NCBI RefSeq assembly: GCF_017876515.1
Contig: NZ_JAGIOC010000001.1
Coordinates: 3,286,001-3,350,000 of the forward strand
Direction of reading: 5' to 3'
DNA length: 64,000 bases
DNA from: Brachybacterium fresconis
GTDB lineage: Bacteria > Actinomycetota > Actinomycetes > Actinomycetales > Dermabacteraceae
The position numbers and the translations under genes were made by a program. Shown here piece by piece: positions 1 to 64,000 of the stretch; positions within the stretch are counted from its first letter, which is position 1; every line of letters starts with the position of its first letter. Below the pieces are notes generated by a model. That model did no database searches. It had not been told where the DNA came from and saw nothing but the letters and a program-made list of their open reading frames with translations.

Positions 1-232
1 GAGCATCGAGTGCTTCGTCGGCACCCTCGCCCTCCGACCGCAGCGTCACCACGTCGCCGTGGTCCGCGTTCAACGTCAGCAGCTTGAGGATGCTGGACGC
101 CCTGACCGGGGCGGCCCCGGCCTTCTCGATGGTGACCTCGACCATCTGCTCACTGGCCGCCTGGGAGAAGATCGCCGCAGGGCGGGCATGGAGCCCGCTG
201 GTGCTGGCGATCTTCACGGTACGTTCTGGCAT
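1..232 (-). CDS. ptsH: HPr phosphocarrier protein of the PTS (3' end outside window)
   Basis: Small phosphocarrier that receives phosphate from enzyme I on a histidine and passes it to sugar-specific EIIA domains in the cytoplasm. The N-terminus reads MPERTVKIAS then GLHARPA, which puts the active-site histidine at residue 15, its usual place. The R-A-S-S-I motif puts the regulatory serine at residue 46, as in HPr proteins that HPr kinase can modify in low-GC Gram-positives. About 77 residues are visible of a normal 85-90; the end lies off the left edge. An AGAAAGG Shine-Dalgarno sits about 9 nt before the ATG. The roughly 230 bp upstream (233-462) holds no gene I can support and should contain its promoter. 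An orphan EIIA is encoded at 41441. Confidence 0.93.
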   Translation of the reverse strand, partial: MPERTVKIASTSGLHARPAAIFSQAASEQMVEVTIEKAGAAPVRASSILKLLTLNADHGDVVTLRSEGEGADEALDA

Positions 233-462
233 CTCCACGGCCTTTCTCGATAAGTCGATCCCCAGCGTAACGGGGGATCAGCTCTCCCCGGGACGCCGGA
301 TGCGACGCGTCATCGAATCGGGGTCGGAGAGAGTTCACCGTTTCGTCATGTGACCGGAGAGTTACCATACATCTGCACAGAAGAGCGCGGCGGCGGGCGC
401 CCCCGGCATGTACGGTGCGGGAGTGATCCGTCAGGGGTGGCGGTACGCGCTCGGGGGAGCGT

Positions 463-672
463 TCAGCGAAAGCCGCCGACGACCCCTGGACTGTGGTATC
501 CCGACATTCCCGGGGGCATGGGTTGCAGGCTCGTCGGCCCGAGGGCCTCCCGCCCGACGTCGGTGAGCTCGAACCAGGCGATCATCCCCGGCTCGGGCCG
601 GCGCCCGCCGATCGCCTCCAGGTCGTCCCGACGTGCGGTCGGGGAGCCCGCCCCGTGCCCCTCGTGCCGCAT
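463..672 (-). CDS. small ORF of unknown function, possible gene remnant
   Basis: A 69-residue frame, not recognised. From about residue 15 to 50 the third codon positions are almost all G or C, like real genes here, and the sequence (DDLEAIGG, then WFELTDVGREAL) looks like folded protein. Codon bias fades in the last 15 residues and no Shine-Dalgarno precedes the ATG. It may be a small real gene or the leftover middle of a decayed one. It diverges from the TetR gene at 722 with about 50 bp between them, so it could also be that regulator's target. Low confidence. Confidence 0.3.
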   Translation of the reverse strand: MRHEGHGAGSPTARRDDLEAIGGRRPEPGMIAWFELTDVGREALGPTSLQPMPPGMSGYHSPGVVGGFR

Positions 673-709
673 GGCGGGACGATGTGGGCGTTCGCCAGAA
701 GGCGGGGCT

Positions 710-715
710 TACTAT
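710..715 (+). promoter_or_regulatory. -10 hexamer TACTAT of a leaderless promoter (TetR gene)
   Basis: TACTAT ends exactly 6 nt before the ATG at 722, and no Shine-Dalgarno lies in between, so transcription probably starts at the start codon. I see no convincing -35. Confidence 0.5.
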
Positions 716-721
716 GGGCCA

Positions 722-1405
722 ATGCCCAGTACAGCAGGCCGTGCGCCGGATCCCAGGCCGGCGCGGACGAAGGCGGCGATCTTCGCCGCGGCACGGGACC
801 TCAGCGCCCGCGACGGGGAGGTCACGGTCAATGCGCTCGCACAGCGGGCCGGGGTCAGCCGAGCCGCGTTCTACAGCCACTTCTCGGGTCTGGACGATCT
901 GATGAGCGCGATGCTCGCGACGATGTTCGACCGCCAGCAGGAACGCAGCGTCGAACTGGCGGCGGAGGGCCGCAGCATCCAGGAGATGGTGCGGGTCTCG
1001 GCGGCGACGATGGTCGCCTACGTCGCCCACCACCAGGCCTTCCTGCGGGGTGCGCTGGACTGGAAGTTCTCCCATCGCACGTACCTCATCCTGGTCGCCA
1101 CCCTGGCCGATCTCCACGCCATGGCGTTGGACCGACTCGGTGACCAGGTGCCGCTGTCCCCACCGATCCCGCAGATGGCTCGCTATTTCGCGGGCGGCTC
1201 GCTGGATCTGCTCATCCAGTGGCTGATCGAGACGGAGCAGGACGCGCGCGAGGGCCGGGAGCTCGACCGGGAGCCGTTGCTCGCCGCGGTGCTGCGCATG
1301 CTGCCGAGCTGGTACACGGGCCTGGAGCCGCAGGACCCGATCCCCGAGGATCTGGTCCTGGAGTGGCTGGTCACCGACCCCGACGACAGCGCCGGCGCCG
1401 CCTGA
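722..1405 (+). CDS. TetR/AcrR family transcriptional regulator
   Basis: Predicted one-component repressor of 227 residues. The N-terminal DNA-binding domain (about residues 12-60) has the TetR pattern: TKAAIFAAARDL, then VNALAQRAGVSRAAFYSHF, then DDLMSAM. The rest is a helical ligand-binding domain with no recognisable effector specificity. The open frame runs far upstream, but the ATG at 722 is chosen because it begins the TetR domain and lies 6 nt after a TACTAT hexamer. The next gene is convergent, so the regulated gene is not obvious; the divergent small frame at 463-672 is the closest candidate. Confidence 0.85.
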   Translation: MPSTAGRAPDPRPARTKAAIFAAARDLSARDGEVTVNALAQRAGVSRAAFYSHFSGLDDLMSAMLATMFDRQQERSVELAAEGRSIQEMVRVSAATMVAYVAHHQAFLRGALDWKFSHRTYLILVATLADLHAMALDRLGDQVPLSPPIPQMARYFAGGSLDLLIQWLIETEQDAREGRELDREPLLAAVLRMLPSWYTGLEPQDPIPEDLVLEWLVTDPDDSAGAA

Positions 1406-1424
1406 TCGCTCGCGGGCGTCGGCC

Positions 1425-2786
1425 TCAGCAGTCGCGGGCCAGGCGCAGCAGCACGCGCGCCCCGAACCGCACCGCATCGACCGGCACCCGCTCGTCGACC
1501 CCGTGGAACAGAGGGGCGAAGTCCAGGTCGGCGGGCAGCTGCAGCGGCGCGAAGCCGTACCCGATGATGCCCAGCTCGCGCGAGAGCGGCTTGTTGTCGG
1601 TCCCCCCGCTGAGGCAGTAGGGCAGCACCCGGGACCCGGGGTCCTCCGCCTGGATCGACCGGGTCATCACGTCCACCAGGGCGCCCTCGCGCGGTGAGTC
1701 CACCGAGTTGCCGATGTCGTCGATGATCACCTCGACGTGCTCACCGGTCAGCTCGTCCAGCAGCGTCAGCAGCTCCTCCTGATGCCCGGGCAGGAAGCGG
1801 GCGTCGAAGGTCGCCTCGGCGGTCTGCGGGATGACATTGCCCTTGTAGCCGGCGCTGAGCATGGTCAGGTTCGTCGAGTCGCTGAGCGTTCCGGAGACGA
1901 ACTGACGGGCCCCGCCCAGCAGCGGCAGGAACGCGGTGACGTCGTCCTCGTCCCAGCCGATGCCCGTGATCTCGGTGACCCCGTCGAACAGCGCGCGGAC
2001 GTCGGCGATGAACTCGGTGGGGAAGACGTGCTCGTCGATCGCGGCGATCGCGCGGGACAGGCGCACGATGGCGTTCTCGTGGTTGGGGACCGAGCCGTGC
2101 CCGGCGCGGCCCGTCGCCCGCAGCCGTCCCCACACCAGGCCCTTCTCCGCCGTCTGCAGCAGGTAGGCGCGCACGTCGTCGCCGGAGTCCTTCTCGGGGA
2201 GGGTGATCGAGTACCCGCCGACCTCGCTGATCGCCTCGGACATGCCGTCGAACAGCTGCGGACGGTGCTGGACGATCCACTCCGAGCCCCAGATGCCGCG
2301 GTTCTCCTCATCCGCGAAGAACGCGAACAGCAGGTCTCGCGGCGGCGTCTGCCCGGTGCGGGCGAGGTGCCGGGCCAGAGCCAGGAGCATCCCGACCATG
2401 TCCTTCATGTCCACGGCGCCGCGGCCGTAGATCAGCCCGTCGCGGATCTCGGCACCGAAGGGATCGGCCGACCAGTCCTCGGCGCGGGCCGGCACCACGT
2501 CCAGGTGGCCGTGCAGGATCAGGCCGCCGCGCTCCCGGTCCTCGCCGGGCATCCGGACGAAGACATTGGGCCGCCCCGGCGCGGACTCGTGCACCTCGGG
2601 CTCCAGGCCCACCTCGCGCAGCTTCGCGATCACGTGGTCCGCCGCTTCCGCCTCGCCCGGGCCCCAGGTGGCGGGGTCGTTCCCGCCGAAGTTGGTGGTG
2701 TCGATCCGGATCAGGTCACGGGTGAACTCCACCGCCTCGTCCTGCAGCAGGGCGAGCTCGTCGGTGGTCGGATCGGCGATCGGCAT
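1425..2786 (-). CDS. M20 family metallopeptidase / deacylase
   Basis: Cytoplasmic zinc-dependent hydrolase of 453 residues, a normal length for M20 peptidases (dipeptidase, carboxypeptidase or aminoacylase types). The first metal-binding motif is H92-G-H94-L-D96-V-V-P. A second acidic motif, DEENRGIWGS, follows near residue 160 and carries the catalytic glutamate next to a metal ligand. The middle of the protein should hold the lid/dimerisation domain. The ATG is supported by GAGGAGGA about 7 nt upstream. It converges with the TetR gene, ending 19 bp from it. The substrate cannot be read from the sequence. Confidence 0.9.
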   Translation of the reverse strand: MPIADPTTDELALLQDEAVEFTRDLIRIDTTNFGGNDPATWGPGEAEAADHVIAKLREVGLEPEVHESAPGRPNVFVRMPGEDRERGGLILHGHLDVVPARAEDWSADPFGAEIRDGLIYGRGAVDMKDMVGMLLALARHLARTGQTPPRDLLFAFFADEENRGIWGSEWIVQHRPQLFDGMSEAISEVGGYSITLPEKDSGDDVRAYLLQTAEKGLVWGRLRATGRAGHGSVPNHENAIVRLSRAIAAIDEHVFPTEFIADVRALFDGVTEITGIGWDEDDVTAFLPLLGGARQFVSGTLSDSTNLTMLSAGYKGNVIPQTAEATFDARFLPGHQEELLTLLDELTGEHVEVIIDDIGNSVDSPREGALVDVMTRSIQAEDPGSRVLPYCLSGGTDNKPLSRELGIIGYGFAPLQLPADLDFAPLFHGVDERVPVDAVRFGARVLLRLARDC

Positions 2787-2851
2787 GCGGGGTCCTCCTC
2801 GGGGTCGGAGCCCTCACCGTACTCGGCGGCGAGGAGGACCCGGCGCAGGTC

Positions 2852-3343
2852 TCAGCCCTCAGATCCCTCCAGGTGGGCCCGCATGAACCACTGGAACTTC
2901 TCCATGCCGCGGGTCTGCTCGATCAGGAGGTCCTCCGTCATCGGGTCGAGCTCGCCGGCCAGGGTGATGGACTTGCGGTTCGAGGCGATGATCCCGTCGT
3001 AGACCGCATCGAGGGCGCGCAGGTGCTCCTGGGTGTCGGCCTTGCCGAGCGTGTAGTCGTTCCAGCTGCGCTCGGAGACCAGGCGACCGGGGGTGCCGAC
3101 GGGGGAGGCGCCCAGCTGGGCGATGCGCTCGGCGAGGTCGTCGGCGTAGCCGCGGACGTCCGCGACCTGGGGATCGATCATCTCGTGGACCGCGATGAAG
3201 CGGGGGCCGGTGACGTTCCAGTGCGCGTGCTTGAGCGTGAGCTGCAGGTCGTTCATCGCGTGCAGCCGGTCCTGGAGCGTCTCGACCAGGCGCACGGAGT
3301 CGTCCGTGCCGAGTCCGGGAACCGTGTACGAGAGGTCAGCCAT
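2852..3343 (-). CDS. dps: Dps-type DNA-protecting ferritin-like protein
   Basis: Mini-ferritin of 163 residues that oxidises Fe(II) with peroxide, stores iron in a 12-mer shell and protects DNA in stress. The ferroxidase signature is clear: KHAHWNVTGPRFIAVHEMID gives both histidines, and the helix with YADDLAERIAQLG gives the acidic ligands. The frame stays open for another 170 residues upstream, but the ATG at 3343 has AGGAGATGAC directly before it and starts where the family starts. The gene is monocistronic and divergent from the gene at 3510. In actinobacteria dps is often under oxidative-stress or stationary-phase control; I see no specific operator. Confidence 0.93.
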   Translation of the reverse strand: MADLSYTVPGLGTDDSVRLVETLQDRLHAMNDLQLTLKHAHWNVTGPRFIAVHEMIDPQVADVRGYADDLAERIAQLGASPVGTPGRLVSERSWNDYTLGKADTQEHLRALDAVYDGIIASNRKSITLAGELDPMTEDLLIEQTRGMEKFQWFMRAHLEGSEG

Positions 3344-3509
3344 GTCATCTCCTGTCAGAGGGTGTGCGGTGATTCGATCGTCGCCCGGATCAACGCGTGG
3401 GGGAAGGGCCTTTGTTCCCGGCGGCCCTCCGCCCCGGACCGCTCGGTATGACGGCGCGACCGTACGATGGACCTCTACGCCATCATGCCGTCCCCAGGAG
3501 GAGCCCCTC

Positions 3510-4385
3510 GTGAAGCCGATCAGCGCCCTGACAGGACGGCTCTCCGCCGTCCCGACCGCCGTGCGCCGCCGGTCCCAGGACGCCGCGTCGCGCGCGAGGA
3601 TCCGCGCCGACGCCCGGGCGATCGCCCCGACCATCCCGCGCGACGCCGATCCCGGCCATCTGATCCGCGCCGCCCGCCGCCTCGTGCGCCGCGCCGCGCA
3701 GGACGAGTTCGCCCGCGAAGGCATCACCCAGGTGCGGCTGCCCGAGGAGATCGATCGCGCCGAGCTGCGGCGGGTCGACGTGCCCGGGGACGCGAGCTTC
3801 CACGCCGTCGTCGAGGACGTCGTGTCCGCGCTCGACATCGCCCCCAGCACGCTGGAGCGCGATGACGCGATCGACCTGCGCCGGGCCCCCAGCTCGGCAG
3901 ACCGCTACGGGCTCTCTCCGGAAGTCGCCGCCGATCTCGCGTCCTATCTGCTGCAGCGGGCCGTCGAGCTCGACGGCGAGGTCGAGGACGTCGAGGCGTT
4001 CTTCACGGCGCAGGCAGCACAGATCCGCGAGGACGTGCGCGCGGTGCTGGTGCGCCAGGTCAAGGTGCCGCTCGAGCTGAAGGTCGCCCTCGAGCGGCAC
4101 GAGCGGATCGAGAACGGCGATGCGTCGGCCGACGGACCCGGGGACCCCTTCGTCGAGGACTTCGCCTCCCCGACGGGAGCGCCCGGGGACGAGGACGCCA
4201 CCGAGGAGGAGCGCCGCAGCTTCTCGCAGCGGGCCCGGGCGGCCTATGACTTCGCGCAGTCCGAGGCAGGCAGGACGGCATTCAGCATGCTGCGAAGCGG
4301 GGCCGAGAAGGCCTACGAGATGTATGGCAAGGGCGAGGGGAGGACCCCGGGTCCGGGGCCCTCCCCGAAGCAGCCCAAGCGCTGA
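3510..4385 (+). CDS. conserved-looking hypothetical protein, helical and charged
   Basis: A protein of 291 residues that I do not recognise. It starts with GTG behind an excellent CAGGAGGAG Shine-Dalgarno. The first 60 residues are arginine-rich; the middle is helical and acidic (ELDGEVEDVEAFF region near residue 155), and the tail ends with a proline/glycine/lysine stretch. No signal peptide, membrane segment or catalytic motif is visible. A TACGAT hexamer at 3463-3468 may be its -10. It is convergent with sufE and separated from it by a hairpin at 4406-4434. It is probably cytoplasmic. Confidence 0.75.
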   Translation: MKPISALTGRLSAVPTAVRRRSQDAASRARIRADARAIAPTIPRDADPGHLIRAARRLVRRAAQDEFAREGITQVRLPEEIDRAELRRVDVPGDASFHAVVEDVVSALDIAPSTLERDDAIDLRRAPSSADRYGLSPEVAADLASYLLQRAVELDGEVEDVEAFFTAQAAQIREDVRAVLVRQVKVPLELKVALERHERIENGDASADGPGDPFVEDFASPTGAPGDEDATEEERRSFSQRARAAYDFAQSEAGRTAFSMLRSGAEKAYEMYGKGEGRTPGPGPSPKQPKR

Positions 4386-4405
4386 GGCTCGTCAGCAGAT
4401 CAGGG

Positions 4406-4434
4406 GCCCGTGGTCGGGCGGTCCGAGGACGGGC
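4406..4434. terminator. hairpin between convergent genes, probable bidirectional terminator
   Basis: GCCCGT and ACGGGC form a 6-bp stem around a 17-nt GC-rich loop between convergent stop codons. There is no T-tract. AGCAGATCAG is also repeated on both sides (4394 and 4435). Confidence 0.35.
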
Positions 4435-4448
4435 AGCAGATCAGCGGC

Positions 4449-4901
4449 TCAGAGCCCGGCCTTCTCGTGCAGCTGGCGCTTGATGCGGGCGAGCATCCCG
4501 GACATGCCGTTCAGCCGCAGAGGGCTGACCACCTCCGCGAGGCCCAGCTGTCCGGTCACCGCGTCGGGGGTGTCCAGCACATCGCCCACGGAGCGGCCGT
4601 CGAGCGCCTCGGCGAGGATCGAGGCGAAGCCGCGGGTCGTCGGCGCCTCCGGCGGGGCGGAGAAGAACAGGTGCGCCGTCGCCTCCCGACCGGTGCCGTC
4701 CACCTCGGTGGCCAGGAAGATCGGCGACTGGCATTCCGGGACCGGTTCGAGCAGCTCGGGGTGCTCCGCATAGCGATCCGGCAGCGGCGGCAGCCCGTTC
4801 GAGAACTCCAGCAGCAGCTGCAGGCGGTCCTTCCCGCCGAGGGCGTGGAAGTCGTCGGCGATCTCGGCGAACGACTCCGGCAGAGCGGCGTTCTCGCTCA
4901 T
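4449..4901 (-). CDS. sufE: SufE-like sulfur acceptor protein
   Basis: Small cytoplasmic protein (150 residues) of the SufE/CsdE family, which accepts persulfide sulfur on a cysteine and hands it on, usually to Fe-S cluster assembly. The acceptor cysteine is C57 in VPECQSP, and the family's [12 protein letters not shown] helix follows. The ATG overlaps the stop codon of the sulfurtransferase gene by 4 nt (ATGA), so the two are translationally coupled. The same rhodanese-SufE pair occurs next to sseA in mycobacteria, which supports joint work in sulfur transfer. The cysteine desulfurase at 32871 is a possible donor, but that is inference. Confidence 0.9.
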
Positions 4902-5803
4902 CGGGTGGGGACCTCGCCCGGCTCGGGGCCGACGGCGATGGGCAGGCGCACGGCATTGCCCCACTCGGTCCAGGAGCCGTCGTAGTTGCGCACGTCGTCG
5001 AAGCCGAGCAGGTAGCGCAGCGCGAACCAGGTGTGGGCGGAGCGCTCGCCGATGCGGCAGTACGCGATCACCGGCGCGGAGGCGTCGAAGCCCAGCTCGC
5101 CGAGGTAGATGGCCTCGAGATCCGCCCGGGACCTGAAGCGTCCGTCCTCGGCGGCGGCGCGGGCCCACGGCACCGAACGGGCCGAGGGGATGTGGCCGCC
5201 GCGCACGGTGCCCTCCTGCGGGTAGTCGGGCATGTGGGTGCGCTCGCCGGAGAACTCCTGCGGGGAGCGCACGTCGACCAGCTGGCCGCCCAGGAAGTCC
5301 AGCACGTCCTCGCGGTAGGCGCGGATCGGGGCGTCCTCACGGGCGATGACGGGGTAGCCCGAGGTGGCCGCGGGCGCGGCGGCGACCGAGGTCGTCATCT
5401 CGCGGCCCTCGGCCTCCCAGGCGGCGCGGCCGCCGTCCAGCAGACGCACGTCGGGATGGCCGAACAGCTCGAAGACCCACAGGGCGTAGGCCGCCCACCA
5501 GTTGGACTTGTCGCCGTAGACCACCACGGTGGTCTCCCGGGTGATGCCGGAGGCGTCCATGAGCTTCGCGAAGCCCTCGCCGTCGACGTAGTCGCGGGTG
5601 ACCGGGTCGTTGAGGTCCAGGTGCCAGTCGACCTTCACCGCACCGGGGATGTGCCCGGTCTCGTACAGCAGCACGTCCTCGTCGGACTCGACGACGACCA
5701 GGTCGTCGGTGCCGAGGTGGTCGGCCAGCCACTGGGTGGTCACGAGCTTCTCGGGGTGGGCGTACTCCTGGAGGGCAGGAGTCGGGTCAGAAGCAACGGT
5801 CAT
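4898..5803 (-). CDS. sseA: thiosulfate/3-mercaptopyruvate sulfurtransferase (tandem rhodanese)
   Basis: Two rhodanese domains in 301 residues, the standard length. The N-terminal inactive domain carries [16 protein letters not shown] and [15 protein letters not shown], with aspartate in place of the catalytic cysteine. The C-terminal domain carries [10 protein letters not shown] and the active loop YCRIGER with the catalytic cysteine near residue 249. CRIGER resembles thiosulfate:cyanide sulfurtransferases more than the CG(S/T)GVT loop of mercaptopyruvate enzymes. The ATG at 5803 follows AAAGGGG; the longer open frame upstream has no support. First gene of a two-gene unit with sufE. Confidence 0.92.
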
Positions 5804-6003
5804 GGGGGCCCCTTTCGAACGCTGGGTGGACTGGGTCCAGTCTGTCACCACAGCCCGGGCCGTGGGCAAGCGGGTCCTGCGCCGCGAGCGGACACGGATC
5901 CCCGGCGCCCGGCCAGCCCCTACCGGCCCCTCGGCGTCCACCTCGACCCGTGCGGGACCGGAGCGTCGGGGCCGTGGTCCTTCCCCTGGCCGCCTCCGAC
6001 TTC

Positions 6004-6009
6004 TACGGT
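6004..6009 (+). promoter_or_regulatory. -10 hexamer TACGGT of a leaderless promoter (VOC gene)
   Basis: TACGGT ends 6 nt before the ATG at 6016, the same geometry as at 710, 34077, 38979 and 50159. GGTGGG overlaps it and could also serve as a weak Shine-Dalgarno, so leaderless initiation is likely but not certain. Confidence 0.4.
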
Positions 6010-6015
6010 GGGCAC

Positions 6016-6438
6016 ATGGAGAACCTGGAGCAGGAACCCATCACCCCCCGACTCGATCTGATCATCCTCGACTGCCCCGACGCGATGGAGCTGGCGACCT
6101 TCTACTCGGGCCTGATGAGGTGGCCGCTCGAGGACGGCTCGGACCGGGACTGGGCGACCCTCGATCCGCCGCGCGGCGGCATCACCCCGGAGAACCCCGA
6201 CGGGGAGGCGACCCTCGCCTTCCAGCGCATCGACGACTACCAGCGCCCCACCTGGCCGGGCGGCTCCCACCCCCAGCAGTTCCACCTGGATCTGTCCGTG
6301 CCGGACATCGACGCGGCCGAACCCCAGGTGCTCGCGCTCGGCGCCACGGTGCACGAGCACCAGCCCTCGGCCTCCGGCAGCTTCCGGGTCTACCTCGACC
6401 CGGCCGGGCACCCGTTCTGCCTGATCCGCGGGAGCTGA
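6016..6438 (+). CDS. VOC (glyoxalase/bleomycin-resistance) family protein
   Basis: Single 140-residue protein with the vicinal-oxygen-chelate fold: first half [20 protein letters not shown], then [18 protein letters not shown], ending [13 protein letters not shown]. This is the actinobacterial glyoxalase-like class (two beta-alpha-beta-beta-beta modules, metal ligands partly degenerate). The function could be detoxification, antibiotic binding or an unknown dioxygenase-like role; the substrate is not predictable. The ATG at 6016 is preferred over the upstream in-frame start because the VOC fold begins right after it and a -10 hexamer lies at the right distance. Confidence 0.85.
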
Positions 6439-6491
6439 CCGCCGGACAGTGACCGCCGGGGATCGACCGCCGGCGCGCCCCGACCGGACCT

Positions 6492-6545
6492 CACGGTGTT
6501 GTGCGCCTGGCTTCCACGCGTGGAAGCCAGGCGCACAACACCGTG
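6492..6545. repeat. 54-bp perfect palindrome in a convergent gap (family A)
   Basis: Two 27-nt arms are exact reverse complements with no spacer; as RNA this folds into a stem of about 25 bp with a 4-nt loop. It lies between the convergent VOC and asparaginase genes and can terminate both, though no T-tract follows. The arm ends GCTTCCACG and shares 16 of 23 aligned positions with the palindromes at 47837 and 50067. Confidence 0.85.
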
Positions 6546-6604
6546 CCTCCCATGGAGTGCGAAGATCGATTCTGGAGGGCGCAGACCGACCCCGGGAGCG
6601 TGCG

Positions 6605-7612
6605 TCAGGAGGCGTGCGCCGCGAAGGCCTCGCGGATCTCCTCGCGCGTCGCCCCGTCGGTCAGCAGCACCTGCAGCAGCAGACGGGCCTTCGCGGGCGG
6701 CAGGAAGCCGGCCATGGTCGCGCCGGCGTCCAGCAGATCCACCTCGCTGCCGGGATAGGCGTAGTGGTGGGTGGAGGTGCCACCGGAGCCGATCCGCGTC
6801 GCGACCACGACGGGGACTCCCGCACGCAGCAGGCGGCGGAGGCGAGGCATCGCGGCGGGGGAGACGTGTCCCATCCCGACCCCGGCGATCACCAGGCCCG
6901 CGATCGCGTCGGCCGGCAGGTGGTCGAGCAGATCCAGGTCGTCATCGAGACCGGCCATCAGCGTCGGGACCCGGGGGAGGTGGTCCGGCAGCGTGCCGGG
7001 CCGGGGCGCGTCGCGACCGGGACCTCGGTGCAGCACGCGCACATCGGCCCCGTCGACCATCCCCACCGGGCTCGACGGCTCCGAGGCGAAGGCCGAGATC
7101 GCGCGGGAGGAGGTCTTGGTGACCTGGTCCGCGAGGTGCACCTGGCCGTCGACGACCGCCAGCACGCCGAGCCCTCGGGCCGTGGGGGAGGCCGCGACGG
7201 CCACCGCATCGCGCAGGTTCGCCGGCCCGTCGGCCCCCGGGGCGCTCGCCGGGCGCATCGCCCCGGTGACCACCAGCGGCGCCTCGCGGTCCCAGAACCG
7301 CTGGAGCAGGAACGCGGACTCCTCGAGGGTGTCCGTGCCGTGGGTGAGCACCACTCCGTCGGCCCCTTCGTCGACCGCGCGTCGCGCCCGCTCGAGCACC
7401 GCCCGCAGATGATGCTGTCGCACGTCGGAGGAGGAGACGTTGGCGATCTCGTGCGGCGTGAGCACGACCCCGTCGACCAGGGTGCCCATCAGGCGCGCCG
7501 CGGCGTCGTCGTCCGGGGCGGCGTGCCCGCCGGGGGCGTCCTGGGTCATGAAGATGGTGCCGCCGAGGGTCAGCAGGGTGACGGCGGCCGACGGGGCGGA
7601 CGAGCTGGTCAC
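6605..7612 (-). CDS. L-asparaginase (type I/II family)
   Basis: Hydrolyses asparagine to aspartate and ammonia. The protein has 335 residues with both family signatures: LLTLGGTIF, with the nucleophilic threonine at T19, and LTHGTDTLEES, with T93-D94 of the second catalytic triad. A tyrosine replacement cannot be judged without alignment. There is no signal peptide, which favours a cytoplasmic enzyme. The start is GTG and overlaps the upstream SRPBCC stop codon (GTGA), indicating a two-gene transcript. The VOC gene converges from the other side, with the palindrome at 6492 between them. Confidence 0.9.
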   Translation of the reverse strand: MTSSSAPSAAVTLLTLGGTIFMTQDAPGGHAAPDDDAAARLMGTLVDGVVLTPHEIANVSSSDVRQHHLRAVLERARRAVDEGADGVVLTHGTDTLEESAFLLQRFWDREAPLVVTGAMRPASAPGADGPANLRDAVAVAASPTARGLGVLAVVDGQVHLADQVTKTSSRAISAFASEPSSPVGMVDGADVRVLHRGPGRDAPRPGTLPDHLPRVPTLMAGLDDDLDLLDHLPADAIAGLVIAGVGMGHVSPAAMPRLRRLLRAGVPVVVATRIGSGGTSTHHYAYPGSEVDLLDAGATMAGFLPPAKARLLLQVLLTDGATREEIREAFAAHAS

Positions 7613-8271
7613 GAGAGCTCGGGCTCCTCACCGAGGTAGAAGGCGGCGGTACGGACCGAGGCCTTGCGGGCGGGTTTGCGGTCCGCGCCGGAGGCGACGT
7701 GCGCCGCGTACCAGGCATCGGCCGTGGCGCGGGTGAACGCGGCTCCTTCGGGGGAGGAGGCGAAGGTGCCCAGCCGGGGCAGCAGGGCGGCCGACGGATC
7801 CTCCAGGTGCAGGGCCAGACCGTACAGCGCCCCGTCCCAGCCGCAGCCGGTCGCAGCCGGCCCGAAGGTCGCCCAGTGCGCGTCGGCCGGGACGGTGTGG
7901 CGCAGTTCGAAGCGGGTGCGCTGCTCGGAGCCGTCGTCGTCGGCCTCCTCGGGGGTCACCAGCAGCTCCATCTCGCTGACACTCTTGGCGAACTCCCAGG
8001 TCAGCAGGAGACGGTGCGGGACCTCGACGGCGAGGACGCGCCCGCTGGTCTCCATGTCCGGCAGCTCGAAGCGCCCGCCGGCGACGATCTCGCCGCTCGC
8101 ACGGCCGAACCAGGCGGCGAGACGGTCCCCGCTGGTGAGCGCCGACCACAGCTCCTCGGGGGCGACGGCGAAGCTCTGAGCGAGGGAGACGGTGCTGCCG
8201 TTCTTCGCAGGGGCGACGGTGCGGGTGACGTTCTCGAGCTGGGAATCGGGGGTCACGGTGGAGGGTGTCAT
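7609..8271 (-). CDS. SRPBCC (AHSA1-like) domain protein
   Basis: Protein of 220 residues with a START/Bet v1-like hydrophobic pocket domain: SFAVAPEELWSALTSGDRLAAWF at the front, then GGRFELPDMETSGRVLAVEVPHRLLLTWEF. The first 25 residues are a polar extension, and the last 60 are an extra helical part. AHSA1-like proteins of this kind often follow ArsR regulators; none is present here. The ATG is preceded by AGGAGCCCC. It is the first gene of a unit with asparaginase, with which it overlaps by 4 nt. Ligand unknown. Confidence 0.82.
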   Translation of the reverse strand: MTPSTVTPDSQLENVTRTVAPAKNGSTVSLAQSFAVAPEELWSALTSGDRLAAWFGRASGEIVAGGRFELPDMETSGRVLAVEVPHRLLLTWEFAKSVSEMELLVTPEEADDDGSEQRTRFELRHTVPADAHWATFGPAATGCGWDGALYGLALHLEDPSAALLPRLGTFASSPEGAAFTRATADAWYAAHVASGADRKPARKASVRTAAFYLGEEPELS

Positions 8272-8354
8272 GGGGCTCCTCGGTCGGTGGTCAGCGGTGC
8301 GTCGATGGGGTCGTCGGGGGGTCAGCGGGGCGGTCGGATGCGGGTCCCACTGTG

Positions 8355-9602
8355 TCAGGCCCCCGCGGTGCGGCGCAGACGCACGATGACCTCCGCGTGC
8401 GCCGTGTGGGGGAACATGTCCACGAAGCGCCCGGCGACGATGCGCAGCGAGGGCATCATCGCGAGATCGGTGGCCAGGGTCTCGGGGTTGCAGCTGGAGT
8501 AGACGACGTCGCGCACGCCGGAGGTTTCGAGCCACTCGGCCAGCTCGCCGTCGATGCCCCGACGGGGTGGGTTCACGATCACCACGTCCGGCGGGCCCTC
8601 GGGCCCGGCGGCCTCACGGATCGCCCAGCCGGTCGCGTCCGCCGCCAGGAAGGTGGCCTCGATCCGCTGGTCCGCGGCGGCTTCGCGAGCCCCGTCGATC
8701 GCGTCGGTGGACACCTCGACGCCGGTGACGCGTGCGGTGGGCAGCGCACGGGCGGCATGCAGCGCGAAGCCGCCGAGGCCGCAGTAGAGGTCCCACAGCC
8801 GCGGGGCGGGGGCGGCGCGCGCGCCGCCACCGACGGTCGCGCCCGGGGTGGCCACGCGGGTGACCGCAGCACTGGGGCTCGCGCCGGAGGTGACATGCTC
8901 CGCGGCGATCTCGCCGATCCAGCTCGCCGCCTGGCGATACAGGGAACCGGCGACCTCGGTGTTGGTCTGCAGGAAGGAGCGGGGGCGGGCGAACAGGGTC
9001 ACGTCCCCGGTGCGCACCGCGATCGAGGAGGCCCCGGCCAGGGGGATCTCCTGCTCGCCCTCGACGCGCGTGGTGTGCTCGGGATGAATGTTCGCGCTGA
9101 CCCCGATCACCGACGGGTGCGCCGCCAGCAGCGCGGGAAGATGCTCACGGATCCGCCCCAGCGCGCGCTCGCTGCGCAGCACCAGGCGCAGCAGATGCTC
9201 TCCGTCAGGGGAGGTGGTGACCAGGACGTTCTTCAGCTCGCCCCGGCGCCGCGCCACGTCGTACGGGGGCACCTGCGCCCGACGGATCAGCGCTTTGGCT
9301 CCCTCGAGGACCTCTTCGACGCCGTCGGGATACAGCGGGCAGTCGCACAGATCGGCGCCGAGCTTCTGACCGGGCAGCCCCAGGATCGGCTCCTGCGCGG
9401 TGCCGCCGACGGCCATCTTGCCGCGGGCGCGGAAGCCGCCGTCAGGCCCGAGGATCGGCTCGCCCCAGGGGACCCCGGCGGCGAGGTACGGGTCCAGCAG
9501 CTCCTCGACGCGGTCGCGGGCCTCGGAGATCTGGCGCGGCCGGGGGAGGTCCAGCAGGGTGCATGACCTGCACTCACCGGACTCGAAATGATGGCACCGC
9601 AC
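8355..9602 (-). CDS. rlmC: 23S rRNA (uracil-5-)-methyltransferase, RlmC/TrmA family
   Basis: SAM-dependent methyltransferase (415 residues) that methylates C5 of a uridine in 23S rRNA. The N-terminus MRCHHFESGECRSC matches RlmC and supplies Fe-S ligands C3, C11 and C14, with the fourth in LCDCPLYP. The SAM site is LWDLYCGLGGFALHAA, the catalytic loop is VYSSCNPETLATD, and VNPPRRGID precedes it. An alanine/glycine-rich stretch of about 25 residues before the SAM motif (SGASPSAAV to GGGARAAPAP) is an insertion. The start codon is GTG at 9602. Assignment to position U747 rather than another uridine is by similarity to RlmC only. Confidence 0.9.
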   Translation of the reverse strand: MRCHHFESGECRSCTLLDLPRPRQISEARDRVEELLDPYLAAGVPWGEPILGPDGGFRARGKMAVGGTAQEPILGLPGQKLGADLCDCPLYPDGVEEVLEGAKALIRRAQVPPYDVARRRGELKNVLVTTSPDGEHLLRLVLRSERALGRIREHLPALLAAHPSVIGVSANIHPEHTTRVEGEQEIPLAGASSIAVRTGDVTLFARPRSFLQTNTEVAGSLYRQAASWIGEIAAEHVTSGASPSAAVTRVATPGATVGGGARAAPAPRLWDLYCGLGGFALHAARALPTARVTGVEVSTDAIDGAREAAADQRIEATFLAADATGWAIREAAGPEGPPDVVIVNPPRRGIDGELAEWLETSGVRDVVYSSCNPETLATDLAMMPSLRIVAGRFVDMFPHTAHAEVIVRLRRTAGA

Positions 9603-9894
9603 CCGGGCAGTCTACGAGGCCGGCGAGAGGTCGGCGGTGGGCGGGTGCGATCGTGCGTCGGCGTGCCGACGACGCGGTCCGGAGGGCTCTGCGAGGACAC
9701 CGGAGGCCGCGCGTCATCCGTCGGGCCCCTCCGGTACCGTCCGGAACGGGTCACGAGACGCGGCTGCACTCCTTCGACAGAGGCCGCGCGGCAACCGGAA
9801 CCGAGCCCGGTGCCTGTCGAGGAAGACCCGGCCGGAGGGCGACCGCCCGTCCGGTCAGCGAGCCCGGGAGGGCCCACGTCGGAAGGCCGCCGTC

Positions 9895-11022
9895 ATGCAG
9901 CACGAGCACGAGGACCAGCACGAGGACGATCCCTACGCCGTCACCTGGCAGGACCAGCTGATCGAGCTGGATCTGCCGGGCGTCGGCCCGATCACCGCCT
10001 GCGGCGACCCCGCGCTGTTCGCCGCGCCGGGGACCGGTGGAGGTCCCTGGGATGCGAACCCTGAGACCGGGGGCCCCGCGGACGAGGCCCCCGCAGTCGA
10101 GGCTCCCGCGGACGAGGCCCCCGAGGAAACGGCCTTCCGACGCCGCAGGCCGACCACCCCGCCCCCGCGCCGGACCGTGCGCACGACGCTGAGCGGCCGG
10201 GAGCCCCTCGAGCTCGAGCGCACCTGGCTGGTGGTGCCCGCGCTCGGGCCGGTGCTGTCCTCGGCCGACGCCCTGGGCACCGTCGTGGCCGATCTCAGCG
10301 GCCGGGAGGCGCCGCTCGAAGTGCGTCCCATCCGTGGTGAGCCGCCGGCGGCTCCACCGAGTCGGGAGGGTGCTCGGGCCGGTGCTCCGCTCGACGGGCC
10401 GGCCGGCGGCGGAGCGCGACCCGTGCGCTCGCGCGATGTCGGCTGGTTCCGTCGGCCTGCCATCGCCGCCGCACTGCGCAGACGGGGAGGGATGGTCGCC
10501 ACCGGGGCACTGGTGGGGCCCCGGCGCGAATGGTTCGAACCCGCCGTCGCGGCGCGAGAGGACCTCCTGGCCGCTCACCCGGACCAGGCGCTCGAGCGGG
10601 TGCTGCGGGTCGCGGTCGACCACGGGCAGGTCGCGGTGCTTCGCATCGGTCCCGGCGGACTCGACGTGGTCCCCACCGGTGCAGACCCGCGCGTTCCGAT
10701 GCTGTCGGGACTCGAGCTGCTGGTCACCGCGCGTCCCTCGCCCTGCCCTCTGCAGGGGAAGGACGACTGCGCGCCGTGTCGCCCCCACGGCGGGCCCTGG
10801 GTCCGCTCAGCACAGGCGGCGCAGCTGGACTGGGAGGCCCGACGGGCGCAGGCGCTCGCCGTCCAGTCCTGTGGGGTGTGCTTCGGGGAGGCCCTGCCGC
10901 CGGAGGCGGATCAGCCGCAGGTGCCCCGGCTGGGACGGCGGGCAGCGGTGACGGAGATCAACCGGCTCCACCTGCGCGGTGGCGAGGTGGTGCGGATCGA
11001 TCCGATCGCCCCGCCGCGGTGA
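9895..11022 (+). CDS. hypothetical protein with cysteine clusters
   Basis: A 375-residue protein that I do not recognise. Residues 45-80 are a low-complexity alanine/proline/glutamate segment with repeated DEAPxxEAPADEAP. The rest is globular, and the C-terminal part has cysteines C284, C292, C295, C326 and C329 (CPLQG, CAPC, CGVC), which look like zinc ligands. No membrane segment or signal peptide. The ATG at 9895 has GGAAGG about 8 nt upstream; the frame is open further upstream, but that part lacks codon bias. It diverges from rlmC. A role in nucleic-acid binding is possible from the cysteine pairs but unproven. Confidence 0.72.
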   Translation: MQHEHEDQHEDDPYAVTWQDQLIELDLPGVGPITACGDPALFAAPGTGGGPWDANPETGGPADEAPAVEAPADEAPEETAFRRRRPTTPPPRRTVRTTLSGREPLELERTWLVVPALGPVLSSADALGTVVADLSGREAPLEVRPIRGEPPAAPPSREGARAGAPLDGPAGGGARPVRSRDVGWFRRPAIAAALRRRGGMVATGALVGPRREWFEPAVAAREDLLAAHPDQALERVLRVAVDHGQVAVLRIGPGGLDVVPTGADPRVPMLSGLELLVTARPSPCPLQGKDDCAPCRPHGGPWVRSAQAAQLDWEARRAQALAVQSCGVCFGEALPPEADQPQVPRLGRRAAVTEINRLHLRGGEVVRIDPIAPPR

Positions 11023-11060
11023 GGGTGAGCGGGTGCGGTCGGGCGGGTGGGCCAGGGCGG

Positions 11061-11134
11061 GGCCTCGGATCCGGTGGCGCTATACGAGCATCCGAGGCCC
11101 CAGGGGCGGTTCCTTGCTCGCAGAGCGCCACTGG
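11061..11134. repeat. imperfect palindrome with alternative hairpin (family B)
   Basis: CCGGTGGCGCTATACGAGCA (11071-11090) pairs with TGCTCGCAGAGCGCCACTGG (11115-11134) with 3 non-Watson-Crick positions. The first part can instead fold through GGCCTCGGAT (11061-11070) and ATCCGAGGCC (11090-11099), a perfect 10-bp stem, so the two structures exclude each other. It lies in a convergent gap. GGCGCTATACGAGCATC recurs in the palindrome inside nadB at 31525. Confidence 0.75.
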
Positions 11135-11141
11135 CTGAGAT

Positions 11142-11295
11142 GAGCGGTGCCGGAGCAGGCGGCTGGGTATCGGGGCTGCGTCGAGCGGTGCCGGAGCAGG
11201 CGGCTGGGCATCGGGCTGCGTCGAGCGGTGCCGGAGCAGGCGGCTGGGCATCGGGCTGCGTCGAGCGGTGCCGGGACGGGCAGCTGGGCATCGGG
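11142..11295. repeat. 40-bp tandem repeat, about 3.8 copies
   Basis: The unit begins GAGCGGTGCCGGAGCAGGCG and runs 40-41 bp; the first three copies are almost identical and the fourth is partial and diverged. It fills most of the 318-bp gap between convergent genes. Frames through it (repeated PAPAPLD on the minus strand) have no start or codon bias of a real gene. Confidence 0.9.
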
Positions 11296-11340
11296 CCAGG
11301 ACCGACGACGGCGGGCGGGTCAGCTCACGGGCGGGTCAGC

Positions 11341-11808
11341 TCAGGAGAACCACTGCGTGGGCGGGCCCAGGGACAGCAGCACCGAGAACACCACCGCCAC
11401 CACGACGATCGCGATCACGGCCGCCGGGAGGGGATGGCGCAGCGCGAGGGCGGCGACCTTCTCCGGAGCGCTCCGGCCCGGCTCCGTGCGCAGCCTCCAG
11501 CTCTCCTCGAGCATTCCGCGGCGTCGTGCCCGGTGCTCGAAGGGCACCGTCATGTACGGGATGATCGCTGAGCCGAGGCCCAGCAGGAGATCGCGGATCC
11601 TCCAGTGCTGGTCGACCGCGACCAGCACCGTCACCACGATGTAGGCGAGGAAGGTGAAGCCGTGCAGGCCGCCACCGATGCGCACCAGGAGCTCGGTGGA
11701 CTGCAGCACGTACTTCACGAACATGCCGGCCAGCAGCAGGGTCCAGGTGACCATCTCGGCGAGGGCGAGGACTCGGTACAGGCGCGACGGCGTCGAGATC
11801 AGATGCAT
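11341..11808 (-). CDS. DUF3817 family membrane protein
   Basis: Small integral membrane protein (155 residues) of the DUF3817 type. Membrane segments fall at about 9-28 (YRVLALAEMVTWTLLLAGMF), 45-65, 73-92 and 125-148. The family core LAEMVTWTLLLAGMFVKY and GGLHGFTFLAYI is intact. Charged tail segments lie between the third and fourth helices. The ATG at 11808 has no Shine-Dalgarno but lies 6 nt after CACGAT, so it is likely leaderless. It is divergent from the GPP34 gene with about 100 bp between starts. The molecular function of the family is unknown; it is often fused or adjacent to transporters. Confidence 0.85.
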   Translation of the reverse strand: MHLISTPSRLYRVLALAEMVTWTLLLAGMFVKYVLQSTELLVRIGGGLHGFTFLAYIVVTVLVAVDQHWRIRDLLLGLGSAIIPYMTVPFEHRARRRGMLEESWRLRTEPGRSAPEKVAALALRHPLPAAVIAIVVVAVVFSVLLSLGPPTQWFS

Positions 11809-11814
11809 ACGACC

Positions 11815-11820
11815 ATCGTG
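11815..11820 (-). promoter_or_regulatory. -10 hexamer CACGAT of a leaderless promoter (DUF3817 gene)
   Basis: On the minus strand CACGAT is followed by 6 nt and the ATG, with no Shine-Dalgarno. Confidence 0.45.
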
Positions 11821-11910
11821 CCAGGAGCACCTGAGCCTCGACCGAGGACCGACCACCCTCCGACGATCGGCGGATGCCGACGGGGCGATGCCGCGGACCA
11901 CACTGGAGGC

Positions 11911-12567
11911 ATGACGACCACGACGACGATCCCCGCAGAGCTGTTCCTGCTGCTGACCAACGACGCCGGCCGCCAGGAAGCCACCCAGTACCGTCGCCAG
12001 GCCCTGGCCGGAGCAGCCGTCGCGGAGCTGGTGCTGCGCGAGAAGGTCGAGGTGTCCGAGGAGCGCAGCCCCCGGGTACAGGTCACCGACCCCACCTCGC
12101 TGGGGATCCCCGTCCTGGACCAGGCTCTCGGCGCCCTCACCGAGCTGGACGGTCGGCGCCTGCGCTCCGTCATCTCCCATCGCAGCCTGGACCTCACGGA
12201 GGTCATCGGCGAATCGATGGGCGCCGCCGGCGCCGTGACCCGCAAGGACGGCTGGTTCGTGACCTCCTGGCCCGCGCAGGACGCCTCCCTCGAATCCGCG
12301 CTGCGTGCGCGTCTCGCCACGGCGATCCGGGAGCCGGGCCGGGCCAGCCTGCAGGACGGCATCCTCCTGGAGATGCTGCGCTCCCTGCGCATCGCCCACC
12401 GGATCCTGCGCGAGGACCTCGAGGGGATGTCGCGCCGCGAGATCGATGCCGCCATCGCCGCTCTCGAGATCGACGCCCCCGCCGCGACGGCGGTCCGGAG
12501 AGTCATGGACGACATGAGCGCCGCGATGATCGCGGTCACCGCGGGCGCCGGCGCGTCCGCGGGCTGA
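11911..12567 (+). CDS. GPP34 family phosphoprotein (GOLPH3-like)
   Basis: 218-residue soluble protein of the GPP34 family, in eukaryotes a phosphoinositide-binding Golgi protein; bacterial members are of unknown role and are common in actinobacteria. The family start (AELFLLLTNDAGR, then ALAGAAVAELVLREKV) and the middle (DQALGALTELDGRRLRSVIS) are present, followed by the helical part with LLEMLRSLRIAHRIL. GGAGGC lies just before the ATG. It converges with hrpB. It may bind membranes peripherally; no membrane segment is present. Confidence 0.88.
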   Translation: MTTTTTIPAELFLLLTNDAGRQEATQYRRQALAGAAVAELVLREKVEVSEERSPRVQVTDPTSLGIPVLDQALGALTELDGRRLRSVISHRSLDLTEVIGESMGAAGAVTRKDGWFVTSWPAQDASLESALRARLATAIREPGRASLQDGILLEMLRSLRIAHRILREDLEGMSRREIDAAIAALEIDAPAATAVRRVMDDMSAAMIAVTAGAGASAG

Positions 12568-12651
12568 GCAGCGGCCTCCATGCCTCATCGACTGCTTCAT
12601 GCGGGCTGAGCAACGCTCCCGGAGAATCCAGGCCCTCGTCGTGCGGGCTGA

Positions 12652-15228
12652 TCAGGGGCCCCTGCGGCTCTGGCCCTGCTTCGTGCGCGCGGTCGCCGGA
12701 GCCGTCCACGGGTCCTCCGGCCAGGGGTGCTTGGGATAGCGGCCGCGCATCTCCTTGCGCACCTGCCGGTACGGCCCGTCCCAGAAGGAGCGCAGGTCGT
12801 CGGTGACCGCGAGCGGCCGACGGGCGGGGGAGAGCAGATGGAACAGCACCGGGACCCGGCCCCGCACCAGGTACGGGGTCTCGGCCAGACCGAAGACCTC
12901 CTGCAGCTTCACCGCGACGACGGGACGGCCGTCCTCGGCGTCGGGCTCGGGGTAGTCGACGCGGGCGCTGGAGCCGGAGGGGACCGCGAGCCGCTCGGGC
13001 ACCAGCGCGGCCAGCTCGGAGGCCTCCGGCCAGGGCAGCAGGGACCGCAGCGCGCTGGTCACGTCGACCGAGGCCAGCCGTGTGGTGCGGCCCGACAGCT
13101 GCGGGGCGAGCCAGGTCTCCAGGTGCTCGAGCAGGTGGTCCTCGTCCATCGCGGGCCAGGGCGCGCCGAGCTCCCGGTGCAGCAGGGCCAGTCGGGCGCG
13201 CAGCGAACGCGCCGCCCCGTTCATCTCCAGCGCCGCGAGCCCGCGGGAGCGCACCTGCGCCAGCACGGCCGGAACGGTGTCCGCGGCGGTCGCGGCCACC
13301 GGGGTGGAGGCCAGCTCGATCGCCCCGAGCGCCCGACGCTCCCGCGCCCGCACCGCTCCGCCCTCCAGATGCGCGGTGCGCCGGGAGACCAGCAGATCCG
13401 CTCCGGCGAGATGGGCGTCCTGCTCGCTCAGCGGCGCGGCGGCGCGGATCACGGCGCCGGTGCCGTCCGCCGCGCGGCCCTCGGCCCGCTGCACCTCCCA
13501 GACGGCCAGCCACTCGCGGCCCAGCAGGCCGCTGCCTTCGGGCAGCGCGGCCCGGGTGCCGGAGGCGAGCAGGTAGGAGCGGGAGCCGTCGGCCGTGCGG
13601 CGGGCGATCCGCTCGGGCCGGGCCAGGGCGAGGACCGCCCCGGCCTGCTCGGCGACGTCGGCCGCGGTGAGCGACGCGGCGGGAGCGCCGCGGCGTCCGT
13701 CGCGGTCGGCGTCGGCCGCGATCCGCGCGAGGCGGTCCCGCTCGCGTCGCCATCTCTCGGCGCCCGCGGCGCGGCCGGCGCGCAGGTCCGTGAGGAGCCG
13801 GGACAGGTCCGCGCCCGTCGGCCGGTGGTCGTCGGAGACGGCGGCGACCACTTCGGCAGCGGTGCGGGCGGCGTCCTTCCCGGGCAGGCGCTGCGCCCCG
13901 TCGACCAGGGCACGGGCCTCGCGCACCCCGACGGGCAGGCGGGCCACGCGGGTCCCGGACGCGGTGGGGCGGCCGTCGGCGTCCACCAGGCCGAGGGCCT
14001 GCAAGGTCTGCTCGGCGGCGGCGATCTCCCGGGGCGGGGGCGGGGTGAGCAGCGGCAGCCCCTCGCCACGGGGCGTGCCCCAGCAGGCCATCGCCAGGGC
14101 CGCATCGGTGAGATCAGTGGCCGTGATCTCCGGCGGGGACTGCGCCGGCATCCCGGCCAGATCGGACTGCGCGAAGACCCGCACCGCGGCGCCCGGTCCC
14201 TGACGGGCGGCACGGCCGGCCCGCTGCTCGGCCGCTGCCCGCGAGGCGCTGACCGTGACCAGCCCGGACATGTCCCGGCCGCGGTCCCGCCGCACCTGGC
14301 GGGAGAGCCCCGCATCGACCACCAGATGCACACCCGGCACGGTCAGGGAGCTCTCCGCGAGCGCGGTCGAGACCACGATCCGCGGCGGCTCCCCGGGGCG
14401 GCGGCCGCCGGTGGCGCGGTCCTGCTGGGCGGCCGGGAGGCGGCCGTGGAGGGCGAGCACCTCGACCTCGTCGCCGACCAGGCTCTGCACGCGGGAGACC
14501 ACCTCGTCGACCTCCCGCGCACCGGGGACGAAGACCAGCGCATCGGTGCCCTGCTCCCGCTGGGCCCGGGCCGTCGTGCGGGCGAGGTGATCGAGGTACT
14601 CACGGGTGACGCCGCGGGCATCGAGCCGCAGGGCGGGGGAGGGGGCGTAGGAGACGGCCAGCGGATGCAGGGCGCTGGGCACCTCGACGATCGCGGCGCC
14701 GTCCAGCACGCCGGCCACCGCCGCCGCATCGAGCGTCGCCGACATCGCTCCGACCAGCAGGTCCTCCCGCAGCTGCCGGGCCTCGGCGAGCATCCCCAGC
14801 AGCAGATCCGTCTCCAGCGACCGCTCGTGGACCTCGTCGAGCACCACCGCGGCCACGCCCGGCAGCTCCGGATCCGCGAGCAGACGCCGCAGCAGCACCC
14901 CCGGGGTGAGCATCTCGACCTGTGTGCCCGCACCGACCTGCCGCTGACCGCGCACGGTGAAGCCGACGGGACCGCCGAGAGACGAGCCGTCCAGCTGGGC
15001 CAGCCGCCGGGCTGCGGCCCGCACGGCTACTCGACGGGGCTGGGTGACCAGTGTGAGACCGGCGGAGACGTTCGCGACCAGGGGCGGAACCAGTGTCGTC
15101 TTGCCGGTGCCGGGTGGAGCGGTGACGACCATCGCGCCGGCGTCGGCGGCGGTCCCGAGCTCGGCGCGCGCCGCGGCGACCGGCAGCCCCGCGCCGATGG
15201 CGTCGAGGTCGAAGCGGTGCGGCTCCAC
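12652..15228 (-). CDS. hrpB: ATP-dependent RNA helicase HrpB (DEAH/RHA family)
   Basis: DExH-box helicase of 858 residues, close to the usual 800-850. The Walker A motif PPGTGKTT is at residues 38-45, motif Ia-like TQPRR near 62, the DEVH box (VVLDEVHERSL) near 135, SAT (VGAMSATLD) next, then the second RecA domain with VVSTALAESSLTV and QRAGRAARQGPG. The C-terminal HrpB domain ends FWDGPYRQVRKEMRGRYPKH, a strong family marker. It starts 10 nt after the lipoprotein gene, so the two are probably cotranscribed. Its RNA substrate is not established in most bacteria. Confidence 0.94.
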   Translation of the reverse strand: MEPHRFDLDAIGAGLPVAAARAELGTAADAGAMVVTAPPGTGKTTLVPPLVANVSAGLTLVTQPRRVAVRAAARRLAQLDGSSLGGPVGFTVRGQRQVGAGTQVEMLTPGVLLRRLLADPELPGVAAVVLDEVHERSLETDLLLGMLAEARQLREDLLVGAMSATLDAAAVAGVLDGAAIVEVPSALHPLAVSYAPSPALRLDARGVTREYLDHLARTTARAQREQGTDALVFVPGAREVDEVVSRVQSLVGDEVEVLALHGRLPAAQQDRATGGRRPGEPPRIVVSTALAESSLTVPGVHLVVDAGLSRQVRRDRGRDMSGLVTVSASRAAAEQRAGRAARQGPGAAVRVFAQSDLAGMPAQSPPEITATDLTDAALAMACWGTPRGEGLPLLTPPPPREIAAAEQTLQALGLVDADGRPTASGTRVARLPVGVREARALVDGAQRLPGKDAARTAAEVVAAVSDDHRPTGADLSRLLTDLRAGRAAGAERWRRERDRLARIAADADRDGRRGAPAASLTAADVAEQAGAVLALARPERIARRTADGSRSYLLASGTRAALPEGSGLLGREWLAVWEVQRAEGRAADGTGAVIRAAAPLSEQDAHLAGADLLVSRRTAHLEGGAVRARERRALGAIELASTPVAATAADTVPAVLAQVRSRGLAALEMNGAARSLRARLALLHRELGAPWPAMDEDHLLEHLETWLAPQLSGRTTRLASVDVTSALRSLLPWPEASELAALVPERLAVPSGSSARVDYPEPDAEDGRPVVAVKLQEVFGLAETPYLVRGRVPVLFHLLSPARRPLAVTDDLRSFWDGPYRQVRKEMRGRYPKHPWPEDPWTAPATARTKQGQSRRGP

Positions 15229-15238
15229 GGTCCCGGGC

Positions 15239-15778
15239 TCAGTTGATGAGATCGAACTCGACCTGCTCGGTCTCCTCGCAGACGCTGGTCACCGAGAGGG
15301 TCCACAGGTCGATGGTGACCGTCTCTCCGAGGGTGATGCCCTCGATCTCCCGGGGATCGCCGTCGCCGAGGGTGGCCGTGAGCCGGGCATCCGCCCCGTC
15401 GATGCCGGCCGCCTCGATGGTCAGCGATTCCCCGGCGCGCTCGGGCAGGTCCGGGGTGCCGGTCCCGCCCACCTCCGCGTAGTAGGCGCCCTCCCCGGAG
15501 CAGGGCTCGGGCGGTTCGAAGCCGTCCGGTGCCGGGGTCACGGGGTACGGGTCCTGGGGGAGCGCGGCAGCGGTCTGCCCGCCGCCGTCGGACGCGCCGG
15601 ACCCGTCGGAGGCGCCCCCGCCGCCGTCGGAGGCCCCACCGCCGTCGGAGGCCGCCGGGGCACCCTCCGGAGCCGGCTCGTCCCCACCGGTGCATCCGGC
15701 GGCGAGCACGGTGAGGGCGAACAGGGCACCGACGAGTCGGGCGCGGGCGGAGCAGAGGGGTGGGGCGCTGGGGGACAC
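15239..15778 (-). CDS. secreted lipoprotein with Ser/Asp/Gly-rich linker
   Basis: 179-residue predicted lipoprotein. The signal peptide ends at lipobox LAAGC with the lipidated cysteine at about 29. Residues 40-75 are a low-complexity linker made of repeated ASDGGG-like units, followed by a globular domain of about 95 residues with two cysteines (EPCSGEG, VTSVCEE) that could form a disulfide on the cell surface. GTG at 15778 is chosen because GAGG lies 6-7 nt upstream; an in-frame GTG 12 nt earlier is possible. It is just upstream of hrpB on the same strand. Function unknown. Confidence 0.82.
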   Translation of the reverse strand: MSPSAPPLCSARARLVGALFALTVLAAGCTGGDEPAPEGAPAASDGGGASDGGGGASDGSGASDGGGQTAAALPQDPYPVTPAPDGFEPPEPCSGEGAYYAEVGGTGTPDLPERAGESLTIEAAGIDGADARLTATLGDGDPREIEGITLGETVTIDLWTLSVTSVCEETEQVEFDLIN

Positions 15779-15885
15779 GCGGTACCTCACAGGTCGGGCG
15801 ACGTGGACGGACCCACGGTACGTCAGGCATCCCGGCATGCCACCATCGAAGCGCACCGGCACGATGCAGCGAGGAAGGGGAGGCC

Positions 15886-16728
15886 ATGAGTGCGGAAGGA
15901 CGCTCGTCGCCGCGGCCCACCCCGATGGCTCTGGGCGGGCGCACGGACCCCGCGCGCCGGGTCCGCCCCGTGGATTACTCCGCGACCGGCCGGACCGCGG
16001 CGACCCCGGTCTCCGAACCGGCGACCGGGTCGACCACGGGACGATCGACCACGGCGGGGACCGCGATGACGGGCCGGGCAGCGGCGGGATCGGCGGATCC
16101 GACCGATCAGCCCTCCGATGTACTTCCGCGCCGCCGGGCCCGGACCCTGGAGCCGTCGCAGGCGCTGTCGACGCCGCCGACCGACGCCGTGCACACCCTC
16201 GCCCCCGAGGACCCGCGGCCGCTGCCCCGCCCCCTGCGGGTGGACGAGGCGGAGATCCGGACCGTCGGCGTGAGCGTGCTGACCACCGCTCGGATCGTGG
16301 AGGCGGTCGCCGATCCGCAGGACGCCTGGACGGCCGACGCCGGGGCCAGCGACCACTTCCTGCGCGGGGACCTCGTGGTGCAGGTGCGGCGGGCGGACAA
16401 CGTCGTGATCGGGGCGTTCTCGGCCCGATATGCGCTCTCGGTCCGGCCCGAGGAGTACGAGAGCGCGCTCGATGTCGCCGACGACGCCGCCGGGCCGAGC
16501 GCCCGCGGCGGGGGGGGCACCCGCCATCCCACCAGCCGACGGGAGCTGCTGGCACGCCTGGAGGATGCCGGGTTCGTGATCACGCCGGGCTCGACCCACG
16601 GGCGCGTCACCCATCCGGAGCATCCGGGACTGGTGGTGCCGTTCGCCTCCACCCCGTCGGACCGGCGCTTCACCCGCCATGCCGTGGCCCAGATCCGGCG
16701 TGTGTTCGGGATCGATCTGCGGCGCTGA
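15886..16728 (+). CDS. protein with disordered N-terminus and HicA-like C-terminal fold
   Basis: 280 residues with a strong GGAAGGGGAGG Shine-Dalgarno. Residues 1-115 are low complexity (Thr/Pro/Ala/Arg-rich). Residues 116-205 form an unknown domain starting RVDEAEIRTVGVSVLTTARI. From about 216 to 280 the sequence reads RRELLARLEDAGF, GSTHGRVTHP, LVVPFAST and AVAQIRRVFGID. This is the order and spacing of the HicA/YcfA small dsRNA-binding fold, including the histidine in the G-S-x-H position. An 8-G run at 16510-16517 lies just before that domain and could slip. No HicB-like partner is adjacent. A toxin role is not implied. Confidence 0.7.
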   Translation: MSAEGRSSPRPTPMALGGRTDPARRVRPVDYSATGRTAATPVSEPATGSTTGRSTTAGTAMTGRAAAGSADPTDQPSDVLPRRRARTLEPSQALSTPPTDAVHTLAPEDPRPLPRPLRVDEAEIRTVGVSVLTTARIVEAVADPQDAWTADAGASDHFLRGDLVVQVRRADNVVIGAFSARYALSVRPEEYESALDVADDAAGPSARGGGGTRHPTSRRELLARLEDAGFVITPGSTHGRVTHPEHPGLVVPFASTPSDRRFTRHAVAQIRRVFGIDLRR

Positions 16729-16754
16729 GGACCCTCGGGCACGTCCTGTGATGA

Positions 16755-16830
16755 CCCCCGGACGAGAAAGCGCCCCCGGACGAGAATGCGCCCCCGGACG
16801 AGAAAGTGCCCCGGACGAGAAAGTGCCCCG
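16755..16830. repeat. short tandem repeat, 17-19 bp unit, four copies
   Basis: Four copies of CCCCGGACGAGAAAGYGC-like units in a row, each starting CCCCGGACGAGAA. It lies between the HicA-like gene and the MerR gene in a 247-bp gap and leads directly into the hairpin at 16826. Confidence 0.9.
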
Positions 16831-16851
16831 GCCCGTCCCCACGGGCCGGGG
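16826..16851 (+). terminator. stable hairpin after the HicA-like gene
   Basis: CCCCGGCCCGT and ACGGGCCGGGG form a perfect 11-bp stem with a CCCC loop, followed by CCATCCCTTT. It suits termination of the plus-strand gene and could also act on the convergent MerR gene. Confidence 0.65.
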
Positions 16852-16975
16852 CCATCCCTTTCCCCCGCGTCCCCGGATGAGCGGAATCCGCCTCCTCCTC
16901 AGTCAGCGGTTCCTCCGGTGACGCGTTGAGACGAGTACACACCCCGTCCCCCAAAAAGCTCTGCGACAGCGCTGT

Positions 16976-17629
16976 TCATTCCCTGGGAATGGATCTGGCC
17001 TGCACACTCAGGGAGAGATATCCCAGGGCTCGCAGCACCTGGACCAGTCGGTCGAAAGCGATCGCCCCGGCCACCGCACGCAGGATCACCAGGTCATCGC
17101 CGGGCTCCTCCGTGCCGCTCGGCGCACCCTGCAGGGAGCCCACATCTCCGCGGGCGATCTCGGTCACCGGCCTCGCGTAGCGCATCACCGTGGCGAGATC
17201 GTCGGGCATCTCCCAGCCGGCGAGCGTGTGCAGCACCTCGTCGAGGGCCCGACGGGGCACGGAATCGATGTCGGGCCAGTCCATCTGCGACAGCAGTGCG
17301 GTGACGGTCGGGTGCTCAGGACGCCGCGCAGCGGACTCACCATCGACGGCATCCGAGCCCAGCGCAATGGCCTGCGCCTCCTCGAGGCAGCGCAGCAGCG
17401 GGACGCGGGGATCATCGAGCAGCCCGGTCAGGAGGCGGATCCGGGCGATCGGGGCGTCGGCGATCTCGCGCAGCACCTGGATCAGCTCCAGGCGCTCCAG
17501 GTGGCGCGGGCCGTACTCCTGGCGCGTGGCGGTGAGGCGCTCGCCGGCGGGCAGCAGCCCCTCACGCCGGTAGTACTTGATCGACGCGGCGGAGCAGCCG
17601 CTCGCAGCCGACAGCTCGTGCAGCAGCAT
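16976..17629 (-). CDS. MerR family transcriptional regulator
   Basis: 217-residue regulator. The winged-helix DNA-binding domain covers residues 1-70: MLLHELSAASG, IKYYRREGLLPAGER, then YGPRHLERLELIQVLRE. The C-terminal 140 residues are an effector domain with no recognised ligand motif. The ATG at 17629 starts the canonical MerR domain and has AGAGGGG upstream. It is divergent from a DUF2306 membrane protein, and the gap contains a promoter with a 19-bp spacer and a dyad in it, the MerR activation geometry. It very likely controls that neighbour and perhaps itself through the second site. Confidence 0.9.
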   Translation of the reverse strand: MLLHELSAASGCSAASIKYYRREGLLPAGERLTATRQEYGPRHLERLELIQVLREIADAPIARIRLLTGLLDDPRVPLLRCLEEAQAIALGSDAVDGESAARRPEHPTVTALLSQMDWPDIDSVPRRALDEVLHTLAGWEMPDDLATVMRYARPVTEIARGDVGSLQGAPSGTEEPGDDLVILRAVAGAIAFDRLVQVLRALGYLSLSVQARSIPRE

Positions 17630-17660
17630 CCGGGCCCCTCTCCCGTCCCTGGCACCGAGG

Positions 17661-17721
17661 GTGTGGATAGTGTGACGACCTGCGACTATCTTGATGGCGC
17701 CAGTGTGGATAGCCACACTAT
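17661..17721. promoter_or_regulatory. MerR-type operator/promoter region with two GTGTGGATAG sites
   Basis: For the plus gene, TTGATG (17691-17696) and CACTAT (17716-17721) are separated by exactly 19 bp. The perfect dyad AGTGTGG-ATAG-CCACACT (17702-17719) overlaps the spacer, the textbook layout for MerR activators that twist the DNA. The ATG follows 9 nt after the -10, so little or no leader. A second GTGTGGATAG at 17661-17670 reads CACACTATCC on the minus strand and may be the regulator's own -10/operator. Confidence 0.75.
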
Positions 17722-17730
17722 CGTCCGTCT

Positions 17731-18219
17731 ATGGAATCCATCACCCCGGTCATCGCCGTGCACGCCGTCGCAGCGCTGTACGTGCTGCTGCTGGGCCCGC
17801 TGCAGATCCTGCGGCGGCGGCGCGACACGGGCCACCGCCTGCTCGGGGCGAGCTGGGTGGCGGCGATGCTGGTGGTGTGCACCTCGAGCTTCGGGATCAT
17901 GCCCGACGGCTTCTCCTGGCTGCACGGCCTGTCGATCTGGACCCTCCTGTGCCTGGTGATCGCGATCGTCTCGATCCGCCGGGGACGCGTCGAGATGCAC
18001 CGCGGGTTCATGGTCGGCTCCTACCTCGGCACCCTCACCGCCTTCGCCTTCGCGGCGCTGGTGCCCACGCGGCTGATCCCCCAGCTGCTGCGCAGCGAAC
18101 CGCTGGTGGCGGTGGTGACCCTCCTGGCGGTGGCCGCGACGGTCGCCGCTTTCGCGATGTTCTCGATCCGCGTGCAGCGGTCCCCGCAACCAGCGGCGGT
18201 CAGCCGACCGGGAACGTGA
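17731..18219 (+). CDS. DUF2306-like membrane protein
   Basis: 162-residue integral membrane protein with four predicted helices, roughly 5-25 (VIAVHAVAALYVLLLGPLQIL), 38-58, 70-88 and 95-150 in two spans. The family features are the H-x-x-A pattern in helix 1, RRRRDTGHRLLGASW after it, and RRGRVEMHRGFMVGSY before helix 3 (histidines that may bind metal or heme). It is divergent from MerR and controlled by the promoter described at 17661. Its 3' end overlaps the convergent DUF4352-like gene by 20 nt. Function of the family unknown. Confidence 0.82.
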   Translation: MESITPVIAVHAVAALYVLLLGPLQILRRRRDTGHRLLGASWVAAMLVVCTSSFGIMPDGFSWLHGLSIWTLLCLVIAIVSIRRGRVEMHRGFMVGSYLGTLTAFAFAALVPTRLIPQLLRSEPLVAVVTLLAVAATVAAFAMFSIRVQRSPQPAAVSRPGT

Positions 18220-18856
18220 CCTCCTGCCCACCGGCCACGGAGGAATCGCTGTAGCTGATCTGGGCGATCTCGACGTCCGCCGGGACGTCGGCATAGAGGT
18301 TCGCGGTCGCGGACTCCCCGGCGGGCAGCTCCGGGCCGTCGGTGGTGAACGTGGCGTAGCGCAGGTCGTAGCCGTTCCCGTCCGTGTCGTAGAAGCGGAA
18401 GCTGTCGGTGCCCAGGCCGATGGCCCCGCTGGCGTCGTTGTCGATCGCGACGGAGACGCCGACGAACTTGCCGTTCTCCGTCTCCAGCTCCTCGCCGTCG
18501 GCCTTCGTCAGGGTCGAGCCGGTGCTCGCGCTCGAGGCCTTCATGGAGATCGAGTCATTGCTGGTCGGCTCGTCCGACGGGTCCTCTGTCGGGTCCTCTG
18601 TCGGGTCCTCGGTGGGTTCGTCGGTGGGTTCGTCGGTGGGATCTTCCGTCGGGTCCTCGCTGGGGTCCTCGGTCGCGGTCGTCGAGGGGTCCTCGGTCGG
18701 CTCCTCGGTGGGTTCCTGCAGCAGCAGGTACGCGCCGATGCCGCCCACGACCAGGACGATCACCGCGAGCAGGGCGCATCCACAGCCCAGGGCGATGTAC
18801 AGCGGGGAGCGGCTCTTCCGCTGTGGGGCGCTCGGGGCGCCGTAGGGGTTGCTCAT
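18200..18856 (-). CDS. membrane-anchored protein with acidic repeat linker and DUF4352-like domain
   Basis: 218 residues: a short basic N-terminus (PQRKSRS), one membrane helix at about 20-46 (YIALGCGCALLAVIVLVVGGIGAYLLL), then a 50-residue linker built of TEDPSEDPTEDPTDEP-like units, then a beta-rich domain of about 115 residues. That domain (GKFVGVSVAIDN, DSFRFYDTDGNGYDLRY, LPAGESATANLYADVP) follows the DUF4352 immunoglobulin-like pattern seen in surface and export-associated proteins. Topology should put it outside the cell. The palindrome at 18956, shared with the two WXG100 genes, lies 100 bp upstream. Confidence 0.85.
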   Translation of the reverse strand: MSNPYGAPSAPQRKSRSPLYIALGCGCALLAVIVLVVGGIGAYLLLQEPTEEPTEDPSTTATEDPSEDPTEDPTDEPTDEPTEDPTEDPTEDPSDEPTSNDSISMKASSASTGSTLTKADGEELETENGKFVGVSVAIDNDASGAIGLGTDSFRFYDTDGNGYDLRYATFTTDGPELPAGESATANLYADVPADVEIAQISYSDSSVAGGQEVTFPVG

Positions 18857-18955
18857 GCGGGCCTCCTGGTCGGGGCACGGGCGCGGCCGACGTCGGTGCC
18901 GGGCGCCGCGGTGCCGGTGTCCGAGCCACGGTATAGGGGCCCCGGGTTCGCCGCG

Positions 18956-18973
18956 ATGGGGAGAACTCCCCGT
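18956..18973. promoter_or_regulatory. ATGGGGAGNNCTCCCCAT-type palindrome, copy 1
   Basis: ATGGGGAGAACTCCCCGT (one arm mismatch). On the minus strand a TATACC hexamer starts 20 nt after it, so the palindrome would overlap or abut the -35 of the DUF4352-like gene. Copies 2 and 3 are at 36730 and 39912. The rest of the 341-bp gap (18857-19197) shows no gene. Confidence 0.6.
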
Positions 18974-19197
18974 GGGCGAGCGCCCTCGACCACTCCTGGT
19001 CAGCGAGGGTCTTAACGGCCACGCCCGCGTCCGGCCATGCCCACGCCCGCGTCCGCGCGAGCCGTGCGACGTGTCCCCCGGCCCGGATGTGGCGTGCGAT
19101 ACTCGCCGAACGGTACAGAATCGAGATGACGCTCGGCGCCGGAGAATCGATCCGCAGGACTCCCCACGCGCGAGCAGGACGACGAGGAGTCACGACC

Positions 19198-20997
19198 ATG
19201 CTGACCCGATTGCATGACGCCATGCGCCTGCGCACCTCGCCGGCGATCTTCTTCAGCTCGGCGGCGATCATCATCGCCTTCGTGATCGGCACGATCGCGT
19301 TCACAGATCCGCTGAACACAGCGGTCTCCGCGGCCTCGGACTGGCTGCTGACCAATCTCGGATGGTTCTACATCCTGGGCGTGACCGTCTTCCTGGCGTT
19401 CCTCATCATGATCGCCGTGGGACGCTTCGGGCGCGTGAAGCTGGGCCCGGACGAAGAGCCCCCGGAGCACTCGGGGGGTGCCTGGTTCGCCATGCTGTTC
19501 GCCGCCGGCATCGGCTCGATCCTCATGTTCTGGGGCGTCGCCGAACCGGTGAGCCACTTCGGCGATCCTCCGCGGGGCGAATCCTTGGGCATCGAGGCGG
19601 GCACCTGGGGTGCCGCCAAGGACGCCATGAACTTCACGTACTACCACTTCACGCTGCACACCTGGACGATCTTCACGCTGCCGGCGCTGTGCTTCGCGTA
19701 CTTCATCCACAAGCGCAACCTGCCGCCGCGGGTCAGCTCCATCTTCCAGCCCATCCTCGGCGAGGGCATCCACGGCCCGATCGGCAAGCTCATCGACGTC
19801 GTCGCGATCGTCGGCACCGTCTTCGGCATCGCCGTCTCCATCGGCCTGGGCACCCTGCAGATCAACGGCGGCCTCAACCAGCTGTTCGGGATGCCGGAGA
19901 ACGCGGGTTGGCAGCTGATCATCATCGGCGTGGTGTGCGGTCTCGCCCTCATCTCCGTCTCGCTCGGCCTCGACAAGGGCATCAAGGTCCTGTCGAACAT
20001 CAACATCGTCACGGCGATCCTGCTGCTGATCTTCGTGCTGTTCGCCGGTGGCTCCACGCTGTTCGTCCTCAAGGGCACCATCGAGTCCTTCGGCAGCTAC
20101 CTGGTGGCCCTGCCCGAGCTCGCCCTGTGGAACGACACCTTCGCGAACACCGGATGGCAGAACACCTGGACGGTCTTCTACTGGGCCTGGACCATCACCT
20201 GGTCCCCCTTCGTCGGGATCTTCATCGCCCGCATCTCCAAGGGCCGCACCATCCGCCAGTTCGTCGCCGGCGTGCTCGCCGTGCCGTCCGCGTTCTCCGT
20301 GGTCTGGTTCGGGATCTTCGGCTACTCGTCCTTCAACATCGAGCTCAACGGCGAGGGGGGACTGGTCGACACCGTGGTCGGCGACGGGGACATCCCCGGT
20401 GCCCTGTTCTCCTTCCTCAGCCACTACCCCGGGGCGTTCTTCATCTCCGTGGTGGCGATCATCCTGGTGATCATCTTCTTCGTGACCTCGGTGGACTCCG
20501 CCGCTCTGGTCACCGACTCGATGGCCAACGGGCACGAGGACTACAACCCGCTGGGACAGCGCATCTTCTGGGGGCTGGCGATCGGTGTGATCACGGCGAC
20601 GCTGCTGGTGTTCTCCGGGTCCAACGGCCTCGAAGCGCTGCAGTCGACGATCATCCTGGTCGGTCTGCCGTTCTTCATCATGGGCTTCTTCCAGATGTAC
20701 GCCCTGTACCGAGCGCTCCAGGAGGACGCCGGCGAGCTGCCGCAGATGAAGACTCGCGAATGGGCGCAGGTGCTGCCGCCGGAGGAGTACGAGCGCCGTG
20801 AGGAGGACGAGGAGTACGACACCGAGGACTACGTCGTCGAGCCGACCTTCACCACCGAGATCCCCGTCATGCGCGATCCGTACGAGGATGTCGAGGAGGC
20901 CGAGGAGAACGGCGATTCCAGCCGTGCGACCCTGCCCGCCCGGACCGGAAGCGGTCGGGCGGATCTGCCGGAGGGCGGGCGCTCGGAGTCCCGCTGA
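19198..20997 (+). CDS. BCCT family betaine/carnitine/choline transporter
   Basis: Secondary transporter of 599 residues with about 12 membrane helices, importing betaine-type osmolytes (or choline/carnitine). The BCCT signature is complete: WTVFYWAWTITWSPFVGIF followed by ARISKGRTIR, with the tryptophan box that binds quaternary ammonium. FAAGIGSILMFWGVAEP marks helix 3. The acidic cytoplasmic tail from about residue 515 is long (EDEEYDTEDY) and typical of osmosensing members. The ATG at 19198 has GAGGAG upstream. The gene stands alone, so the substrate is not fixed by context. It converges with the bile-acid-type transporter gene. Confidence 0.92.
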   Translation: MLTRLHDAMRLRTSPAIFFSSAAIIIAFVIGTIAFTDPLNTAVSAASDWLLTNLGWFYILGVTVFLAFLIMIAVGRFGRVKLGPDEEPPEHSGGAWFAMLFAAGIGSILMFWGVAEPVSHFGDPPRGESLGIEAGTWGAAKDAMNFTYYHFTLHTWTIFTLPALCFAYFIHKRNLPPRVSSIFQPILGEGIHGPIGKLIDVVAIVGTVFGIAVSIGLGTLQINGGLNQLFGMPENAGWQLIIIGVVCGLALISVSLGLDKGIKVLSNINIVTAILLLIFVLFAGGSTLFVLKGTIESFGSYLVALPELALWNDTFANTGWQNTWTVFYWAWTITWSPFVGIFIARISKGRTIRQFVAGVLAVPSAFSVVWFGIFGYSSFNIELNGEGGLVDTVVGDGDIPGALFSFLSHYPGAFFISVVAIILVIIFFVTSVDSAALVTDSMANGHEDYNPLGQRIFWGLAIGVITATLLVFSGSNGLEALQSTIILVGLPFFIMGFFQMYALYRALQEDAGELPQMKTREWAQVLPPEEYERREEDEEYDTEDYVVEPTFTTEIPVMRDPYEDVEEAEENGDSSRATLPARTGSGRADLPEGGRSESR

Positions 20998-21081
20998 CCC
21001 GGAGGCAGGCGGTGGCGTCCGACGTCATGGAGGACGACGGCCCGCCCGGACGTCGACGGACACGCCTGCTCACTCCCGGGC

Positions 21082-21134
21082 ATCCCGTCAGATGTGTCGC
21101 TCAGGGAGGGACTGAGCGACACATCTGACGGGAT
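21082..21134. repeat. 23-bp-arm perfect hairpin in a convergent gap
   Basis: Two exact 23-nt arms (outer end ATCCCGTCAGATG) surround a GGAGGGA loop. It lies between the convergent BCCT and bile-acid-type transporter genes, suggesting bidirectional termination. The sequence is unrelated to family A, but length and position are alike. Confidence 0.85.
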
Positions 21135-21230
21135 CGAACGGGGCAGCGGCGCCGACACCGAGGGCCGACACCGAGGGCCGACGATCCGAGCTGCGGATCG
21201 TCGGCCCTCCTCAGGTCGTCGGCGGAGAGA

Positions 21231-22226
21231 TCAGGTGGGATCCACCTGGTGCTTGTCGGCGCTGCGGCGGTAGTACATCGCCAGCACTGCGCCGGAGAGG
21301 TTGTGCCAGATGGAGAAGATCGCCGCGGGCAGGGCGGCGGCCGGGCTGAAGGCGGTCGCGGCGAGCGTCGCCGCCAGGCCCGAGTTCTGCATGCCGACCT
21401 CGATCGAGGTGGTCCGCGAGGCGCGCTCGCCCTGCTTCAGGACGCGGGCCAGCCAGTAGCCGGCGAGATACCCGATCGCGTTGTGGAGCACGACGGCCAG
21501 CAGCACCAGGGCGCCGGCGGAGACGATCGCCTCGGTGGAGCCGCTGACCACGGCGACCACCACCAGGGAGATGCCGACGACGCTGACCCATGGCAGCGCG
21601 GGCAGCACCCGGTCGACGAGCCGGCCGAGCAGCAGACGGACGACGATGCCGCCGATGACCGGGATCAGCACCATCTGCACGATGGACAGCGCCATGTCGC
21701 CCGCGGCGATCGGCAGGTAGGAGCCGGCCAGCCAGAGGGTCAGCAGCGGGGTGAAGATCGGGGCGAGCAGGGTGGAGATCGAGGTCATCGTGACCGACAG
21801 GGCGGTGTCCGCCCGGGCGAGGTAGGAGATGACGTTCGAGCTGGTGCCCCCGGGGGCGCAGCCGACCAGGATGACGCCGACGGCGAGCTCCGGCGGCAGC
21901 TGCAGCAGTACGGAGACGCCCAGGCCCACCAGCGGCATGAGCACGTACTGGGCGACGACGCCGATCAGCACGGGCAGCGGCCGGCGCGCGACCAGGGTGA
22001 AGTCGGGGATCGTCAGCGTCAGCCCCATCGCGAACATGATGACGCCGAGGAAGAGCGCCGTGAACGGCGCGATCGCCTGGCCGGCCGCCGGCACGAAGAA
22101 GGCGAAGGCGGCCGAGGCGAGGATCAGGGCGGGGAAGACGGTCACGGCGATGCGTGCGGACCGGTCCTCCCTCGAGCGCGTGCCTGCACTCGTCTCGGTG
22201 GTGGGTGCGGGGGCTGAGGAGGTCAT
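21231..22226 (-). CDS. bile acid:sodium symporter (BASS) family transporter
   Basis: 331-residue membrane protein with about 9-10 helices. The family signature lies in the crossed-helix region: GVILVGCAPGGTSSNVISYLA. A second motif near the end, EVGMQNSGLAATLA, matches the other sodium-site region. Bacterial BASS proteins carry pantoate, pyruvate, 2-keto acids, arsenite-like or unknown anions; nothing nearby decides. The N-terminal 25 residues are polar and cytoplasmic. The ATG at 22226 begins a normal BASS length. Alone in its transcript. Confidence 0.9.
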   Translation of the reverse strand: MTSSAPAPTTETSAGTRSREDRSARIAVTVFPALILASAAFAFFVPAAGQAIAPFTALFLGVIMFAMGLTLTIPDFTLVARRPLPVLIGVVAQYVLMPLVGLGVSVLLQLPPELAVGVILVGCAPGGTSSNVISYLARADTALSVTMTSISTLLAPIFTPLLTLWLAGSYLPIAAGDMALSIVQMVLIPVIGGIVVRLLLGRLVDRVLPALPWVSVVGISLVVVAVVSGSTEAIVSAGALVLLAVVLHNAIGYLAGYWLARVLKQGERASRTTSIEVGMQNSGLAATLAATAFSPAAALPAAIFSIWHNLSGAVLAMYYRRSADKHQVDPT

Positions 22227-22377
22227 GGCAGAAGGCTACGACCGTGTCCGCGATGCGAGAATGGCGTCTCAGAGATCGAGAGGCCGGTCGTTCCGAGGCG
22301 TGGTCCCACCCGTATCGGGCCCGCTCATCACCGTGAGCGAGTCCCGTCGCCCGTCGACCGCGCACGTGAGTCGTCGC

Positions 22378-23874
22378 TCAGCTCCGCTGTCGCGCCGGCA
22401 CCGGCCAGTCGTGCACGGGGTCGCCGGAGTCCACGCCCTTCCGGTACAGCCGGGTCATCTCCGCCAGCGCCTCCGGGCGGCCGGCCCCGCGCACCTCGAG
22501 GGAGGTGACGGTGTCGATCTGCCAGCGGGCGCCGTTGCGACCGGTGCGGGCCCGACCGGTGAGGATCTCGCCGTAGTGCTCGGCGACCTCCCTGTCGGCC
22601 CCCAGATCGCGCAGCCCCTCCACGGCCAGCGGGATCAGCTGCTCCCGCAGCAGGTCCGCCACCCGCACCCGGCCCACCCGCGGCCAGCTCACCCGCGCCT
22701 CCAGGCCCCAGCGGGCGCATTGCTGGAACGCCTCGTCGGCCTGCTCGAAGCTCATCCGCGACCACAGCGGCCGCCGCTCGTGCACGAGCGCGTGGACCAG
22801 CCCGTAGAAGAAGGCGGCATTGGCGGCCATGTCCGCGGGGGACGGGCCGGCCGGCAGCACCCGGTTCTCCAGCCGCAGGTGCGGCACGTCGGTGCCGGGA
22901 TCGTAGATCGGACGGTTCCACCGCCACACCGTGCCGTTGTGCAGCCGCAGCTCGTGCAGCCGCGGGGCGGCGCCCTCGGTCAGCAGCGGCTCCTCGGCCA
23001 TGTCGCGGGATTCGGGGATCAGCGCCGGGAACAGCCGCACGTTCTCCTCGAACAGGTCGAACATCGAGGTGATCCAGCGCTCGCCGAACCACACGCGGGG
23101 GCGCACGCCCTGGGTCGCGAGCTCGGGCGGCCGGGTGTCCAGCGCCTGGACGAAGGTGGGGATCCTGTTCTCGTGCCACAGGCGCTTGCCCAGCAGGAAC
23201 GGCGAGTTCGCCGCGAGGGCGACCTGGGGGCCCGCGATCGCCTGGGCCGCGTTCCAGGCCGGGGCGAACTGCTCGGGGGGCACCTGCAGGTGCAGCTGCA
23301 TCGAGGTGCAGGCCGATTCCGGGGCGATCGAGTCGAAGGTGGCCTCCACCCCCTTGCCCTCTCCCTCGATGCGCAGGGTGATCTCCTCGCCGCGGGCCTC
23401 CATCACGCTGTTCTCCAGCGCCTCGTAGCGGGGGCCGGGGGCCCGCCAGGCATCGCCCGTGAACAGCTCCTCGGTGACGGTGGGGAGGTGGCCGATGGGG
23501 ATCACCCGCGCGCCGCGGCGGCGGGCGGCGCGGTCGGCCCGCTCGATCTTCTCCGCCAGCTCCCGCTCGAGATCGCGCAGCCCGCGGCCGGTGGGGTGGG
23601 TGACCGGGAGGTTCACCTCGAGGTTGAAGCGGCCGATCTCGTGGACGAACTGCTCGTCGTCCAGGTCCTGCAGGAGCGTGTCGACCAGCAGCGCCGGGGC
23701 CATGTCCGCGATCTCGGCGAGGTTCATCTCCAGCTCGACGCCGACGGTGCCCTCGTCGATGAACTCGGCGGTGTCGAGGAAGGACTCGAACAGGTCGAGG
23801 TTGCGCCGCAGCTCGTGGCGATAGCGCGTGCGCTGCGAGCGTGTGTACTCGGTGGTGCCGATCTCGCGTCCCAT
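22378..23874 (-). CDS. glutamate-cysteine ligase family (GCS2) enzyme
   Basis: 498-residue ATP-grasp-like ligase of the GCS2 superfamily, which joins the gamma-carboxyl of glutamate to cysteine or another amine. Recognisable blocks are GTVGVELEMNLAEIAD (ATP/Mg glutamates, near residue 43), RFNLEVNLP, then CTSMQLHLQVP near 185 and LRLHNGTVWRWNRPIYD later. It is not the short EgtA type. Many actinobacteria without glutathione carry such a gene, and its product is unsettled. The ATG has GGAGGTCCCC upstream. It is divergent from the flavoprotein gene across a tandem-repeat-filled gap. Confidence 0.86.
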   Translation of the reverse strand: MGREIGTTEYTRSQRTRYRHELRRNLDLFESFLDTAEFIDEGTVGVELEMNLAEIADMAPALLVDTLLQDLDDEQFVHEIGRFNLEVNLPVTHPTGRGLRDLERELAEKIERADRAARRRGARVIPIGHLPTVTEELFTGDAWRAPGPRYEALENSVMEARGEEITLRIEGEGKGVEATFDSIAPESACTSMQLHLQVPPEQFAPAWNAAQAIAGPQVALAANSPFLLGKRLWHENRIPTFVQALDTRPPELATQGVRPRVWFGERWITSMFDLFEENVRLFPALIPESRDMAEEPLLTEGAAPRLHELRLHNGTVWRWNRPIYDPGTDVPHLRLENRVLPAGPSPADMAANAAFFYGLVHALVHERRPLWSRMSFEQADEAFQQCARWGLEARVSWPRVGRVRVADLLREQLIPLAVEGLRDLGADREVAEHYGEILTGRARTGRNGARWQIDTVTSLEVRGAGRPEALAEMTRLYRKGVDSGDPVHDWPVPARQRS

Positions 23875-24011
23875 GGGGACCTCCGGAGCGTGATGGGGCG
23901 TGTGCGGTTCATCCAAGCATGTGGGGCCCGGGCGGCGAAGCCGCTGCCGCAGGACGGAACAGTCGGTCGGCCCGCGCGGCTGCGCGGCATGTCGCCCGGC
24001 CACTGCCGCCG

Positions 24012-24143
24012 GGGGCGTCGTCCCGCCGCTGCCGCCCGCGCTGTCGTCCCGCTGCTGCCGCCCGCGCTGTCGTCCCGCTGCTGCCGCCCGCGCCGTCGAC
24101 CCGCTGCCGTCGGCCGCGCCGTCGTCCCGCTGCCGTCGGCCCG
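24012..24143. repeat. 26-bp tandem repeat, about five copies, in a divergent promoter gap
   Basis: A unit resembling GCGCTGTCGTCCCGCTGCTG plus six bases (CCGCCC) recurs at 24038, 24064, 24090 and 24116, with a diverged copy before. It occupies the 354-bp gap between the divergent GCS2 and flavoprotein genes, so copy number could change promoter spacing. A TAACGT at 24188 is a possible -10 for the flavoprotein gene. Confidence 0.9.
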
Positions 24144-24228
24144 TCGGCTCGAGACCTCGGTCCGTTGCCACCGGCCCCGGCCAGGCATAACGTGGCAGCA
24201 GCGACCCCGCTCGACGAAGGAGTTCCCG

Positions 24229-25440
24229 ATGTCCGACCTGACGAGCAGTTTCGACCACGTGATCGTCGGCGGCGGCGTCGCCGCCGACATGGCGGCCCGG
24301 TCGATCCACGAGAAGGCGCCGGCGGCCACGATCGCGATCCTCTCGGCCGACGCCGACGGCCCCGTCTACCGCCCCGCCCTGACCAAGGACCTGTGGCACG
24401 GCGAGGACCCCGATCCCGCCTCCCAGGACCTCCACACGGCCGAGGAGACCGGGGCCGAGCTGCGCACCGCCACCTCGGTCACCGCACTCGATCCCGCCGC
24501 CCGCACCGTCACCACCGCGGCCGGTGACACGATCGGCTACGGCACGCTGCTGCTGGCCACCGGCGCCTCCCCGCGCCGCCTCGGCGACGGCGAGGACCAG
24601 CGCGTGGCCTACCTGCGCACCGTCGCGGACTACCGCCACCTGCGGGACCTGGTCCAGGACGGCACCCGGGTCGCCGTCGTCGGCGGCGGATACCTCGGCA
24701 CCGAGATCGCCGCGGGCCTCGCCCACGCCGGCGCCGAGGTCACCCTGCACCACACGGGCCGTGTGATCCTCGAACACATGTTCCCCGACTCGATCACCTC
24801 CCACCTCACGGAGGTCTTCGAGCAGCACGGCATCACCCTGGTCGGCGGCTTCCGCCTGGCCGGCATCGACGCCGGGGAGCACCTCACCCTGACCGCCGAG
24901 GACGGCCGCAGCGCCGCCGCCGACATCGCCGTGCTCGGCCTCGGCGCTCAGCTCGCCAACGACCTCGCGAGGTCCGCGGGGCTCGAGATGGACGGGGACA
25001 GCGTCGTGGTCGACGCACAGCTGCGCACCAGCGCCGAGGGCGTCTGGGCGGCCGGGGACATCATCCGCTTCACCGACCCCCTGCTGGGGGACCGCCACGT
25101 CGAGCACGTCGACCACGCCTGGGCCTCCGGCACCACCGCCGGGACCAACATGGCCGGCGGCCAGGAGGCGTACGACTACACCCCGCTGTTCTACTCCGAC
25201 CTGTTCGACGACGGCTACGAGGCGATCGGGCACCTGGACACCTCGCTGGAGATGCTCGAGGTGTGGAGCGAGGATCGCAGCGCCGCCGTCGTCCACTACC
25301 TCGACGGTGAGCAGGTCGCCGGGATCCTGCTGTGGAACACCTGGGACTCCGTGCCGACGGCCCGCGAGGTCATGGCCGCCTCCCGAGCGGGACGCCTCCG
25401 GCGGGAGGAGCTGCCCGCGCAGATCGCCCCCGGCGGGTGA
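24229..25440 (+). CDS. NAD(P)/FAD-dependent oxidoreductase, ferredoxin reductase-like
   Basis: 403-residue flavoprotein of the pyridine nucleotide-disulfide superfamily. The FAD site is VIVGGGVAADMAAR at residues 11-24; YGTLLLATGASPRR closes the first domain; NAD(P) binds at VAVVGGGYLGTEIAAG near 149; and EGVWAAGDIIRF is the second FAD contact. There is no redox-active CxxC pair, so it is not a thioredoxin or glutathione reductase; electron transfer to a ferredoxin or rubredoxin, or AIF-like activity, fits best. AAGGAG lies before the ATG. Divergent from the GCS2 gene. Confidence 0.88.
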   Translation: MSDLTSSFDHVIVGGGVAADMAARSIHEKAPAATIAILSADADGPVYRPALTKDLWHGEDPDPASQDLHTAEETGAELRTATSVTALDPAARTVTTAAGDTIGYGTLLLATGASPRRLGDGEDQRVAYLRTVADYRHLRDLVQDGTRVAVVGGGYLGTEIAAGLAHAGAEVTLHHTGRVILEHMFPDSITSHLTEVFEQHGITLVGGFRLAGIDAGEHLTLTAEDGRSAAADIAVLGLGAQLANDLARSAGLEMDGDSVVVDAQLRTSAEGVWAAGDIIRFTDPLLGDRHVEHVDHAWASGTTAGTNMAGGQEAYDYTPLFYSDLFDDGYEAIGHLDTSLEMLEVWSEDRSAAVVHYLDGEQVAGILLWNTWDSVPTAREVMAASRAGRLRREELPAQIAPGG

Positions 25441-25569
25441 GGCGCTCGTGAGCAGCCGTGCGGGGCGGTGGGGGTGATGCGCACGGCGGGACGTCGGCCT
25501 GCACCGAATCCTGACAACTCCTTCCCAGAGCCCGACCACGACCCCCGCGGAACACCCTTCCGAGCTCTC

Positions 25570-25575
25570 TAGGCT
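25570..25575 (+). promoter_or_regulatory. -10 hexamer TAGGCT of a leaderless promoter (DUF817 gene)
   Basis: TAGGCT followed by 7 nt and the ATG at 25583; no Shine-Dalgarno. The identical hexamer precedes the DUF3870 gene. Confidence 0.5.
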
Positions 25576-25582
25576 CTCGGCC

Positions 25583-26503
25583 ATGGACCATGGTCACCGC
25601 GGTTTCACCCCGCTCGAGGAACGCCTCGACGCCTGGGCGCATCGCCGCTCGCAGGCGCTCGCGGTCGACGCCAGCCGGCTGCGCCGAGGGCTGCTGGAGT
25701 TCGCGGTGTTCACGGTGAAGCAGGCCTGGGCGTGCGTCTTCGGCGCCGCGATGCTCGTGCTGCTGGTGCTCGCCGGTCTGCTCTACCCCGACGGCGCCCT
25801 CCTGGTGCGCGGCGATGCGCTGGTGATCGCCGCCGTCACGGTGCAGGCGGCGATGCTCGTGCTGCGCCTCGAAGGCGGTCGCGAGCTGTGGGTGATCATG
25901 ATCTTCCACGTCGTGGGCACCGCGATGGAGGTGTTCAAGACGCACGTCGGCTCCTGGTCCTACGAGACCGACGGGCTGCTGCGGATCGGCGGCGTCCCGC
26001 TGTACTCCGGGTTCATGTATGCCGCCGTCGGCTCCTACATGGTGCGGGTGATGCGCCTGTTCGACCTGCGGTTCGTGCGCTATCCGCCGATCTGGACGAC
26101 GGCCCTGGTCGCGGCGGCGATCTACGCGAACTTCTTCACCCACCACTATCTGCCCGACGCCCGCTGGGTGCTGCTCCTGCTGGTGGCGTGGCTGTACGCG
26201 CCGTGCGTGATGACCTTCCGCAACCGTCGCGGCGGCGCCCGGTTCCGGATGCCGATCCTGCTCGCCTTCGTCGGCGTCGCCTTCTTCCTCTGGATCGCCG
26301 AGAACGTGGGGACCTGGGCGGGGGCCTGGATCTACCCGCACCAGGCGGCCGGCTGGCAGCTCGTGCCGCTGACGAAGTTCGTCTCCTGGCTGCTGCTGAT
26401 GATGATCTCCGTGGTGCTGGTGACCTTCGTGCACCGGCCGCGGGAGCCGGACGCGGCAAGCGCCCGGAACGAGGAGGGAGAGCGCGACCGCCTCAGGCGC
26501 TGA
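25583..26503 (+). CDS. DUF817 family membrane protein
   Basis: 306-residue integral membrane protein with about eight helices. The family block is well kept: IMIFHVVGTAMEVFKTHVGS, then LYSGFMYAAVGSYMVR and MRLFDLRFVRYP, then WIAENVGTWAGAWIYPHQ. The glutamate in TAMEVFKTH and the second WIAEN suggest buried polar residues for ligand or ion handling. Function unknown. The first 35 residues are cytoplasmic and charged. Its end overlaps the convergent MFS gene by 11 nt. Confidence 0.88.
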   Translation: MDHGHRGFTPLEERLDAWAHRRSQALAVDASRLRRGLLEFAVFTVKQAWACVFGAAMLVLLVLAGLLYPDGALLVRGDALVIAAVTVQAAMLVLRLEGGRELWVIMIFHVVGTAMEVFKTHVGSWSYETDGLLRIGGVPLYSGFMYAAVGSYMVRVMRLFDLRFVRYPPIWTTALVAAAIYANFFTHHYLPDARWVLLLLVAWLYAPCVMTFRNRRGGARFRMPILLAFVGVAFFLWIAENVGTWAGAWIYPHQAAGWQLVPLTKFVSWLLLMMISVVLVTFVHRPREPDAASARNEEGERDRLRR

Positions 26504-27830
26504 TCGTGTCCTCCGCCTCGGGTCCGGCCTCCGCGCCTGCGCGCCGTCGGCCCTCCCGCGCCGCGGCGATCGCGGCCACCAGCGTCACCGCCGACAGCGC
26601 GACCAGCACCAGGCCGGGGTGCCACCACGCCTGGGACGTCCAGGTCCCCAGCGCCGAGGTCAGCAGCGGGACGAAGCCGCCCACGGTCGCCGCCACCGCG
26701 TAGGCGAGCGAGAGCGCCGAGTAGCGCAGCCGGCCCGGGAAGAGGTCGCTCATCAGTCCGCCGAGCGCGGCCCAGGACATGGTGGGCAGGATGCCGCCGA
26801 TCACCATCATCGCCACCAGCACCCCGAATCCGGCCGACTGCAGCAGGAAGTACATCGGGAAGGCGATCAGCGCGGTGCCGGCGGCGCCGATGCCGACCAC
26901 CAGCGTCGAGCTGGTGCGGGCGGCCAGTGCTCCGAAGGCGGGCACGGTGATCAGCTGCAGCAGCGAGCCGATCGTCGCGGCGGTCAGCAGCTGCAGGAAG
27001 GGATAGCCCAGCACCGCCGCGCCGTAGTTCATCGTGTAGGTGTTCATCAGCGCGTAGGAGCCGATGCCCAGCTGGGCCACCGCGACCGCGATGACCAGCG
27101 CCAGGGGACGGGTGCGCAGCAGGGCGAGCACGGGCCGGCGGGCGCGGCTGTCCGTGCGGGCCAGGCGCGAGAACACCGGGGTCTCCTCGACCCGGCGGCG
27201 CAGGTACAGCGAGACCAGCAGCAGCGGCACGGCGAGGAAGAAGGGCACGCGCCAGCCCCACGCCTGCATGGCCTGCTCGGGCAGCGTCAGCGACAGGACG
27301 ATGAACACCGCGGCGGAGAGGATCGAACCGATCGGTGAGCCGAGCTGGGGGATCGCGGCGTAGAACGCGCGCTTGAGCGGGTGGGCGTGCTCGGTGGCCA
27401 GCAGCACGGAGCCGCCCCACTCGCCGCCGAGTGAGATGCCCTGGAACAGGCGCAGCGCGACCAGTCCGGCGGCGCCCAGCCATCCGGCCTGCTCATGGGT
27501 GGGCAGCAGGCCGATCAGCCCGGTGGCCACGCCCATCAGCGTCACGGTCCACAGCAGCGTGGTGCGCCGTCCCAGGCGGTCGCCCATGTGTCCGAAGATG
27601 ATCGCGCCGACGGGGCGGATCACGAAGGAGACCGCGATCGTGCTGAAGGAGGCCAGCGTCGCACCGGCCGCCCCCAGGGGTTCGAAGAACAGCGGGCCGA
27701 CGAAGAATGCGGCGAAGTAGGCGTAGAGGTAGAAGTCGAACTGCTCCAGCGAGGTGCCGACCATGGACGCCCAGGCGATGCGCCAGGGTGAGCGGGAGCC
27801 GGCGGCCTTCGGTGCGGCAGTGGTCGTCAT
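26493..27830 (-). CDS. MFS transporter, metabolite:H+ symporter (MHS) type
   Basis: 445-residue major facilitator with 12 predicted helices. The MHS subfamily is indicated by WASMVGTSLEQFDFYLYAYF at the first helix and by the loop motif GHMGDRLGRR between helices 2 and 3, followed by RLFQGISLGGEWGGS. Relatives (ProP, ShiA, citrate or dicarboxylate carriers) move organic acids or osmolytes with protons; the substrate is open. The ATG at 27830 starts a normal length. It is divergent from nrtR with 298 bp between starts, and one GTTAAAGTC site lies nearer this side, so it could belong to the NrtR regulon (for example quinolinate, nicotinate or aspartate uptake), but that is a guess. Confidence 0.88.
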   Translation of the reverse strand: MTTTAAPKAAGSRSPWRIAWASMVGTSLEQFDFYLYAYFAAFFVGPLFFEPLGAAGATLASFSTIAVSFVIRPVGAIIFGHMGDRLGRRTTLLWTVTLMGVATGLIGLLPTHEQAGWLGAAGLVALRLFQGISLGGEWGGSVLLATEHAHPLKRAFYAAIPQLGSPIGSILSAAVFIVLSLTLPEQAMQAWGWRVPFFLAVPLLLVSLYLRRRVEETPVFSRLARTDSRARRPVLALLRTRPLALVIAVAVAQLGIGSYALMNTYTMNYGAAVLGYPFLQLLTAATIGSLLQLITVPAFGALAARTSSTLVVGIGAAGTALIAFPMYFLLQSAGFGVLVAMMVIGGILPTMSWAALGGLMSDLFPGRLRYSALSLAYAVAATVGGFVPLLTSALGTWTSQAWWHPGLVLVALSAVTLVAAIAAAREGRRRAGAEAGPEAEDTISA

Positions 27831-27999
27831 GATCTCTCGCTTCCTGCCGCGGCGGGCACCGGGATGCGCCGTGCACGCATCCGTCGGCACAGCGCGGCTC
27901 GGCCCGGGAACATTCCCGCCCCGGCGGCTGCGGGCGAGGGGCGTCACAGGAGCCGGGACGGCGGCGGGTCGGCGCGGGCCCGCCACGGGCCCGGGTCGA

Positions 28000-28111
28000 G
28001 TTAAAGTCACCGATCTCGTGACGCCGCTCACACGAAAGCGTCACAGCATCCTCTTCTGGTCACGGTGAGTCTAATGTCCTCGTCACCAGTAAAGGTCCTC
28101 GGGACTTTAAC
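28000..28111. promoter_or_regulatory. probable NrtR operator region (inverted GTTAAAGTC sites)
   Basis: GTTAAAGTC at 28000-28008 recurs inverted as GACTTTAAC at 28103-28111. The latter forms a quasi-palindrome with GTAAAGGTC at 28089-28097, centred just upstream of the nrtR Shine-Dalgarno, a position that would block transcription. That NrtR binds here is inferred from position and autoregulation known for the family, not from a known motif match. Confidence 0.55.
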
Positions 28112-28128
28112 AGGAGGTGTCGCCGACG

Positions 28129-28815
28129 ATGAACGATCCGATCTCCCTGGCCGTCTCGACGGTCATCTTCGCCCTGCGCCCTCATCCGACCACCCGTCGG
28201 CTGGCGCTGTGGGTCCCGCTGGTGCGTCGCATCCGTGCTCCCCACCAGGGACGATGGGCGCTGCCGGGCGGTCCGCTGACCCCCGACGAAGGGCTGGCCG
28301 CGTCGGCCGCGCGGAACCTGCGCGAGACCACGCAGCTGACCCCGCAGTACCTCGAGCAGCTCTACGCCTTCGGCGGTCTGGACCGGGCGCCCACGGCCGC
28401 CGAGCGCACCGTCTCGGTCGTCTACTGGGCGCTGGTGCGCCCCGAGGAGGCCGACGCCGGCGCGGCCGGCGTGAACGTGCAGTGGTTCGTCGCCGACGAG
28501 GTGCCCGAGCTGGCCTTCGACCACTCGCTGATCGTTCAGTACGCCCTGTGGCGCCTGCGCAACAAGGTCGAGTACTCCCGCATCGCCGCCGCCTTCCTGG
28601 GGGAGTCCTTCACCCTCGCGGAGCTGCGCGGCGTCCATGAGGCGGTCCTGCAGCGCACCCTCGACCCCGCCAACTTCCGCCGCCAGATGGAGGCCTCGGG
28701 CCGCCTCGTCGCGACCGACGCCTTCCGCACCGGCGGACGCCACCGCCCGGCCCGCCTCTACCGCCACGACCGATCCATCCACCTCGCCGACAACGGCCCC
28801 CTCACGGGCCAGTGA
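28129..28815 (+). CDS. nrtR: NrtR, Nudix-type transcriptional regulator of NAD metabolism
   Basis: 228 residues: an N-terminal Nudix-fold domain that senses ADP-ribose or related NAD breakdown products, and a C-terminal winged helix that binds DNA. The Nudix box is degenerate (LPGGPLTPDEGLAASAARNL, then RETTQLT), lacking the full catalytic REuxEE set as in many NrtR proteins. The winged helix lies at about 150-228 with SFTLAELRGVHEAVL and the NrtR tail TGGRHRPARLYR. The ATG at 28129 has AGGAGG 11 nt upstream; a GTG 12 nt earlier is in frame. It is the first gene of the NAD operon, and its stop overlaps a GTG of the nadA frame. Confidence 0.93.
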   Translation: MNDPISLAVSTVIFALRPHPTTRRLALWVPLVRRIRAPHQGRWALPGGPLTPDEGLAASAARNLRETTQLTPQYLEQLYAFGGLDRAPTAAERTVSVVYWALVRPEEADAGAAGVNVQWFVADEVPELAFDHSLIVQYALWRLRNKVEYSRIAAAFLGESFTLAELRGVHEAVLQRTLDPANFRRQMEASGRLVATDAFRTGGRHRPARLYRHDRSIHLADNGPLTGQ

Positions 28816-28841
28816 CCCCACAACCCACCGGAGAGCACGCC

Positions 28842-30209
28842 ATGACCACCACCCACAGCTCCGTCGACCTGACCCTCCGCGACATCTCGGCCGGCACCAC
28901 CACCGGCAGCAGCTGCTCCACCGAGCTGCTCGACGCCCCCTGGGACGTCGACGCCCGCGACCCCGGCTACGGCCCCGGCGCCTCGATGGCAGACCCGATC
29001 CCGGCCGCCGCCCCGCGCCAGGGAGAGATCCCCCAGGAGTACCGCGACGCGAGCGCCGAGGAGCTGGACCGCCGGATCCGCGCCGCGAAGGCGGAGCTCG
29101 GGGACCGTGCGGTGGTGCTCGGGCACTTCTACCAGCGCGACGAGGTCATCCAGTACGCCGACCACGTGGGCGACTCCTTCCAGCTCGCCACCGCCGCGAC
29201 GGCCCGCACCGAGGCCGAGGCGATCATCTTCTGCGGGGTGCACTTCATGGCCGAGACCGCCGATCTGCTCTCCGGGCCCGACCAGGCCGTGATCCTGCCC
29301 AACCTCGCCGCCGGCTGCTCGATGGCGGACATGGCGGACATCGACCAGGTCGAGGAGTGCTGGGAGCAGCTCATGGAGGTCTACGGCGGCGAGACGCCGG
29401 GGGTCGACGGCCGGATGCCGGTCATCCCCGTGACCTACATGAACTCCTCCGCGGACATCAAGGGCTTCGTGGGCCGCCACGGCGGCATCGTGTGCACCTC
29501 CTCGAACGCTTCGACGGTGCTGGAGTGGGCCTTCGAGCGCGGGCAGCGGGTGCTGTTCTTCCCCGACCAGCACCTGGGCCGCAACACCGCCAAGGCCATG
29601 GGGATCTCCCTGGACGAGATGCCGATGTGGAACCCCGGCCGACCCCTCGGCGGCAACGACGAACAGACCCTGCACGACGCCAAGGTGGTGCTCTGGCACG
29701 GCTTCTGCTCGGTCCACAAGCGCTTCACGACGGCGCAGATCGACACGGCCCGCGCCGAGCACCCCGGCGTGCGGGTCATCGTCCACCCCGAGTGCCCCAT
29801 GCCCGTGGTCGACGCGGCCGACGAATCCGGCTCCACCGACTACATCCGCCGCGCCATCGAGGGCGCCGCCGAGCCCACCACCTTCGCCATCGGCACCGAG
29901 ATCAACCTGGTCCAGCGCCTGGCCGCCCAGCACCCGCAGCACACGATCTTCTGCCTCGACCCGGTGGTGTGCCCCTGCTCGACGATGTACCGAATCCACC
30001 CCGGCTACCTCGCCTGGGCCCTCGAATCGCTGCTGGACGGCGAGGTCATCAACCGCATCAGCGTCGGCGAGGACGTCGCCGAGCCCGCCCGGGCGGCCCT
30101 GGAGCGGATGCTCGCCGCGAAACCCGCGCCGGACAGCGCCGCCCCGGCGTCGAGCGTCACCCCGGGGCCGGGTTCCGCCCCGGCGTCGAGCACCGCCGCG
30201 GAGCGCTGA
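28842..30209 (+). CDS. nadA: quinolinate synthase A
   Basis: [4Fe-4S] enzyme that condenses iminoaspartate (from NadB) with dihydroxyacetone phosphate to quinolinate. The 455-residue protein belongs to the longer actinobacterial type. Cluster cysteines are visible in FCGVHFMAETA, HPECPMPVVD and VCPCSTMYRIHP. VLGHFYQRDEVIQYAD and MNSSADIKGFVG are core motifs. The N-terminal 60 residues are a polar extension, and the last 35 are a Pro/Ala/Ser tail (SVTPGPGSAPASS). ATG at 28842 is chosen for GGAGAG 7 nt upstream. Oxygen-sensitive cluster building may use the desulfurase encoded at the operon's end. Confidence 0.95.
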   Translation: MTTTHSSVDLTLRDISAGTTTGSSCSTELLDAPWDVDARDPGYGPGASMADPIPAAAPRQGEIPQEYRDASAEELDRRIRAAKAELGDRAVVLGHFYQRDEVIQYADHVGDSFQLATAATARTEAEAIIFCGVHFMAETADLLSGPDQAVILPNLAAGCSMADMADIDQVEECWEQLMEVYGGETPGVDGRMPVIPVTYMNSSADIKGFVGRHGGIVCTSSNASTVLEWAFERGQRVLFFPDQHLGRNTAKAMGISLDEMPMWNPGRPLGGNDEQTLHDAKVVLWHGFCSVHKRFTTAQIDTARAEHPGVRVIVHPECPMPVVDAADESGSTDYIRRAIEGAAEPTTFAIGTEINLVQRLAAQHPQHTIFCLDPVVCPCSTMYRIHPGYLAWALESLLDGEVINRISVGEDVAEPARAALERMLAAKPAPDSAAPASSVTPGPGSAPASSTAAER

Positions 30210-30211
30210 GC

Positions 30212-31987
30212 ATGGCGCGGGAGCAGGAGGCCGGGCTGGGCACCGAGGTGCTGGTGGTCGGCTCCGGCATCGCGGGGCTGACGGCGGCGCTGCGCGCCTC
30301 TCGGCACGCGGACGTGCTGCTGGTGACCAAGACCGAGCTGGCCGACGGTTCGACCCGCCATGCCCAGGGCGGCATCGCCGGGGCGCTGGATCCCTCCGAC
30401 AGCCCGGCCGCGCACGCCCGCGACACCCTCGCCGCGGGCGCCGGACTGGGCGAGACCGAGGCGGTGCGCGTGCTGTGCCAGGGCGGCCCCGACGCGATCG
30501 CCGACCTCATCGCCCGCGGTGTCGACTTCGACCGTGCGGCGGACGGCACCTACGCCTGCGGTCTCGAAGGTGCCCACGGCCGGCCACGCATCCTCCACGC
30601 CGGTGGGGACGCGACCGGGCGTGCGATCGTGGACGCCCTGGTCGCGGCGGTGCGCGTGCAGGCTGCGGGGGAGTCGACCGGGTCGCTGACCGTGCTCGAG
30701 CACGCCGCTCTCGAGGACCTGCTGGTCCAGGATGGCCGCGTGGTCGGTGCCGAGCTGCTGACGGCCGACGGGTCGCGGCGGCCGGTGCACGCCTCCGCGA
30801 CAGTCCTCGCCACGGGTGGTGCCGGGCAGCTCTTCTCCCACACCACCAATCCCGTCGTCGCCACCGGTGACGGGATCGCCGCCGCCTGGCGGGCCGGTGC
30901 CGCGCTCGAGGACCTCGAGTTCTACCAGTTCCATCCCACCGCGCTCGCCGTGCCCGGGTCCTTCCTGCTGTCCGAAGCGGTGCGCGGTGAAGGGGCGGTG
31001 CTGCGCGACGAGCAGGGCCGGCGCTTCCTGCCCGGCATCGACCCGCGGGCGGAGCTCGCCCCGCGCGATGTGGTGGCCCGGGCCATCGCCCAGGTCATGG
31101 CCGTCCAGGACGGGCGGCCCGTGCTGCTGGACGCCACCGGGATCGGCGCGGAGCGCCTGCGGGAACGGTTCCCCACGATCGATGCCGCCGTGCGCGCGGC
31201 CGGGTTCGACTGGGGCAGCCGGCCCGTTCCCGTCACCCCGGCCGCGCACTACTGGATGGGTGGCATCCGCACCGATCTCGAGGGGCGCACCAGCCTGCCC
31301 GGTCTGTCCGCGGCGGGGGAGTGCGCCCGCACGGGCGTCCACGGCGCCAACCGCCTGGCCTCGAACTCGCTGCTCGAAGGCGCGGTGTTCGGAGCCCGGG
31401 CCGGTGACGCGGCGGCCGGCGCGGCCCGGGCGGGGGTGGGACTCACCGGCGCGGCCCGGGCGGGGGTGGGGCTCACCGGCGCGGCCGAGCTCCCCTCCGC
31501 GTCCCCGGCTCCCGGTCAGAGCGCATCCACGGGCGTTATACGAGCATCGAGCGCCATATATGCCGAGGCTGCTCACCGAGCGCCCGTGGATACGCCGCCC
31601 TCCCCTCCGTCTCCGCCATGTGCCCTGCCCGGGGTCCCCTCACGCGATGTCGTTCCCACGTCGCCGCCCCGCGTCGATCCCACGCCGTGGACCCGGTCCG
31701 CGCTGCAGGAGCTGATGTGGTCCCACGTCGGGCTGCTGCGCACGGGCGAGCAGCTCACCGCGGCCGCCGCGCAGCTCGCCGTCTGGCAGGGCCCGGACCC
31801 CGCCGCCCTCACCACGGTCGGCGAGCTCGAGGACCGCAATCTCCTCGACCTCGCCCGCCTGCTCACCGCCCACGCCCTGGCGCGGACCACATCCGTCGGC
31901 GCCCATCACCGCCTCGACGATCCGTCCGTCGCGCCGGACGATCGGATCCCCGCTCCCGACCCCTCGCAGGAGGCCCTCGCATGCTGA
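30212..31987 (+). CDS. nadB: L-aspartate oxidase with an in-frame insertion
   Basis: FAD enzyme that oxidises aspartate to iminoaspartate for NadA. It has 591 residues against a usual 530-560. The FAD site VVGSGIAGLTAALRA is at residues 14-28, SRHAQGGIAG-type region (TRHAQGGIAGAL) near 49, active-site motifs FYQFHPTAL and HGANRLASNSLLE follow. Between residue 400 and about 490 lies a non-conserved insertion: two copies of a 10-residue repeat (GAARAGVGLT), then a stretch encoded by a palindromic element (31525-31591), then a proline-rich part. The helical C-domain (LQELMWSHVGLLR) resumes intact, so the enzyme is probably active. Start 2 nt after nadA; its end overlaps nadC by 7 nt. Confidence 0.93.
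   Translation: MAREQEAGLGTEVLVVGSGIAGLTAALRASRHADVLLVTKTELADGSTRHAQGGIAGALDPSDSPAAHARDTLAAGAGLGETEAVRVLCQGGPDAIADLIARGVDFDRAADGTYACGLEGAHGRPRILHAGGDATGRAIVDALVAAVRVQAAGESTGSLTVLEHAALEDLLVQDGRVVGAELLTADGSRRPVHASATVLATGGAGQLFSHTTNPVVATGDGIAAAWRAGAALEDLEFYQFHPTALAVPGSFLLSEAVRGEGAVLRDEQGRRFLPGIDPRAELAPRDVVARAIAQVMAVQDGRPVLLDATGIGAERLRERFPTIDAAVRAAGFDWGSRPVPVTPAAHYWMGGIRTDLEGRTSLPGLSAAGECARTGVHGANRLASNSLLEGAVFGARAGDAAAGAARAGVGLTGAARAGVGLTGAAELPSASPAPGQSASTGVIRASSAIYAEAAHRAPVDTPPSPPSPPCALPGVPSRDVVPTSPPRVDPTPWTRSALQELMWSHVGLLRTGEQLTAAAAQLAVWQGPDPAALTTVGELEDRNLLDLARLLTAHALARTTSVGAHHRLDDPSVAPDDRIPAPDPSQEALAC
31421..31480 (+). repeat. 30-bp direct repeat, two copies, inside nadB
   Basis: Two 30-bp copies starting GCGGCCCGGGCGGGGGTGGG differ at one base and keep the reading frame, adding 10 residues each. 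They open the non-conserved insertion in nadB. Confidence 0.92.
31525..31591. repeat. palindromic element inside the nadB reading frame (family B)
   Basis: Outer arms ATCCACGGGCG (31525-31535) and CGCCCGTGGAT (31581-31591) pair perfectly; inner GAGCA (31542) pairs with TGCTC (31570). The left arm contains TATACGAGCATC, shared exactly with the element at 11061-11134; the right arms also resemble each other. The A/T-rich centre (CATATAT) is unlike the surrounding coding DNA. It keeps the frame open. Confidence 0.8.
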
Positions 31988-32859
31988 CCACCTCGCCCGC
32001 CCTGCCGACCGCCCAGATCGACCCCGTCGTCGCCGCCGCGCTCGCCGAGGACGCCCCGTGGGGTGACCTGACCGGCCAGGTGCTCCTGCCCGCCGACGCC
32101 ACCGCGAGCGCGCAGCTCGTCGCTCGCGAGGACGGCGTGGCCGCCGGTCTCGCGGTGTTCGCCGCCGCCTTCCGCCTCACCGATCCCGCCACCGAGGTGA
32201 CCGCTCGCCTCGCCGACGGGGACAGCTTCACCGCCGGTGACGTGCTGGCCACCGTGACCGGGCCGGCCCGCGCCGTCGTCCAGGCCGAGCGGATCGCCCT
32301 GAACTTCAGCCAGCGGATGTCCGGCATCGCGACGCTCACCCGGCGCTTCGTCGAGGCCGTCGAGGGCACCGGCGCGGCCATCACCGACACCCGCAAGACC
32401 ACCCCCGGCCTGCGCGCCCTCGAACGGCATGCCGTGCGCTGCGGCGGCGGGGTCAACCACCGCTTCTCCCTCTCGGACGCCGTGATGGCCAAGGACAACC
32501 ACCTCGCGGTGCTCCAGCAGCAGGGCCTGGACCTCACGGAGGCGATCCGCCACGCCCGGGTCCAGCTCGGCCACACCACCTCCCTCGAGGTCGAGGTGGA
32601 CCGGATCGATCAGATCGAGCCGGTCATCGCCGGCGGTGTCGACATCATCATGCTCGACAACTTCTCCCTCGAGGACCTCGCCCGGGGCGTGCAGCTGATC
32701 GCCGGCCGCGCGATCATCGAGGCCAGCGGCACCGTCACCCTCGGGACCGTCGGCGACATCGCCCGCACCGGGGTGGACGTCATCTCCTCCGGCGCCCTGA
32801 CCCACAGCGCACGGCACCTCGACCTCGGCCTCGACATGACCGTCACCTCCGGAGCCTGA
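31981..32859 (+). CDS. nadC: nicotinate-nucleotide pyrophosphorylase (carboxylating)
   Basis: Converts quinolinate and PRPP to nicotinate mononucleotide and CO2, the third de novo step. 292 residues, normal length. Recognisable parts: EDAPWGDLTGQVLLP at the N-terminus, LNFSQRMSGIATLTRRFV, TDTRKTTPGLRALER with active-site Arg/Lys, CGGGVNHRFSLSDAVMAKDNH, and LDNFSLEDL. The ATG overlaps the nadB stop by 7 nt (ATGCTGA), so the genes are translationally coupled. Confidence 0.96.
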   Translation: MLTTSPALPTAQIDPVVAAALAEDAPWGDLTGQVLLPADATASAQLVAREDGVAAGLAVFAAAFRLTDPATEVTARLADGDSFTAGDVLATVTGPARAVVQAERIALNFSQRMSGIATLTRRFVEAVEGTGAAITDTRKTTPGLRALERHAVRCGGGVNHRFSLSDAVMAKDNHLAVLQQQGLDLTEAIRHARVQLGHTTSLEVEVDRIDQIEPVIAGGVDIIMLDNFSLEDLARGVQLIAGRAIIEASGTVTLGTVGDIARTGVDVISSGALTHSARHLDLGLDMTVTSGA

Positions 32860-32870
32860 AGGAGGCGCCG

Positions 32871-34004
32871 ATGCTCTACCTCGACACCGCCGCCACCACC
32901 CCGGTGCGCCGCGAAGCGCTCGAGGCCGCCTGGCCCTACCTCACCGGCACCTTCGGCAACCCCTCCAGCCACCACGCGGTGGGGGAGGCCGCCGCCGCGG
33001 GGCTGGAGGATGCCCGTCGGCGCGTGGCCGCCGTGCTCGGGGTGCGCCGCAGCGACCTCGTCTTCACCGCCGGCGGCACGGAGGCCGCGAACCTCGCGAT
33101 CAAGGGGCTCGCGCTCGCGACTCCGCGCGGAAAGCACCTGGTCACCGCCGCCACCGAGCACGAGGCCGTGCTGGAGACCGTCGACTTCCTCCGCCGCGTC
33201 CACGGCTTCGAGGTCTCCCACGTCGGGGTCGCCGCCGACGGGACCATCACCGCCGAGGCCCTGCGTGCCGCGCTGCGGAAGGACACCACTCTGGTCTCCC
33301 TCGCGCTGGCGAACAACGAGATCGGCACGATCACGGACGTGCGGGCGCTCGCCGAGGTCGCCCACGAGGTCGGAGCCCTGGTCCACACCGATGCCGTCCA
33401 GGCCGCCGGGTGGCTGGACCTGCGCGGGCTCGGCGTCGATGCGCTGACCCTCTCGGGCCACAAGCTCGGCGCCCCCAAGGGGATCGGCCTGGCCATGATC
33501 CGCGGACGCCTGCCGGTGGAGCCGCTGGTCCACGGCGGCGGGCAGGAGAACGGCCGCCGATCCGGCACCGAGAACGTCGCCTTCGCCGTGGCCCTCGCGA
33601 CCGCGCTCGAGCTCGCCGAGACCGAGCGGGAGCAGAAAGCGGCGCGCCTGGCCCCGCTGCGCGACCATTTCCTCGAGCGCGTGCTCACCGCGCGCGAGGG
33701 CGTGCTGCGGACCGGGGCGGATCCCCGCCATGCGGGGGCGCGGCTGCCGGGCCACGCATCCTTCTGCGTGTCCGGTCGCAGCGGGGAGTCGATCCTGCTG
33801 GACCTCGCCGAGCGCGGCGTGATCGCCTCCAGCGGCTCGGCCTGCGCCGCCGGCAGCGACGAGCCCTCCCACGTGCTCACGGCTCTGGGCATCCCCCGCG
33901 AGGTCGCCCAGACCGCGGTGCGCATCACCCTGCCCGCCGACGTCACGGCCGCACAGCTCGCGGCGGCCACCTCCGCGCTCGAGGAGGTCCTCGCCCGCCC
34001 GTGA
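32871..34004 (+). CDS. cysteine desulfurase (NifS/IscS-like) of the NAD operon
   Basis: PLP enzyme of 377 residues that takes sulfur from cysteine. Motifs: YLDTAATTPV at the start, TAGGTEAANLAIKG, the PLP lysine in TLSGHKLGAPKG near 200, and the catalytic cysteine in SSGSACAAGSDEPS near 327. The position right after nadC (11 nt, with AAGGAGG before the ATG) is seen in other bacteria and suggests it builds or repairs the NadA Fe-S cluster. It may also feed SufE (4449) or tRNA thiolation. It is the last gene of the nrtR operon. Confidence 0.93.
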   Translation: MLYLDTAATTPVRREALEAAWPYLTGTFGNPSSHHAVGEAAAAGLEDARRRVAAVLGVRRSDLVFTAGGTEAANLAIKGLALATPRGKHLVTAATEHEAVLETVDFLRRVHGFEVSHVGVAADGTITAEALRAALRKDTTLVSLALANNEIGTITDVRALAEVAHEVGALVHTDAVQAAGWLDLRGLGVDALTLSGHKLGAPKGIGLAMIRGRLPVEPLVHGGGQENGRRSGTENVAFAVALATALELAETEREQKAARLAPLRDHFLERVLTAREGVLRTGADPRHAGARLPGHASFCVSGRSGESILLDLAERGVIASSGSACAAGSDEPSHVLTALGIPREVAQTAVRITLPADVTAAQLAAATSALEEVLARP

Positions 34005-34076
34005 ACCGGCGACCTCCGCCGGCGCGATGGCGGATGGCGGCATGTGAATCGTTCCGGTCCGGTGCCTCTGTACCCG

Positions 34077-34082
34077 TAGACT
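34077..34082 (+). promoter_or_regulatory. -10 hexamer TAGACT of a leaderless promoter (nucleotidyltransferase gene)
   Basis: TAGACT, 6 nt, then GTG at 34089; no Shine-Dalgarno. The predicted transcription start is the G of the start codon. Confidence 0.55.
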
Positions 34083-34088
34083 CCCGGC

Positions 34089-34958
34089 GTGACCGACCAG
34101 AGCTCCCCGCCCTCCGCCGATGCCCCCGCCGACACCGCTGCTGCCGCCCCTGCCGTCACCCGTGCCGTGATCCTCGCCCGCGGACTCGGCACCCGCATGC
34201 GCACGGCCGACGAGAGCGCCGCGCTCGACGAGAAGCAGGCCGCCGTCGCTGCCAGCGGCGTCAAAGCCCTCATCGACGTCGGCCGCCCCTTCCTCGACTA
34301 CGTCGTCTCCGTGCTCGCGGACGTCGGCGTCACCGAGATCTGCCTGGTCATCGGCCCCGAGCACGAGGTGCTGCGCGAGTACGCCGCGCGCGTCAGCGGC
34401 GGCCGCGTCACCGTCAGCACGGCCGTGCAGGCCGAGCCCCGGGGCACTGCGGACGCCGTCGCCGCCGCCCGCGACTTCGCCGGCGACCAGCGGGTGATCG
34501 TGCTGAACTCGGACAACTACTACCCGCGCGAGGCCCTCGCCGCGCTCGCCGCCGCCCCGGGCAGCGCCCTGGTCGGCTTCGACCGCGAGGCGATGGTGAC
34601 GGGCTCCAACATCCCCGCCGAGCGGATCCGCGCCTTCGCCCTGGTCGCCGCCGATGAACAGGGCCGCCTCCAGGACATCGTCGAGAAGCCCGACGAGCAG
34701 ACTCTCGCCGCCTACGGCGAGCAGGCCCCGGTCTCGATGAACGCCTGGCTGTTCACCCCCGCGATCTTCGACGCCTGCGCCCGCATCGAGCCGTCCGTGC
34801 GCGGCGAGCTCGAGATCATCGACGCCGTGCGGCTCCTGGTCGCCGAGGGCGAGGCCGTCACCGTCGTCCCCGCCGCTGTCGGGGTGCTGGACATGTCCTC
34901 CCGCGGCGACGTCGCCGGCGTGCAAGAGGCTCTGGCCGGGATCGAGGTGCGCCTGTGA
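34089..34958 (+). CDS. sugar nucleotidyltransferase
   Basis: 289-residue protein of the NTP-transferase family (RmlA/GlmU-N fold), which couples a sugar-1-phosphate to an NTP. The nucleotide-binding signature AVILARGLGTRMR is at about residues 25-38, a slight variant of the usual A-A-G-x-G-T-R-M. Later VIVLNSDNYYP carries the Mg-binding aspartate and LQDIVEKPDEQ the conserved EKP. The first 22 residues are a polar extension. It overlaps the GHMP kinase gene by 4 nt (GTGA), so kinase and transferase probably act in sequence: sugar to sugar-1-phosphate to NDP-sugar. The sugar is unknown. Confidence 0.87.
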   Translation: MTDQSSPPSADAPADTAAAAPAVTRAVILARGLGTRMRTADESAALDEKQAAVAASGVKALIDVGRPFLDYVVSVLADVGVTEICLVIGPEHEVLREYAARVSGGRVTVSTAVQAEPRGTADAVAAARDFAGDQRVIVLNSDNYYPREALAALAAAPGSALVGFDREAMVTGSNIPAERIRAFALVAADEQGRLQDIVEKPDEQTLAAYGEQAPVSMNAWLFTPAIFDACARIEPSVRGELEIIDAVRLLVAEGEAVTVVPAAVGVLDMSSRGDVAGVQEALAGIEVRL

Positions 34959-36211
34959 GCGACGCCCTCGAGGAGCTCACCGCCGGAGCCCCCGGCACCT
35001 CCACCTGCTGGTTCGTGCCCGGACGCATCGAGGTCCTCGGCAAGCACACCGACTACGCGGGCGGCCGCTCCCTGCTGGCCGCCGTCGACACCGGCCACAC
35101 GATCACCGCGAGCGCCCGGCAGGACCGCGTGCTGCGCGCCCGCTCCGAAGGCGCCGACGGGACCGTCATGATCGACCTGGACCGTCCCGAGGAGTCCGCC
35201 GCCGACGAGACCGAGGGGCACTGGGGCGGGTACGTGCGCACCGTCGCCGCCCGCCTGGAGAAGAACTTCCCCGGACAGCTCCGCGGCGCCGACGTCACCG
35301 TCACCTCCACCCTCCCGCTGGCGGCCGGGATGTCCAGCTCCTCAGCGCTGGTCGTCGGCCTCGCCCTGGCGCTGATCGACCTCTCCGGCCTCGCCGCCGA
35401 TCCCGCCTTCACCCGCGAGATCACCACCATCGAGAAGCTCGGCGAGTACTGCGGCACCATCGAGAACGGGCAGAGCTTCGGGTCCCTGGCCGGGGAGCGC
35501 GGGGTGGGCACCTTCGGCGGCAGCGAGGACCACACCGCGGTGCTGTGCGGCGTGCCCGACGCCCTCGTGCAGTACTCCTTCTGCCCCGTGCGCCACGAGC
35601 GCACCGTCGGCCTCGGTGACGAGCTCGTCCTGGTGGTCGCCGTCAGCGGGGTCGAGGCCGCCAAGACCGGCGCCGCTCGCGAGGCGTACAACCGCGTCTC
35701 GCGCGCGGTCATCGAGCTGGTGCTGCGCTGGCAGGAGGCCACCGGCGGCCGGGAGGAGACCCTCGCCGACGCGCTCGCGAGCGCGACGGACGCCGCGGCG
35801 CGCCTGCGCGAGCTCGCCGCCGCCGACGACTACCTCGTCGGCCGCCTCGAGCAGTTCCTCACCGAATCCGAGCAGATCATCCCCGCCGCGTCGACCGCGC
35901 TGGAGACGGGCGATCTCGAGGAGTTCGGGCGCCTCGTCGACCTCTCCCAGACCGGCGCCGAGACCGGGCTGCGCAACCAGGTCCCCGAGACCATCGCCCT
36001 GCAGCGCCTCGCCCGCGAGCACGGCGCCCACGCCGCGAGCGCCTTCGGAGCCGGCTTCGGCGGCAGCGTCTGGGCCCTCGTCCCGGCCGACGGGGCCGAG
36101 CGCTTCGCCGCCGAGTGGCTGGAGGCCTACCGCGCCGCCCACCCCGAGCGCTGCGACGCCACCACCGCGATCACCCGCCCCGGCGGAGCCGCCCGGCGCG
36201 TGCGCCGCTGA
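34955..36211 (+). CDS. GHMP kinase, galactokinase-like
   Basis: 418-residue sugar kinase of the GHMP superfamily. The galactokinase-type N-terminal signature is altered: PGRIEVLGKHTDYAGGRSLL in place of GRVNLIGEHTDYNGG. The ATP loop TLPLAAGMSSSSALVVG near residue 125 is clear, as is the third motif GAGFGGSVWALVP near the end. FGGSEDHTAVLCG takes the place of the galactokinase substrate loop. The glutamate-to-lysine change in the first signature argues against true galactose as substrate. GTG start, coupled to the nucleotidyltransferase gene. Confidence 0.87.
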   Translation: MSDALEELTAGAPGTSTCWFVPGRIEVLGKHTDYAGGRSLLAAVDTGHTITASARQDRVLRARSEGADGTVMIDLDRPEESAADETEGHWGGYVRTVAARLEKNFPGQLRGADVTVTSTLPLAAGMSSSSALVVGLALALIDLSGLAADPAFTREITTIEKLGEYCGTIENGQSFGSLAGERGVGTFGGSEDHTAVLCGVPDALVQYSFCPVRHERTVGLGDELVLVVAVSGVEAAKTGAAREAYNRVSRAVIELVLRWQEATGGREETLADALASATDAAARLRELAAADDYLVGRLEQFLTESEQIIPAASTALETGDLEEFGRLVDLSQTGAETGLRNQVPETIALQRLAREHGAHAASAFGAGFGGSVWALVPADGAERFAAEWLEAYRAAHPERCDATTAITRPGGAARRVRR

Positions 36212-36275
36212 GATACGGCGGCGTCGGACGGCCAGGGGTCGGCATGCGCCGTCCGCCCCGGTCGCCCGTGCAACC

Positions 36276-36671
36276 TCATACCCGCTGCCGGGCCCGAAAC
36301 TCCCGCCAGTACCGGCGGCGCCGCCGCACCACCTCCCGCGCCCAGCGCGGATAGAGGACCAGCGGCAGCGGGATCACCGCGAGCACGAAATACAGCACCG
36401 GGATCAGCAGCACGATCAGCACCCCGACCGCGAGCCCCCGCAGCACCGGGAAGCCCTCGAGGACGAGGATCGCCGCGACGTCGATCAGGGCGAGCCCGAT
36501 CGCAGGAGCCCCGAGGACGACGATCCGCTCCAGCATCCAGTTCTCCGCCGGCGGCGGAGCGATCCAGTGACGAGCCGGGGGAGACCCGCCGTGACGTGAC
36601 CAGAGGGTGTAGGCCAGCAGCAGCAGCCCGACGACCACGAGGACCAGAGGGAGGAGAGCTCGTTGCGACAC
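36276..36671 (-). CDS. small membrane protein of unknown function
   Basis: 131 residues with three hydrophobic stretches: 5-24 (ALLPLVLVVVGLLLLAYTLW), 49-70 (RIVVLGAPAIGLALIDVAAI) and 76-105. The C-terminus is strongly basic (VVRRRRRYWREFRARQR), cytoplasmic by the positive-inside rule. The GTG at 36671 lacks a Shine-Dalgarno but follows GACAAT by 6 nt, so it is likely leaderless. It is divergent from the WXG100 gene; the palindrome at 36730 lies in the shared gap. Not recognised as a named family. Confidence 0.72.
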   Translation of the reverse strand: MSQRALLPLVLVVVGLLLLAYTLWSRHGGSPPARHWIAPPPAENWMLERIVVLGAPAIGLALIDVAAILVLEGFPVLRGLAVGVLIVLLIPVLYFVLAVIPLPLVLYPRWAREVVRRRRRYWREFRARQRV

Positions 36672-36677
36672 GCCAAG

Positions 36678-36683
36678 ATTGTC
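36678..36683 (-). promoter_or_regulatory. -10 hexamer GACAAT of a leaderless promoter (membrane protein gene)
   Basis: On the minus strand GACAAT, 6 nt, then the GTG at 36671. Confidence 0.5.
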
Positions 36684-36729
36684 GCAGGCAGACGGCGCGC
36701 TGTCCTGTTCCCGGCAGGTCGCGATGTGG

Positions 36730-36747
36730 ATGGGGAGTACTCCCCAT
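36730..36747. promoter_or_regulatory. ATGGGGAGNNCTCCCCAT palindrome, copy 2
   Basis: Perfect 18-bp palindrome ATGGGGAGTACTCCCCAT in the 142-bp divergent gap between a membrane protein gene and the WXG100 gene at 36814. The -10 on the plus side is not clear; AGAGTC about 21 nt downstream is the best candidate. Confidence 0.7.
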
Positions 36748-36813
36748 TGCGCGAGCTGATCCCGTCGGAGAGTCTGATCCGGTTCGGTATGACGGCATGG
36801 GGGGACTGCAGAC

Positions 36814-37650
36814 GTGAACTTCTACGGGATGGATACGGTTCAGGGACAGGAATTCGCCTCGACGCTGACCGAACGCCGGAGCGCCCTGGAGGACAACACA
36901 GCCCGGCTCTCGTCCGTCGTGGCGCGGATCGACACCTTCTGGCGGGGCCAGGACGCCGAGTCCTTCCGCACGGAATGGGAGGGGCTGCGCACCGGTCAGA
37001 TCTCCACGACTCTCGAGCGGTTCGCGGACCTTGCCGAGGAACTGAGGAAGCACGTCGATGAGCAGGACGGCGCCTCGGAGGTCACGGGAGGCGACGGCGG
37101 ATTCGACCTGGGAGACATCTTCCGCGGCGGGGACATGCCGGGGTGGCGGGACATGCTCCCCAACGACTGGGAAGACGTCGTCGGACTCGGCCTCGGGGGG
37201 ATCCTCGACGGGCTCGACGGCGCCTACGGCGCACTCTCCAAGTACCTCGGCAATCCCAAGATGATCGCCTCGCTGTTCATGGTCGGCGGCGACGAGATGG
37301 CGGACGCCGCTCAGGCGGCGTCGCGCAGCGCGGGCGGGCTGTCCAGGGTCTTCGGGGCCGCCGGAGCCGTCGTCTCGGGCGGCTTCGCCGCGTGGGACCG
37401 CTGGGAGGCGGATGCGAGCGACCCCAGCCTCGGCACCGGTGAACGTATGGGGCGAGCAACCATCGACGGTGTGGCCAACGCCGGTGGCGGTGCCCTCGTC
37501 GGGTGGGGCGGAGCGGCACTGGGCGCTTCCGTGGGGACCATGATCTTCCCCGGTGTCGGTACGGTCATCGGCGGCGCGATCGGGGGGATCGCCGGAGGGC
37601 TCGCCGGGGGGACAGCGGGCAACTTCCTCGCGGACTGGGCTCTTGGCTGA
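36814..37650 (+). CDS. WXG100-like protein with glycine-zipper C-terminus
   Basis: 278 residues. Residues 1-90 are a WXG100-type helical hairpin: FWRGQDAESFRTEW has the turn motif W43-R-G45, and the start NFYGMDT resembles the WXG100 protein at 40008. WXG100 proteins are type VII secretion substrates. Residues 110-180 are a linker and amphipathic helices, and 215-278 form a glycine-zipper segment (ALVGWGGAALGASVG, then TVIGGAIGGIAGGLAGG) able to insert into membranes. This resembles longer WXG/LXG effectors rather than a 100-residue EsxA. GTG start with a weak GGGGA upstream. First gene of a unit with 37720 and 38208. Confidence 0.78.
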   Translation: MNFYGMDTVQGQEFASTLTERRSALEDNTARLSSVVARIDTFWRGQDAESFRTEWEGLRTGQISTTLERFADLAEELRKHVDEQDGASEVTGGDGGFDLGDIFRGGDMPGWRDMLPNDWEDVVGLGLGGILDGLDGAYGALSKYLGNPKMIASLFMVGGDEMADAAQAASRSAGGLSRVFGAAGAVVSGGFAAWDRWEADASDPSLGTGERMGRATIDGVANAGGGALVGWGGAALGASVGTMIFPGVGTVIGGAIGGIAGGLAGGTAGNFLADWALG

Positions 37651-37719
37651 CGGAACCCGCAGACCTCGTACCATCCGATATGGACGCAGAACCCATATAC
37701 AGCGCGAGCAGGAGGACCG

Positions 37720-38208
37720 ATGATCCGAGAGGCAGTGGCCGCGGCGACCGTCCCGGGGGTCGTCGTCTCCCTCGAGAGACCGGACTCCTGGCTGGTCGAG
37801 CGCGGAGAGACGACTCCGGCCTTCCTCGCGCTGCAACCGGAGAACGAAGCGGGACCGTTCCGCGACAACCTCCTCGTCGCGATCGAGAAGCCCGCCACCG
37901 AACAGCCTCTGGACCTCGAGACGGCACAGTCGATGTCTCGTGCCCAGGCCCTCGCGACGGTCCCTGATTACCACCTGATCGATGATCGGCCCCTTGAGGT
38001 CGGAGGGGTCGACGGCTGGTTCCGGGCGGCGGTGTACTCCTCCGAGTCGATGACCACGGTGACCGTCCGCCAACTGTTCGCGGTCCACGGCGGTGTGCTC
38101 GTCACCATCACCCTGACCAGCTTCCCCTTCCGGGACCCGGAGTCATCGGAGCTGTTCGAGCGCGTCGCCGCCACCTGCTCGATCACGACCGAAGGGGCCG
38201 AGGCCTGA
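37720..38208 (+). CDS. PsbP/LpqN-like (DUF1795-type) protein
   Basis: 162 residues, no signal peptide. The pattern PDSWLVERGE, LVAIEKPATEQPLDLE, VPDYHLIDDRPLEVGGVDGW and VTITLTSFPFRDPESSELFE fits the PsbP-like fold of LpqN/LpqT and DcrB-type proteins, here in a cytoplasmic form. AGGAGG lies 6 nt before the ATG. Its stop shares a base with the next ATG (TGATG). Position between a WXG100 gene and an EspG-like gene suggests a chaperone or accessory role in type VII export; this rests on context only. Confidence 0.68.
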   Translation: MIREAVAAATVPGVVVSLERPDSWLVERGETTPAFLALQPENEAGPFRDNLLVAIEKPATEQPLDLETAQSMSRAQALATVPDYHLIDDRPLEVGGVDGWFRAAVYSSESMTTVTVRQLFAVHGGVLVTITLTSFPFRDPESSELFERVAATCSITTEGAEA

Positions 38209-38942
38209 TGCTCACGTACGACTCCGCGACGGCCACGTTCCGTGGGTCCCCGAGCGAGATCGATGAACTGGCCCGCCAGCTGACCGTCGACGACGCCGTC
38301 TCCGTCCTTGCCCGTCTACGGGACGACGGGGCCGAGATGCCTGAGGGCACCGGGGACGATCTACTCGCGTCCATCGGGGTGACCCTCTCCTCCTCCCTGT
38401 TCACGGTGGAGCTCACCGTGTCCGGTCCGAGCGGCCACCAGCGGCACGTGATCGACGCCGGGCAGAACGCCGTGGGGGTGCGTCTCAGCCCGCTCACCGA
38501 TGACCTCTCGGAGCTGAACGGCTTCCCCGTCGTGAATCTGCCGGGTGGTATGACTCGGCTCGTGAGGTTCCTGCCGGGGATGCCCCCCGCCGCAGACGCC
38601 GAAGCCATTCGGGTGCGCACGTCGGCCGTCGTCGACCTCGGCGCGCCGGAGACCTCTGTCCGTCGCAGCGCATGGGTCGAGGTGCAGCCGCACCTTGCGG
38701 AAGCCGGGTATCAGGCCGACGGGGCGAGCTCCTGGCAGCTCACTCGCTCTCGCGCAGAGTGGATCTCCATGGATGGCGAGGAATCGTCGAATCTCGCTGT
38801 CTACCTTCGCGTCGCCACGCAATACTTCGTGGTGGTCGAAACGGACGACGGTGTCGATCTGGTGCCGGTTCCGTCGGTCACGGCCTGGGAGACCATGATG
38901 CAGGTGCTCCCGGGAGCCAACGAGGTCGGGCGGCCGAGCTGA
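38208..38942 (+). CDS. EspG-like candidate secretion chaperone (tentative)
   Basis: 244 residues, cytoplasmic, mixed alpha/beta. Strand pattern and features such as LFTVELTVSGPSGHQRHVI, GVRLSPLTDDLSELNGFPVV and a late YLRVATQYFVVVETDD with a final LPGANE remind me of ESX secretion-associated EspG proteins, which bind WXG/PE-PPE substrates. No single diagnostic motif proves it. It is translationally coupled to the PsbP-like gene (1-nt overlap). If not EspG-like, it is an unrecognised protein of a WXG100 operon. Confidence 0.6.
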   Translation: MLTYDSATATFRGSPSEIDELARQLTVDDAVSVLARLRDDGAEMPEGTGDDLLASIGVTLSSSLFTVELTVSGPSGHQRHVIDAGQNAVGVRLSPLTDDLSELNGFPVVNLPGGMTRLVRFLPGMPPAADAEAIRVRTSAVVDLGAPETSVRRSAWVEVQPHLAEAGYQADGASSWQLTRSRAEWISMDGEESSNLAVYLRVATQYFVVVETDDGVDLVPVPSVTAWETMMQVLPGANEVGRPS

Positions 38943-38978
38943 GCGGCCGCGCCGCTGGGGCTGTGTGATCAGCTGTGC

Positions 38979-38984
38979 CACGAT
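38979..38984 (+). promoter_or_regulatory. -10 hexamer CACGAT of a leaderless promoter (SUKH-like gene)
   Basis: CACGAT, 6 nt, then GTG at 38991; same hexamer and spacing as for the DUF3817 gene. Confidence 0.45.
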
Positions 38985-38990
38985 GAGCGG

Positions 38991-39830
38991 GTGACCACGC
39001 CGATGAACTCTTCCCTGCCCTGGCCGACCGAGGCCCCCGCGATCCCGCTGCTGTCCGTACGACCGGTCCTGGACCGCATCGCCTCCCTGGCGCGCACCCA
39101 CGAGCAGGACGTGACGCTCGTTCCCGGCTTCGCGACGAACGAGGAGGAGCTCGCGGCGGATCCGCCGCCCGCGCTCGAGCAGATCCTCGACGAGCTCGGC
39201 GGCATCGAGCTGTGCGGCCACCCCGTGCTGAACCTGCTGATCGAGGACCGCACCGACGTCGGCCCCTACACCCTGCTCGGATCGGCCACGACCTTCTACC
39301 CCCTGTACGAGACCCCGGATGCCGCCGTGATCCTCACGATCGACGACGACGGCGCCCCGGGCGCGATCTACGGCATCGGCGAGGACCTCGCCCTGCAGCT
39401 GGCCGCCGCAGATCTGCCCTCCTACCTCGAGCGCTTCGCCGACGCCCTCGAGGCGAGCCTGGCGGCGCTCGGCGAAGCCCCCGAGGAGGGGGAGGCCCGC
39501 ACCGAGCTCGCCGAGCAGCTCATGGACCAGCACCTGTTCGCCGCCTTCCTCGGAGAGGCCGACGATGACGAGGACGACGCCGGGGTGAGTCCGTATGCCG
39601 CGGACTCCGGTGCCGTCACCTCCGCAGAGACGACGACGGTGCCGGTGCAGAGCCCGTCGGCCGCCGGGCCGGGCGACCTGCCCGAGGGGACGATCGCCGT
39701 GGCGGATCTGCGCCAGGCTCCGCTCGGGGCCCGCGTCGAGCTGATCGATGCCGACGTGCCGGGGGATCCGCTGGATCTCCACGTCGCCTGGCGCGAGCGC
39801 GGTCGCGTCGTGGCGCTGCTGACCGCCTGA
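38991..39830 (+). CDS. SUKH/SMI1-KNR4-like protein
   Basis: 279 residues. The N-terminal 165 residues follow the SUKH pattern: PALEQILDELGGIELCG, then TFYPLYETPDAAVILTIDDD, GAPGAIYGIGEDLALQLA and LPSYLERFADALEASL, i.e. the GG turn, the central D-x-D-G strand pair and the final helix. The SUKH superfamily contains many immunity proteins against polymorphic toxins. A Glu/Asp/Ala-rich linker (165-225) leads to a small C-terminal domain of about 50 residues (IAVADLRQAPLGARVELID). It lies between two WXG100 genes, which fits an effector/immunity locus. The fold call is by eye. Confidence 0.6.
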   Translation: MTTPMNSSLPWPTEAPAIPLLSVRPVLDRIASLARTHEQDVTLVPGFATNEEELAADPPPALEQILDELGGIELCGHPVLNLLIEDRTDVGPYTLLGSATTFYPLYETPDAAVILTIDDDGAPGAIYGIGEDLALQLAAADLPSYLERFADALEASLAALGEAPEEGEARTELAEQLMDQHLFAAFLGEADDDEDDAGVSPYAADSGAVTSAETTTVPVQSPSAAGPGDLPEGTIAVADLRQAPLGARVELIDADVPGDPLDLHVAWRERGRVVALLTA

Positions 39831-39911
39831 CCCCGTCCCTCCCGTGCCTGCCCGGCGCGCTCCGCCCGCCGGCCTGATCCCTGCGCGCCGCCCGTCGCCC
39901 CAGCGCACCCC

Positions 39912-39929
39912 ATGGGGAGTCCTCCCCAT
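39912..39929. promoter_or_regulatory. ATGGGGAGNNCTCCCCAT palindrome, copy 3
   Basis: ATGGGGAGTCCTCCCCAT, extended by one more C-G pair to CATGGGGAG/CTCCCCATG. TACGGT at 39952-39957 starts 23 nt after it (22-nt gap), close to the 20-nt gap of copy 1, so it probably sits at the -35 of the WXG100 gene at 40008. Confidence 0.7.
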
Positions 39930-40007
39930 GGTTCGTTCCCGGCGGCCCGCCTACGGTGAGAGCGTCACAGGGGAACGGGTGCGACGGCGAGGGGAGCACG
40001 GCGGTCG

Positions 40008-40334
40008 ATGAGCGGGTTCTGGGGCGCCGACACGGAGGCGCTGCGGGAGATGGGGTCCGCCTCGGTGCGCCGTGCAGAGCTGCTGGCCGATCTCGAATCC
40101 GTGCTCGCCTCGCGCATCGATTCCATGGAGTGGACCGGGGACGACGCCGAGGCGTTCCGCGCGGACTGGGCCGGGAAGGTCCGGCCCGGCATGCAGGACT
40201 GCTTCGTGGAGCTGCGTCACCAAGCGCGGCGTCTGCTCAGCCACGCCGAGGAGCAGGAGCACGCCTCCAGCCCGGACAGCATCGGCGGTGCCCTCGGCGG
40301 GTCTACCCTGGACATCCGGCCACCTCGACCCTGA
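40008..40334 (+). CDS. WXG100 family type VII secretion target
   Basis: 108 residues, the normal size of EsxA-like proteins: two helices joined at W42-T-G44 (SMEWTGDDAEAFRADW). The N-terminus GFWGADTEAL parallels NFYGMDTVQG of the protein at 36814, so the two are probably related. A 20-residue tail follows (SPDSIGGALGG). GAGGGGAG lies 12 nt before the ATG. The palindrome at 39912 lies upstream. No EccC/EssC ATPase or EccD gene is in this window, so the secretion machine must be elsewhere. Just 24 nt separate it from the aminotransferase gene. Confidence 0.85.
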   Translation: MSGFWGADTEALREMGSASVRRAELLADLESVLASRIDSMEWTGDDAEAFRADWAGKVRPGMQDCFVELRHQARRLLSHAEEQEHASSPDSIGGALGGSTLDIRPPRP

Positions 40335-40358
40335 GCGGCCACGACCAGGAGGAGCGCC

Positions 40359-41255
40359 ATGACCTCGTCCAGCACGGACACCCCTGCACCGGTTCTCGTC
40401 CTCGTCCCCGGAGCGGCTGGGACCCCGCACGACGGCAGCGCCCCCTTCCGCCTCGCCGACCCCGCGGTGCCGCAGCTGTCGATCACCGACCTGGTGGCCA
40501 CCCGCGGCGACGGCATCTTCGAGACCATCGGCGCCTTCGACGGACGACCCATCAACGTCGGCCCCCACCTGGCGCGCCTCGCCCGCAGCGCCTCCCTGCT
40601 CCAGATGCCCGCGCCTCACCAGGAGACGCTCCTCGCCGCGATCGACGCCGCGATCGAGGCCCACGCCGACGTCCCCGAGCTGACCATCCGCGTGATGTAC
40701 ACCCGGGGCATCGAGGGTGCCGGCACCCCCACCTGCTGGATCGATGCGCACGTCTCCGACGACTGGGCCCCGTACCGCCGCGGGATCCGCGTGGCCGCCC
40801 TGGACCGCGGCCTGTCCACGGCCGTCCCGGAGACCAGCCCCTGGCTGCTGCCCGGCGCGAAGACCCTCAGCTATGCCGTGAACATGGCGGCCGTCCGCGA
40901 GGCGAAGCGCCGCGGCGCGCAGGACGCCCTGTTCGTCGCGACCGACGGCTACGTGCTCGAAGGGCCGACGTCGACGCTGCTGGTGCGCCGCGGCGACGCC
41001 TTCCTCACCACGCCCGTCAGCGCCGGTGTGCTGCCCGGAACTTGCGTGACCACCCTGTTCACCGCGCTGCAGGACGAGGGTCACGAGGTGCGCGAGCAGC
41101 TGATGACCGTGGCGGACGTCGCCGGCTCCGACGGGGCCTGGCTGCTGTCCTCCACCCGTCTGGCGGCCCCGATCACCCACCTCGACGAGGCCGAGCTGCC
41201 GCTCGACCTCGAGCTCACCGAGCGTTTCGAGGCGCTGCTGTCCGGGAGGGCATGA
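40359..41255 (+). CDS. class IV aminotransferase (PabC/branched-chain type)
   Basis: 298-residue PLP enzyme of fold type IV. The cofactor lysine is in LPGAKTLSYAVNM near residue 166, the glutamate/phosphate-binding part in DGYVLEGPTSTLLV and TPVSAGVLPGTCVTTLF. GDGIFETIGAFDGRP is the typical N-terminal block. It fits aminodeoxychorismate lyase (last step of p-aminobenzoate synthesis) about as well as D-amino-acid or branched-chain aminotransferases; no pabA/pabB is adjacent. AGGAGGAG lies before the ATG. Confidence 0.86.
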   Translation: MTSSSTDTPAPVLVLVPGAAGTPHDGSAPFRLADPAVPQLSITDLVATRGDGIFETIGAFDGRPINVGPHLARLARSASLLQMPAPHQETLLAAIDAAIEAHADVPELTIRVMYTRGIEGAGTPTCWIDAHVSDDWAPYRRGIRVAALDRGLSTAVPETSPWLLPGAKTLSYAVNMAAVREAKRRGAQDALFVATDGYVLEGPTSTLLVRRGDAFLTTPVSAGVLPGTCVTTLFTALQDEGHEVREQLMTVADVAGSDGAWLLSSTRLAAPITHLDEAELPLDLELTERFEALLSGRA

Positions 41256-41440
41256 CCGCCCGTCGACGTCTGCCTGCGAGGCGCCGGACCAGAGGCGGAG
41301 ATTCTGTCGACCTCGGACCCGGGCAACGTCCTGTCGGCGCGCACCACGGCCGCTCGGAGGTTCGGCGCGGCGCGAATATGGGCGAAGCGCGCAGCCCGGG
41401 CGCGGCAGGTGTCAGAATGTGGCAGCGACCAGGAGGCCCC

Positions 41441-42001
41441 ATGAGCTCGAACGAGCGAGACCACGATGACGCCCACGGCGAGGATGCGGCAGGACCCGTC
41501 CCCCTCGCGCTGACCGTCGTCGTCGCCCGCCTGGACGTCACCGATCCCGCGGACGTGCTGCGCTCGCTGTCCGGCTTCCTGCTCGACGCCGGCGCCGTGA
41601 CGCTCGACTTCCCCGAGGCCCTGCAGGCGCGTGAGCAGCGCTATCCCACGGGCCTGCCCACCCCCATCCCCACCGCGATCCCGCACGCGGACCCCGAGCA
41701 CGTGCTCACTCCCGGACTGGCGCTCGCGACCCTCGCCCGTCCCGTCCCCTTCGGGGAGATGGGAGGGACCGGCGGCACCGTTGACGCCCGCCTGGTGGCG
41801 ATGCCGCTGCTCAGCGACGTCCGAGAACACCTCATCGCCCTGCAGCGATTGATGGGTCTGCTGCGGGACGAGGAGGCGGTCGCCGATCTGCTGGAGGCGG
41901 CCGACGAGACGGAGCTGCGCGAGCGCGCCGAGGCCCACCTCCGTGCCGGTCCGGCCGCTCCCGGACCAGGCACCGATGACACCGAGGAGCACCACGCATG
42001 A
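41441..42001 (+). CDS. orphan PTS EIIA component (fructose/galactitol type)
   Basis: 186 residues. The phosphorylated histidine is in TAIPHADPEHV, preceded by the family's RYPTGLPTPIP block, and VDARLVAMPLLSDVREHLIALQRLM is the following core. No EIIB or EIIC is adjacent, so it may serve a remote permease or act in regulation, taking phosphate from HPr. The last 20 residues are a polar tail. CAGGAGGC lies before the ATG. Its stop overlaps the Nudix ATG by 4 nt, so the two are coupled. The 185-bp gap before it shows no gene. Confidence 0.84.
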   Translation: MSSNERDHDDAHGEDAAGPVPLALTVVVARLDVTDPADVLRSLSGFLLDAGAVTLDFPEALQAREQRYPTGLPTPIPTAIPHADPEHVLTPGLALATLARPVPFGEMGGTGGTVDARLVAMPLLSDVREHLIALQRLMGLLRDEEAVADLLEAADETELRERAEAHLRAGPAAPGPGTDDTEEHHA

Positions 42002-42462
42002 GGACGCCGCGGCTGGGGGTGAAGGCACTGATCGTCCGCGACGGCCACGTGCTCATGAACCGCTACATCGATCCCGACGGCAGCACGGTGTTCGCCCTGC
42101 CCGGCGGCGGCCAGGAGCACGGCGAGGACCAGGTCGCGGCGCTGATCCGCGAGTGCCGCGAGGAGATCGGTGCGCTCATCGAGGTGCACCAGGCGGCGTG
42201 CCTGTTCGAGATCATGATGGATACGCGCATGGTGGACGCATCCCCGATCCCGCCGTTCCACCAGGTCAACGTCGCCTACTGGTGCGGCCTCGCCGAAGGG
42301 GAGGAGCCCGGGAAGGGCACCGAGCCCGATCCGGGGCAGGCGGGCACGGCCTGGTTGCCGCTGGCAGGTCTGGATGCCTACGACGTCCGGCCGACGCGGC
42401 TCGCCCGCTGGCTGGAATCCGACCCCAGCAGCCGTCCGTTCTCGCTGGGGGCCGGGGGCTGA
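41998..42462 (+). CDS. Nudix hydrolase
   Basis: 154 residues with a complete Nudix box near residue 37: GGGQEHGEDQVAAL then IRECREEIGA, which keeps the G-x5-E-x7-R-E-u-x-E-E-x-G-u pattern, so it should be a Mg-dependent pyrophosphohydrolase. The N-terminus MRTPRLGVKALIV is standard. Substrate (nucleotide, NDP-sugar, other) unknown. Translationally coupled to the EIIA gene. Confidence 0.9.
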   Translation: MRTPRLGVKALIVRDGHVLMNRYIDPDGSTVFALPGGGQEHGEDQVAALIRECREEIGALIEVHQAACLFEIMMDTRMVDASPIPPFHQVNVAYWCGLAEGEEPGKGTEPDPGQAGTAWLPLAGLDAYDVRPTRLARWLESDPSSRPFSLGAGG

Positions 42463-42503
42463 GGACCCGCCGTCGGCCCGACGACCTCCCCCGCTGACCC
42501 GCC

Positions 42504-43148
42504 TCAGTGGCCGAGGTTGAGGTGCGCGCGGTGGTGATCGCTCGTCTCGACCAGATCGACCAGACCGAGGGCGTAGTCCGCGGCGGAGATCACGCCGCCG
42601 TCGCTCTGGACCGCGACGTCGTCGCCGAGTCGATAGCGGCCGAGCTGCTCGGCGGGCAGATGCGCGCCGAACCTCAGAGCCGGGCTCACGAACAGCCAGT
42701 CGAGCGTCGCGGGTGTGGCCGGGAGGTCCTCGATGATGAACGCCGCTCCCTCTCGGATCTCCTCGTGGAGCTCCTCGGGGATGCCGCTGAGGTCGCTCAC
42801 GAAACGATCCGCTCCGGGCGCGGGACGCAGCGAGGAGGCGCCGCCGACGATGATCAGACGCACGCCGGTGGCATCGGCCACGCGGGCGATGGCCCGGTGG
42901 GAATCGCGCCAGGTCCCGGCCTGCGCGCCGCGAGGGGCGAGCGCGTCGACCACGACGTCGGCGTCGGCGATGGCCCAGGACAGCGTCGCCTCGTCGCCGG
43001 CATCGCCCTGGAGGTAGGTCACGTGAGGAACCGGCTCCTCAGGGGCCGAGCGGCTCAGCGCGGTGACCTGGTGGCCGCGTCCGGCGGCCTCGGCGACGAT
43101 GGCGGAACCGGCGTAGCCGGTGCCTCCGATGACGGTGATGCGAGACAT
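42504..43148 (-). CDS. NAD(P)H-binding epimerase-like protein (NmrA/YwnB type)
   Basis: 214-residue Rossmann protein; the dinucleotide loop is ITVIGGTGYAGSAIV at residues 4-18. The rest (VVVDALAPRG, IIVGGASSLRP, SPALRFG) fits the short atypical SDR group with YwnB/YhfK, which act as NAD(P)-dependent reductases or redox sensors. AAAGG precedes the ATG. It is divergent from an HxlR regulator with 88 bp between the starts, which is typical for HxlR target genes. Confidence 0.86.
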   Translation of the reverse strand: MSRITVIGGTGYAGSAIVAEAAGRGHQVTALSRSAPEEPVPHVTYLQGDAGDEATLSWAIADADVVVDALAPRGAQAGTWRDSHRAIARVADATGVRLIIVGGASSLRPAPGADRFVSDLSGIPEELHEEIREGAAFIIEDLPATPATLDWLFVSPALRFGAHLPAEQLGRYRLGDDVAVQSDGGVISAADYALGLVDLVETSDHHRAHLNLGH

Positions 43149-43203
43149 GAGATGCCTTTCTGTGCACGGGGTGGCGTCGGAACCGACGTCTCGATTACCG
43201 TAG

Positions 43204-43216
43204 GAGAGCAGCTCTC
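43204..43216. promoter_or_regulatory. dyad in the HxlR divergent gap
   Basis: GAGAGC-A-GCTCTC, perfect 6-bp arms, midway between the divergent starts; candidate HxlR operator by position only. Confidence 0.4.
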
Positions 43217-43236
43217 TGTTGGGAAGAAGGCACTTC

Positions 43237-43662
43237 GTGGTAACCACTGGCACTGGCACTGGCACTGGCACTGGCACTGGCACTGGCACTGACACTGACA
43301 CCGCCCCGGCGATCAGTCCGTACCGGGCGGGCTGCCCGAGCCGTCACATCCTCGATCGCATCGGGGACCGCTGGACGGTGCTCATCGTCGTCGCCCTCTG
43401 GGACGGCAGCGCCCGCTTCTCGGAGCTGGGCCGACAGGTCGAGGGCATCTCGCAGAAGATGCTCACCCAGACGCTGCGCGGACTCGAGCGGGACGGGCTC
43501 GTGCGCCGGACGGTCCATCCCGAGGTCCCCGTCCGCGTCGAGTACGAGCTCACCGAGGCGGGCCGGACCCTGCGCGAGCCGTTGCGTGCGCTGCAGGAAT
43601 GGGCCATCACCTACCTGTCCGACATCACGGAGTCGCAGGAGGCCTACGACAGCGCACGGTGA
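43237..43662 (+). CDS. HxlR family transcriptional regulator with Thr-Gly repeat N-terminus
   Basis: 141 residues. The winged-helix core is standard: [20 protein letters not shown], then [20 protein letters not shown] and [14 protein letters not shown]. The HxlR cysteine near the start of the domain is present. The N-terminus is unusual: VVT, seven Thr-Gly pairs, two Thr-Asp pairs, encoded by a hexanucleotide repeat. GTG at 43237 is chosen for AAGAAGG 6 nt upstream; a TTG at 43219 is in frame. Likely represses the divergent NAD(P)-binding gene. Confidence 0.86.
43246..43299 (+). repeat. hexanucleotide repeat (ACTGGC)7(ACTGAC)2 in the HxlR gene
   Basis: Seven perfect ACTGGC units followed by two ACTGAC units, in frame as Thr-Gly and Thr-Asp. 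Changes in copy number would not shift the frame but would alter the N-terminal tail. Confidence 0.97.
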
Positions 43663-43800
43663 ACGAGGTCGGACCGGCGGATCCGCCGATCGCGACCATC
43701 GGTGCGTCCCGACGCGCACCGACGCCGACTGTGGTGCCGTGGGTCCGGGTCAGAGTCCGAGTCCTGATTGGGGTCCGGGTCCGGGTTCTGGCAGGTGGCG

Positions 43801-44817
43801 TCATCCGCGCTGCGGATCGATGTGGATCTTGGGCCCGGCTCCCGCCCCGTCCGGCCGGGCACCCGCGAGGACTCCCGCCACCTCGTCCAGCCCGATGGTC
43901 GCCGCGATGAGCGGGCGGGGGTCGACGGACCCGTCGGCGTAGGCGGCGATGGTCTCCTCGAGCGCGGGGGAGGCGCTGAGCACACCGACGACGGTGAGGT
44001 CGCCGAGCACGAGATCGCGGGTGTCGATGCGGCTCGGCTCCTCGGCCAGCCCGATCAGGACCACGCGTCCGCCCGGCTCGACGCGCGAGAGCGCCCAGGG
44101 CGGGAGCTCCGCGGAGGGCGCGGCGTCGATGATCGCGTCCACCGGCAGATCCGGCAGGGTCTCCTGCGTCCACACGTGTGCCAGTCCCAGCGAGCGGGCG
44201 AACTCCAGCCCCGGCCCGGCCAGCCCCAGCAGGTGCACCTCCGCTCCGGAGGCGCGGGCGAACAGCGCGCACAGCAGACCGATCGTGCCCGGTCCCATGA
44301 TCAGCACCCGGTGCCCGGGAGCCAGGGCCGCGCCCTGGACGGCGCGCAGAGCGTTGCCTCCGGGTTCGACGAGGGCGCCGAGAGCCGGGTCGAGCTGATC
44401 GGGCAGCAGGTGGAGCGAGGAGGCGGGCACGGTGAGCTGCTCGGCCAGCGCTCCGGGCCGATCGCCGCGGATCCCCACCTCCTGGCGCGCCGCGCACACG
44501 TGCTGGTGTCCGCGCAGGCAGCGTCGGCAGCGGCCACAGCCCAGCATGGTGTCGCCCATGACCCGTCGGCCGCTCCATCCCGGATCCACGCCGTCGCCGA
44601 GCTGAGAGACCGTACCCATCCACTCGTGCCCGATGCGCATCGGGAAGCGGGCGTGACCGGAGCGGAGGTAGGCCATGCTCCCGGCGAAGAACTCGAGATC
44701 GGTGCCGCAGATCCCCACGCGCTGCACGTCGACCACCACCTCACCGGGCGCCGCGAGAGGCGGGGCGACGTCGCCCGCGGCAGCCTCGCCGGGGCCGGTG
44801 ATCACCAGTGCGCGCAT
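43801..44817 (-). CDS. zinc-dependent alcohol/polyol dehydrogenase
   Basis: 338-residue medium-chain dehydrogenase. Catalytic zinc ligands lie in VGICGTDLEFF and IGHEWMG; the structural zinc cysteines in CGRCRRCLRGHQHVC; NAD binding in HRVLIMGPGTIGLLCALF near 170. Such enzymes oxidise sugars, polyols or threonine. It is divergent from a sugar-acid dehydratase gene, which suggests an oxidative sugar pathway (sugar to lactone/acid to 2-keto-3-deoxy acid). AGGAGC lies before the ATG. The 138-bp gap downstream has short GGTCCGGGTC repeats only. Confidence 0.88.
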   Translation of the reverse strand: MRALVITGPGEAAAGDVAPPLAAPGEVVVDVQRVGICGTDLEFFAGSMAYLRSGHARFPMRIGHEWMGTVSQLGDGVDPGWSGRRVMGDTMLGCGRCRRCLRGHQHVCAARQEVGIRGDRPGALAEQLTVPASSLHLLPDQLDPALGALVEPGGNALRAVQGAALAPGHRVLIMGPGTIGLLCALFARASGAEVHLLGLAGPGLEFARSLGLAHVWTQETLPDLPVDAIIDAAPSAELPPWALSRVEPGGRVVLIGLAEEPSRIDTRDLVLGDLTVVGVLSASPALEETIAAYADGSVDPRPLIAATIGLDEVAGVLAGARPDGAGAGPKIHIDPQRG

Positions 44818-44926
44818 CGGGGCAGCTCCTGTCGGGGGTCGGTCTCACCTGCGGACTCATCGTTCCGGAGGGGTCGAGGTGACGTAGCATGCGGGCATTC
44901 CACACAGTAGACCGCCGTTTCGGGGA

Positions 44927-46651
44927 ATGGAATCAGCAATGGAGCTTCGCAGCAGCCAGTGGTACGCGGGCGAGGACCGCAACGCCTACATCCACCGCGC
45001 CTGGATGCGTCGGGGAGTGCCCGACGACGCGTTCCGCGGCCGCCCCCAGATCGCGATCGCCAACACCGCCAGCGACCTCACCCCCTGCAACGCGCACCTG
45101 ACCGGCGTCGCGCAGTTCGTCAAGAACGGGATCCTCGAGGCCGGCGGCGTGCCCCAGGAGCTGCCGGTGGTCTCCCTCGGTGAGACCAATGTGCGCCCCA
45201 CCGCGATGCTCTGGCGGAACATGGCCGCGATGAGCACCGAGGAGATGCTGCGTGCCAACCCTGTCGACGGCGTGGTGCTGCTGGGCGGCTGCGACAAGAC
45301 CATCCCCTCCCTGCTCATGGCGGCCGCCAGCGTCGACATCCCCGCGGTGGTGGTGCCCGGTGGGCCCATGCTCAACGGCACCTTCCGCGGCGCCCCGCTG
45401 GGCTGCGGCACGGGGGTGTGGAAGCTCAGCGAGGAGGTGCGCGCCGGGACGCTCTCGCAGGAGGACTTCACCCGCTCGGAGTCCGCGATGATCCGCAGCG
45501 CCGGGCACTGCAACACCATGGGCACCGCCTCCACGATGGCGCTGGTCGCCGAGGCGCTCGGCACCATCGTGCCCGGCATCGCCGGGACTCCTGCCTCCGA
45601 CGCCCGCCTCAGCGAGGCCGCCCAGCTCACCGGGCGCCTGGCCGTCGATCTGGTGAAGGACGGCCGCACCCCCTCGACCTTCCTCACCAAGGGCTCCTTC
45701 CACAACGCGATCGTGGCGCTCGGCGCGATCGGCGGCTCCACCAACGCCGTGGTGCATCTGCTCGCGATCGCCGGCCGCCTCGGCATCGACCTCACGGTGG
45801 AGGACTTCGACCGCATCGGCTCCCATGTGCCGCTGCTGGTGGACCTCCAACCCGCCGGCCGCCACCTCATGGAGGACCTCTTCCGCGCCGGCGGCCTGCT
45901 CGCCGTGCTGCGCGAAGTGAAGGACCTGCTGGACCCGGAGGCGCTGACCATCACGGGAAAGCCCCTCGTGGACCACCTCGAGGACGCGGAGATCTTCGAC
46001 CGCGAGGTCATCTCCGGGCGGGAGAGTCCGGTCCAGGACGACGCCGGCATCGCCCTGCTGCGCGGCAACCTCGCGCCCGACGGCGCCATCATCAAACCCG
46101 CCGCCGCCACCGGTGAGCTGCTCCAGCACCGCGGCAGGGCGCTCGTCTTCGACAGCATCGAGGACTTCCGTGCTCGGATCGACGATCCCGAGCTCGAGGT
46201 CGACGCAGACTCCGTCATGATCCTGCGAGGCTGCGGCCCCAAGGGCTATCCGGGCATGCCCGAGGTCGCCAACATGCCGCTGCCCACCAAGCTGCTCGAG
46301 CAGGGCGTGCGGGACATGGTGCGCATCTGCGACGGTCGCATGTCCGGCACCGCCTACGGCACCGTGATCCTCCACGTCGCGCCGGAAGCCGCTGCGGGCG
46401 GACCGCTCGGTCTGGTGCGCACGGGCGACTGGATCGTGCTGGACGTGGCCGGGCGGCGTCTGGACGTGGAGCTCGGCGACCAGGAGCTGGCGGCGCGCGA
46501 GCCGTCCTCCGCGATGACCGAGGCGTTCGCCGCGCCGGCGCGGGGGTGGGAGCGGCTGTACGTCGACCACGTCCAGCAGGCCGACACCGGCGCCGACCTC
46601 GACTTCCTCGTCGGCGCGAGCGGCTCCGAGGTGGGGCGCGAATCGCACTGA
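44927..46651 (+). CDS. IlvD/Edd family sugar-acid dehydratase
   Basis: 574-residue Fe-S dehydratase. Cluster and Mg motifs: NTASDLTPCNAHL, LLGGCDKTIPSLLMA, and AGHCNTMGTASTM. The N-terminus RSSQWYAGEDRNAYIHRAW with GRPQIAIANT resembles arabonate/xylonate-type dehydratases more than valine-pathway IlvD. It probably dehydrates an aldonic acid to a 2-keto-3-deoxy acid. The start could be the ATG at 44927 or 44939; neither has a good Shine-Dalgarno. Divergent from the zinc dehydrogenase gene. Confidence 0.88.
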   Translation: MESAMELRSSQWYAGEDRNAYIHRAWMRRGVPDDAFRGRPQIAIANTASDLTPCNAHLTGVAQFVKNGILEAGGVPQELPVVSLGETNVRPTAMLWRNMAAMSTEEMLRANPVDGVVLLGGCDKTIPSLLMAAASVDIPAVVVPGGPMLNGTFRGAPLGCGTGVWKLSEEVRAGTLSQEDFTRSESAMIRSAGHCNTMGTASTMALVAEALGTIVPGIAGTPASDARLSEAAQLTGRLAVDLVKDGRTPSTFLTKGSFHNAIVALGAIGGSTNAVVHLLAIAGRLGIDLTVEDFDRIGSHVPLLVDLQPAGRHLMEDLFRAGGLLAVLREVKDLLDPEALTITGKPLVDHLEDAEIFDREVISGRESPVQDDAGIALLRGNLAPDGAIIKPAAATGELLQHRGRALVFDSIEDFRARIDDPELEVDADSVMILRGCGPKGYPGMPEVANMPLPTKLLEQGVRDMVRICDGRMSGTAYGTVILHVAPEAAAGGPLGLVRTGDWIVLDVAGRRLDVELGDQELAAREPSSAMTEAFAAPARGWERLYVDHVQQADTGADLDFLVGASGSEVGRESH

Positions 46652-46915
46652 CCGCTGCGCTGGTCCGCTGTCGCTCGACCCCGCGCCGGCCTCCAAGCCC
46701 CTGCGCGGTCGAGAAGGGTGCCGGATTCGGGTACGGAATTCGTCATGGTTCCGCCGCCCTCGCCCCGGGGTGTGCCCCGTGCGGGACGCCTGTGTCCCGA
46801 CCGAGGGGCGTGACGTCCAGCTCTGGATGAACGTCCTGGTCGCACCCGGAGGAAAGCGTTAGCCTAGGGGAGTCCGTTCGCGGCGTCCCGCCGCCCCCCG
46901 ATCCCGAGGAGCATC
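46652..46915. other. 264-bp intergenic region without a gene
   Basis: No frame with codon bias, no tandem repeat and no strong hairpin seen. It ends with CGAGGAGCATC, the Shine-Dalgarno of the aldo/keto reductase gene, whose promoter must lie here. Confidence 0.6.
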
Positions 46916-47764
46916 ATGCCCGCCTCTCCGTCCATCACCTTCCACGACGGTCGTTCCATCCCGCAGCTCGGCTACGGCGTGTGGCAGGTCGAGAACGAGG
47001 TCGCCGCCGACGTGGTCGTCCAGGCCCTCGAGGCCGGCTACCGCCACGTCGACACCGCCCGTGGCTACAACAACGAGGCCGGCGTCGGCACCGCGCTGAA
47101 GACCGCAGGTCTGACCCGTGACGACGTGTTCGTGACCTCCAAGGTCCCCAACCAGGACCAGGGCCGCGACAAGACGCTCGCCTCCTTCGACGGCACCATG
47201 GCCGACCTCGGCCTCGAGCAGCTCGACCTCTACCTGATCCACTGGCCGGCACCCTCCAAGGGCCTCGCCGTGGAGACCTGGAAGACCCTCATCGAGCTGC
47301 AGGAGCAGGGCCGCATCCGGTCCATCGGCGTCTCGAACTTCCGCATCGAGGACCTCGAGAAGCTCGAGGCCGAGACCGGTGTGCTGCCCGTGCTCAACCA
47401 GATCGAGCTGCACCCCTACTTCAACCAGCCCGAGCTGCGCGAGTTCCACGCCTCGAAGAACATCGTCACCGAGTCCTGGTCCCCGCTGGGCCAGGGTGGC
47501 GGCGAGCTCGAGGATCCGGTCATCCAGAAGATCGCCGAGGCCCACGGTGTCGACATCGCCCAGGTCGTCATCGCCTGGAACCTGGCGCTGGGCAACGTGG
47601 TGATCCCGAAGTCCGTGACCCCGAAGCGCATCGTCTCCAACCTCGCCTCTCTCGAGGTCGAGCTCACCGATGACGAGGTCGCGCAGATCACCGCCCTGCA
47701 CAAGGGTGCCGAAGGCCGCCGCGGCGGCAACCCGGACGACATGGTCGCTCACCAGGGCGCCTGA
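46916..47764 (+). CDS. aldo/keto reductase
   Basis: 282-residue NADPH-dependent (beta/alpha)8 reductase of the 2,5-diketo-gluconate reductase group. The catalytic tetrad is visible: D and Y in YRHVDTARGYNNEAGVG, K in FVTSKVPNQ, H in LYLIHWP. GRIRSIGVSNF and VIPKSVTP are the other family signatures, the latter binding NADPH. ATG with CGAGGAG upstream. Monocistronic; converges with the TetR gene at 47934. Confidence 0.94.
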   Translation: MPASPSITFHDGRSIPQLGYGVWQVENEVAADVVVQALEAGYRHVDTARGYNNEAGVGTALKTAGLTRDDVFVTSKVPNQDQGRDKTLASFDGTMADLGLEQLDLYLIHWPAPSKGLAVETWKTLIELQEQGRIRSIGVSNFRIEDLEKLEAETGVLPVLNQIELHPYFNQPELREFHASKNIVTESWSPLGQGGGELEDPVIQKIAEAHGVDIAQVVIAWNLALGNVVIPKSVTPKRIVSNLASLEVELTDDEVAQITALHKGAEGRRGGNPDDMVAHQGA

Positions 47765-47780
47765 GCCCCGTCGGGCCCCA

Positions 47781-47830
47781 CGAGGCCCGACGAGGCCCGA
47801 CGAGGCCCGACGAGGCCCGACGAGGCCCTA
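47781..47830. repeat. 10-bp tandem repeat, five copies
   Basis: CGAGGCCCGA four times and CGAGGCCCTA once, just after the aldo/keto reductase stop and before the palindrome at 47837. Confidence 0.97.
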
Positions 47831-47836
47831 CGACAC

Positions 47837-47888
47837 ACGCCATTGCGCGCTGTGCTTCCACCACGGGAAGCACAGCGCGCAATGGCGT
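47837..47888. repeat. palindrome with 23-nt arms (family A)
   Basis: The arm core CATTGCGCGCTGTGCTTCC is followed by a 6-nt loop and the exact complement. It lies between convergent genes. The left arm is identical over 23 nt to the one at 50067. Confidence 0.9.
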
Positions 47889-47933
47889 TCAGGTGAGGGC
47901 AGCGCGTGGCCGCTCTCGCCGGAGCATGAGTGG

Positions 47934-48884
47934 TCACCGGATCCGCGTCCCGGTCTCGTGCAGCACCGACAGCTCGAGCGGGGCCGGCGGGGGCAGCGGA
48001 GCGGTGTGCCCGGCGCGCGCGGCCTGGAGCACATAGGCCACCAGGCGTCGCGCTGCGGCCACCGCGGTCGATGCCGGCTGCGCTGCGAGGGGATCCACGG
48101 CGAGCAGCAACAGATAGACGTCGCTGTGGTCGAAGTCCGGCCGCAGGGTGCCGGCATCCTTCGCCCGCTGCACCAGGTCGGCCAGTCCCTCTTCGGCGCG
48201 GATGCTCGTCACCTCCACGTCCACTGCACCCGGGTAGCGGGCCAGGAACGCGGCGCTGAAACCCCGGCTGCGGGCCTGCATCTCGGTCACGGTGGTCAGC
48301 AGTCGCACCAGCCCCCGCCAGGGATCCTCGTCGGCCACGGCTCGGGCGAGGACCGCATCGCACTCGGCGAGCTGTTCGGCGAAGACAGCCGCGACGAGCT
48401 CGTGGCGGGTGGGGAAGCGACGGTACAGCGTCGCCGGGCTCAACCCGGCCCGTCGGGCGATCGCGCCGAGCGGCACGTCGATGCCGCGGATCGTGAACAG
48501 CTCTCGGGCAGCGGTGATCAGGAGATCCCGATTCTCACGGGCATCGGAGCGCAGCCGGGTCGAGCCGGTCCCGGCACTCCTGGAGGGTCCCGCCCCGCTG
48601 CTCCCGGAACCGCTGACCTCGGTGGGGCGGCTCCCGGACCGGCTGCTCTCGGTGGGGCTGCTCTCGGTGGGGCTGCTCTCGGTGGGGCGGCTCCCGGACC
48701 GGCTGCTCTCGGTGGGGCGGCTCCCGGACCGGCTGCTCTCGGTGGGGCGGCTCCCGGACCGGCTGCTCTCGGTGGGGCGGCTCCCGGGCCGGCTGCTCTC
48801 GGTGGGGCGGCTCCCGGGCCGGCTGCTCGGGGTGTTCCCGTCGGCCCCCGCGCCGTCGGCGATCTGCGAGTGATCCTCCTGCAT
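47934..48884 (-). CDS. TetR family regulator with a long repetitive N-terminal extension
   Basis: 316 residues, about 110 more than usual. The HTH domain begins near 113: [49 protein letters not shown]. Residues 21-90 are a repeat of [10 protein letters not shown] decapeptides with two shortened SPTES units, probably disordered. ATG at 48884 has AGGAGG-like sequence upstream (AGGAGGATCACTCG region lies inside the gene start, so the Shine-Dalgarno is unclear). The operator palindrome ACTTCCAC-N5-GTGGAAGT begins 2 nt upstream of the start codon. It is divergent from the zinc-free oxidoreductase gene it most likely represses. Confidence 0.85.
48617..48828 (-). repeat. 30-bp tandem repeat coding for the TetR N-terminus
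   Basis: About seven units of CTCGGTGGGGCGGCTCCCGG plus ten bases, including two shortened 15-bp units; all in frame. Neighbouring copies differ by one base or none, pointing to recent expansion. Confidence 0.95.
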
Positions 48885-48885
48885 G

Positions 48886-48906
48886 ACTTCCACTCTAGGT
48901 GGAAGT
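48886..48906. promoter_or_regulatory. TetR operator candidate
   Basis: ACTTCCAC-TCTAG-GTGGAAGT, perfect 8-bp arms, directly in front of the TetR gene. A second dyad follows (GGAAGTG at 48901, CACTTCC at 48920). Both would cover promoters in the 111-bp divergent gap. Confidence 0.65.
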
Positions 48907-48995
48907 GGAAGAGTGTGTTCACTTCCGGGGTTGTGGTGATGGTTCGGTGCGCCAGGTGCCGTCACGAGAGCTGCTCACGAAAGACGAGGACACCC

Positions 48996-49973
48996 ATGCA
49001 GACCATGCAGACCATGCAGACCATGCGGGCCGCGATGTACGACAGCTACGGAGGGCCGGAGGTGCTCTACGTCGCTGAGGTCCCGGTGCCGGAGCCCTCC
49101 GCCGGGGAGGTGCTCGTGCGGGTCCGCGCCTCGAGCATCAACGGTGGCGAACTCGCCGTCCGTGCCGGGACGCTGCGCCTGCTCACGGGTCGGAGATTCC
49201 CGAGGAAGCTCGGCCTCGACCTCGTCGGAGAGGTCGTCGCCCTCGGCGCCGACGTCACCACGGTGACGGTGGGGGACCGGGTATGGGGGACCGTCGAGGA
49301 GATCGAGTCAGGGGCGACGGCGCAGTACGCCCTCGTGCGCCCCGACAAGATCGCGAAGGCACCGAGCGGCCCCAGCGCCGTCGAGTCCGTATCCCTGGTC
49401 GCCGGCGGCACGACGGCGATCACCGCGCTGCGTGACCATGCCGGCCTCAAGCCGGGGGAGCGGCTCCTGGTGCGGGGCGCGAGCGGCGGGGTCGGCAGCC
49501 TCGCCGTGCAGATCGGACACCTGTACGGCGCGCACGTCACCGGGCTCGCTGGTGCGAAGACCCTCGACTTCGTACGCTCCCTCGGAGCCGACGAGGCCCT
49601 CGACTACCGCACCACGGCGCCCGAGGAGCTGGGACGTTTCGACGTCGTCCTCGACACCGCCGGGACCGAGCACCGCCGCTACCGGCGCCTGCTCGCCCCG
49701 GGCGGGCGGATGGTCGCCGTCAGCCTCGACTTCGCTCGCCTCGCCCCGAGCATCGCCTACCTCGCGACATCGGCCCGCCACGGCGCACGCCGCGTGCGGT
49801 TCTTCCGCGGTGATCCGCGCAGTGACCTGTTCGCGGAGCTGACCCGCCTCGTCGACAGCGGGGACGTGCGCCCGGTGGTCGATACGGTCCATCCCCTGGA
49901 GGACATCGCTGTCGCCCATCGCGCCCTGGCGGCCGGCGGGGTGCGCGGCAAGCACGTGGTGGACATCGGGTGA
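48996..49973 (+). CDS. zinc-free quinone oxidoreductase-like protein (MDR family)
   Basis: 325-residue NADPH-dependent medium-chain reductase. VPEPSAGEVLVRVRASSING at the front, LGLDLVGEVVALGADV, and the nucleotide loop RLLVRGASGGVGSLAVQ near 170; no zinc-binding cysteines. Such enzymes reduce quinones or enones and are often repressed by a divergent TetR, as here. The N-terminus MQTMQTMQTMRAAM comes from a triplicated ATGCAGACC, giving four in-frame ATGs; GAGGA precedes the first. The real start may be the M at residue 10 or 14. Confidence 0.9.
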   Translation: MQTMQTMQTMRAAMYDSYGGPEVLYVAEVPVPEPSAGEVLVRVRASSINGGELAVRAGTLRLLTGRRFPRKLGLDLVGEVVALGADVTTVTVGDRVWGTVEEIESGATAQYALVRPDKIAKAPSGPSAVESVSLVAGGTTAITALRDHAGLKPGERLLVRGASGGVGSLAVQIGHLYGAHVTGLAGAKTLDFVRSLGADEALDYRTTAPEELGRFDVVLDTAGTEHRRYRRLLAPGGRMVAVSLDFARLAPSIAYLATSARHGARRVRFFRGDPRSDLFAELTRLVDSGDVRPVVDTVHPLEDIAVAHRALAAGGVRGKHVVDIG

Positions 49974-50066
49974 GTGGCAGCCTCTTCGCGACCCGGCCGC
50001 CGGCGAGGTGAGAGAACGGAGACCAGGAGGCTCGTCCTCCTCGACGCCCGGTCCGTGGCCTGACGC

Positions 50067-50118
50067 ACGCCATTGCGCGCTGTGCTTCCAAGGACGGAAG
50101 CACAGCGCGCAATCGCGT
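50067..50118. repeat. palindrome with 23-nt arms, second near-identical copy (family A)
   Basis: Left arm identical to that at 47837; right arm differs at one base; loop of 6 nt differs. Here it lies between two plus-strand genes. With the copy at 47837 it brackets the TetR/oxidoreductase pair. Confidence 0.9.
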
Positions 50119-50158
50119 CTGGCTGGTGCCCCTTCGCATCGGGCCGCTGGCCACGCCG

Positions 50159-50164
50159 TAGGGT
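50159..50164 (+). promoter_or_regulatory. -10 hexamer TAGGGT of a leaderless promoter (serine hydrolase gene)
   Basis: TAGGGT, 6 nt, then ATG at 50171. Confidence 0.5.
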
Positions 50165-50170
50165 CGGAGC

Positions 50171-51196
50171 ATGCCGATCCCCACCGCTGCCGCGCCCGAC
50201 CACGTCGCCGTCTCCGCCTGCCTGCTCGACGCGGAGGGGAAGGTGCTGGCCGCCGACGGCGCGGACCGCCCGTACTACGCCGCCAGCACCATCAAGCTCC
50301 ACGTGCTGCTGGCCGCGCTGCAGGCCGCCGACACCGGTGTCCTCGACCTCGACGAGAGGGTCCCGGCCACTGACACCTTCACCGGCGCCGACGGCGCTCT
50401 GTTCACCCTCGGCGGCGACCACCTCGACTCCACCCATCCGGCCGACGGGGACCCGGTCAGCATCCGGGAGCTGCTCACGCGCATGATCGACCGTTCCAGC
50501 AACGAGGCCACCGACCACCTGATCGAGCTGATCGGCCTGGACGCGGTGGGCGAGGCGATCACGGAGCTGGGCCTCACCTCGACGAGGGTGGAGCGGATGA
50601 TCGGGGACGCGAGCGCTCTCGCGGCCGGAGCGACCAACGAGACCAGTGCCGCCGACCTCGCGCGCACGATGCGCGCTCTCGTGCGGACGAGCTGCCCGCC
50701 GAGCGCACCGACCTCGAGCGCGCAGGCTTCGAGCGCGCAGGCCTCGAGCGCACCGACCTCGAGCGCGCAGGCCTCGAGTGCACAGGCTTCGAGCGCGCAG
50801 GCCTCGAGCGCACCGACTTCGAACGCACCGACCTCGAACGCGAACACCTCGGGTGCGCCGATTCCGCACGGGGGCCTCGCGCCGCATTCCGGCCCCTCGA
50901 CGCACTCTGATCTCGCGCCGGAAGCCGGGCTCTCGGCACGCTCCGTCGACCTCGCCCGCACCGCGCTGCGCGCCCAGCAGATCCCGGTGATCGCCCGTGC
51001 CCTGCGCGAGGGCGTCCCCTGGGGCTCGAAGTCGGGCTGGGTCGACGGCTATCGGCACGACGTCGCCTTCCTCGGCGACCCGGACGCGGCGGACGTGCGC
51101 TACCTGGCCGTGATGACCTCGGGCCTCGATCCGGAGGCGGCGGACGAGGAGATCGCTCGACGGGTGCGGGCACTGGTGGCTGATGTGGCTGCGTGA
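50171..51196 (+). CDS. serine hydrolase, class A beta-lactamase-like, with repeat insertion
   Basis: 341 residues. Catalytic motifs of the penicillin-recognising fold: S39-T-I-K42, a SSN in MIDRSSNEATDHLIEL near 107 (SDN position), and KSGW near 285 (KTG position). The glutamate of class A omega loops is not evident, so beta-lactamase activity is uncertain. No signal peptide is seen. Between about residue 177 and 255 lies a low-complexity insertion of SSAQA/SSAPT pentapeptides, then a His/Pro/Gly-rich part. The rest lines up with the compact enzyme. Leaderless start. Confidence 0.84.
   Translation: MPIPTAAAPDHVAVSACLLDAEGKVLAADGADRPYYAASTIKLHVLLAALQAADTGVLDLDERVPATDTFTGADGALFTLGGDHLDSTHPADGDPVSIRELLTRMIDRSSNEATDHLIELIGLDAVGEAITELGLTSTRVERMIGDASALAAGATNETSAADLARTMRALVRTSCPPSAPTSSAQASSAQASSAPTSSAQASSAQASSAQASSAPTSNAPTSNANTSGAPIPHGGLAPHSGPSTHSDLAPEAGLSARSVDLARTALRAQQIPVIARALREGVPWGSKSGWVDGYRHDVAFLGDPDAADVRYLAVMTSGLDPEAADEEIARRVRALVADVAA
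50701..50850 (+). repeat. 15-bp tandem repeat inside the serine hydrolase gene
   Basis: About ten units of the type TCGAGCGCGCAGGCC or TCGAGCGCACCGACC, in frame as SSAQA or SSAPT, grading into SNAPT and SNANT units. Confidence 0.95.
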
Positions 51197-51352
51197 GCCT
51201 CAGCGGCAGGACGACGGGCCCGTCGTCGGAGGTGGGCCCGTCGAGCAGCGGACGGATGCGCTGGTCAACGGCTGACCAGCTGGTCCACGCATGAACAGTG
51301 GGTGACAAGGGTGTGTGCACGACGAGGGAGGGGTTGCCCGTCGTGACCTTTC

Positions 51353-51379
51353 CGTGATCACAGTGGGATCGAGATCACG
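51353..51379. promoter_or_regulatory. CGTGATC-N13-GATCACG inverted repeat before a secreted NlpC-like gene
   Basis: Perfect 7-bp arms about 75 nt before the GTG at 51455. Candidate operator. The rest of the 257-bp gap (51197-51454) holds no gene, and I could not fit it to a c-di-AMP riboswitch. Confidence 0.35.
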
Positions 51380-51454
51380 CACGGCATCGCCGCCCGGCCG
51401 ACCGGAGGCCGGGCACCGGGGCGGGACGTGCACTCGACACGGAGGTGTCTGACC

Positions 51455-52057
51455 GTGACCGATCAAGCACTCGTTCCCCACTCCCGTCGGACCTTCTTCC
51501 GCGGGCTCGGCGTCGCCGGGGCCGCGGCCGTGACCGGCGCAGCCGTTCCCACCGTGTTCACCGCGTCGGCCTCCGCGGCCCCGGTGCCCGGCTTCAACCA
51601 GGAGATCTCCCGCGACGAGGTCATCGAGCGCGCACACGTCTGGGTCGACGATCCCCGGCCCTACAGCATGGAGAGCTTCGACGTGGGCCCTGAGGACGAT
51701 CCCGACATCTTGTGGCGGATGGACTGCTCGGGCTTCGTCTCGATGGCGCTCGCCGTCCGCTTCGACGACAACCCCACGGGGCTGACCACCGAGACGCTGC
51801 ACCCCGACGGCGGCTACGGCATCTCCCACTCCATCAGCAAGGATGAGCTGCTCCCGGGCGACTTCATCCTGCAGAAGAACGCCGACTCGTCCAGCGGAGT
51901 GGGCCACGTGGTGCTGTTCAACGGCTGGGTCGACGGCGGGTACAACGTGCTCGAGCAGGCCTACGGCGCCGGTGGCACCACCTCCCGCACCGCCACGTAT
52001 CCGTACGATGATCTGCCCGCCTACCACCCCTTCCGCTACGACAACATCGTCGACTGA
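51455..52057 (+). CDS. secreted NlpC/P60-like cysteine peptidase (Tat signal)
   Basis: 200 residues. The N-terminus SRRTFFRGLGVAG followed by a hydrophobic stretch ending ASASA is a twin-arginine signal, so the protein is exported folded. The mature part begins with an ERAHVWVDD helix and has the papain-like pair: catalytic cysteine in WRMDCSGFVSMAL and histidine in GVGHVVLFNGW. This fits peptidoglycan endopeptidase-type or amidase enzymes. GTG start with GGAGG 9 nt upstream. The stop codon lies inside a 23-bp tandem repeat. Confidence 0.83.
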   Translation: MTDQALVPHSRRTFFRGLGVAGAAAVTGAAVPTVFTASASAAPVPGFNQEISRDEVIERAHVWVDDPRPYSMESFDVGPEDDPDILWRMDCSGFVSMALAVRFDDNPTGLTTETLHPDGGYGISHSISKDELLPGDFILQKNADSSSGVGHVVLFNGWVDGGYNVLEQAYGAGGTTSRTATYPYDDLPAYHPFRYDNIVD

Positions 52058-52135
52058 AGGTCGGGCGACCCGTGGACTGAAGGTCGGGCGACCCGTGGAC
52101 TGAAGGTCGGGCGACCGGTCGACTGAAGACCGGGA
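52047..52135. repeat. 23-bp tandem repeat overlapping a stop codon
   Basis: About 3.8 units of GACTGAAGGTCGGGCGACCC-like sequence; each contains the hairpin GGTCG-GG-CGACC. The first copy includes the TGA of the NlpC-like gene. Confidence 0.92.
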
Positions 52136-52162
52136 GACCAGAGGAGTCCCGATCGACGCGAC

Positions 52163-52218
52163 AAGGGCCTCTCCGCCCGCCGGCTCCTGGAACGGGTCGG
52201 CAGGGTGGAGAGGCCCTT
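52163..52218. terminator. bidirectional terminator hairpin
   Basis: AAGGGCCTCTCC and GGAGAGGCCCTT, a perfect 12-bp stem, between convergent NlpC-type genes. Confidence 0.75.
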
Positions 52219-52327
52219 CGCAGCGTGAAGGGCATTCCTCCGGGGTGATGGATGGGATCGCCGGTGGTCGAAGAACCGGCTGCCGCCGGGTCCGCTCACT
52301 CGACGGGCCGGCTGCCGCCGGGTCCGC

Positions 52328-53449
52328 TCAGCGGGCCAACCGCACCCGTCGCGCCCCGGCGTACTCGCCCGTCGGGTCGTACTCGGTCAGCGACATGATC
52401 TCGACGCTGCGGGCCGCGTTCGGGGCCTGCATGATCTGGTCGTCGCCGAGGTAGAGCGCGACGTGGCGGATGGAGTCCCCGCCCGGCTCGGTCGCGAAGA
52501 ACACCAGGTCACCGCGCTGGATGTCCACCCGTTCCACCGGCTCCAAGCCCGAGTGGTTCATCTGGTCGCCGGCATCGCGGTCGATGGCGATGCCGTGGTG
52601 GTGGAACAGCGTGTAGGTGTACCCGGAGCAGTCGAAGCCGTAGGCGCTCACCCCGGCCCACAGGTACCGCAGGCCCAGGAACCGCTCGCCGGTGGCGACG
52701 ATGTCCTCGACCGTGGGCAGCGGTGGCTGCTCACCGTCCTCGCGCACCACCACGTCGTCGGCCGGGAGGTGGGCGCGACCGCCTCCGGGGACGGCCACCC
52801 GCACGGCGTGCCCGGTGCGGCCGAGCACCGGCAGGATCGTGTCGAAGGAGACGTCGACCCCGGGATGGTTGCCCGACGGTGTGCCGCTCAGCGTGCTGGT
52901 CAGCGCGGTGACCGTCGCGGTCGGGGCGGAGGCGGCGTGGTCGGCGAAGCCGTCGTCGACCACCAGGTGGATGGTCGGCACCCAGCCGGGGTAGCCGCGC
53001 GGATCGCGCGGGGTGCCCTGCGCGGTGACGACGATGTGCGCCCAGTCGCCGTCGATCTCGTCGACGATCACCTCGCTGCCCAGCACGGCCTGCGACTCGA
53101 GCTCACCGGTCAGCCAGCGCCGGGTCTCGGTATCTTCCATGTTCGCGTTCCAGGCGTCGAGGTCGACGGGGTTGGTCAGCGAGGGGTCATCGATCCCGGG
53201 ACGGTTCGTGCGCGGGTCCACCCACAAGGTGGTGGCGGTGACGGCGACGTGGGCGACGCCGCCCGGCGTGAGGCCGACGCCCGGCTCGGGCCGGGGCCCG
53301 GGACGCTCGGCGGGCAGGTCGGCGGGGCCGACGGCGCTCGCCGGGGCGAGGGAGGCCAGGCCCGCGACGGCGAGGCCGGCGGTGCCGGTGGCGGCGAGGC
53401 GCAGCCCGTCGCGGCGGGTCAGGCGGGGGGTGGGGGAGTGCGTGGACAT
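52328..53449 (-). CDS. secreted NlpC/P60 endopeptidase, YkfC-like
   Basis: 373 residues. Twin-arginine-type signal (LTRRDGLRLAATG, cleavage after PASA). Residues 60-230 look like two SH3-like domains (WLTGELESQAVLGSEV, then RVAVPGGGRAHLP). The C-terminal catalytic domain has YLWAGVSAYGFDCSGYTYTL with the cysteine, the histidine in SIRHVALYLGD, and RDAGDQ between. This layout matches gamma-D-glutamyl-L-diamino-acid endopeptidases that cut murein peptides. AAGGAGAC lies before the ATG. It follows the dipeptide epimerase gene by 143 bp, the partner enzyme in murein peptide recycling. Confidence 0.9.
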   Translation of the reverse strand: MSTHSPTPRLTRRDGLRLAATGTAGLAVAGLASLAPASAVGPADLPAERPGPRPEPGVGLTPGGVAHVAVTATTLWVDPRTNRPGIDDPSLTNPVDLDAWNANMEDTETRRWLTGELESQAVLGSEVIVDEIDGDWAHIVVTAQGTPRDPRGYPGWVPTIHLVVDDGFADHAASAPTATVTALTSTLSGTPSGNHPGVDVSFDTILPVLGRTGHAVRVAVPGGGRAHLPADDVVVREDGEQPPLPTVEDIVATGERFLGLRYLWAGVSAYGFDCSGYTYTLFHHHGIAIDRDAGDQMNHSGLEPVERVDIQRGDLVFFATEPGGDSIRHVALYLGDDQIMQAPNAARSVEIMSLTEYDPTGEYAGARRVRLAR

Positions 53450-53592
53450 GATGTCTCCTTCGACGGGTTCCCGCCGGAGCGGGGCAGTGGTGAGCCGGAG
53501 TGCGAGGCGTTGATCTGCACGGCGGCGATCGAGCTCGGATCCGTTCGAGTGCGGACGCGTCGGCCGGGTCCGGCCGACGGGCGCGGAAGGCG

Positions 53593-54762
53593 TCATCGAT
53601 CATCTCCGATCGGGTCGGACGGGTCGACGTCGGCCCCGAGGCGATCGAGTCCGAGGCCCGGCCCGCCGGTCAGGCGGAGCCAGCCGCTGTCCTGCACGTA
53701 CCCGCCGGCGGGGACGTCGGAGGCGAACCAGGCCGGCGGATCCAGGTCGATCATCGTGATCGCGGGATGGGCGATCGCCAGATGTGCTGCGGCGGTGATC
53801 GAGATGCGCGGCTCCATCATGGCGCCGACCATGCACTCCACCCCCGCCTCCCGGGCCACGTCCGCGATGGCCAGGGCCCCGCGCAGCCCGCCGGTCTTGG
53901 CGAGCTTGATGTTCAGCAGATCCACCGCGTCGGCCTCGACCAGGCGCCGGGCATCGGCGGCGTCCCAGACGGACTCGTCGGCCATGATCGGAACCTCCAC
54001 CGCGGCGGAGACCCGGGCCAGGCCCTCGATGTTCGCCGCGGCGACCGGCTGCTCGACCAGGTCCAGCGGCAGACCGTCGGCGACGAAGCCCGTGATGATG
54101 TCGATCGCCTGCTCCGGCTCCCAGCCCTGGTTGGCATCCAGTCGCAGCCGAGCCCCGGGAGCGGCCTCGACCACGGCGGCCAGACGTCGGCGGTCCTCGT
54201 CGATGTCGCGGCCGAGCTTGATCTTCAGGACCTGCTCACCGCCGACGACGGCCTCGCGGGCGCGGGTCGCCATCACCTCCGGATCCTCCAGCGAGATGGT
54301 CATGTCGTTCATCAGCCCGTCGCCGATCCGACCGCCCAGCAGCTCCACCAGAGGAGCGTCGAGACGCCGAGCCCAGGCGTCGTGCACGGCGACCTCGAGC
54401 GCGGCCTTCGCGCTGGTGGCGCCCTCGAGCGCCCCGGCGATCCGCGCCGAGAGCTCGAGGATCGTTCCGCCGGTCCCCTCGAGAGCCCGGCGCAGCGGAC
54501 CGGTCAGCGCGGCCGTGATCGTCTCGGCCGATTCCCCCGTGACCGCGACCGTCTCCGCCGCGCTGCCCTGGCCGAGGACGCCGCCGGTCAGCTCCACCTC
54601 GGCGACGACGTACTCCACCGCCTCGGTGCGCCGGGCGGCGGTGACGAACGGCCGCAGCAGCGGCGCCCGGTGGCGGTGCGCGCGCACCGCCACCACGGTC
54701 ATCGGTTCCGCGGCCGTCTCCCGGAGGACGAAGGTCTCCGCCACGGTGTCGTCCCCGCTCAC
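53593..54762 (-). CDS. L-Ala-D/L-Glu (dipeptide) epimerase, enolase superfamily
   Basis: Muconate-lactonising subgroup enzyme that converts murein L-Ala-D-Glu to L-Ala-L-Glu. Catalytic features: lysines in VLKIKLGRD, RLDANQGW, the acidic ligand in PIMADESVWD, and the second lysine in LLNIKLAKTGGL; AMMEPRISITAAAHLA near the end. GTG at 54762 overlaps the DUF819 stop by 4 nt, suggesting coupling (389 residues); the family start fits the ATG at 54702 (369 residues) equally well. Confidence 0.88.
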   Translation of the reverse strand: MSGDDTVAETFVLRETAAEPMTVVAVRAHRHRAPLLRPFVTAARRTEAVEYVVAEVELTGGVLGQGSAAETVAVTGESAETITAALTGPLRRALEGTGGTILELSARIAGALEGATSAKAALEVAVHDAWARRLDAPLVELLGGRIGDGLMNDMTISLEDPEVMATRAREAVVGGEQVLKIKLGRDIDEDRRRLAAVVEAAPGARLRLDANQGWEPEQAIDIITGFVADGLPLDLVEQPVAAANIEGLARVSAAVEVPIMADESVWDAADARRLVEADAVDLLNIKLAKTGGLRGALAIADVAREAGVECMVGAMMEPRISITAAAHLAIAHPAITMIDLDPPAWFASDVPAGGYVQDSGWLRLTGGPGLGLDRLGADVDPSDPIGDDR

Positions 54763-55910
54763 AGGACCGACATGATCTGCGCGGCGGCGAGCCCGAGGAA
54801 GGTGCCGGCGAAGGAGCCGATCAGCGCCATCAGCACCCCGACGGGCACCAGCTGGCGGTTGTAGGCGGCCGCGACCACGGGCGCCGAGGCGACACCGCCG
54901 ATGTTCGCGGTGGAGGCGACGGCCAGCGAGAACAGCTCCACCTTCGCGAGCTTCGCGTAGACGAGCATGATGGCGATGTGGACCAGCAGGACCAGCACGC
55001 CGATCAGCAGATACAGCGGGGCCTGGGTGAGCGCGGAGAAGTCCGAGCCCGAGGCGATCTGCCCGATCACCACGAACAGCATCAGCGTGGCGACCTCGCT
55101 GGAGCCCGCGGTCTTCCCCAGCGGCGTGACGGCGATGATCAGCCCCAGCAGGGAGACGATGAGGATCGTCCAGGTGGTGGCGTTGACGACGGTGCCCCAT
55201 TCGGGCAGCAGCCCGCCCAGCCAGGCGGCCGCCGTCGAGGCGAACAGCGACCCGAACACGACGATCGCGAGCGAGGCGACCGTGATCGGCCGCTCCTCCT
55301 CGTCGAAGGCGCCGACATGGGCATCGAGGTGGGAGGTGTCCGCCTTGGTCCACCGGTTGAAGCGGGGCGAGGAGGCGACCGCGGCGAACATCGCCATCAG
55401 CCACACCGAGTACATGATCGTGTCGGTGATCAGGGCGTAGCCGAAGATCGACTCCGGGGCCTGCAGGATGTCCTGCACGGCGACCATGTTGGCGCTGCCG
55501 CCGGTCCAGGAAGCCAGCAGGGCGCCGAACACCTTCCAGGACTCATCGTGCAGCGCGGCCTGGAAGATCGTGACCACCACGATCATGCCGATGAACAGCG
55601 AGGCGGCCGAGACGGCATAGGTCAGCAGCAGCTTGGGGCCGAGGCGGATGATCTTGCGGATGTCGCAGCCGAACAGGAACAGCAGGATCATCGCCGGCAG
55701 GAGGACGTCCTTGACGGCGGCGACCGGCGCGCGGGTGGCGTCGTCCTGACCGAACACGCCGAAGGAGTTGAGGGCAGCGCACGCCAGGTACATCAGCACC
55801 ATGCCGGGCACGAACTTGAACAGTTTCCAGCCGGTCGTGCGTTCGAGCACGATCAGCACGCACGACAGTCCCAGCAGGACGCCGAGCATGAGCAGGCCGT
55901 TGGTGATCAC
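54759..55910 (-). CDS. DUF819 family membrane protein, candidate murein-peptide transporter
   Basis: 383 residues with about ten helices. Typical DUF819 blocks: LLPAMILLFLFGCDIRKI, LLASWTGGSANMVAVQDIL and ASTANIGGVASAPVVAAAYN. The two small-residue motifs (GGSANM, NIGGVASAP) in related halves look like ligand sites of an inverted-repeat transporter. The GTG at 55910 has GAGGAG upstream. Coupled to a dipeptide epimerase gene and followed by a murein endopeptidase gene, it probably imports or exports murein peptides or glutamate-containing dipeptides; inference from context. Confidence 0.86.
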   Translation of the reverse strand: MITNGLLMLGVLLGLSCVLIVLERTTGWKLFKFVPGMVLMYLACAALNSFGVFGQDDATRAPVAAVKDVLLPAMILLFLFGCDIRKIIRLGPKLLLTYAVSAASLFIGMIVVVTIFQAALHDESWKVFGALLASWTGGSANMVAVQDILQAPESIFGYALITDTIMYSVWLMAMFAAVASSPRFNRWTKADTSHLDAHVGAFDEEERPITVASLAIVVFGSLFASTAAAWLGGLLPEWGTVVNATTWTILIVSLLGLIIAVTPLGKTAGSSEVATLMLFVVIGQIASGSDFSALTQAPLYLLIGVLVLLVHIAIMLVYAKLAKVELFSLAVASTANIGGVASAPVVAAAYNRQLVPVGVLMALIGSFAGTFLGLAAAQIMSVL

Positions 55911-55953
55911 GGGAAGAGCTCCTCGAGGAGGGGATGGACGCGCCGCCGGGCAC

Positions 55954-56013
55954 AAAAAAATCGGAAGCACCCACCAGCGGCGCCTCGGTCGAGGCGTGCT
56001 GCGGCGCTTCCGA
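55954..56013 (-). terminator. intrinsic terminator with U7 tract
   Basis: On the minus strand TCGGAAGC ... GCTTCCGA (8-bp stem) encloses an inner GCCTCG-AC-CGAGGC hairpin and is followed by TTTTTTT. It lies between the DUF3870 stop and the DUF819 start, so it either ends the upstream transcript or attenuates the murein-peptide operon. Confidence 0.85.
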
Positions 56014-56060
56014 CGGGATCCGGTTCGGTGAGGTTCCGGGCAGACGGTGCGGGTATGGAG

Positions 56061-56381
56061 TTATGCGGCGGGGCCGGCCGACAAGTCGCGGTACTTCGCA
56101 GCGGCGTTGCGCACTGCCGTGGCGAGCGCCCTCTGCGAGGACCCGTGGTACCTGTCGGTGATCGACTCCACCAGGGAATCATCCTCGAGGAGGGAACGGC
56201 CCACCAGCAGCTCGCGGACGAACTCGACGGTGAGGGTCAGGGTGGCGGTGCAGTCCACCTTCTCGATGACGTGGGTCTCAGTATCGACGATGAGGCCGAT
56301 GAAGAACAGCCCCCACTGCTCCGTGATCGGATTGTTGCTGGGCGCCTTGGACTCGCCGGTGAGGTAGATGGTGCGTGCCAT
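56061..56381 (-). CDS. DUF3870 domain protein
   Basis: 106-residue cytoplasmic protein with TIYLTGESKAPSNNPIT, FIGLIVDTETHVIEKVDCT and FVRELLVGRSL, the DUF3870 pattern. Function unknown. No Shine-Dalgarno; TAGGCT lies 6 nt before the ATG. It starts 22 bp after the ABC ATPase gene on the same strand but appears to have its own promoter. It is followed by the U7 terminator. Confidence 0.86.
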   Translation of the reverse strand: MARTIYLTGESKAPSNNPITEQWGLFFIGLIVDTETHVIEKVDCTATLTLTVEFVRELLVGRSLLEDDSLVESITDRYHGSSQRALATAVRNAAAKYRDLSAGPAA

Positions 56382-56387
56382 GCGCTG

Positions 56388-56393
56388 AGCCTA
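56388..56393 (-). promoter_or_regulatory. -10 hexamer TAGGCT of a leaderless promoter (DUF3870 gene)
   Basis: Minus-strand TAGGCT, 6 nt, then ATG at 56381; same hexamer as for the DUF817 gene. Confidence 0.5.
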
Positions 56394-56403
56394 TGCGACG
56401 GCC

Positions 56404-57540
56404 TCAGAGGTACTCGAGGTTGATCTCGCTGTCGGGGTGGAAGAAGACGCATGAGCCGGGCGTCGGGCGCACGTGGATCGTCATGTCCGCCTCGAGGTCC
56501 TTGAACCCCTGGTCCAGACGCATCACCAGCTGTCCGCCGCGCACGGCGGCGGTCATCGCGTCGGTCTCCAGCGTGCGGCAGTGGAGGAAGGCCTCCCCAC
56601 CGAGCCGTTCGACGAGGCGCACCTGCAGCGGGACGGTGTCGGACCCGGCGGCCGCGGAGCCGGTGCCCACGATCTCCCAGCTCTCGGGGCGGACGCCGAC
56701 GATCACCCGGTCGTCGGTCTTGGCGACGTCATCCCGGGGCAGTTCCAGGTCCAGGGCGTGCCGGGGCCCGAGCCGGGCGCTCCCGTCGGAGGTGACGGTG
56801 GCCCCGTCGATGAGGGTCATCGCCGGGGAGCCGATGAAGCCGGCGACGAAGGTGTTGCCGGGATGCTCGTACAGGTGGGTGGGTTCGTCGACCTGCTGCA
56901 GCACCCCTTCTCGCAGCACCGCGACCCGGTCGCCCATGGTCATCGCCTCGGTCTGGTCGTGGGTGACGTAGACCGTGGTCACGCCGAGCTCGCGCTGCAG
57001 CTCTCCGATCTGGGCGCGGGTGGAGACCCGCAGCTTCGCATCGAGGTTCGACAGCGGCTCGTCCATGCAGAACACCTTGGGGTTGCGCACGATCGAGCGG
57101 CCCATCGCGACCCGCTGGCGCTGACCGCCGGACATCTGCGAGGGCTTCTTGTCCAGCAGCGACTCGAGCTCGAGCATCGCGGCGGCCCGCTGCACCTGCT
57201 CATCGATCTCCTTCTTCGGCATCTTCGCGTTCTGCAGGGCGAAGGCCATGTTCTGGCGCGCCGACATGTTCGGGTAGAGGGCGTAGGACTGGAACACCAT
57301 GGCCACGTCGCGGTCGCGGGCACGCAGCTCGGAGACGTCGACGTCGTCGATCAGGACGGACCCCTCGTCGATCGGCTCGAGCCCGGCCAGCATCCGCATC
57401 GCCGTGGACTTCCCGCTGCCCGAGGGCCCCACCAGCACCAGGAACTCCCCGTCGGCGACGGTGAGCGAGACCCGGTTGACGGCCGGGGCGCGGGAGGGGT
57501 CGTAGATGCGGGAGGCCTGCTGGTACTCGACGGTGGCCAT
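56404..57540 (-). CDS. ugpC: ABC transporter ATPase, UgpC/MsmK family
   Basis: 378-residue ATPase of the carbohydrate-uptake class 1 family. Walker A GPSGSGKST near 38-46, Q-loop VFQSYALYPNM, signature QMSGGQRQRVAMGR, Walker B VFCMDEPLSNLD, and H-loop VYVTHDQTEAM. The C-terminal TOBE/OB domain (from about 240) contacts regulators. Last gene of the four-gene ABC operon; this ATPase type can serve several permeases. Confidence 0.93.
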   Translation of the reverse strand: MATVEYQQASRIYDPSRAPAVNRVSLTVADGEFLVLVGPSGSGKSTAMRMLAGLEPIDEGSVLIDDVDVSELRARDRDVAMVFQSYALYPNMSARQNMAFALQNAKMPKKEIDEQVQRAAAMLELESLLDKKPSQMSGGQRQRVAMGRSIVRNPKVFCMDEPLSNLDAKLRVSTRAQIGELQRELGVTTVYVTHDQTEAMTMGDRVAVLREGVLQQVDEPTHLYEHPGNTFVAGFIGSPAMTLIDGATVTSDGSARLGPRHALDLELPRDDVAKTDDRVIVGVRPESWEIVGTGSAAAGSDTVPLQVRLVERLGGEAFLHCRTLETDAMTAAVRGGQLVMRLDQGFKDLEADMTIHVRPTPGSCVFFHPDSEINLEYL

Positions 57541-57578
57541 GGTGTTCCTCGTGCTCCTTCAGGGGGTCGGACGGTCCG

Positions 57579-58883
57579 TCACAGGTTGGGGGTGATGTCC
57601 CGGTCGATGACCTCCTGCGTCTCCTTCTGCAGGTCCTCCATCACCGCGCTCACGTCCTCTCCGGCGATCGCGATCCGGTCCAGGCCGGCCCCGATGCGCT
57701 GGCCGCCGCCGCTGACGAACACGCGGGCGTAGTCCTGCGGCGCCGTGTTCTCGCTCAGCTGTCGGATCGCGGTCATCGCGTTGGGGTTCTCCTCGAGGTA
57801 CGTCTTCTCCTCCTCGTCCTCCATCGCGGACTTGCGCACCGGCATGTACCCGGTGGCCTGGCTGAACGTGATGGTGTTCTTGGTGCTGGTCAGGAAGTCG
57901 GCGAACTTCATGGCCGTCACCTTGCGCTCGTCGCTGATCCCATCGGGGATCGCCACCCCGGCGCCGCCGGTGCAGGCGCCCGGCGTGGGGCCGGGCAGGT
58001 AGGTGGTGTGGAAATCGAACTCCGCCGAATCGTTCAGCCCGCCGAGCGACCCGGTGGACTGCAGCAGCCCGGAGGCGTTGTTGATGGCGAAGGAGTTCGT
58101 GGCGTCCTTCTCGATCTTGATGTGACCGGCTGCGACCTGCTCCTGCAGGAAGGTGGCCGCATCGATCGACCCCTGTTCGGTGAAGGTCGGGGTCCACTCC
58201 TCGGAGTACGCCCCGTCGAAGGTCCAGATCATGCCCTGGAAGTACCAGTCGAGGTAGTCCGACCCGTCGGGGACGACGACGGCGGGCTTGCCGTCATTGG
58301 CGTCCATGATCTTCGGCGCCCATTGTGCGAACTCGTCCCAGGTCTCCGGGCCGCGATCGGTGGGCAGCCCGGCGCTCTTCATCACCTCGGTGTTGAAGTA
58401 CATCAGCGTCGTGGAGCGGGAGAACGGCATCCCGTAGTGCTTGCCGTCGTAGGCGTAGTCCTCGCGCAGGGTGTCGACGAGGTCGTCGGAGTCGACGCCG
58501 GCCTCCTCCCACAGGTCGTCCAGCGCCGTGGTCGCGCCGGTGAAGGCGAAGTTGAACCAGGTGACGTCCGAGGCCACGATCAGGTCCGGCAGGCCGCCGC
58601 CGGCCAGCGCCGCGTTGAACTTCTGGCCCAGCTCCTCATAGCTGGCGCCGCCGTCGATGAGCTTCGCCGGGGTGTCGGGGTTCTCCTCGTTCCAGGCGTC
58701 GATGATGGCCTGCTCGATGTCCTTCGAGCTGCCGGGGTGGTTGGACCAGAACTGGAGGGTGCCGTCGCCTTCTTCGCCCCCGCCGCCACCGGCCGAGGTG
58801 GAGCCGCCGGCGCAGGCACCGAGTGCCAGCGCCGCCGAACCGGCTCCGGCCATGCCGAGGAGGGAGCGTCGCGTGAGAGCCAT
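57579..58883 (-). CDS. sugar(-phosphate) ABC transporter substrate-binding lipoprotein, UgpB-like
   Basis: 434 residues. Signal peptide LTRRSLLGMAGAGSAALAL with lipobox LGACA (Cys near 24; the twin Arg suggests Tat export). A Gly/Ser linker precedes the binding domain. YFNTEVMKSAGLP, GACTGGAGVAIPDG and FSQATGYMPVRKSA resemble UgpB-type proteins for glycerol-3-phosphate or its diesters. Ligand specificity is not certain. GGAGATTGAC precedes the ATG. Confidence 0.88.
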   Translation of the reverse strand: MALTRRSLLGMAGAGSAALALGACAGGSTSAGGGGGEEGDGTLQFWSNHPGSSKDIEQAIIDAWNEENPDTPAKLIDGGASYEELGQKFNAALAGGGLPDLIVASDVTWFNFAFTGATTALDDLWEEAGVDSDDLVDTLREDYAYDGKHYGMPFSRSTTLMYFNTEVMKSAGLPTDRGPETWDEFAQWAPKIMDANDGKPAVVVPDGSDYLDWYFQGMIWTFDGAYSEEWTPTFTEQGSIDAATFLQEQVAAGHIKIEKDATNSFAINNASGLLQSTGSLGGLNDSAEFDFHTTYLPGPTPGACTGGAGVAIPDGISDERKVTAMKFADFLTSTKNTITFSQATGYMPVRKSAMEDEEEKTYLEENPNAMTAIRQLSENTAPQDYARVFVSGGGQRIGAGLDRIAIAGEDVSAVMEDLQKETQEVIDRDITPNL

Positions 58884-59004
58884 GTCAATCTCCGTTTCGT
58901 GAGGTGCTGCTGGATCGTTGCGCGGTCGGCGGGTGCCGGCCGGGACGTGGGGGACAGGATGCTGAGGCTCGAGGAGGAGGGAGTGGGGATCCGGGGTGGG
59001 CGGC

Positions 59005-59949
59005 TCAGCCCTTGACGGCCCCGGCGGTCAGGCCCTTGATCATCTGCTTCTGCAGGATCAGGAAGACGAGGAGCATCGGAACGGTGGTCAGGACGGTGCC
59101 GGCCATGACCGGACCCCAGTTGGTCAGGCCCTCGTTGTCCTGGAGCTGGGTCAGGCCGATCGGCAGCGGGGCCACCTTGTCGGTGTCGGACATCAGGAAC
59201 GGCCACAGGTACTGGTTCCACTCGTTGACCACGGTGATCAGCGTGAAGGCGATCAGGGTGGGCCAGGACATCGGCAGCACCACGCGGAACAGGCTGCGGA
59301 AGAATCCGGTGCCGTCGAGCTCGGCCGCCTCCATGACCTCCTTGGGCAGGGACAGGAAGTGGTTGCGCATCAGGAAGGTGCCGAAGGCGACCGCGGCCAG
59401 GGGCACGATGATGCCCTGGAAGGTGTTGCGCCAGCCCCAGCTGGCCACCAGGGCGTAGTTCGAGATCACGGTGATCTGGTTGGGCACCATGAGCGAGGCG
59501 ATCACCAGCAGGAACAGCAGGTTCCGTCCGGGGAAGCGCAGGAACGAGAAGCCGTAGGCGCACATCACCCCGAGGCTCACCTCGACGACCGTGAGGATCG
59601 AGGTGATGATGATCGAGTTGCGCAGGTAGCGGTCGAAGCGCACCTCGTTGAGCACGTAGGAGTAGTTCTCGGGCACGAAGGGGTCGGGCCACCAGCTGAT
59701 GGGATCCGTGTAGATGTCGCCGTGGGTCTTCAGCGAGGTGATGACGATGAAGTACAGCGGCACGAAGAACAGCAGCACGGCCACCGCCATCCCCGCGTAG
59801 CCGATGATCCTGCCCGAGCTGCCGCCCTGGAAGGCGATGCGGCGCGAGGCGGCGCGCTTCTTCTGGGCGGTGGTGAGCTCGGGCATGTCCTCGGGGCCCG
59901 TCCCGGGCACGGGCGGGAGGACGGCCTTGGCGTCGTCGGACATGGTCAT
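59005..59949 (-). CDS. ABC transporter permease, UgpE/MalG type
   Basis: 314 residues, six predicted helices after a 40-residue cytoplasmic N-terminus. The EAA loop that docks the ATPase is MEAAELDGTGFFRSLFRVVL near 205. 15 nt after the partner permease gene. GAGATGA lies before the ATG. Confidence 0.92.
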   Translation of the reverse strand: MTMSDDAKAVLPPVPGTGPEDMPELTTAQKKRAASRRIAFQGGSSGRIIGYAGMAVAVLLFFVPLYFIVITSLKTHGDIYTDPISWWPDPFVPENYSYVLNEVRFDRYLRNSIIITSILTVVEVSLGVMCAYGFSFLRFPGRNLLFLLVIASLMVPNQITVISNYALVASWGWRNTFQGIIVPLAAVAFGTFLMRNHFLSLPKEVMEAAELDGTGFFRSLFRVVLPMSWPTLIAFTLITVVNEWNQYLWPFLMSDTDKVAPLPIGLTQLQDNEGLTNWGPVMAGTVLTTVPMLLVFLILQKQMIKGLTAGAVKG

Positions 59950-59964
59950 GGCGTCATCTCCCGT

Positions 59965-60912
59965 CTAGTCCTGCTTGTCCTGCAGCTTGACCTGCACCAA
60001 CGTCACGATCAGCACCAGCAGGAACATGATCGTGGCGACCGCGGCGCCGTAGCCGGCGCGGTTGTTGACGAAGGTCTCCTGGTAGATCTGGTAGATGAGC
60101 GTGGAGGTGCCGGTTCCGAACGGGCCGCCCTGGGTCATCACCTGGATGATGTCGAAGACGGTGAACGAGTTCAGCAGCACCGTCACCGACAGGAAGAACG
60201 TGGTGCCCTTCAGCTGCGGCAGCGTGACCCGCCAGAACTTCCGCCAGGGCCCGGTGCCGTCGATCTCCGCCGCCTCGTCCAGATCGGCGCGGCGACCCTG
60301 GAGCGCCGCCAGGTAGATGACGAAGGTGTAGCCGAGGTTCTTCCACACGTAGGTGGTCGTGATCATGAACAACGCCCAGCCGGAGTGCTGGTAGAAGTGC
60401 GGGGTGCTGACGCCGACCCAGTCCAGCACCGCCTGGATCAGCCCATAGCCGGGATCGAAGACGAACTGGAAGGCGACGCCGATCGCGGCACCGGAGATGA
60501 CGTACGGCGCGAACACGATGGTGCGGACCATGCCGCGTCCGCGCAGGTGCTGGTCCAGCAGCATGGCCAGCGCGAGGCCGATCGCCATCGATCCGATGAC
60601 CGCGACGACCGTGAAGATCAGGGTGTTGCGGGCGATCTGCCAGCTGGTGTCGTCGGTGAACCACTCGATGTAGTTCCCGAAGCCGATGAACCGCATGTCC
60701 GGCGAGGAGATGTTCCAGTTGTAGAAGGAGATGCGGAAGTTGTCGATCAGCGGGCGGTAGGTGAACACGGCCAGCAGCGCCATGTTCGGCAGGATCAGGG
60801 CCGCCGCGAGTCCGATCTGGCGCCAGTTGAGCGAGCGGGAGCGCTGGATCGGCTCCTCGTCGGAGACCGACTTCTCAAGACCGGGGATCGTGGGAGAGGT
60901 CACATCGGTCAC
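59965..60912 (-). CDS. ABC transporter permease, UgpA/MalF type
   Basis: 315 residues, six helices; EAA loop DEAAEIDGTGPWRKFWRVTL near 220. First gene of the operon permease-permease-binding protein-ATPase. The GTG at 60912 overlaps the hexamer TACTGT, so the in-frame GTG at 60903, 7 nt after TACTGT, may be the true leaderless start, giving a protein three residues shorter. Confidence 0.91.
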   Translation of the reverse strand: MTDVTSPTIPGLEKSVSDEEPIQRSRSLNWRQIGLAAALILPNMALLAVFTYRPLIDNFRISFYNWNISSPDMRFIGFGNYIEWFTDDTSWQIARNTLIFTVVAVIGSMAIGLALAMLLDQHLRGRGMVRTIVFAPYVISGAAIGVAFQFVFDPGYGLIQAVLDWVGVSTPHFYQHSGWALFMITTTYVWKNLGYTFVIYLAALQGRRADLDEAAEIDGTGPWRKFWRVTLPQLKGTTFFLSVTVLLNSFTVFDIIQVMTQGGPFGTGTSTLIYQIYQETFVNNRAGYGAAVATIMFLLVLIVTLVQVKLQDKQD

Positions 60913-60916
60913 AGTA
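60911..60916 (-). promoter_or_regulatory. -10 hexamer TACTGT of the ABC operon
   Basis: Minus-strand TACTGT followed by 7 nt and GTG at 60903. The gap to 61127 shows no gene. Confidence 0.4.
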
Positions 60917-61127
60917 GCCCCGCCGAACCGGCTCCCGACGGCGATCCGGTGACATCGCTGTGAATCCGTGACCTTCGGGGATCCGTGGGCCGTGCGGTGC
61001 TCCGTCGCCCCCGGTCAGCGGCTTGCCGTCGCGCTCACAGCGGCAGTCGGCCCGAGGCCCGTCGGCCTCCTGCCGCGGGGCTCACCGAGGCAGACGGCTC
61101 GAGATGCGTCGGCCGCCCGCCTCCGGT

Positions 61128-62615
61128 TCACAGCGGCAGGCGCACGTAGGTGGTCTCGAGGAACTCGGCGAGCCCCTCGTGGGAGCCCTCACGCCCCAGT
61201 CCCGATTCCTTGACGCCGCCGAAGGGGGCCGACGGGTCCGAGGCGACGCCCACGTTCACCGCGACCATCCCGGACTCGATCCGGCCGGCGACGTCCGCGG
61301 TCTCGGTGAGGTTCTCGCCCATCGCGTAGGCCATCAGCCCGAACTCGGTGTCGTTGGCGGCGGCGACCATCTCGTCGACGTCATCGAGCACAATGATCGG
61401 CGCGACCGGTCCGAAGATCTCCTCGCGGTTCACGCGGGCCTCGCGCGGCACGTCGGCCAGCACGGTGGGGGCATAGAAGAAGCCCGCCCGGTCCAGGCGC
61501 TTCCCGCCGGTGAGGACCTTCGCGCCGCGCTCGACCGCGTCGGCGACGAGATCCTCGACCTTGGCGAGCCCGGCCTCGTCGATCAGCGGTCCGAGGGTGG
61601 TGCCCGCTTCGATGCCGGGGCCGACCACCAGCTTCTCGGTCTCCTCCACCAGGCGCCGGGTGAAGTCCTCGGCGACGGAGGAGTGGACGTAGAAGCGGTT
61701 CGCGGCGGTGCAGGCCTCGCCGTTGTTGCGGTACTTCCCGAGCATCGCCGCGGTCACGGCGACCTCGACGTCCGCCGAGGGCAGCACCAGGAAGGGGGCG
61801 TTGCCGCCCAGCTCCATCGAGGATTTCAGCACGTGCTCGGAGGCCTGGGACAGCAGGGTCCTGCCCACCGGGGTGGAGCCGGTGAAGGACACCTTCCGCA
61901 GCCGCGCATCGGCCATCAGCGTGGAGCTCAGGCCCTTCGAATCGGAGGTGACCACGGCGTTGACCACGCCGGCGGGCACACCTGCCTCGGCCAGGATCTC
62001 CATCAGGATCAGCGAGGTCAGCGGGGTCTTCTGTGCGGGCTTGAGCACCACGGTGCAGCCGGCCGCCAGGGCCGGGCCGATCTTGCGGGTCCCCATCGAC
62101 AGCGGGAAGTTCCACGGCGTGATCAGCAGGGTCGGGCCGACGGGGTGGGGCACGGTGAGGACCGCGGCGTCGGCCGACGGGGCGTGGCGGAAGCGTCCGG
62201 GCAGGCGGACCGCCTCCTCGCTGAACCAGCGCAGGAACTCCGCGCCGTAGGTGACCTCGCCATAGGCCTCCTTCAGCGGCTTTCCCATCTCGAGGGTCAT
62301 GGCCAGGGCCAGGTCGTCCGCCCGCTCGTGGCACAGCTCGTAGGCGCGGCGCAGGACGTCAGAGCGCTCCCGGGGGAGGGTCGCCGCCCAGTCATCCTGC
62401 GCGGCGACGGCGGCGTCCAGCGCCCGGGGGCCGACGGTGGTGGCGTCGGCGTCGACCACCGTGGTCAGCGCGGCGCCGGTGGCGGGATCGAACACCGGGA
62501 GCGACGGGTTCCCACCCAGGAAGGCGCCGTCGACGAAGGAGCTGCGCGGCACGCGCTCCAGCAGGTCGGAGATGTGCTGATCGGTGATCTCGGGGAGAGT
62601 GGACGGGCCGGCCAT
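61128..62615 (-). CDS. aldehyde dehydrogenase, succinate-semialdehyde type
   Basis: 495-residue NAD(P)-dependent enzyme. TPWNFPLSMGTRKIGPALAA (cofactor entry), ELGGNAPFLVL with the catalytic glutamate, and NNGEACTAANRFYVH with the catalytic cysteine near 300. EIFGPVAPI and FGGVKESGLGREGSHEG are typical of GabD-like semialdehyde dehydrogenases. GGAGGAT precedes the ATG. Monocistronic. The natural substrate could be another aldehyde. Confidence 0.9.
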   Translation of the reverse strand: MAGPSTLPEITDQHISDLLERVPRSSFVDGAFLGGNPSLPVFDPATGAALTTVVDADATTVGPRALDAAVAAQDDWAATLPRERSDVLRRAYELCHERADDLALAMTLEMGKPLKEAYGEVTYGAEFLRWFSEEAVRLPGRFRHAPSADAAVLTVPHPVGPTLLITPWNFPLSMGTRKIGPALAAGCTVVLKPAQKTPLTSLILMEILAEAGVPAGVVNAVVTSDSKGLSSTLMADARLRKVSFTGSTPVGRTLLSQASEHVLKSSMELGGNAPFLVLPSADVEVAVTAAMLGKYRNNGEACTAANRFYVHSSVAEDFTRRLVEETEKLVVGPGIEAGTTLGPLIDEAGLAKVEDLVADAVERGAKVLTGGKRLDRAGFFYAPTVLADVPREARVNREEIFGPVAPIIVLDDVDEMVAAANDTEFGLMAYAMGENLTETADVAGRIESGMVAVNVGVASDPSAPFGGVKESGLGREGSHEGLAEFLETTYVRLPL

Positions 62616-62739
62616 GGGATCCTCCTGCGGTGACGGGGTTCCCTCCCAGTCTGCACCTGGGGGCCGGATCCGACGAGGGGACCGCGACCGCTCGGTCCGC
62701 CGGGCCGGGTCCTGCCGCGGGACCAACGTGACGGGTCCC

Positions 62740-62791
62740 GCCCCAGGTCCGGCGGGGCGGGCGCCGCCCCAGGTCCGACGGGGCGGGCGCC
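62740..62791. repeat. 26-bp direct repeat, two and a half copies
   Basis: GCCCCAGGTCCGGCGGGGCG plus six bases at 62740 and 62766, with a third start at 62792, in the gap between the dehydrogenase start and the GH15 stop. Each unit can form a short GCCCC/GGGGC hairpin. Confidence 0.9.
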
Positions 62792-62850
62792 GCCCCAGCC
62801 GGTCGCCGGGCGTCGGCTGCTCGGCACCGGGCCGTCGCGGCGGCCCCGCC

Positions 62851-64000
62851 TCAGCTCTTCGCGGCGGCCAGGGAGTCGACGGCGCGGATCAGGCCCAGGT
62901 GGCTGAAGGCCTGCGGGAAGTTCCCGGCCATCCGCCCGGCGCCGCTGTCGAACTCCTCGGCCAGCAGGCCCAGGTCGCTCGCGCAGTCCAGCAGCTGGTC
63001 CATGAGCCGTTCGGCGTCCTCGATCCGCCCGGAGGCCGCGTACTGCTCGACCAGCCAGAAGCAGCACACCAGGAACGGGTGCTCATCGCCCGGCAGCCCG
63101 TCCTGGCCCTGGGTGCGGTAGCGCAGGATCAGGCCGTCCTGGGTGCTCAGCTCCTGCTCGATCCGCGCGACGGTGGTGAGCATGTGCGGGTCGTCGGCCG
63201 GGAGGAAGCCGGTGTGGGGGATCTGCAGCAGGAAGGCATCGACCTCGGTGCTGCCGTAGGTCTGGGAGAACGCACCGTCCTCGCCGACGCCGCGGGTCAT
63301 GACCTCCTCGCGCACCTGGTCCCGCAGGCGCTTCCAGAGGGAGAGGTCCTCGGCGGAGGCGGGCAGGTCGTGGTCCTCGACGCCGCTGATCGCCCGGTCG
63401 AAGGTCGCCCAGACCATCACCCGTCCGTGCGTGAAGTAGGCGGGATCGCCGCGCATCTCCCAGATGCCCTGGTCCGGCTCGTCGATCCGATCCATGGTGT
63501 AGCGCACCAGCGCCTTCTGCAGCGGCCAGGACCAGATGGTCTCCTCGAGCCCGGCCTCGCGCATGGACGCGAGCGCGATCATCACCTCGCCCACGACGTC
63601 GGCCTGGTACTGGTCGGCGGCCCCGTTGCCGATCCGCACCGGCAGCGAGCCCTCGTAGCCCGAGAGGTGATCCAGCTCCCGCTCCAGCAGGTTCCGGTCG
63701 CCGGTGATCGAGTACATGATCTGCAGTCGCTCGGGGTCCCCGGCGATGGCGCGCAGCAGCCAGCGGCGCCAGGAGTCGGCCGCGTCGATGTGCCCGTGGG
63801 CGAGGAGCGCCTCCAGGGACAGGGCGGCATCGCGCAGCCAGCAGAAGCGGTAGTCCCAGTTGCGCACCCCGCCGAAGTCCTCCGGGAGGCTGGTGGTCGC
63901 GGCGGCGATGATGCCGCCGGTGCGGCGATGGGTCAGCGCGCGCAGCACCAGCAGGGAGCGGGCGACCGGTTCGGCGTACTCCTGGTCGACCCGCACCTGT
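62851..64000 (-). CDS. GH15 glucoamylase/trehalase-like glycosidase (5' end outside window)
   Basis: The C-terminal about 382 residues are visible. GGVRNWDYRFCWLRDAALS is the GH15 (alpha/alpha)6 signature, followed by QYQADVVGEVMIAL and IWEMRGDPAYFTHG, which carries one catalytic glutamate. The end FPQAFSHLGLIRA is also typical. Actinobacterial relatives of this cytoplasmic class include trehalases as well as glucoamylases. The frame remains open at the right edge, so the N-terminal domain is missing here. Confidence 0.9.
   Translation of the reverse strand, partial: QVRVDQEYAEPVARSLLVLRALTHRRTGGIIAAATTSLPEDFGGVRNWDYRFCWLRDAALSLEALLAHGHIDAADSWRRWLLRAIAGDPERLQIMYSITGDRNLLERELDHLSGYEGSLPVRIGNGAADQYQADVVGEVMIALASMREAGLEETIWSWPLQKALVRYTMDRIDEPDQGIWEMRGDPAYFTHGRVMVWATFDRAISGVEDHDLPASAEDLSLWKRLRDQVREEVMTRGVGEDGAFSQTYGSTEVDAFLLQIPHTGFLPADDPHMLTTVARIEQELSTQDGLILRYRTQGQDGLPGDEHPFLVCCFWLVEQYAASGRIEDAERLMDQLLDCASDLGLLAEEFDSGAGRMAGNFPQAFSHLGLIRAVDSLAAAKS

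Follow-up and report, generated by a model that had tools for sequence, protein, structure and literature searches.

A predicted class II activator site shared by type VII secretion genes and genes for exported proteins in Brachybacterium and its relatives

An 18-bp palindrome that occurs three times in a 64,000-nucleotide stretch of the Brachybacterium fresconis genome (the window) is probably a class II activator site shared by genes of the type VII secretion system (T7SS) and genes for exported proteins, in Brachybacterium and its relatives. After refinement, the consensus was ATGGGGAS-NN-STCCCCAT, with a centre that is variable across sites. All three copies lie where the first-pass annotation had located them (Table 1), and they precede genes for export-linked or surface-anchored products as it had proposed, namely a membrane-anchored DUF4352 protein and two WXG100-type proteins.

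Table 1. Palindrome copies, -10 elements, and neighbouring genes, in window coordinates.
Feature	Position	Strand	Details
Palindrome copy 1	18956..18973		ATGGGGAGAACTCCCCGT; 1 mismatch (ends CCCCGT)
Palindrome copy 2	36730..36747		ATGGGGAGTACTCCCCAT; exact
Palindrome copy 3	39912..39929		ATGGGGAGTCCTCCCCAT; exact
-10 hexamer TACCGT	18928..18933	-	22 nt past copy 1, towards the DUF4352 gene
-10-like hexamer GAGTCT	36770..36775	+	copy 2, 22-nt offset; A2 and T6 kept, T1 absent
-10 hexamer TACGGT	39952..39957	+	22 nt past copy 3
Membrane-anchored protein, PT repeat and DUF4352 domain, 218 aa	18200..18856	-	PF11611, 6.2e-06, 27 bits (cut-off 25.9)
WXG100-type protein, glycine-rich C-terminus, 278 aa	36814..37650	+	PF06013, 8.3e-06, 26.4 bits (cut-off 27.3)
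Possible operon partner, 162 aa	37720..38208	+	weak DcrB match under cut-off; same strand, downstream
Two more co-directional genes, 244 and 279 aa	38208..39830	+	no Pfam match; possible operon members
Short WXG100-type protein, 108 aa	40008..40334	+	W-x-G present; no Pfam match

The number of sites was above the chance level. With up to three mismatches allowed, three copies were observed in the window compared to 0.36 expected, and three matches were reached in none of 100 shuffles of the window. A scan of the whole genome at two mismatches or fewer gave 23 sites (6 exact, 8 with one mismatch, and 9 with two), relative to zero for a reversed-pattern control. It was found that 22 of the 23 lay between genes, according to our own gene calls (a custom codon-usage script, not a standard gene finder), yet 87.5% of the surrounding DNA examined was coding. 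A relaxed pattern with two mismatches yielded 74 matches and its control 75, and weak sites were therefore left out of the analysis.

A TANNNT-like -10 had been noted 20 to 22 nt past copies 1 and 3; the hexamers are indeed present, and the range narrows to an offset of exactly 22 nt in both. In the genome as a whole, 28 arms face a gene, and in 13 of these TANNNT started exactly 22 nt past the palindrome; no more than one arm had it at any single one of the remaining offsets between 0 and 49, and none of the 18 arms without a gene had TANNNT at offset 22. Of the 15 gene-facing arms with no TANNNT at this offset, some belong to the opposite side of a divergent pair. When arms were pooled over the genus, with omission of sites near locus ends and of identical arms, TANNNT was present at offset 22 in 42 of 148 arms, with 9 at one base more, 4 at two bases more, and a mean of 0.22 per offset beyond two bases on either side. 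Arms from other families, pooled in the same way, had TANNNT at offset 22 in 18 of 100 and one base further in 8, with a mean of 0.31 elsewhere.

The would-be -35, which is separated from the -10 by a 17-nt spacer, is poor: TNG alone is conserved, with T at place 1 (0.86-1.0) and G at place 3 (0.90-0.94), and the spacer is otherwise little conserved. No sigma-70 consensus promoter was found at 36500-40200 of the window. The last base of the palindrome is the first base of this weak -35, and the palindrome is centred at about -43.5 if the -10 is taken as -12 to -7. The first-pass annotation had placed the palindrome at the -35, which holds insofar as the two touch by one base; because of this one-base overlap with a weak element and the centre near -43.5, the palindrome is more probably an activator site than a -35 element. 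Class II promoters combine a poor -35 with an operator whose centre lies at about -41.5 to -43.5 and whose distance to the -10 is fixed, and both features were found here. We propose that a dimeric regulator would bind the palindrome, touch the weak -35, and recruit RNA polymerase, presumably with the housekeeping sigma factor, to the TANNNT element that starts 22 nt downstream.

Contact with the -35 position could allow a bound dimer to exclude polymerase, and palindromic operators are common among repressors. It is nevertheless unlikely that the palindrome is an operator at which a repressor occludes the -35 of T7SS promoters until a signal relieves it: numerous promoters in several families have almost the same distance between palindrome and -10, and the -35 keeps only its TNG, whereas the position of repressor sites is usually less fixed and the promoters that carry them are good. 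Activator sites typically lie at almost the same distance from each of many promoters. The idea that intrinsic terminators, or repeats without a regulatory role, explain the palindromes can practically be dismissed: the GC-rich 8-bp stem could fold, and CTTTTTT follows two of the seven matches examined in genus g53 (L086 6575 and L087 11306), but nothing terminator-like was found at 36500-40200 of the window, the strand around copy 2 has no more tendency to fold than shuffled sequences do (z -0.67), and a -10 at constant distance and association with genes are not expected of terminators. Two other g53 matches adjoin flagellar genes and are without the spacing.

The predicted activator site is widely conserved within the genus. 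Palindrome sites were found in 37 of 38 Brachybacterium genomes, and the reversed control was matched in 3 of the 47 genomes searched in the family. In three other Brachybacterium species (G002, G003, and G008), 24 of 34 sites had the exact spacing on the gene-facing arm, and copy 1 is conserved in G002 and G003, where it separates the same divergent genes. The numerous sites of one genus are not independent of each other. A genus member that has a T7SS (G007, EccC 44% identical) had zero palindrome sites; over the 190 nt that precede its WXG100 genes, the closest match has three mismatches.

The palindrome and its spacing also occur at T7SS genes in other families. A composite pattern of the two, blind to gene content, was scanned over 84,980 species genomes and matched at least 116 stretches, a sample in unknown order; among those listed, 115 of 116 had titles that placed them in Actinomycetota, and 71 of 118 sites lay directly before WXG100-type genes, as judged with our own HMM, which was iterated at E 1e-3 on this small set. 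In the gene assignment, 4 of the 118 sites were without a usable ORF, and at least one other chosen reading frame (L219) was wrong. Matches at T7SS genes were few in Gordonia and Nocardioides, and in G125 the exact spacing was present on the gene-facing arm in 3 of 13 sites examined, out of 20 in total. By a count made by eye, the reversed control has a match in about 25 of the order's 396 genomes, and chance may therefore account for numerous single matches beyond the genus. Both matches in G325 were set aside, as they lie inside two near-identical coding stretches, and the T7SS region of G042 (L132) gave zero gene calls with a simple caller. The motif is conserved before related WXG100 genes in other species of the genus, and before T7SS genes in other families. 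The first-pass annotation had named chance frequency, location inside genes, and absence of conservation before WXG100 orthologs as outcomes that would speak against it, and none of these was seen.

The target genes support the proposed link to type VII secretion, although the regulon is not small, as had been suggested, but comprises about 20 promoters in B. fresconis, at T7SS, lipoprotein, and PH-domain and DUF4352 genes. In the window, the 278-aa product scored slightly under the Pfam cut-off for WXG100, and the 108-aa product shares 60% identity across 91 aa with a WXG-type target of 372 aa in G008 that has the same promoter. The shared promoter suggests that the T7SS of these bacteria acts together with certain lipoproteins and with certain PH-domain and DUF4352 membrane proteins. 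More broadly, we lean slightly towards a single unlinked master activator that would run both the T7SS machinery and its exported substrates, from Micrococcales into other Actinomycetota, through one 18-bp palindrome 22 nt from the -10, such that this promoter would by itself be enough to locate T7SS substrates where a genome has no annotation. A promoter signature leading to T7SS substrates and partner proteins with no prior knowledge of the genes offers a route to effectors, and it makes the question of what switches on the T7SS directly testable.

The geometry and the parallels with a known T7SS activator led us to a tentative assignment of the putative regulator to the NarL/FixJ (LuxR-type) response regulators; DegU is of this NarL/LuxR type. 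No regulator gene recurring beside the sites was seen by eye among protein clusters present in at least three loci (812 proteins from 116 composite-pattern loci), and the clusters were T7SS-type families. In the order-wide comparisons below, orthologs were called by E-value alone and the tables were counted by eye.

A VraR/NarL-like response regulator paired with a membrane histidine kinase (orthogroup A2) is a doubtful candidate for the activator. It was the sole LuxR-type group joined by reciprocal best hits across the six site-bearing genomes compared, although 52 of 58 LuxR loci gave a usable protein, the G022-G215 link runs to a paralog, and G215, G364, and G356 count as site-bearing on two raw matches each. 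Outside the genus, 22 of the 23 site-rich genomes had a match at E 2.4e-90 or better, and the Streptomyces regulator MacR, whose consensus is TGAGTACNNGTACTCA and whose targets in excerpts of the literature are membrane protein and lipoprotein genes, has a site of the same 7-2-7 plan. However, the A2 profile says little because the orthogroup is near-universal in the order (379 of 396 genomes at E 1e-50, including 14 g42 genomes without matches), and A2 is also present in the site-less G007. Weaker matches were found in G022 (10 sites, 8.7e-81), where the copy is split over two reading frames in the receiver domain, in G017 (11 sites, 7.0e-78), and in G083 (5 matches, 1.6e-51). In G364, G215, G356, and G125, the A2 gene adjoins an ABC transporter that it may serve.

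It is very unlikely that the activator is the DosR/DevR-like response regulator of these genomes. The DosR box (TTSGGGACTWWAGTCCCSAA, 20 bp, with GGGACT-WW-AGTCCC spacing) shares a GGGAC half-site with TGGGGAS, and orthologs with an invariant EKTVKN in the recognition helix are present in G022, G118, and G125; by eye, the gene adjoins a GAF-type histidine kinase in G022 and G007. Against this, a strong ortholog (E below 1e-80) was found in 9 of the 23 genomes outside the genus with at least three matches, two of which (G129 and G343) have matches unlike T7SS promoters, as well as in all 14 genus g42 genomes, with zero matches there, and the gene is kept in the site-less G007. On this order-wide profile, the DosR-like protein was rejected as a common regulator, and GGGGAS-NN-STCCCC has 2 bp less between its half-sites than the DosR box.

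Several other candidates were rejected. A Crp/GlxR site is TGTGA-N6-TCACA, and the half-site here is TGGGGA; G387 (6 matches) was without a strong HTH_Crp_2 match (best 1.5e-6), strong matches were present in the site-less G007, G038, and G048, and a Crp-like gene near the T7SS cluster of G170 was unsupported by this family search. LacI/CebR-type operators have a fixed central CG (TGGGAGCGCTCCCA) and were ruled out by the variable centre of the palindrome, and the MraZ box, made of direct repeats of TGGGGA-like units, was ruled out by the inverted half-sites. A short LuxR-type gene that lies immediately behind a palindrome site in the Gordonia alkanivorans T7SS cluster had the look of a regulator of the motif; counterparts were found at E 1e-10 in 8 of 53 genomes searched and in none of nine Brachybacterium genomes, which led to its rejection as a common regulator. 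In family f19, this type of gene occurs in genomes with sites (G287, G364, G215, G387, G395, and G305) and without (G111 and G150).

In the open-access literature, we found no report of the palindrome motif and nothing on T7SS control in Actinomycetota other than mycobacteria; the T7SS regulators found there were from mycobacteria and Firmicutes. The mycobacterial DosR/DevR box resembles the motif in its GGGAC-type inverted half-sites, but these stand 2 bp further apart, and DosR-like orthologs do not track the motif. Besides sharing the 7-2-7 plan, MacR differs in its half-site, TGAGTAC relative to TGGGGAS here. In Streptomyces coelicolor, this NarL-type regulator controls genes for membrane proteins and lipoproteins, and excerpts of the reviews on it name no T7SS targets (PMC10345050, PMC9739842). 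The mycobacterial proteins EspM, WhiB6, and EspR are transcription factors for T7SS (ESX-1) genes in Actinomycetota, but they are other proteins, and the excerpts on them tie none to the palindrome or to a fixed 22-nt spacing. In Bacillus subtilis, the yuk/Ess T7SS is under DegU~P control; although this concerns one Firmicute locus, and neither a shared palindrome nor a regulon of many promoters is named in the abstract, it resembles the system proposed here in that the T7SS depends on a phosphorylated two-component response regulator (PMC3701619).

The three copies of the 18-bp palindrome that the first-pass annotation had reported were confirmed in the window, two of them exact and one with a single mismatch. 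The chance expectation in the window was 0.36 matches (up to three mismatches), and none of 100 window shuffles gave three. In the whole genome, 23 sites were found with up to two mismatches (6 exact, 8 with one and 9 with two), versus no match for the same pattern reversed, our measure of chance. The annotated intergenic placement was upheld by our gene calls, as 22 of the 23 sites lie between genes; the coding share of the fetched DNA around the sites was 87.5%.

WXG100-type genes are faced by 9 of the 23 sites, and the targets are listed in the table. The WXG100 sites of the type VII secretion system (T7SS) locus adjoin a gene for a 1487-aa EccC/EssC-type ATPase (NCBIfam matches below curated cut-offs). 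By eye, FHA, kinase, PP2C, transglutaminase-like, MoxR and DUF58-like genes are present in this locus, no transcription factor was seen there, and integrase and phage-like genes directly adjoin it. A pair of its WXG100 genes is present as two tandem copies with identical predicted proteins, each copy of the pair having a separate palindrome promoter. One WXG100-type product of the window has 108 aa, against 372 aa in its best counterpart in the congener G008, the long C terminus of which it lacks; the promoter is shared. Elsewhere in the window, CACTGG is repeated nine and a half times (98% match) close to where two divergent genes begin, the plus-strand one HxlR-like by eye, and slipped-strand variation is possible there.

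Targets of palindrome sites in the genome of the window, and other features
Feature	Location	Sites
Palindrome, exact	window 36730-36747	
Palindrome, exact	window 39912-39929	
Palindrome, one mismatch	window 18956-18973	
WXG100-type targets	window	2
WXG100-type targets	T7SS locus	3
Longer WXG proteins	L018, L029, L032, L033	4
Lipoprotein-like targets (LppM-like; others by eye)	L023 (LppM-like); L016, L024, L025	4
DUF4352 gene	window	1
PH-domain or other small membrane proteins	L020, L027, L028, L030, L031	5
169-aa protein	L022	1
Site inside a gene	L017	1
No facing gene within 260 nt	L021, L026	2
Duplicated WXG100 pair	L019 5716-6347, 6695-7326 (G000:C1)	
Integrase/phage-like stretch (by eye)	G000:C1 about 1288300-1297400 (L078 16333 to L019 5366)	
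Short WXG100-type gene	window 40008-40334	
CACTGG repeat	window 43245-43301	
Divergent genes at repeat	window 42504-43148 (-), about 43219-43662 (+)	
LuxR-type gene, Gordonia alkanivorans	L196 255-846	
Two-gene operon	L169 247-2417; L176 46-2216	

A TANNNT hexamer was sought at offsets 0 to 49 from the 18-mer on both strands of every site, an arm being called gene-facing when a gene start lay within 260 nt. In the genome of the window, TANNNT was found exactly 22 nt past the 18-mer in 13 of 28 gene-facing arms, with one each at 23, 24 and 36 nt, and in none of the 18 arms lacking such a gene. The remaining 15 gene-facing arms count against a fixed spacing, some being the far side of a divergent pair. 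In three congeners (G002, G003 and G008), 24 of 34 sites had TANNNT precisely at offset 22 on an arm that faces a gene. Pooled over the genus, 42 of 148 arms had TANNNT at offset 22, 9 one base and 4 two bases further, relative to a mean of 0.22 per offset more than two bases away; in other families the values were 18 of 100, 8 one base further, and a mean of 0.31 elsewhere, all these sites being related by descent and non-independent. Therefore, the distance to the -10 is nearly, not wholly, fixed.

When sites were aligned on the -10, the final T of the palindrome (0.86-1.0) and a G two bases later (0.90-0.94) were conserved, and the remainder of the spacer was nearly free of conservation. 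They occupy positions one and three of a -35 hexamer separated from the -10 by 17 nt, and TNG is present in all three window copies. This places the palindrome center near -43.5. The centre-to-(-10) distance would match that of the Vibrio lux box, with class II Crp sites about 2 bp nearer the -10.

Exact matches to TGGGGASNNSTCCCCA numbered 2-17 per genome in 37 of 38 genomes of the genus, the exception, G007, having zero; one of nine genomes from other genera of the family had one match, and the reversed control gave a single match in 3 of these 47 genomes. Promoters were retained before related genes at just 38-47% protein identity (LppM-like, DUF4352 and L024-type targets). Across the order, 126 of 396 genomes had a match, spread over 45 of 110 genera, and about 25 of 396 had a control match, with at most two each (counted by eye), so that single matches may be chance. 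In other families, the clusters fetched from G118, G170, G116, G054, G253, G308, G230, G341 and G387 stand before WXG100-type and T7SS genes, and in several of them TAGCNT begins at the 22-nt offset or is shifted by a single base. At L169 and L176, a palindrome promoter precedes an operon encoding a protein of 261-272 aa, family unknown, and a WXG protein of 451-461 aa. The matches of G325 were rejected as T7SS promoters because they lie within coding DNA. Those of genus g53 were also set aside: its matches at L086 and L087 adjoin flagellar gene clusters, two being terminator-like and followed by CTTTTTT, and two others having sigma-factor-like and flagellar genes nearby.

The best support for a class of T7SS promoters is that a composite pattern carrying no gene information (palindrome, TNG, 20 nt, TANNNT), when run over 84,980 species genomes, gave matches enriched at T7SS genes. 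At least 116 stretches matched, holding at least 118 sites by our script; among the 116 listed, 115 were from Actinomycetota and one was a Lachnospiraceae record (by record title). The genera among the matches listed included Brachybacterium, Microbacterium, Agreia, Agromyces, Herbiconiux, Janibacter, Terrabacter, Knoellia, Arthrobacter relatives, Sanguibacter, Schaalia, Actinomyces, Gordonia and Nocardioides, among others. A WXG100-type gene lay directly downstream of 71 of the 118 listed sites, according to an HMM that was seeded with three WXG100 proteins encoded in the genome of the window and then iterated. Of the other 47, many faced genes for the T7SS machinery or its partners (by eye), others had no clear tie, and four lacked a usable ORF. 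An EccC-type ATPase (by eye) was present in 38 of the 116 listed loci, based on protein clustering.

Some genomes speak against a strict association. G007 has a T7SS (EccC 44% identical) yet lacks any site, the best match in the DNA before its WXG100 and EccC genes having three mismatches. G033 (EccC 60% identical) has two sites and, before one WXG100 gene, only a degraded half-site. G125 has 20 matches, of which 13 were fetched: 3 of these have TANNNT exactly at offset 22 on an arm facing a gene, several point at genes for secreted proteins or have no called gene ahead, and one adjoins a T7SS FHA/PP2C cluster.

The regulator candidates were weighed, and none is convincing. Orthogroup A2, a VraR/NarL-like response regulator (nearest PDB match VraR, 8.9e-62), was the only LuxR-type group joined by reciprocal best hits across the six site-bearing genomes compared, one link running to a paralog; beyond the genus, 22 of the 23 genomes rich in sites had a strong match to it. 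Its near-universality counts against it; it is also present in site-free G007, and the match is weaker in G022, where the copy is split between reading frames, and in G017. A DosR-like response regulator was rejected as the common regulator on its distribution, with a strong ortholog in only 9 of these 23 genomes and in all 14 genomes of genus g42, none of which has matches. The short LuxR-type gene directly after a palindrome promoter in Gordonia alkanivorans, inside a T7SS cluster beside T7SS-type FHA and PP2C genes, had no counterpart in nine genomes of the window's genus (E 1e-10), and was rejected as a common regulator. Crp fails as the regulator.

Taken together, these results show a genuine class of T7SS promoters, whose palindromic operator keeps an almost constant distance from the -10 and is likely read by an activator. 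No description of the motif was found in the literature covered, mostly open-access papers, and as far as searched there the class is undescribed. Among known systems, the B. subtilis T7SS requires DegU~P (PMC3701619), mycobacterial ESX-1 is regulated by EspM, WhiB6 and EspR, and Streptomyces MacR controls membrane protein and lipoprotein genes (PMC10345050, PMC9739842).
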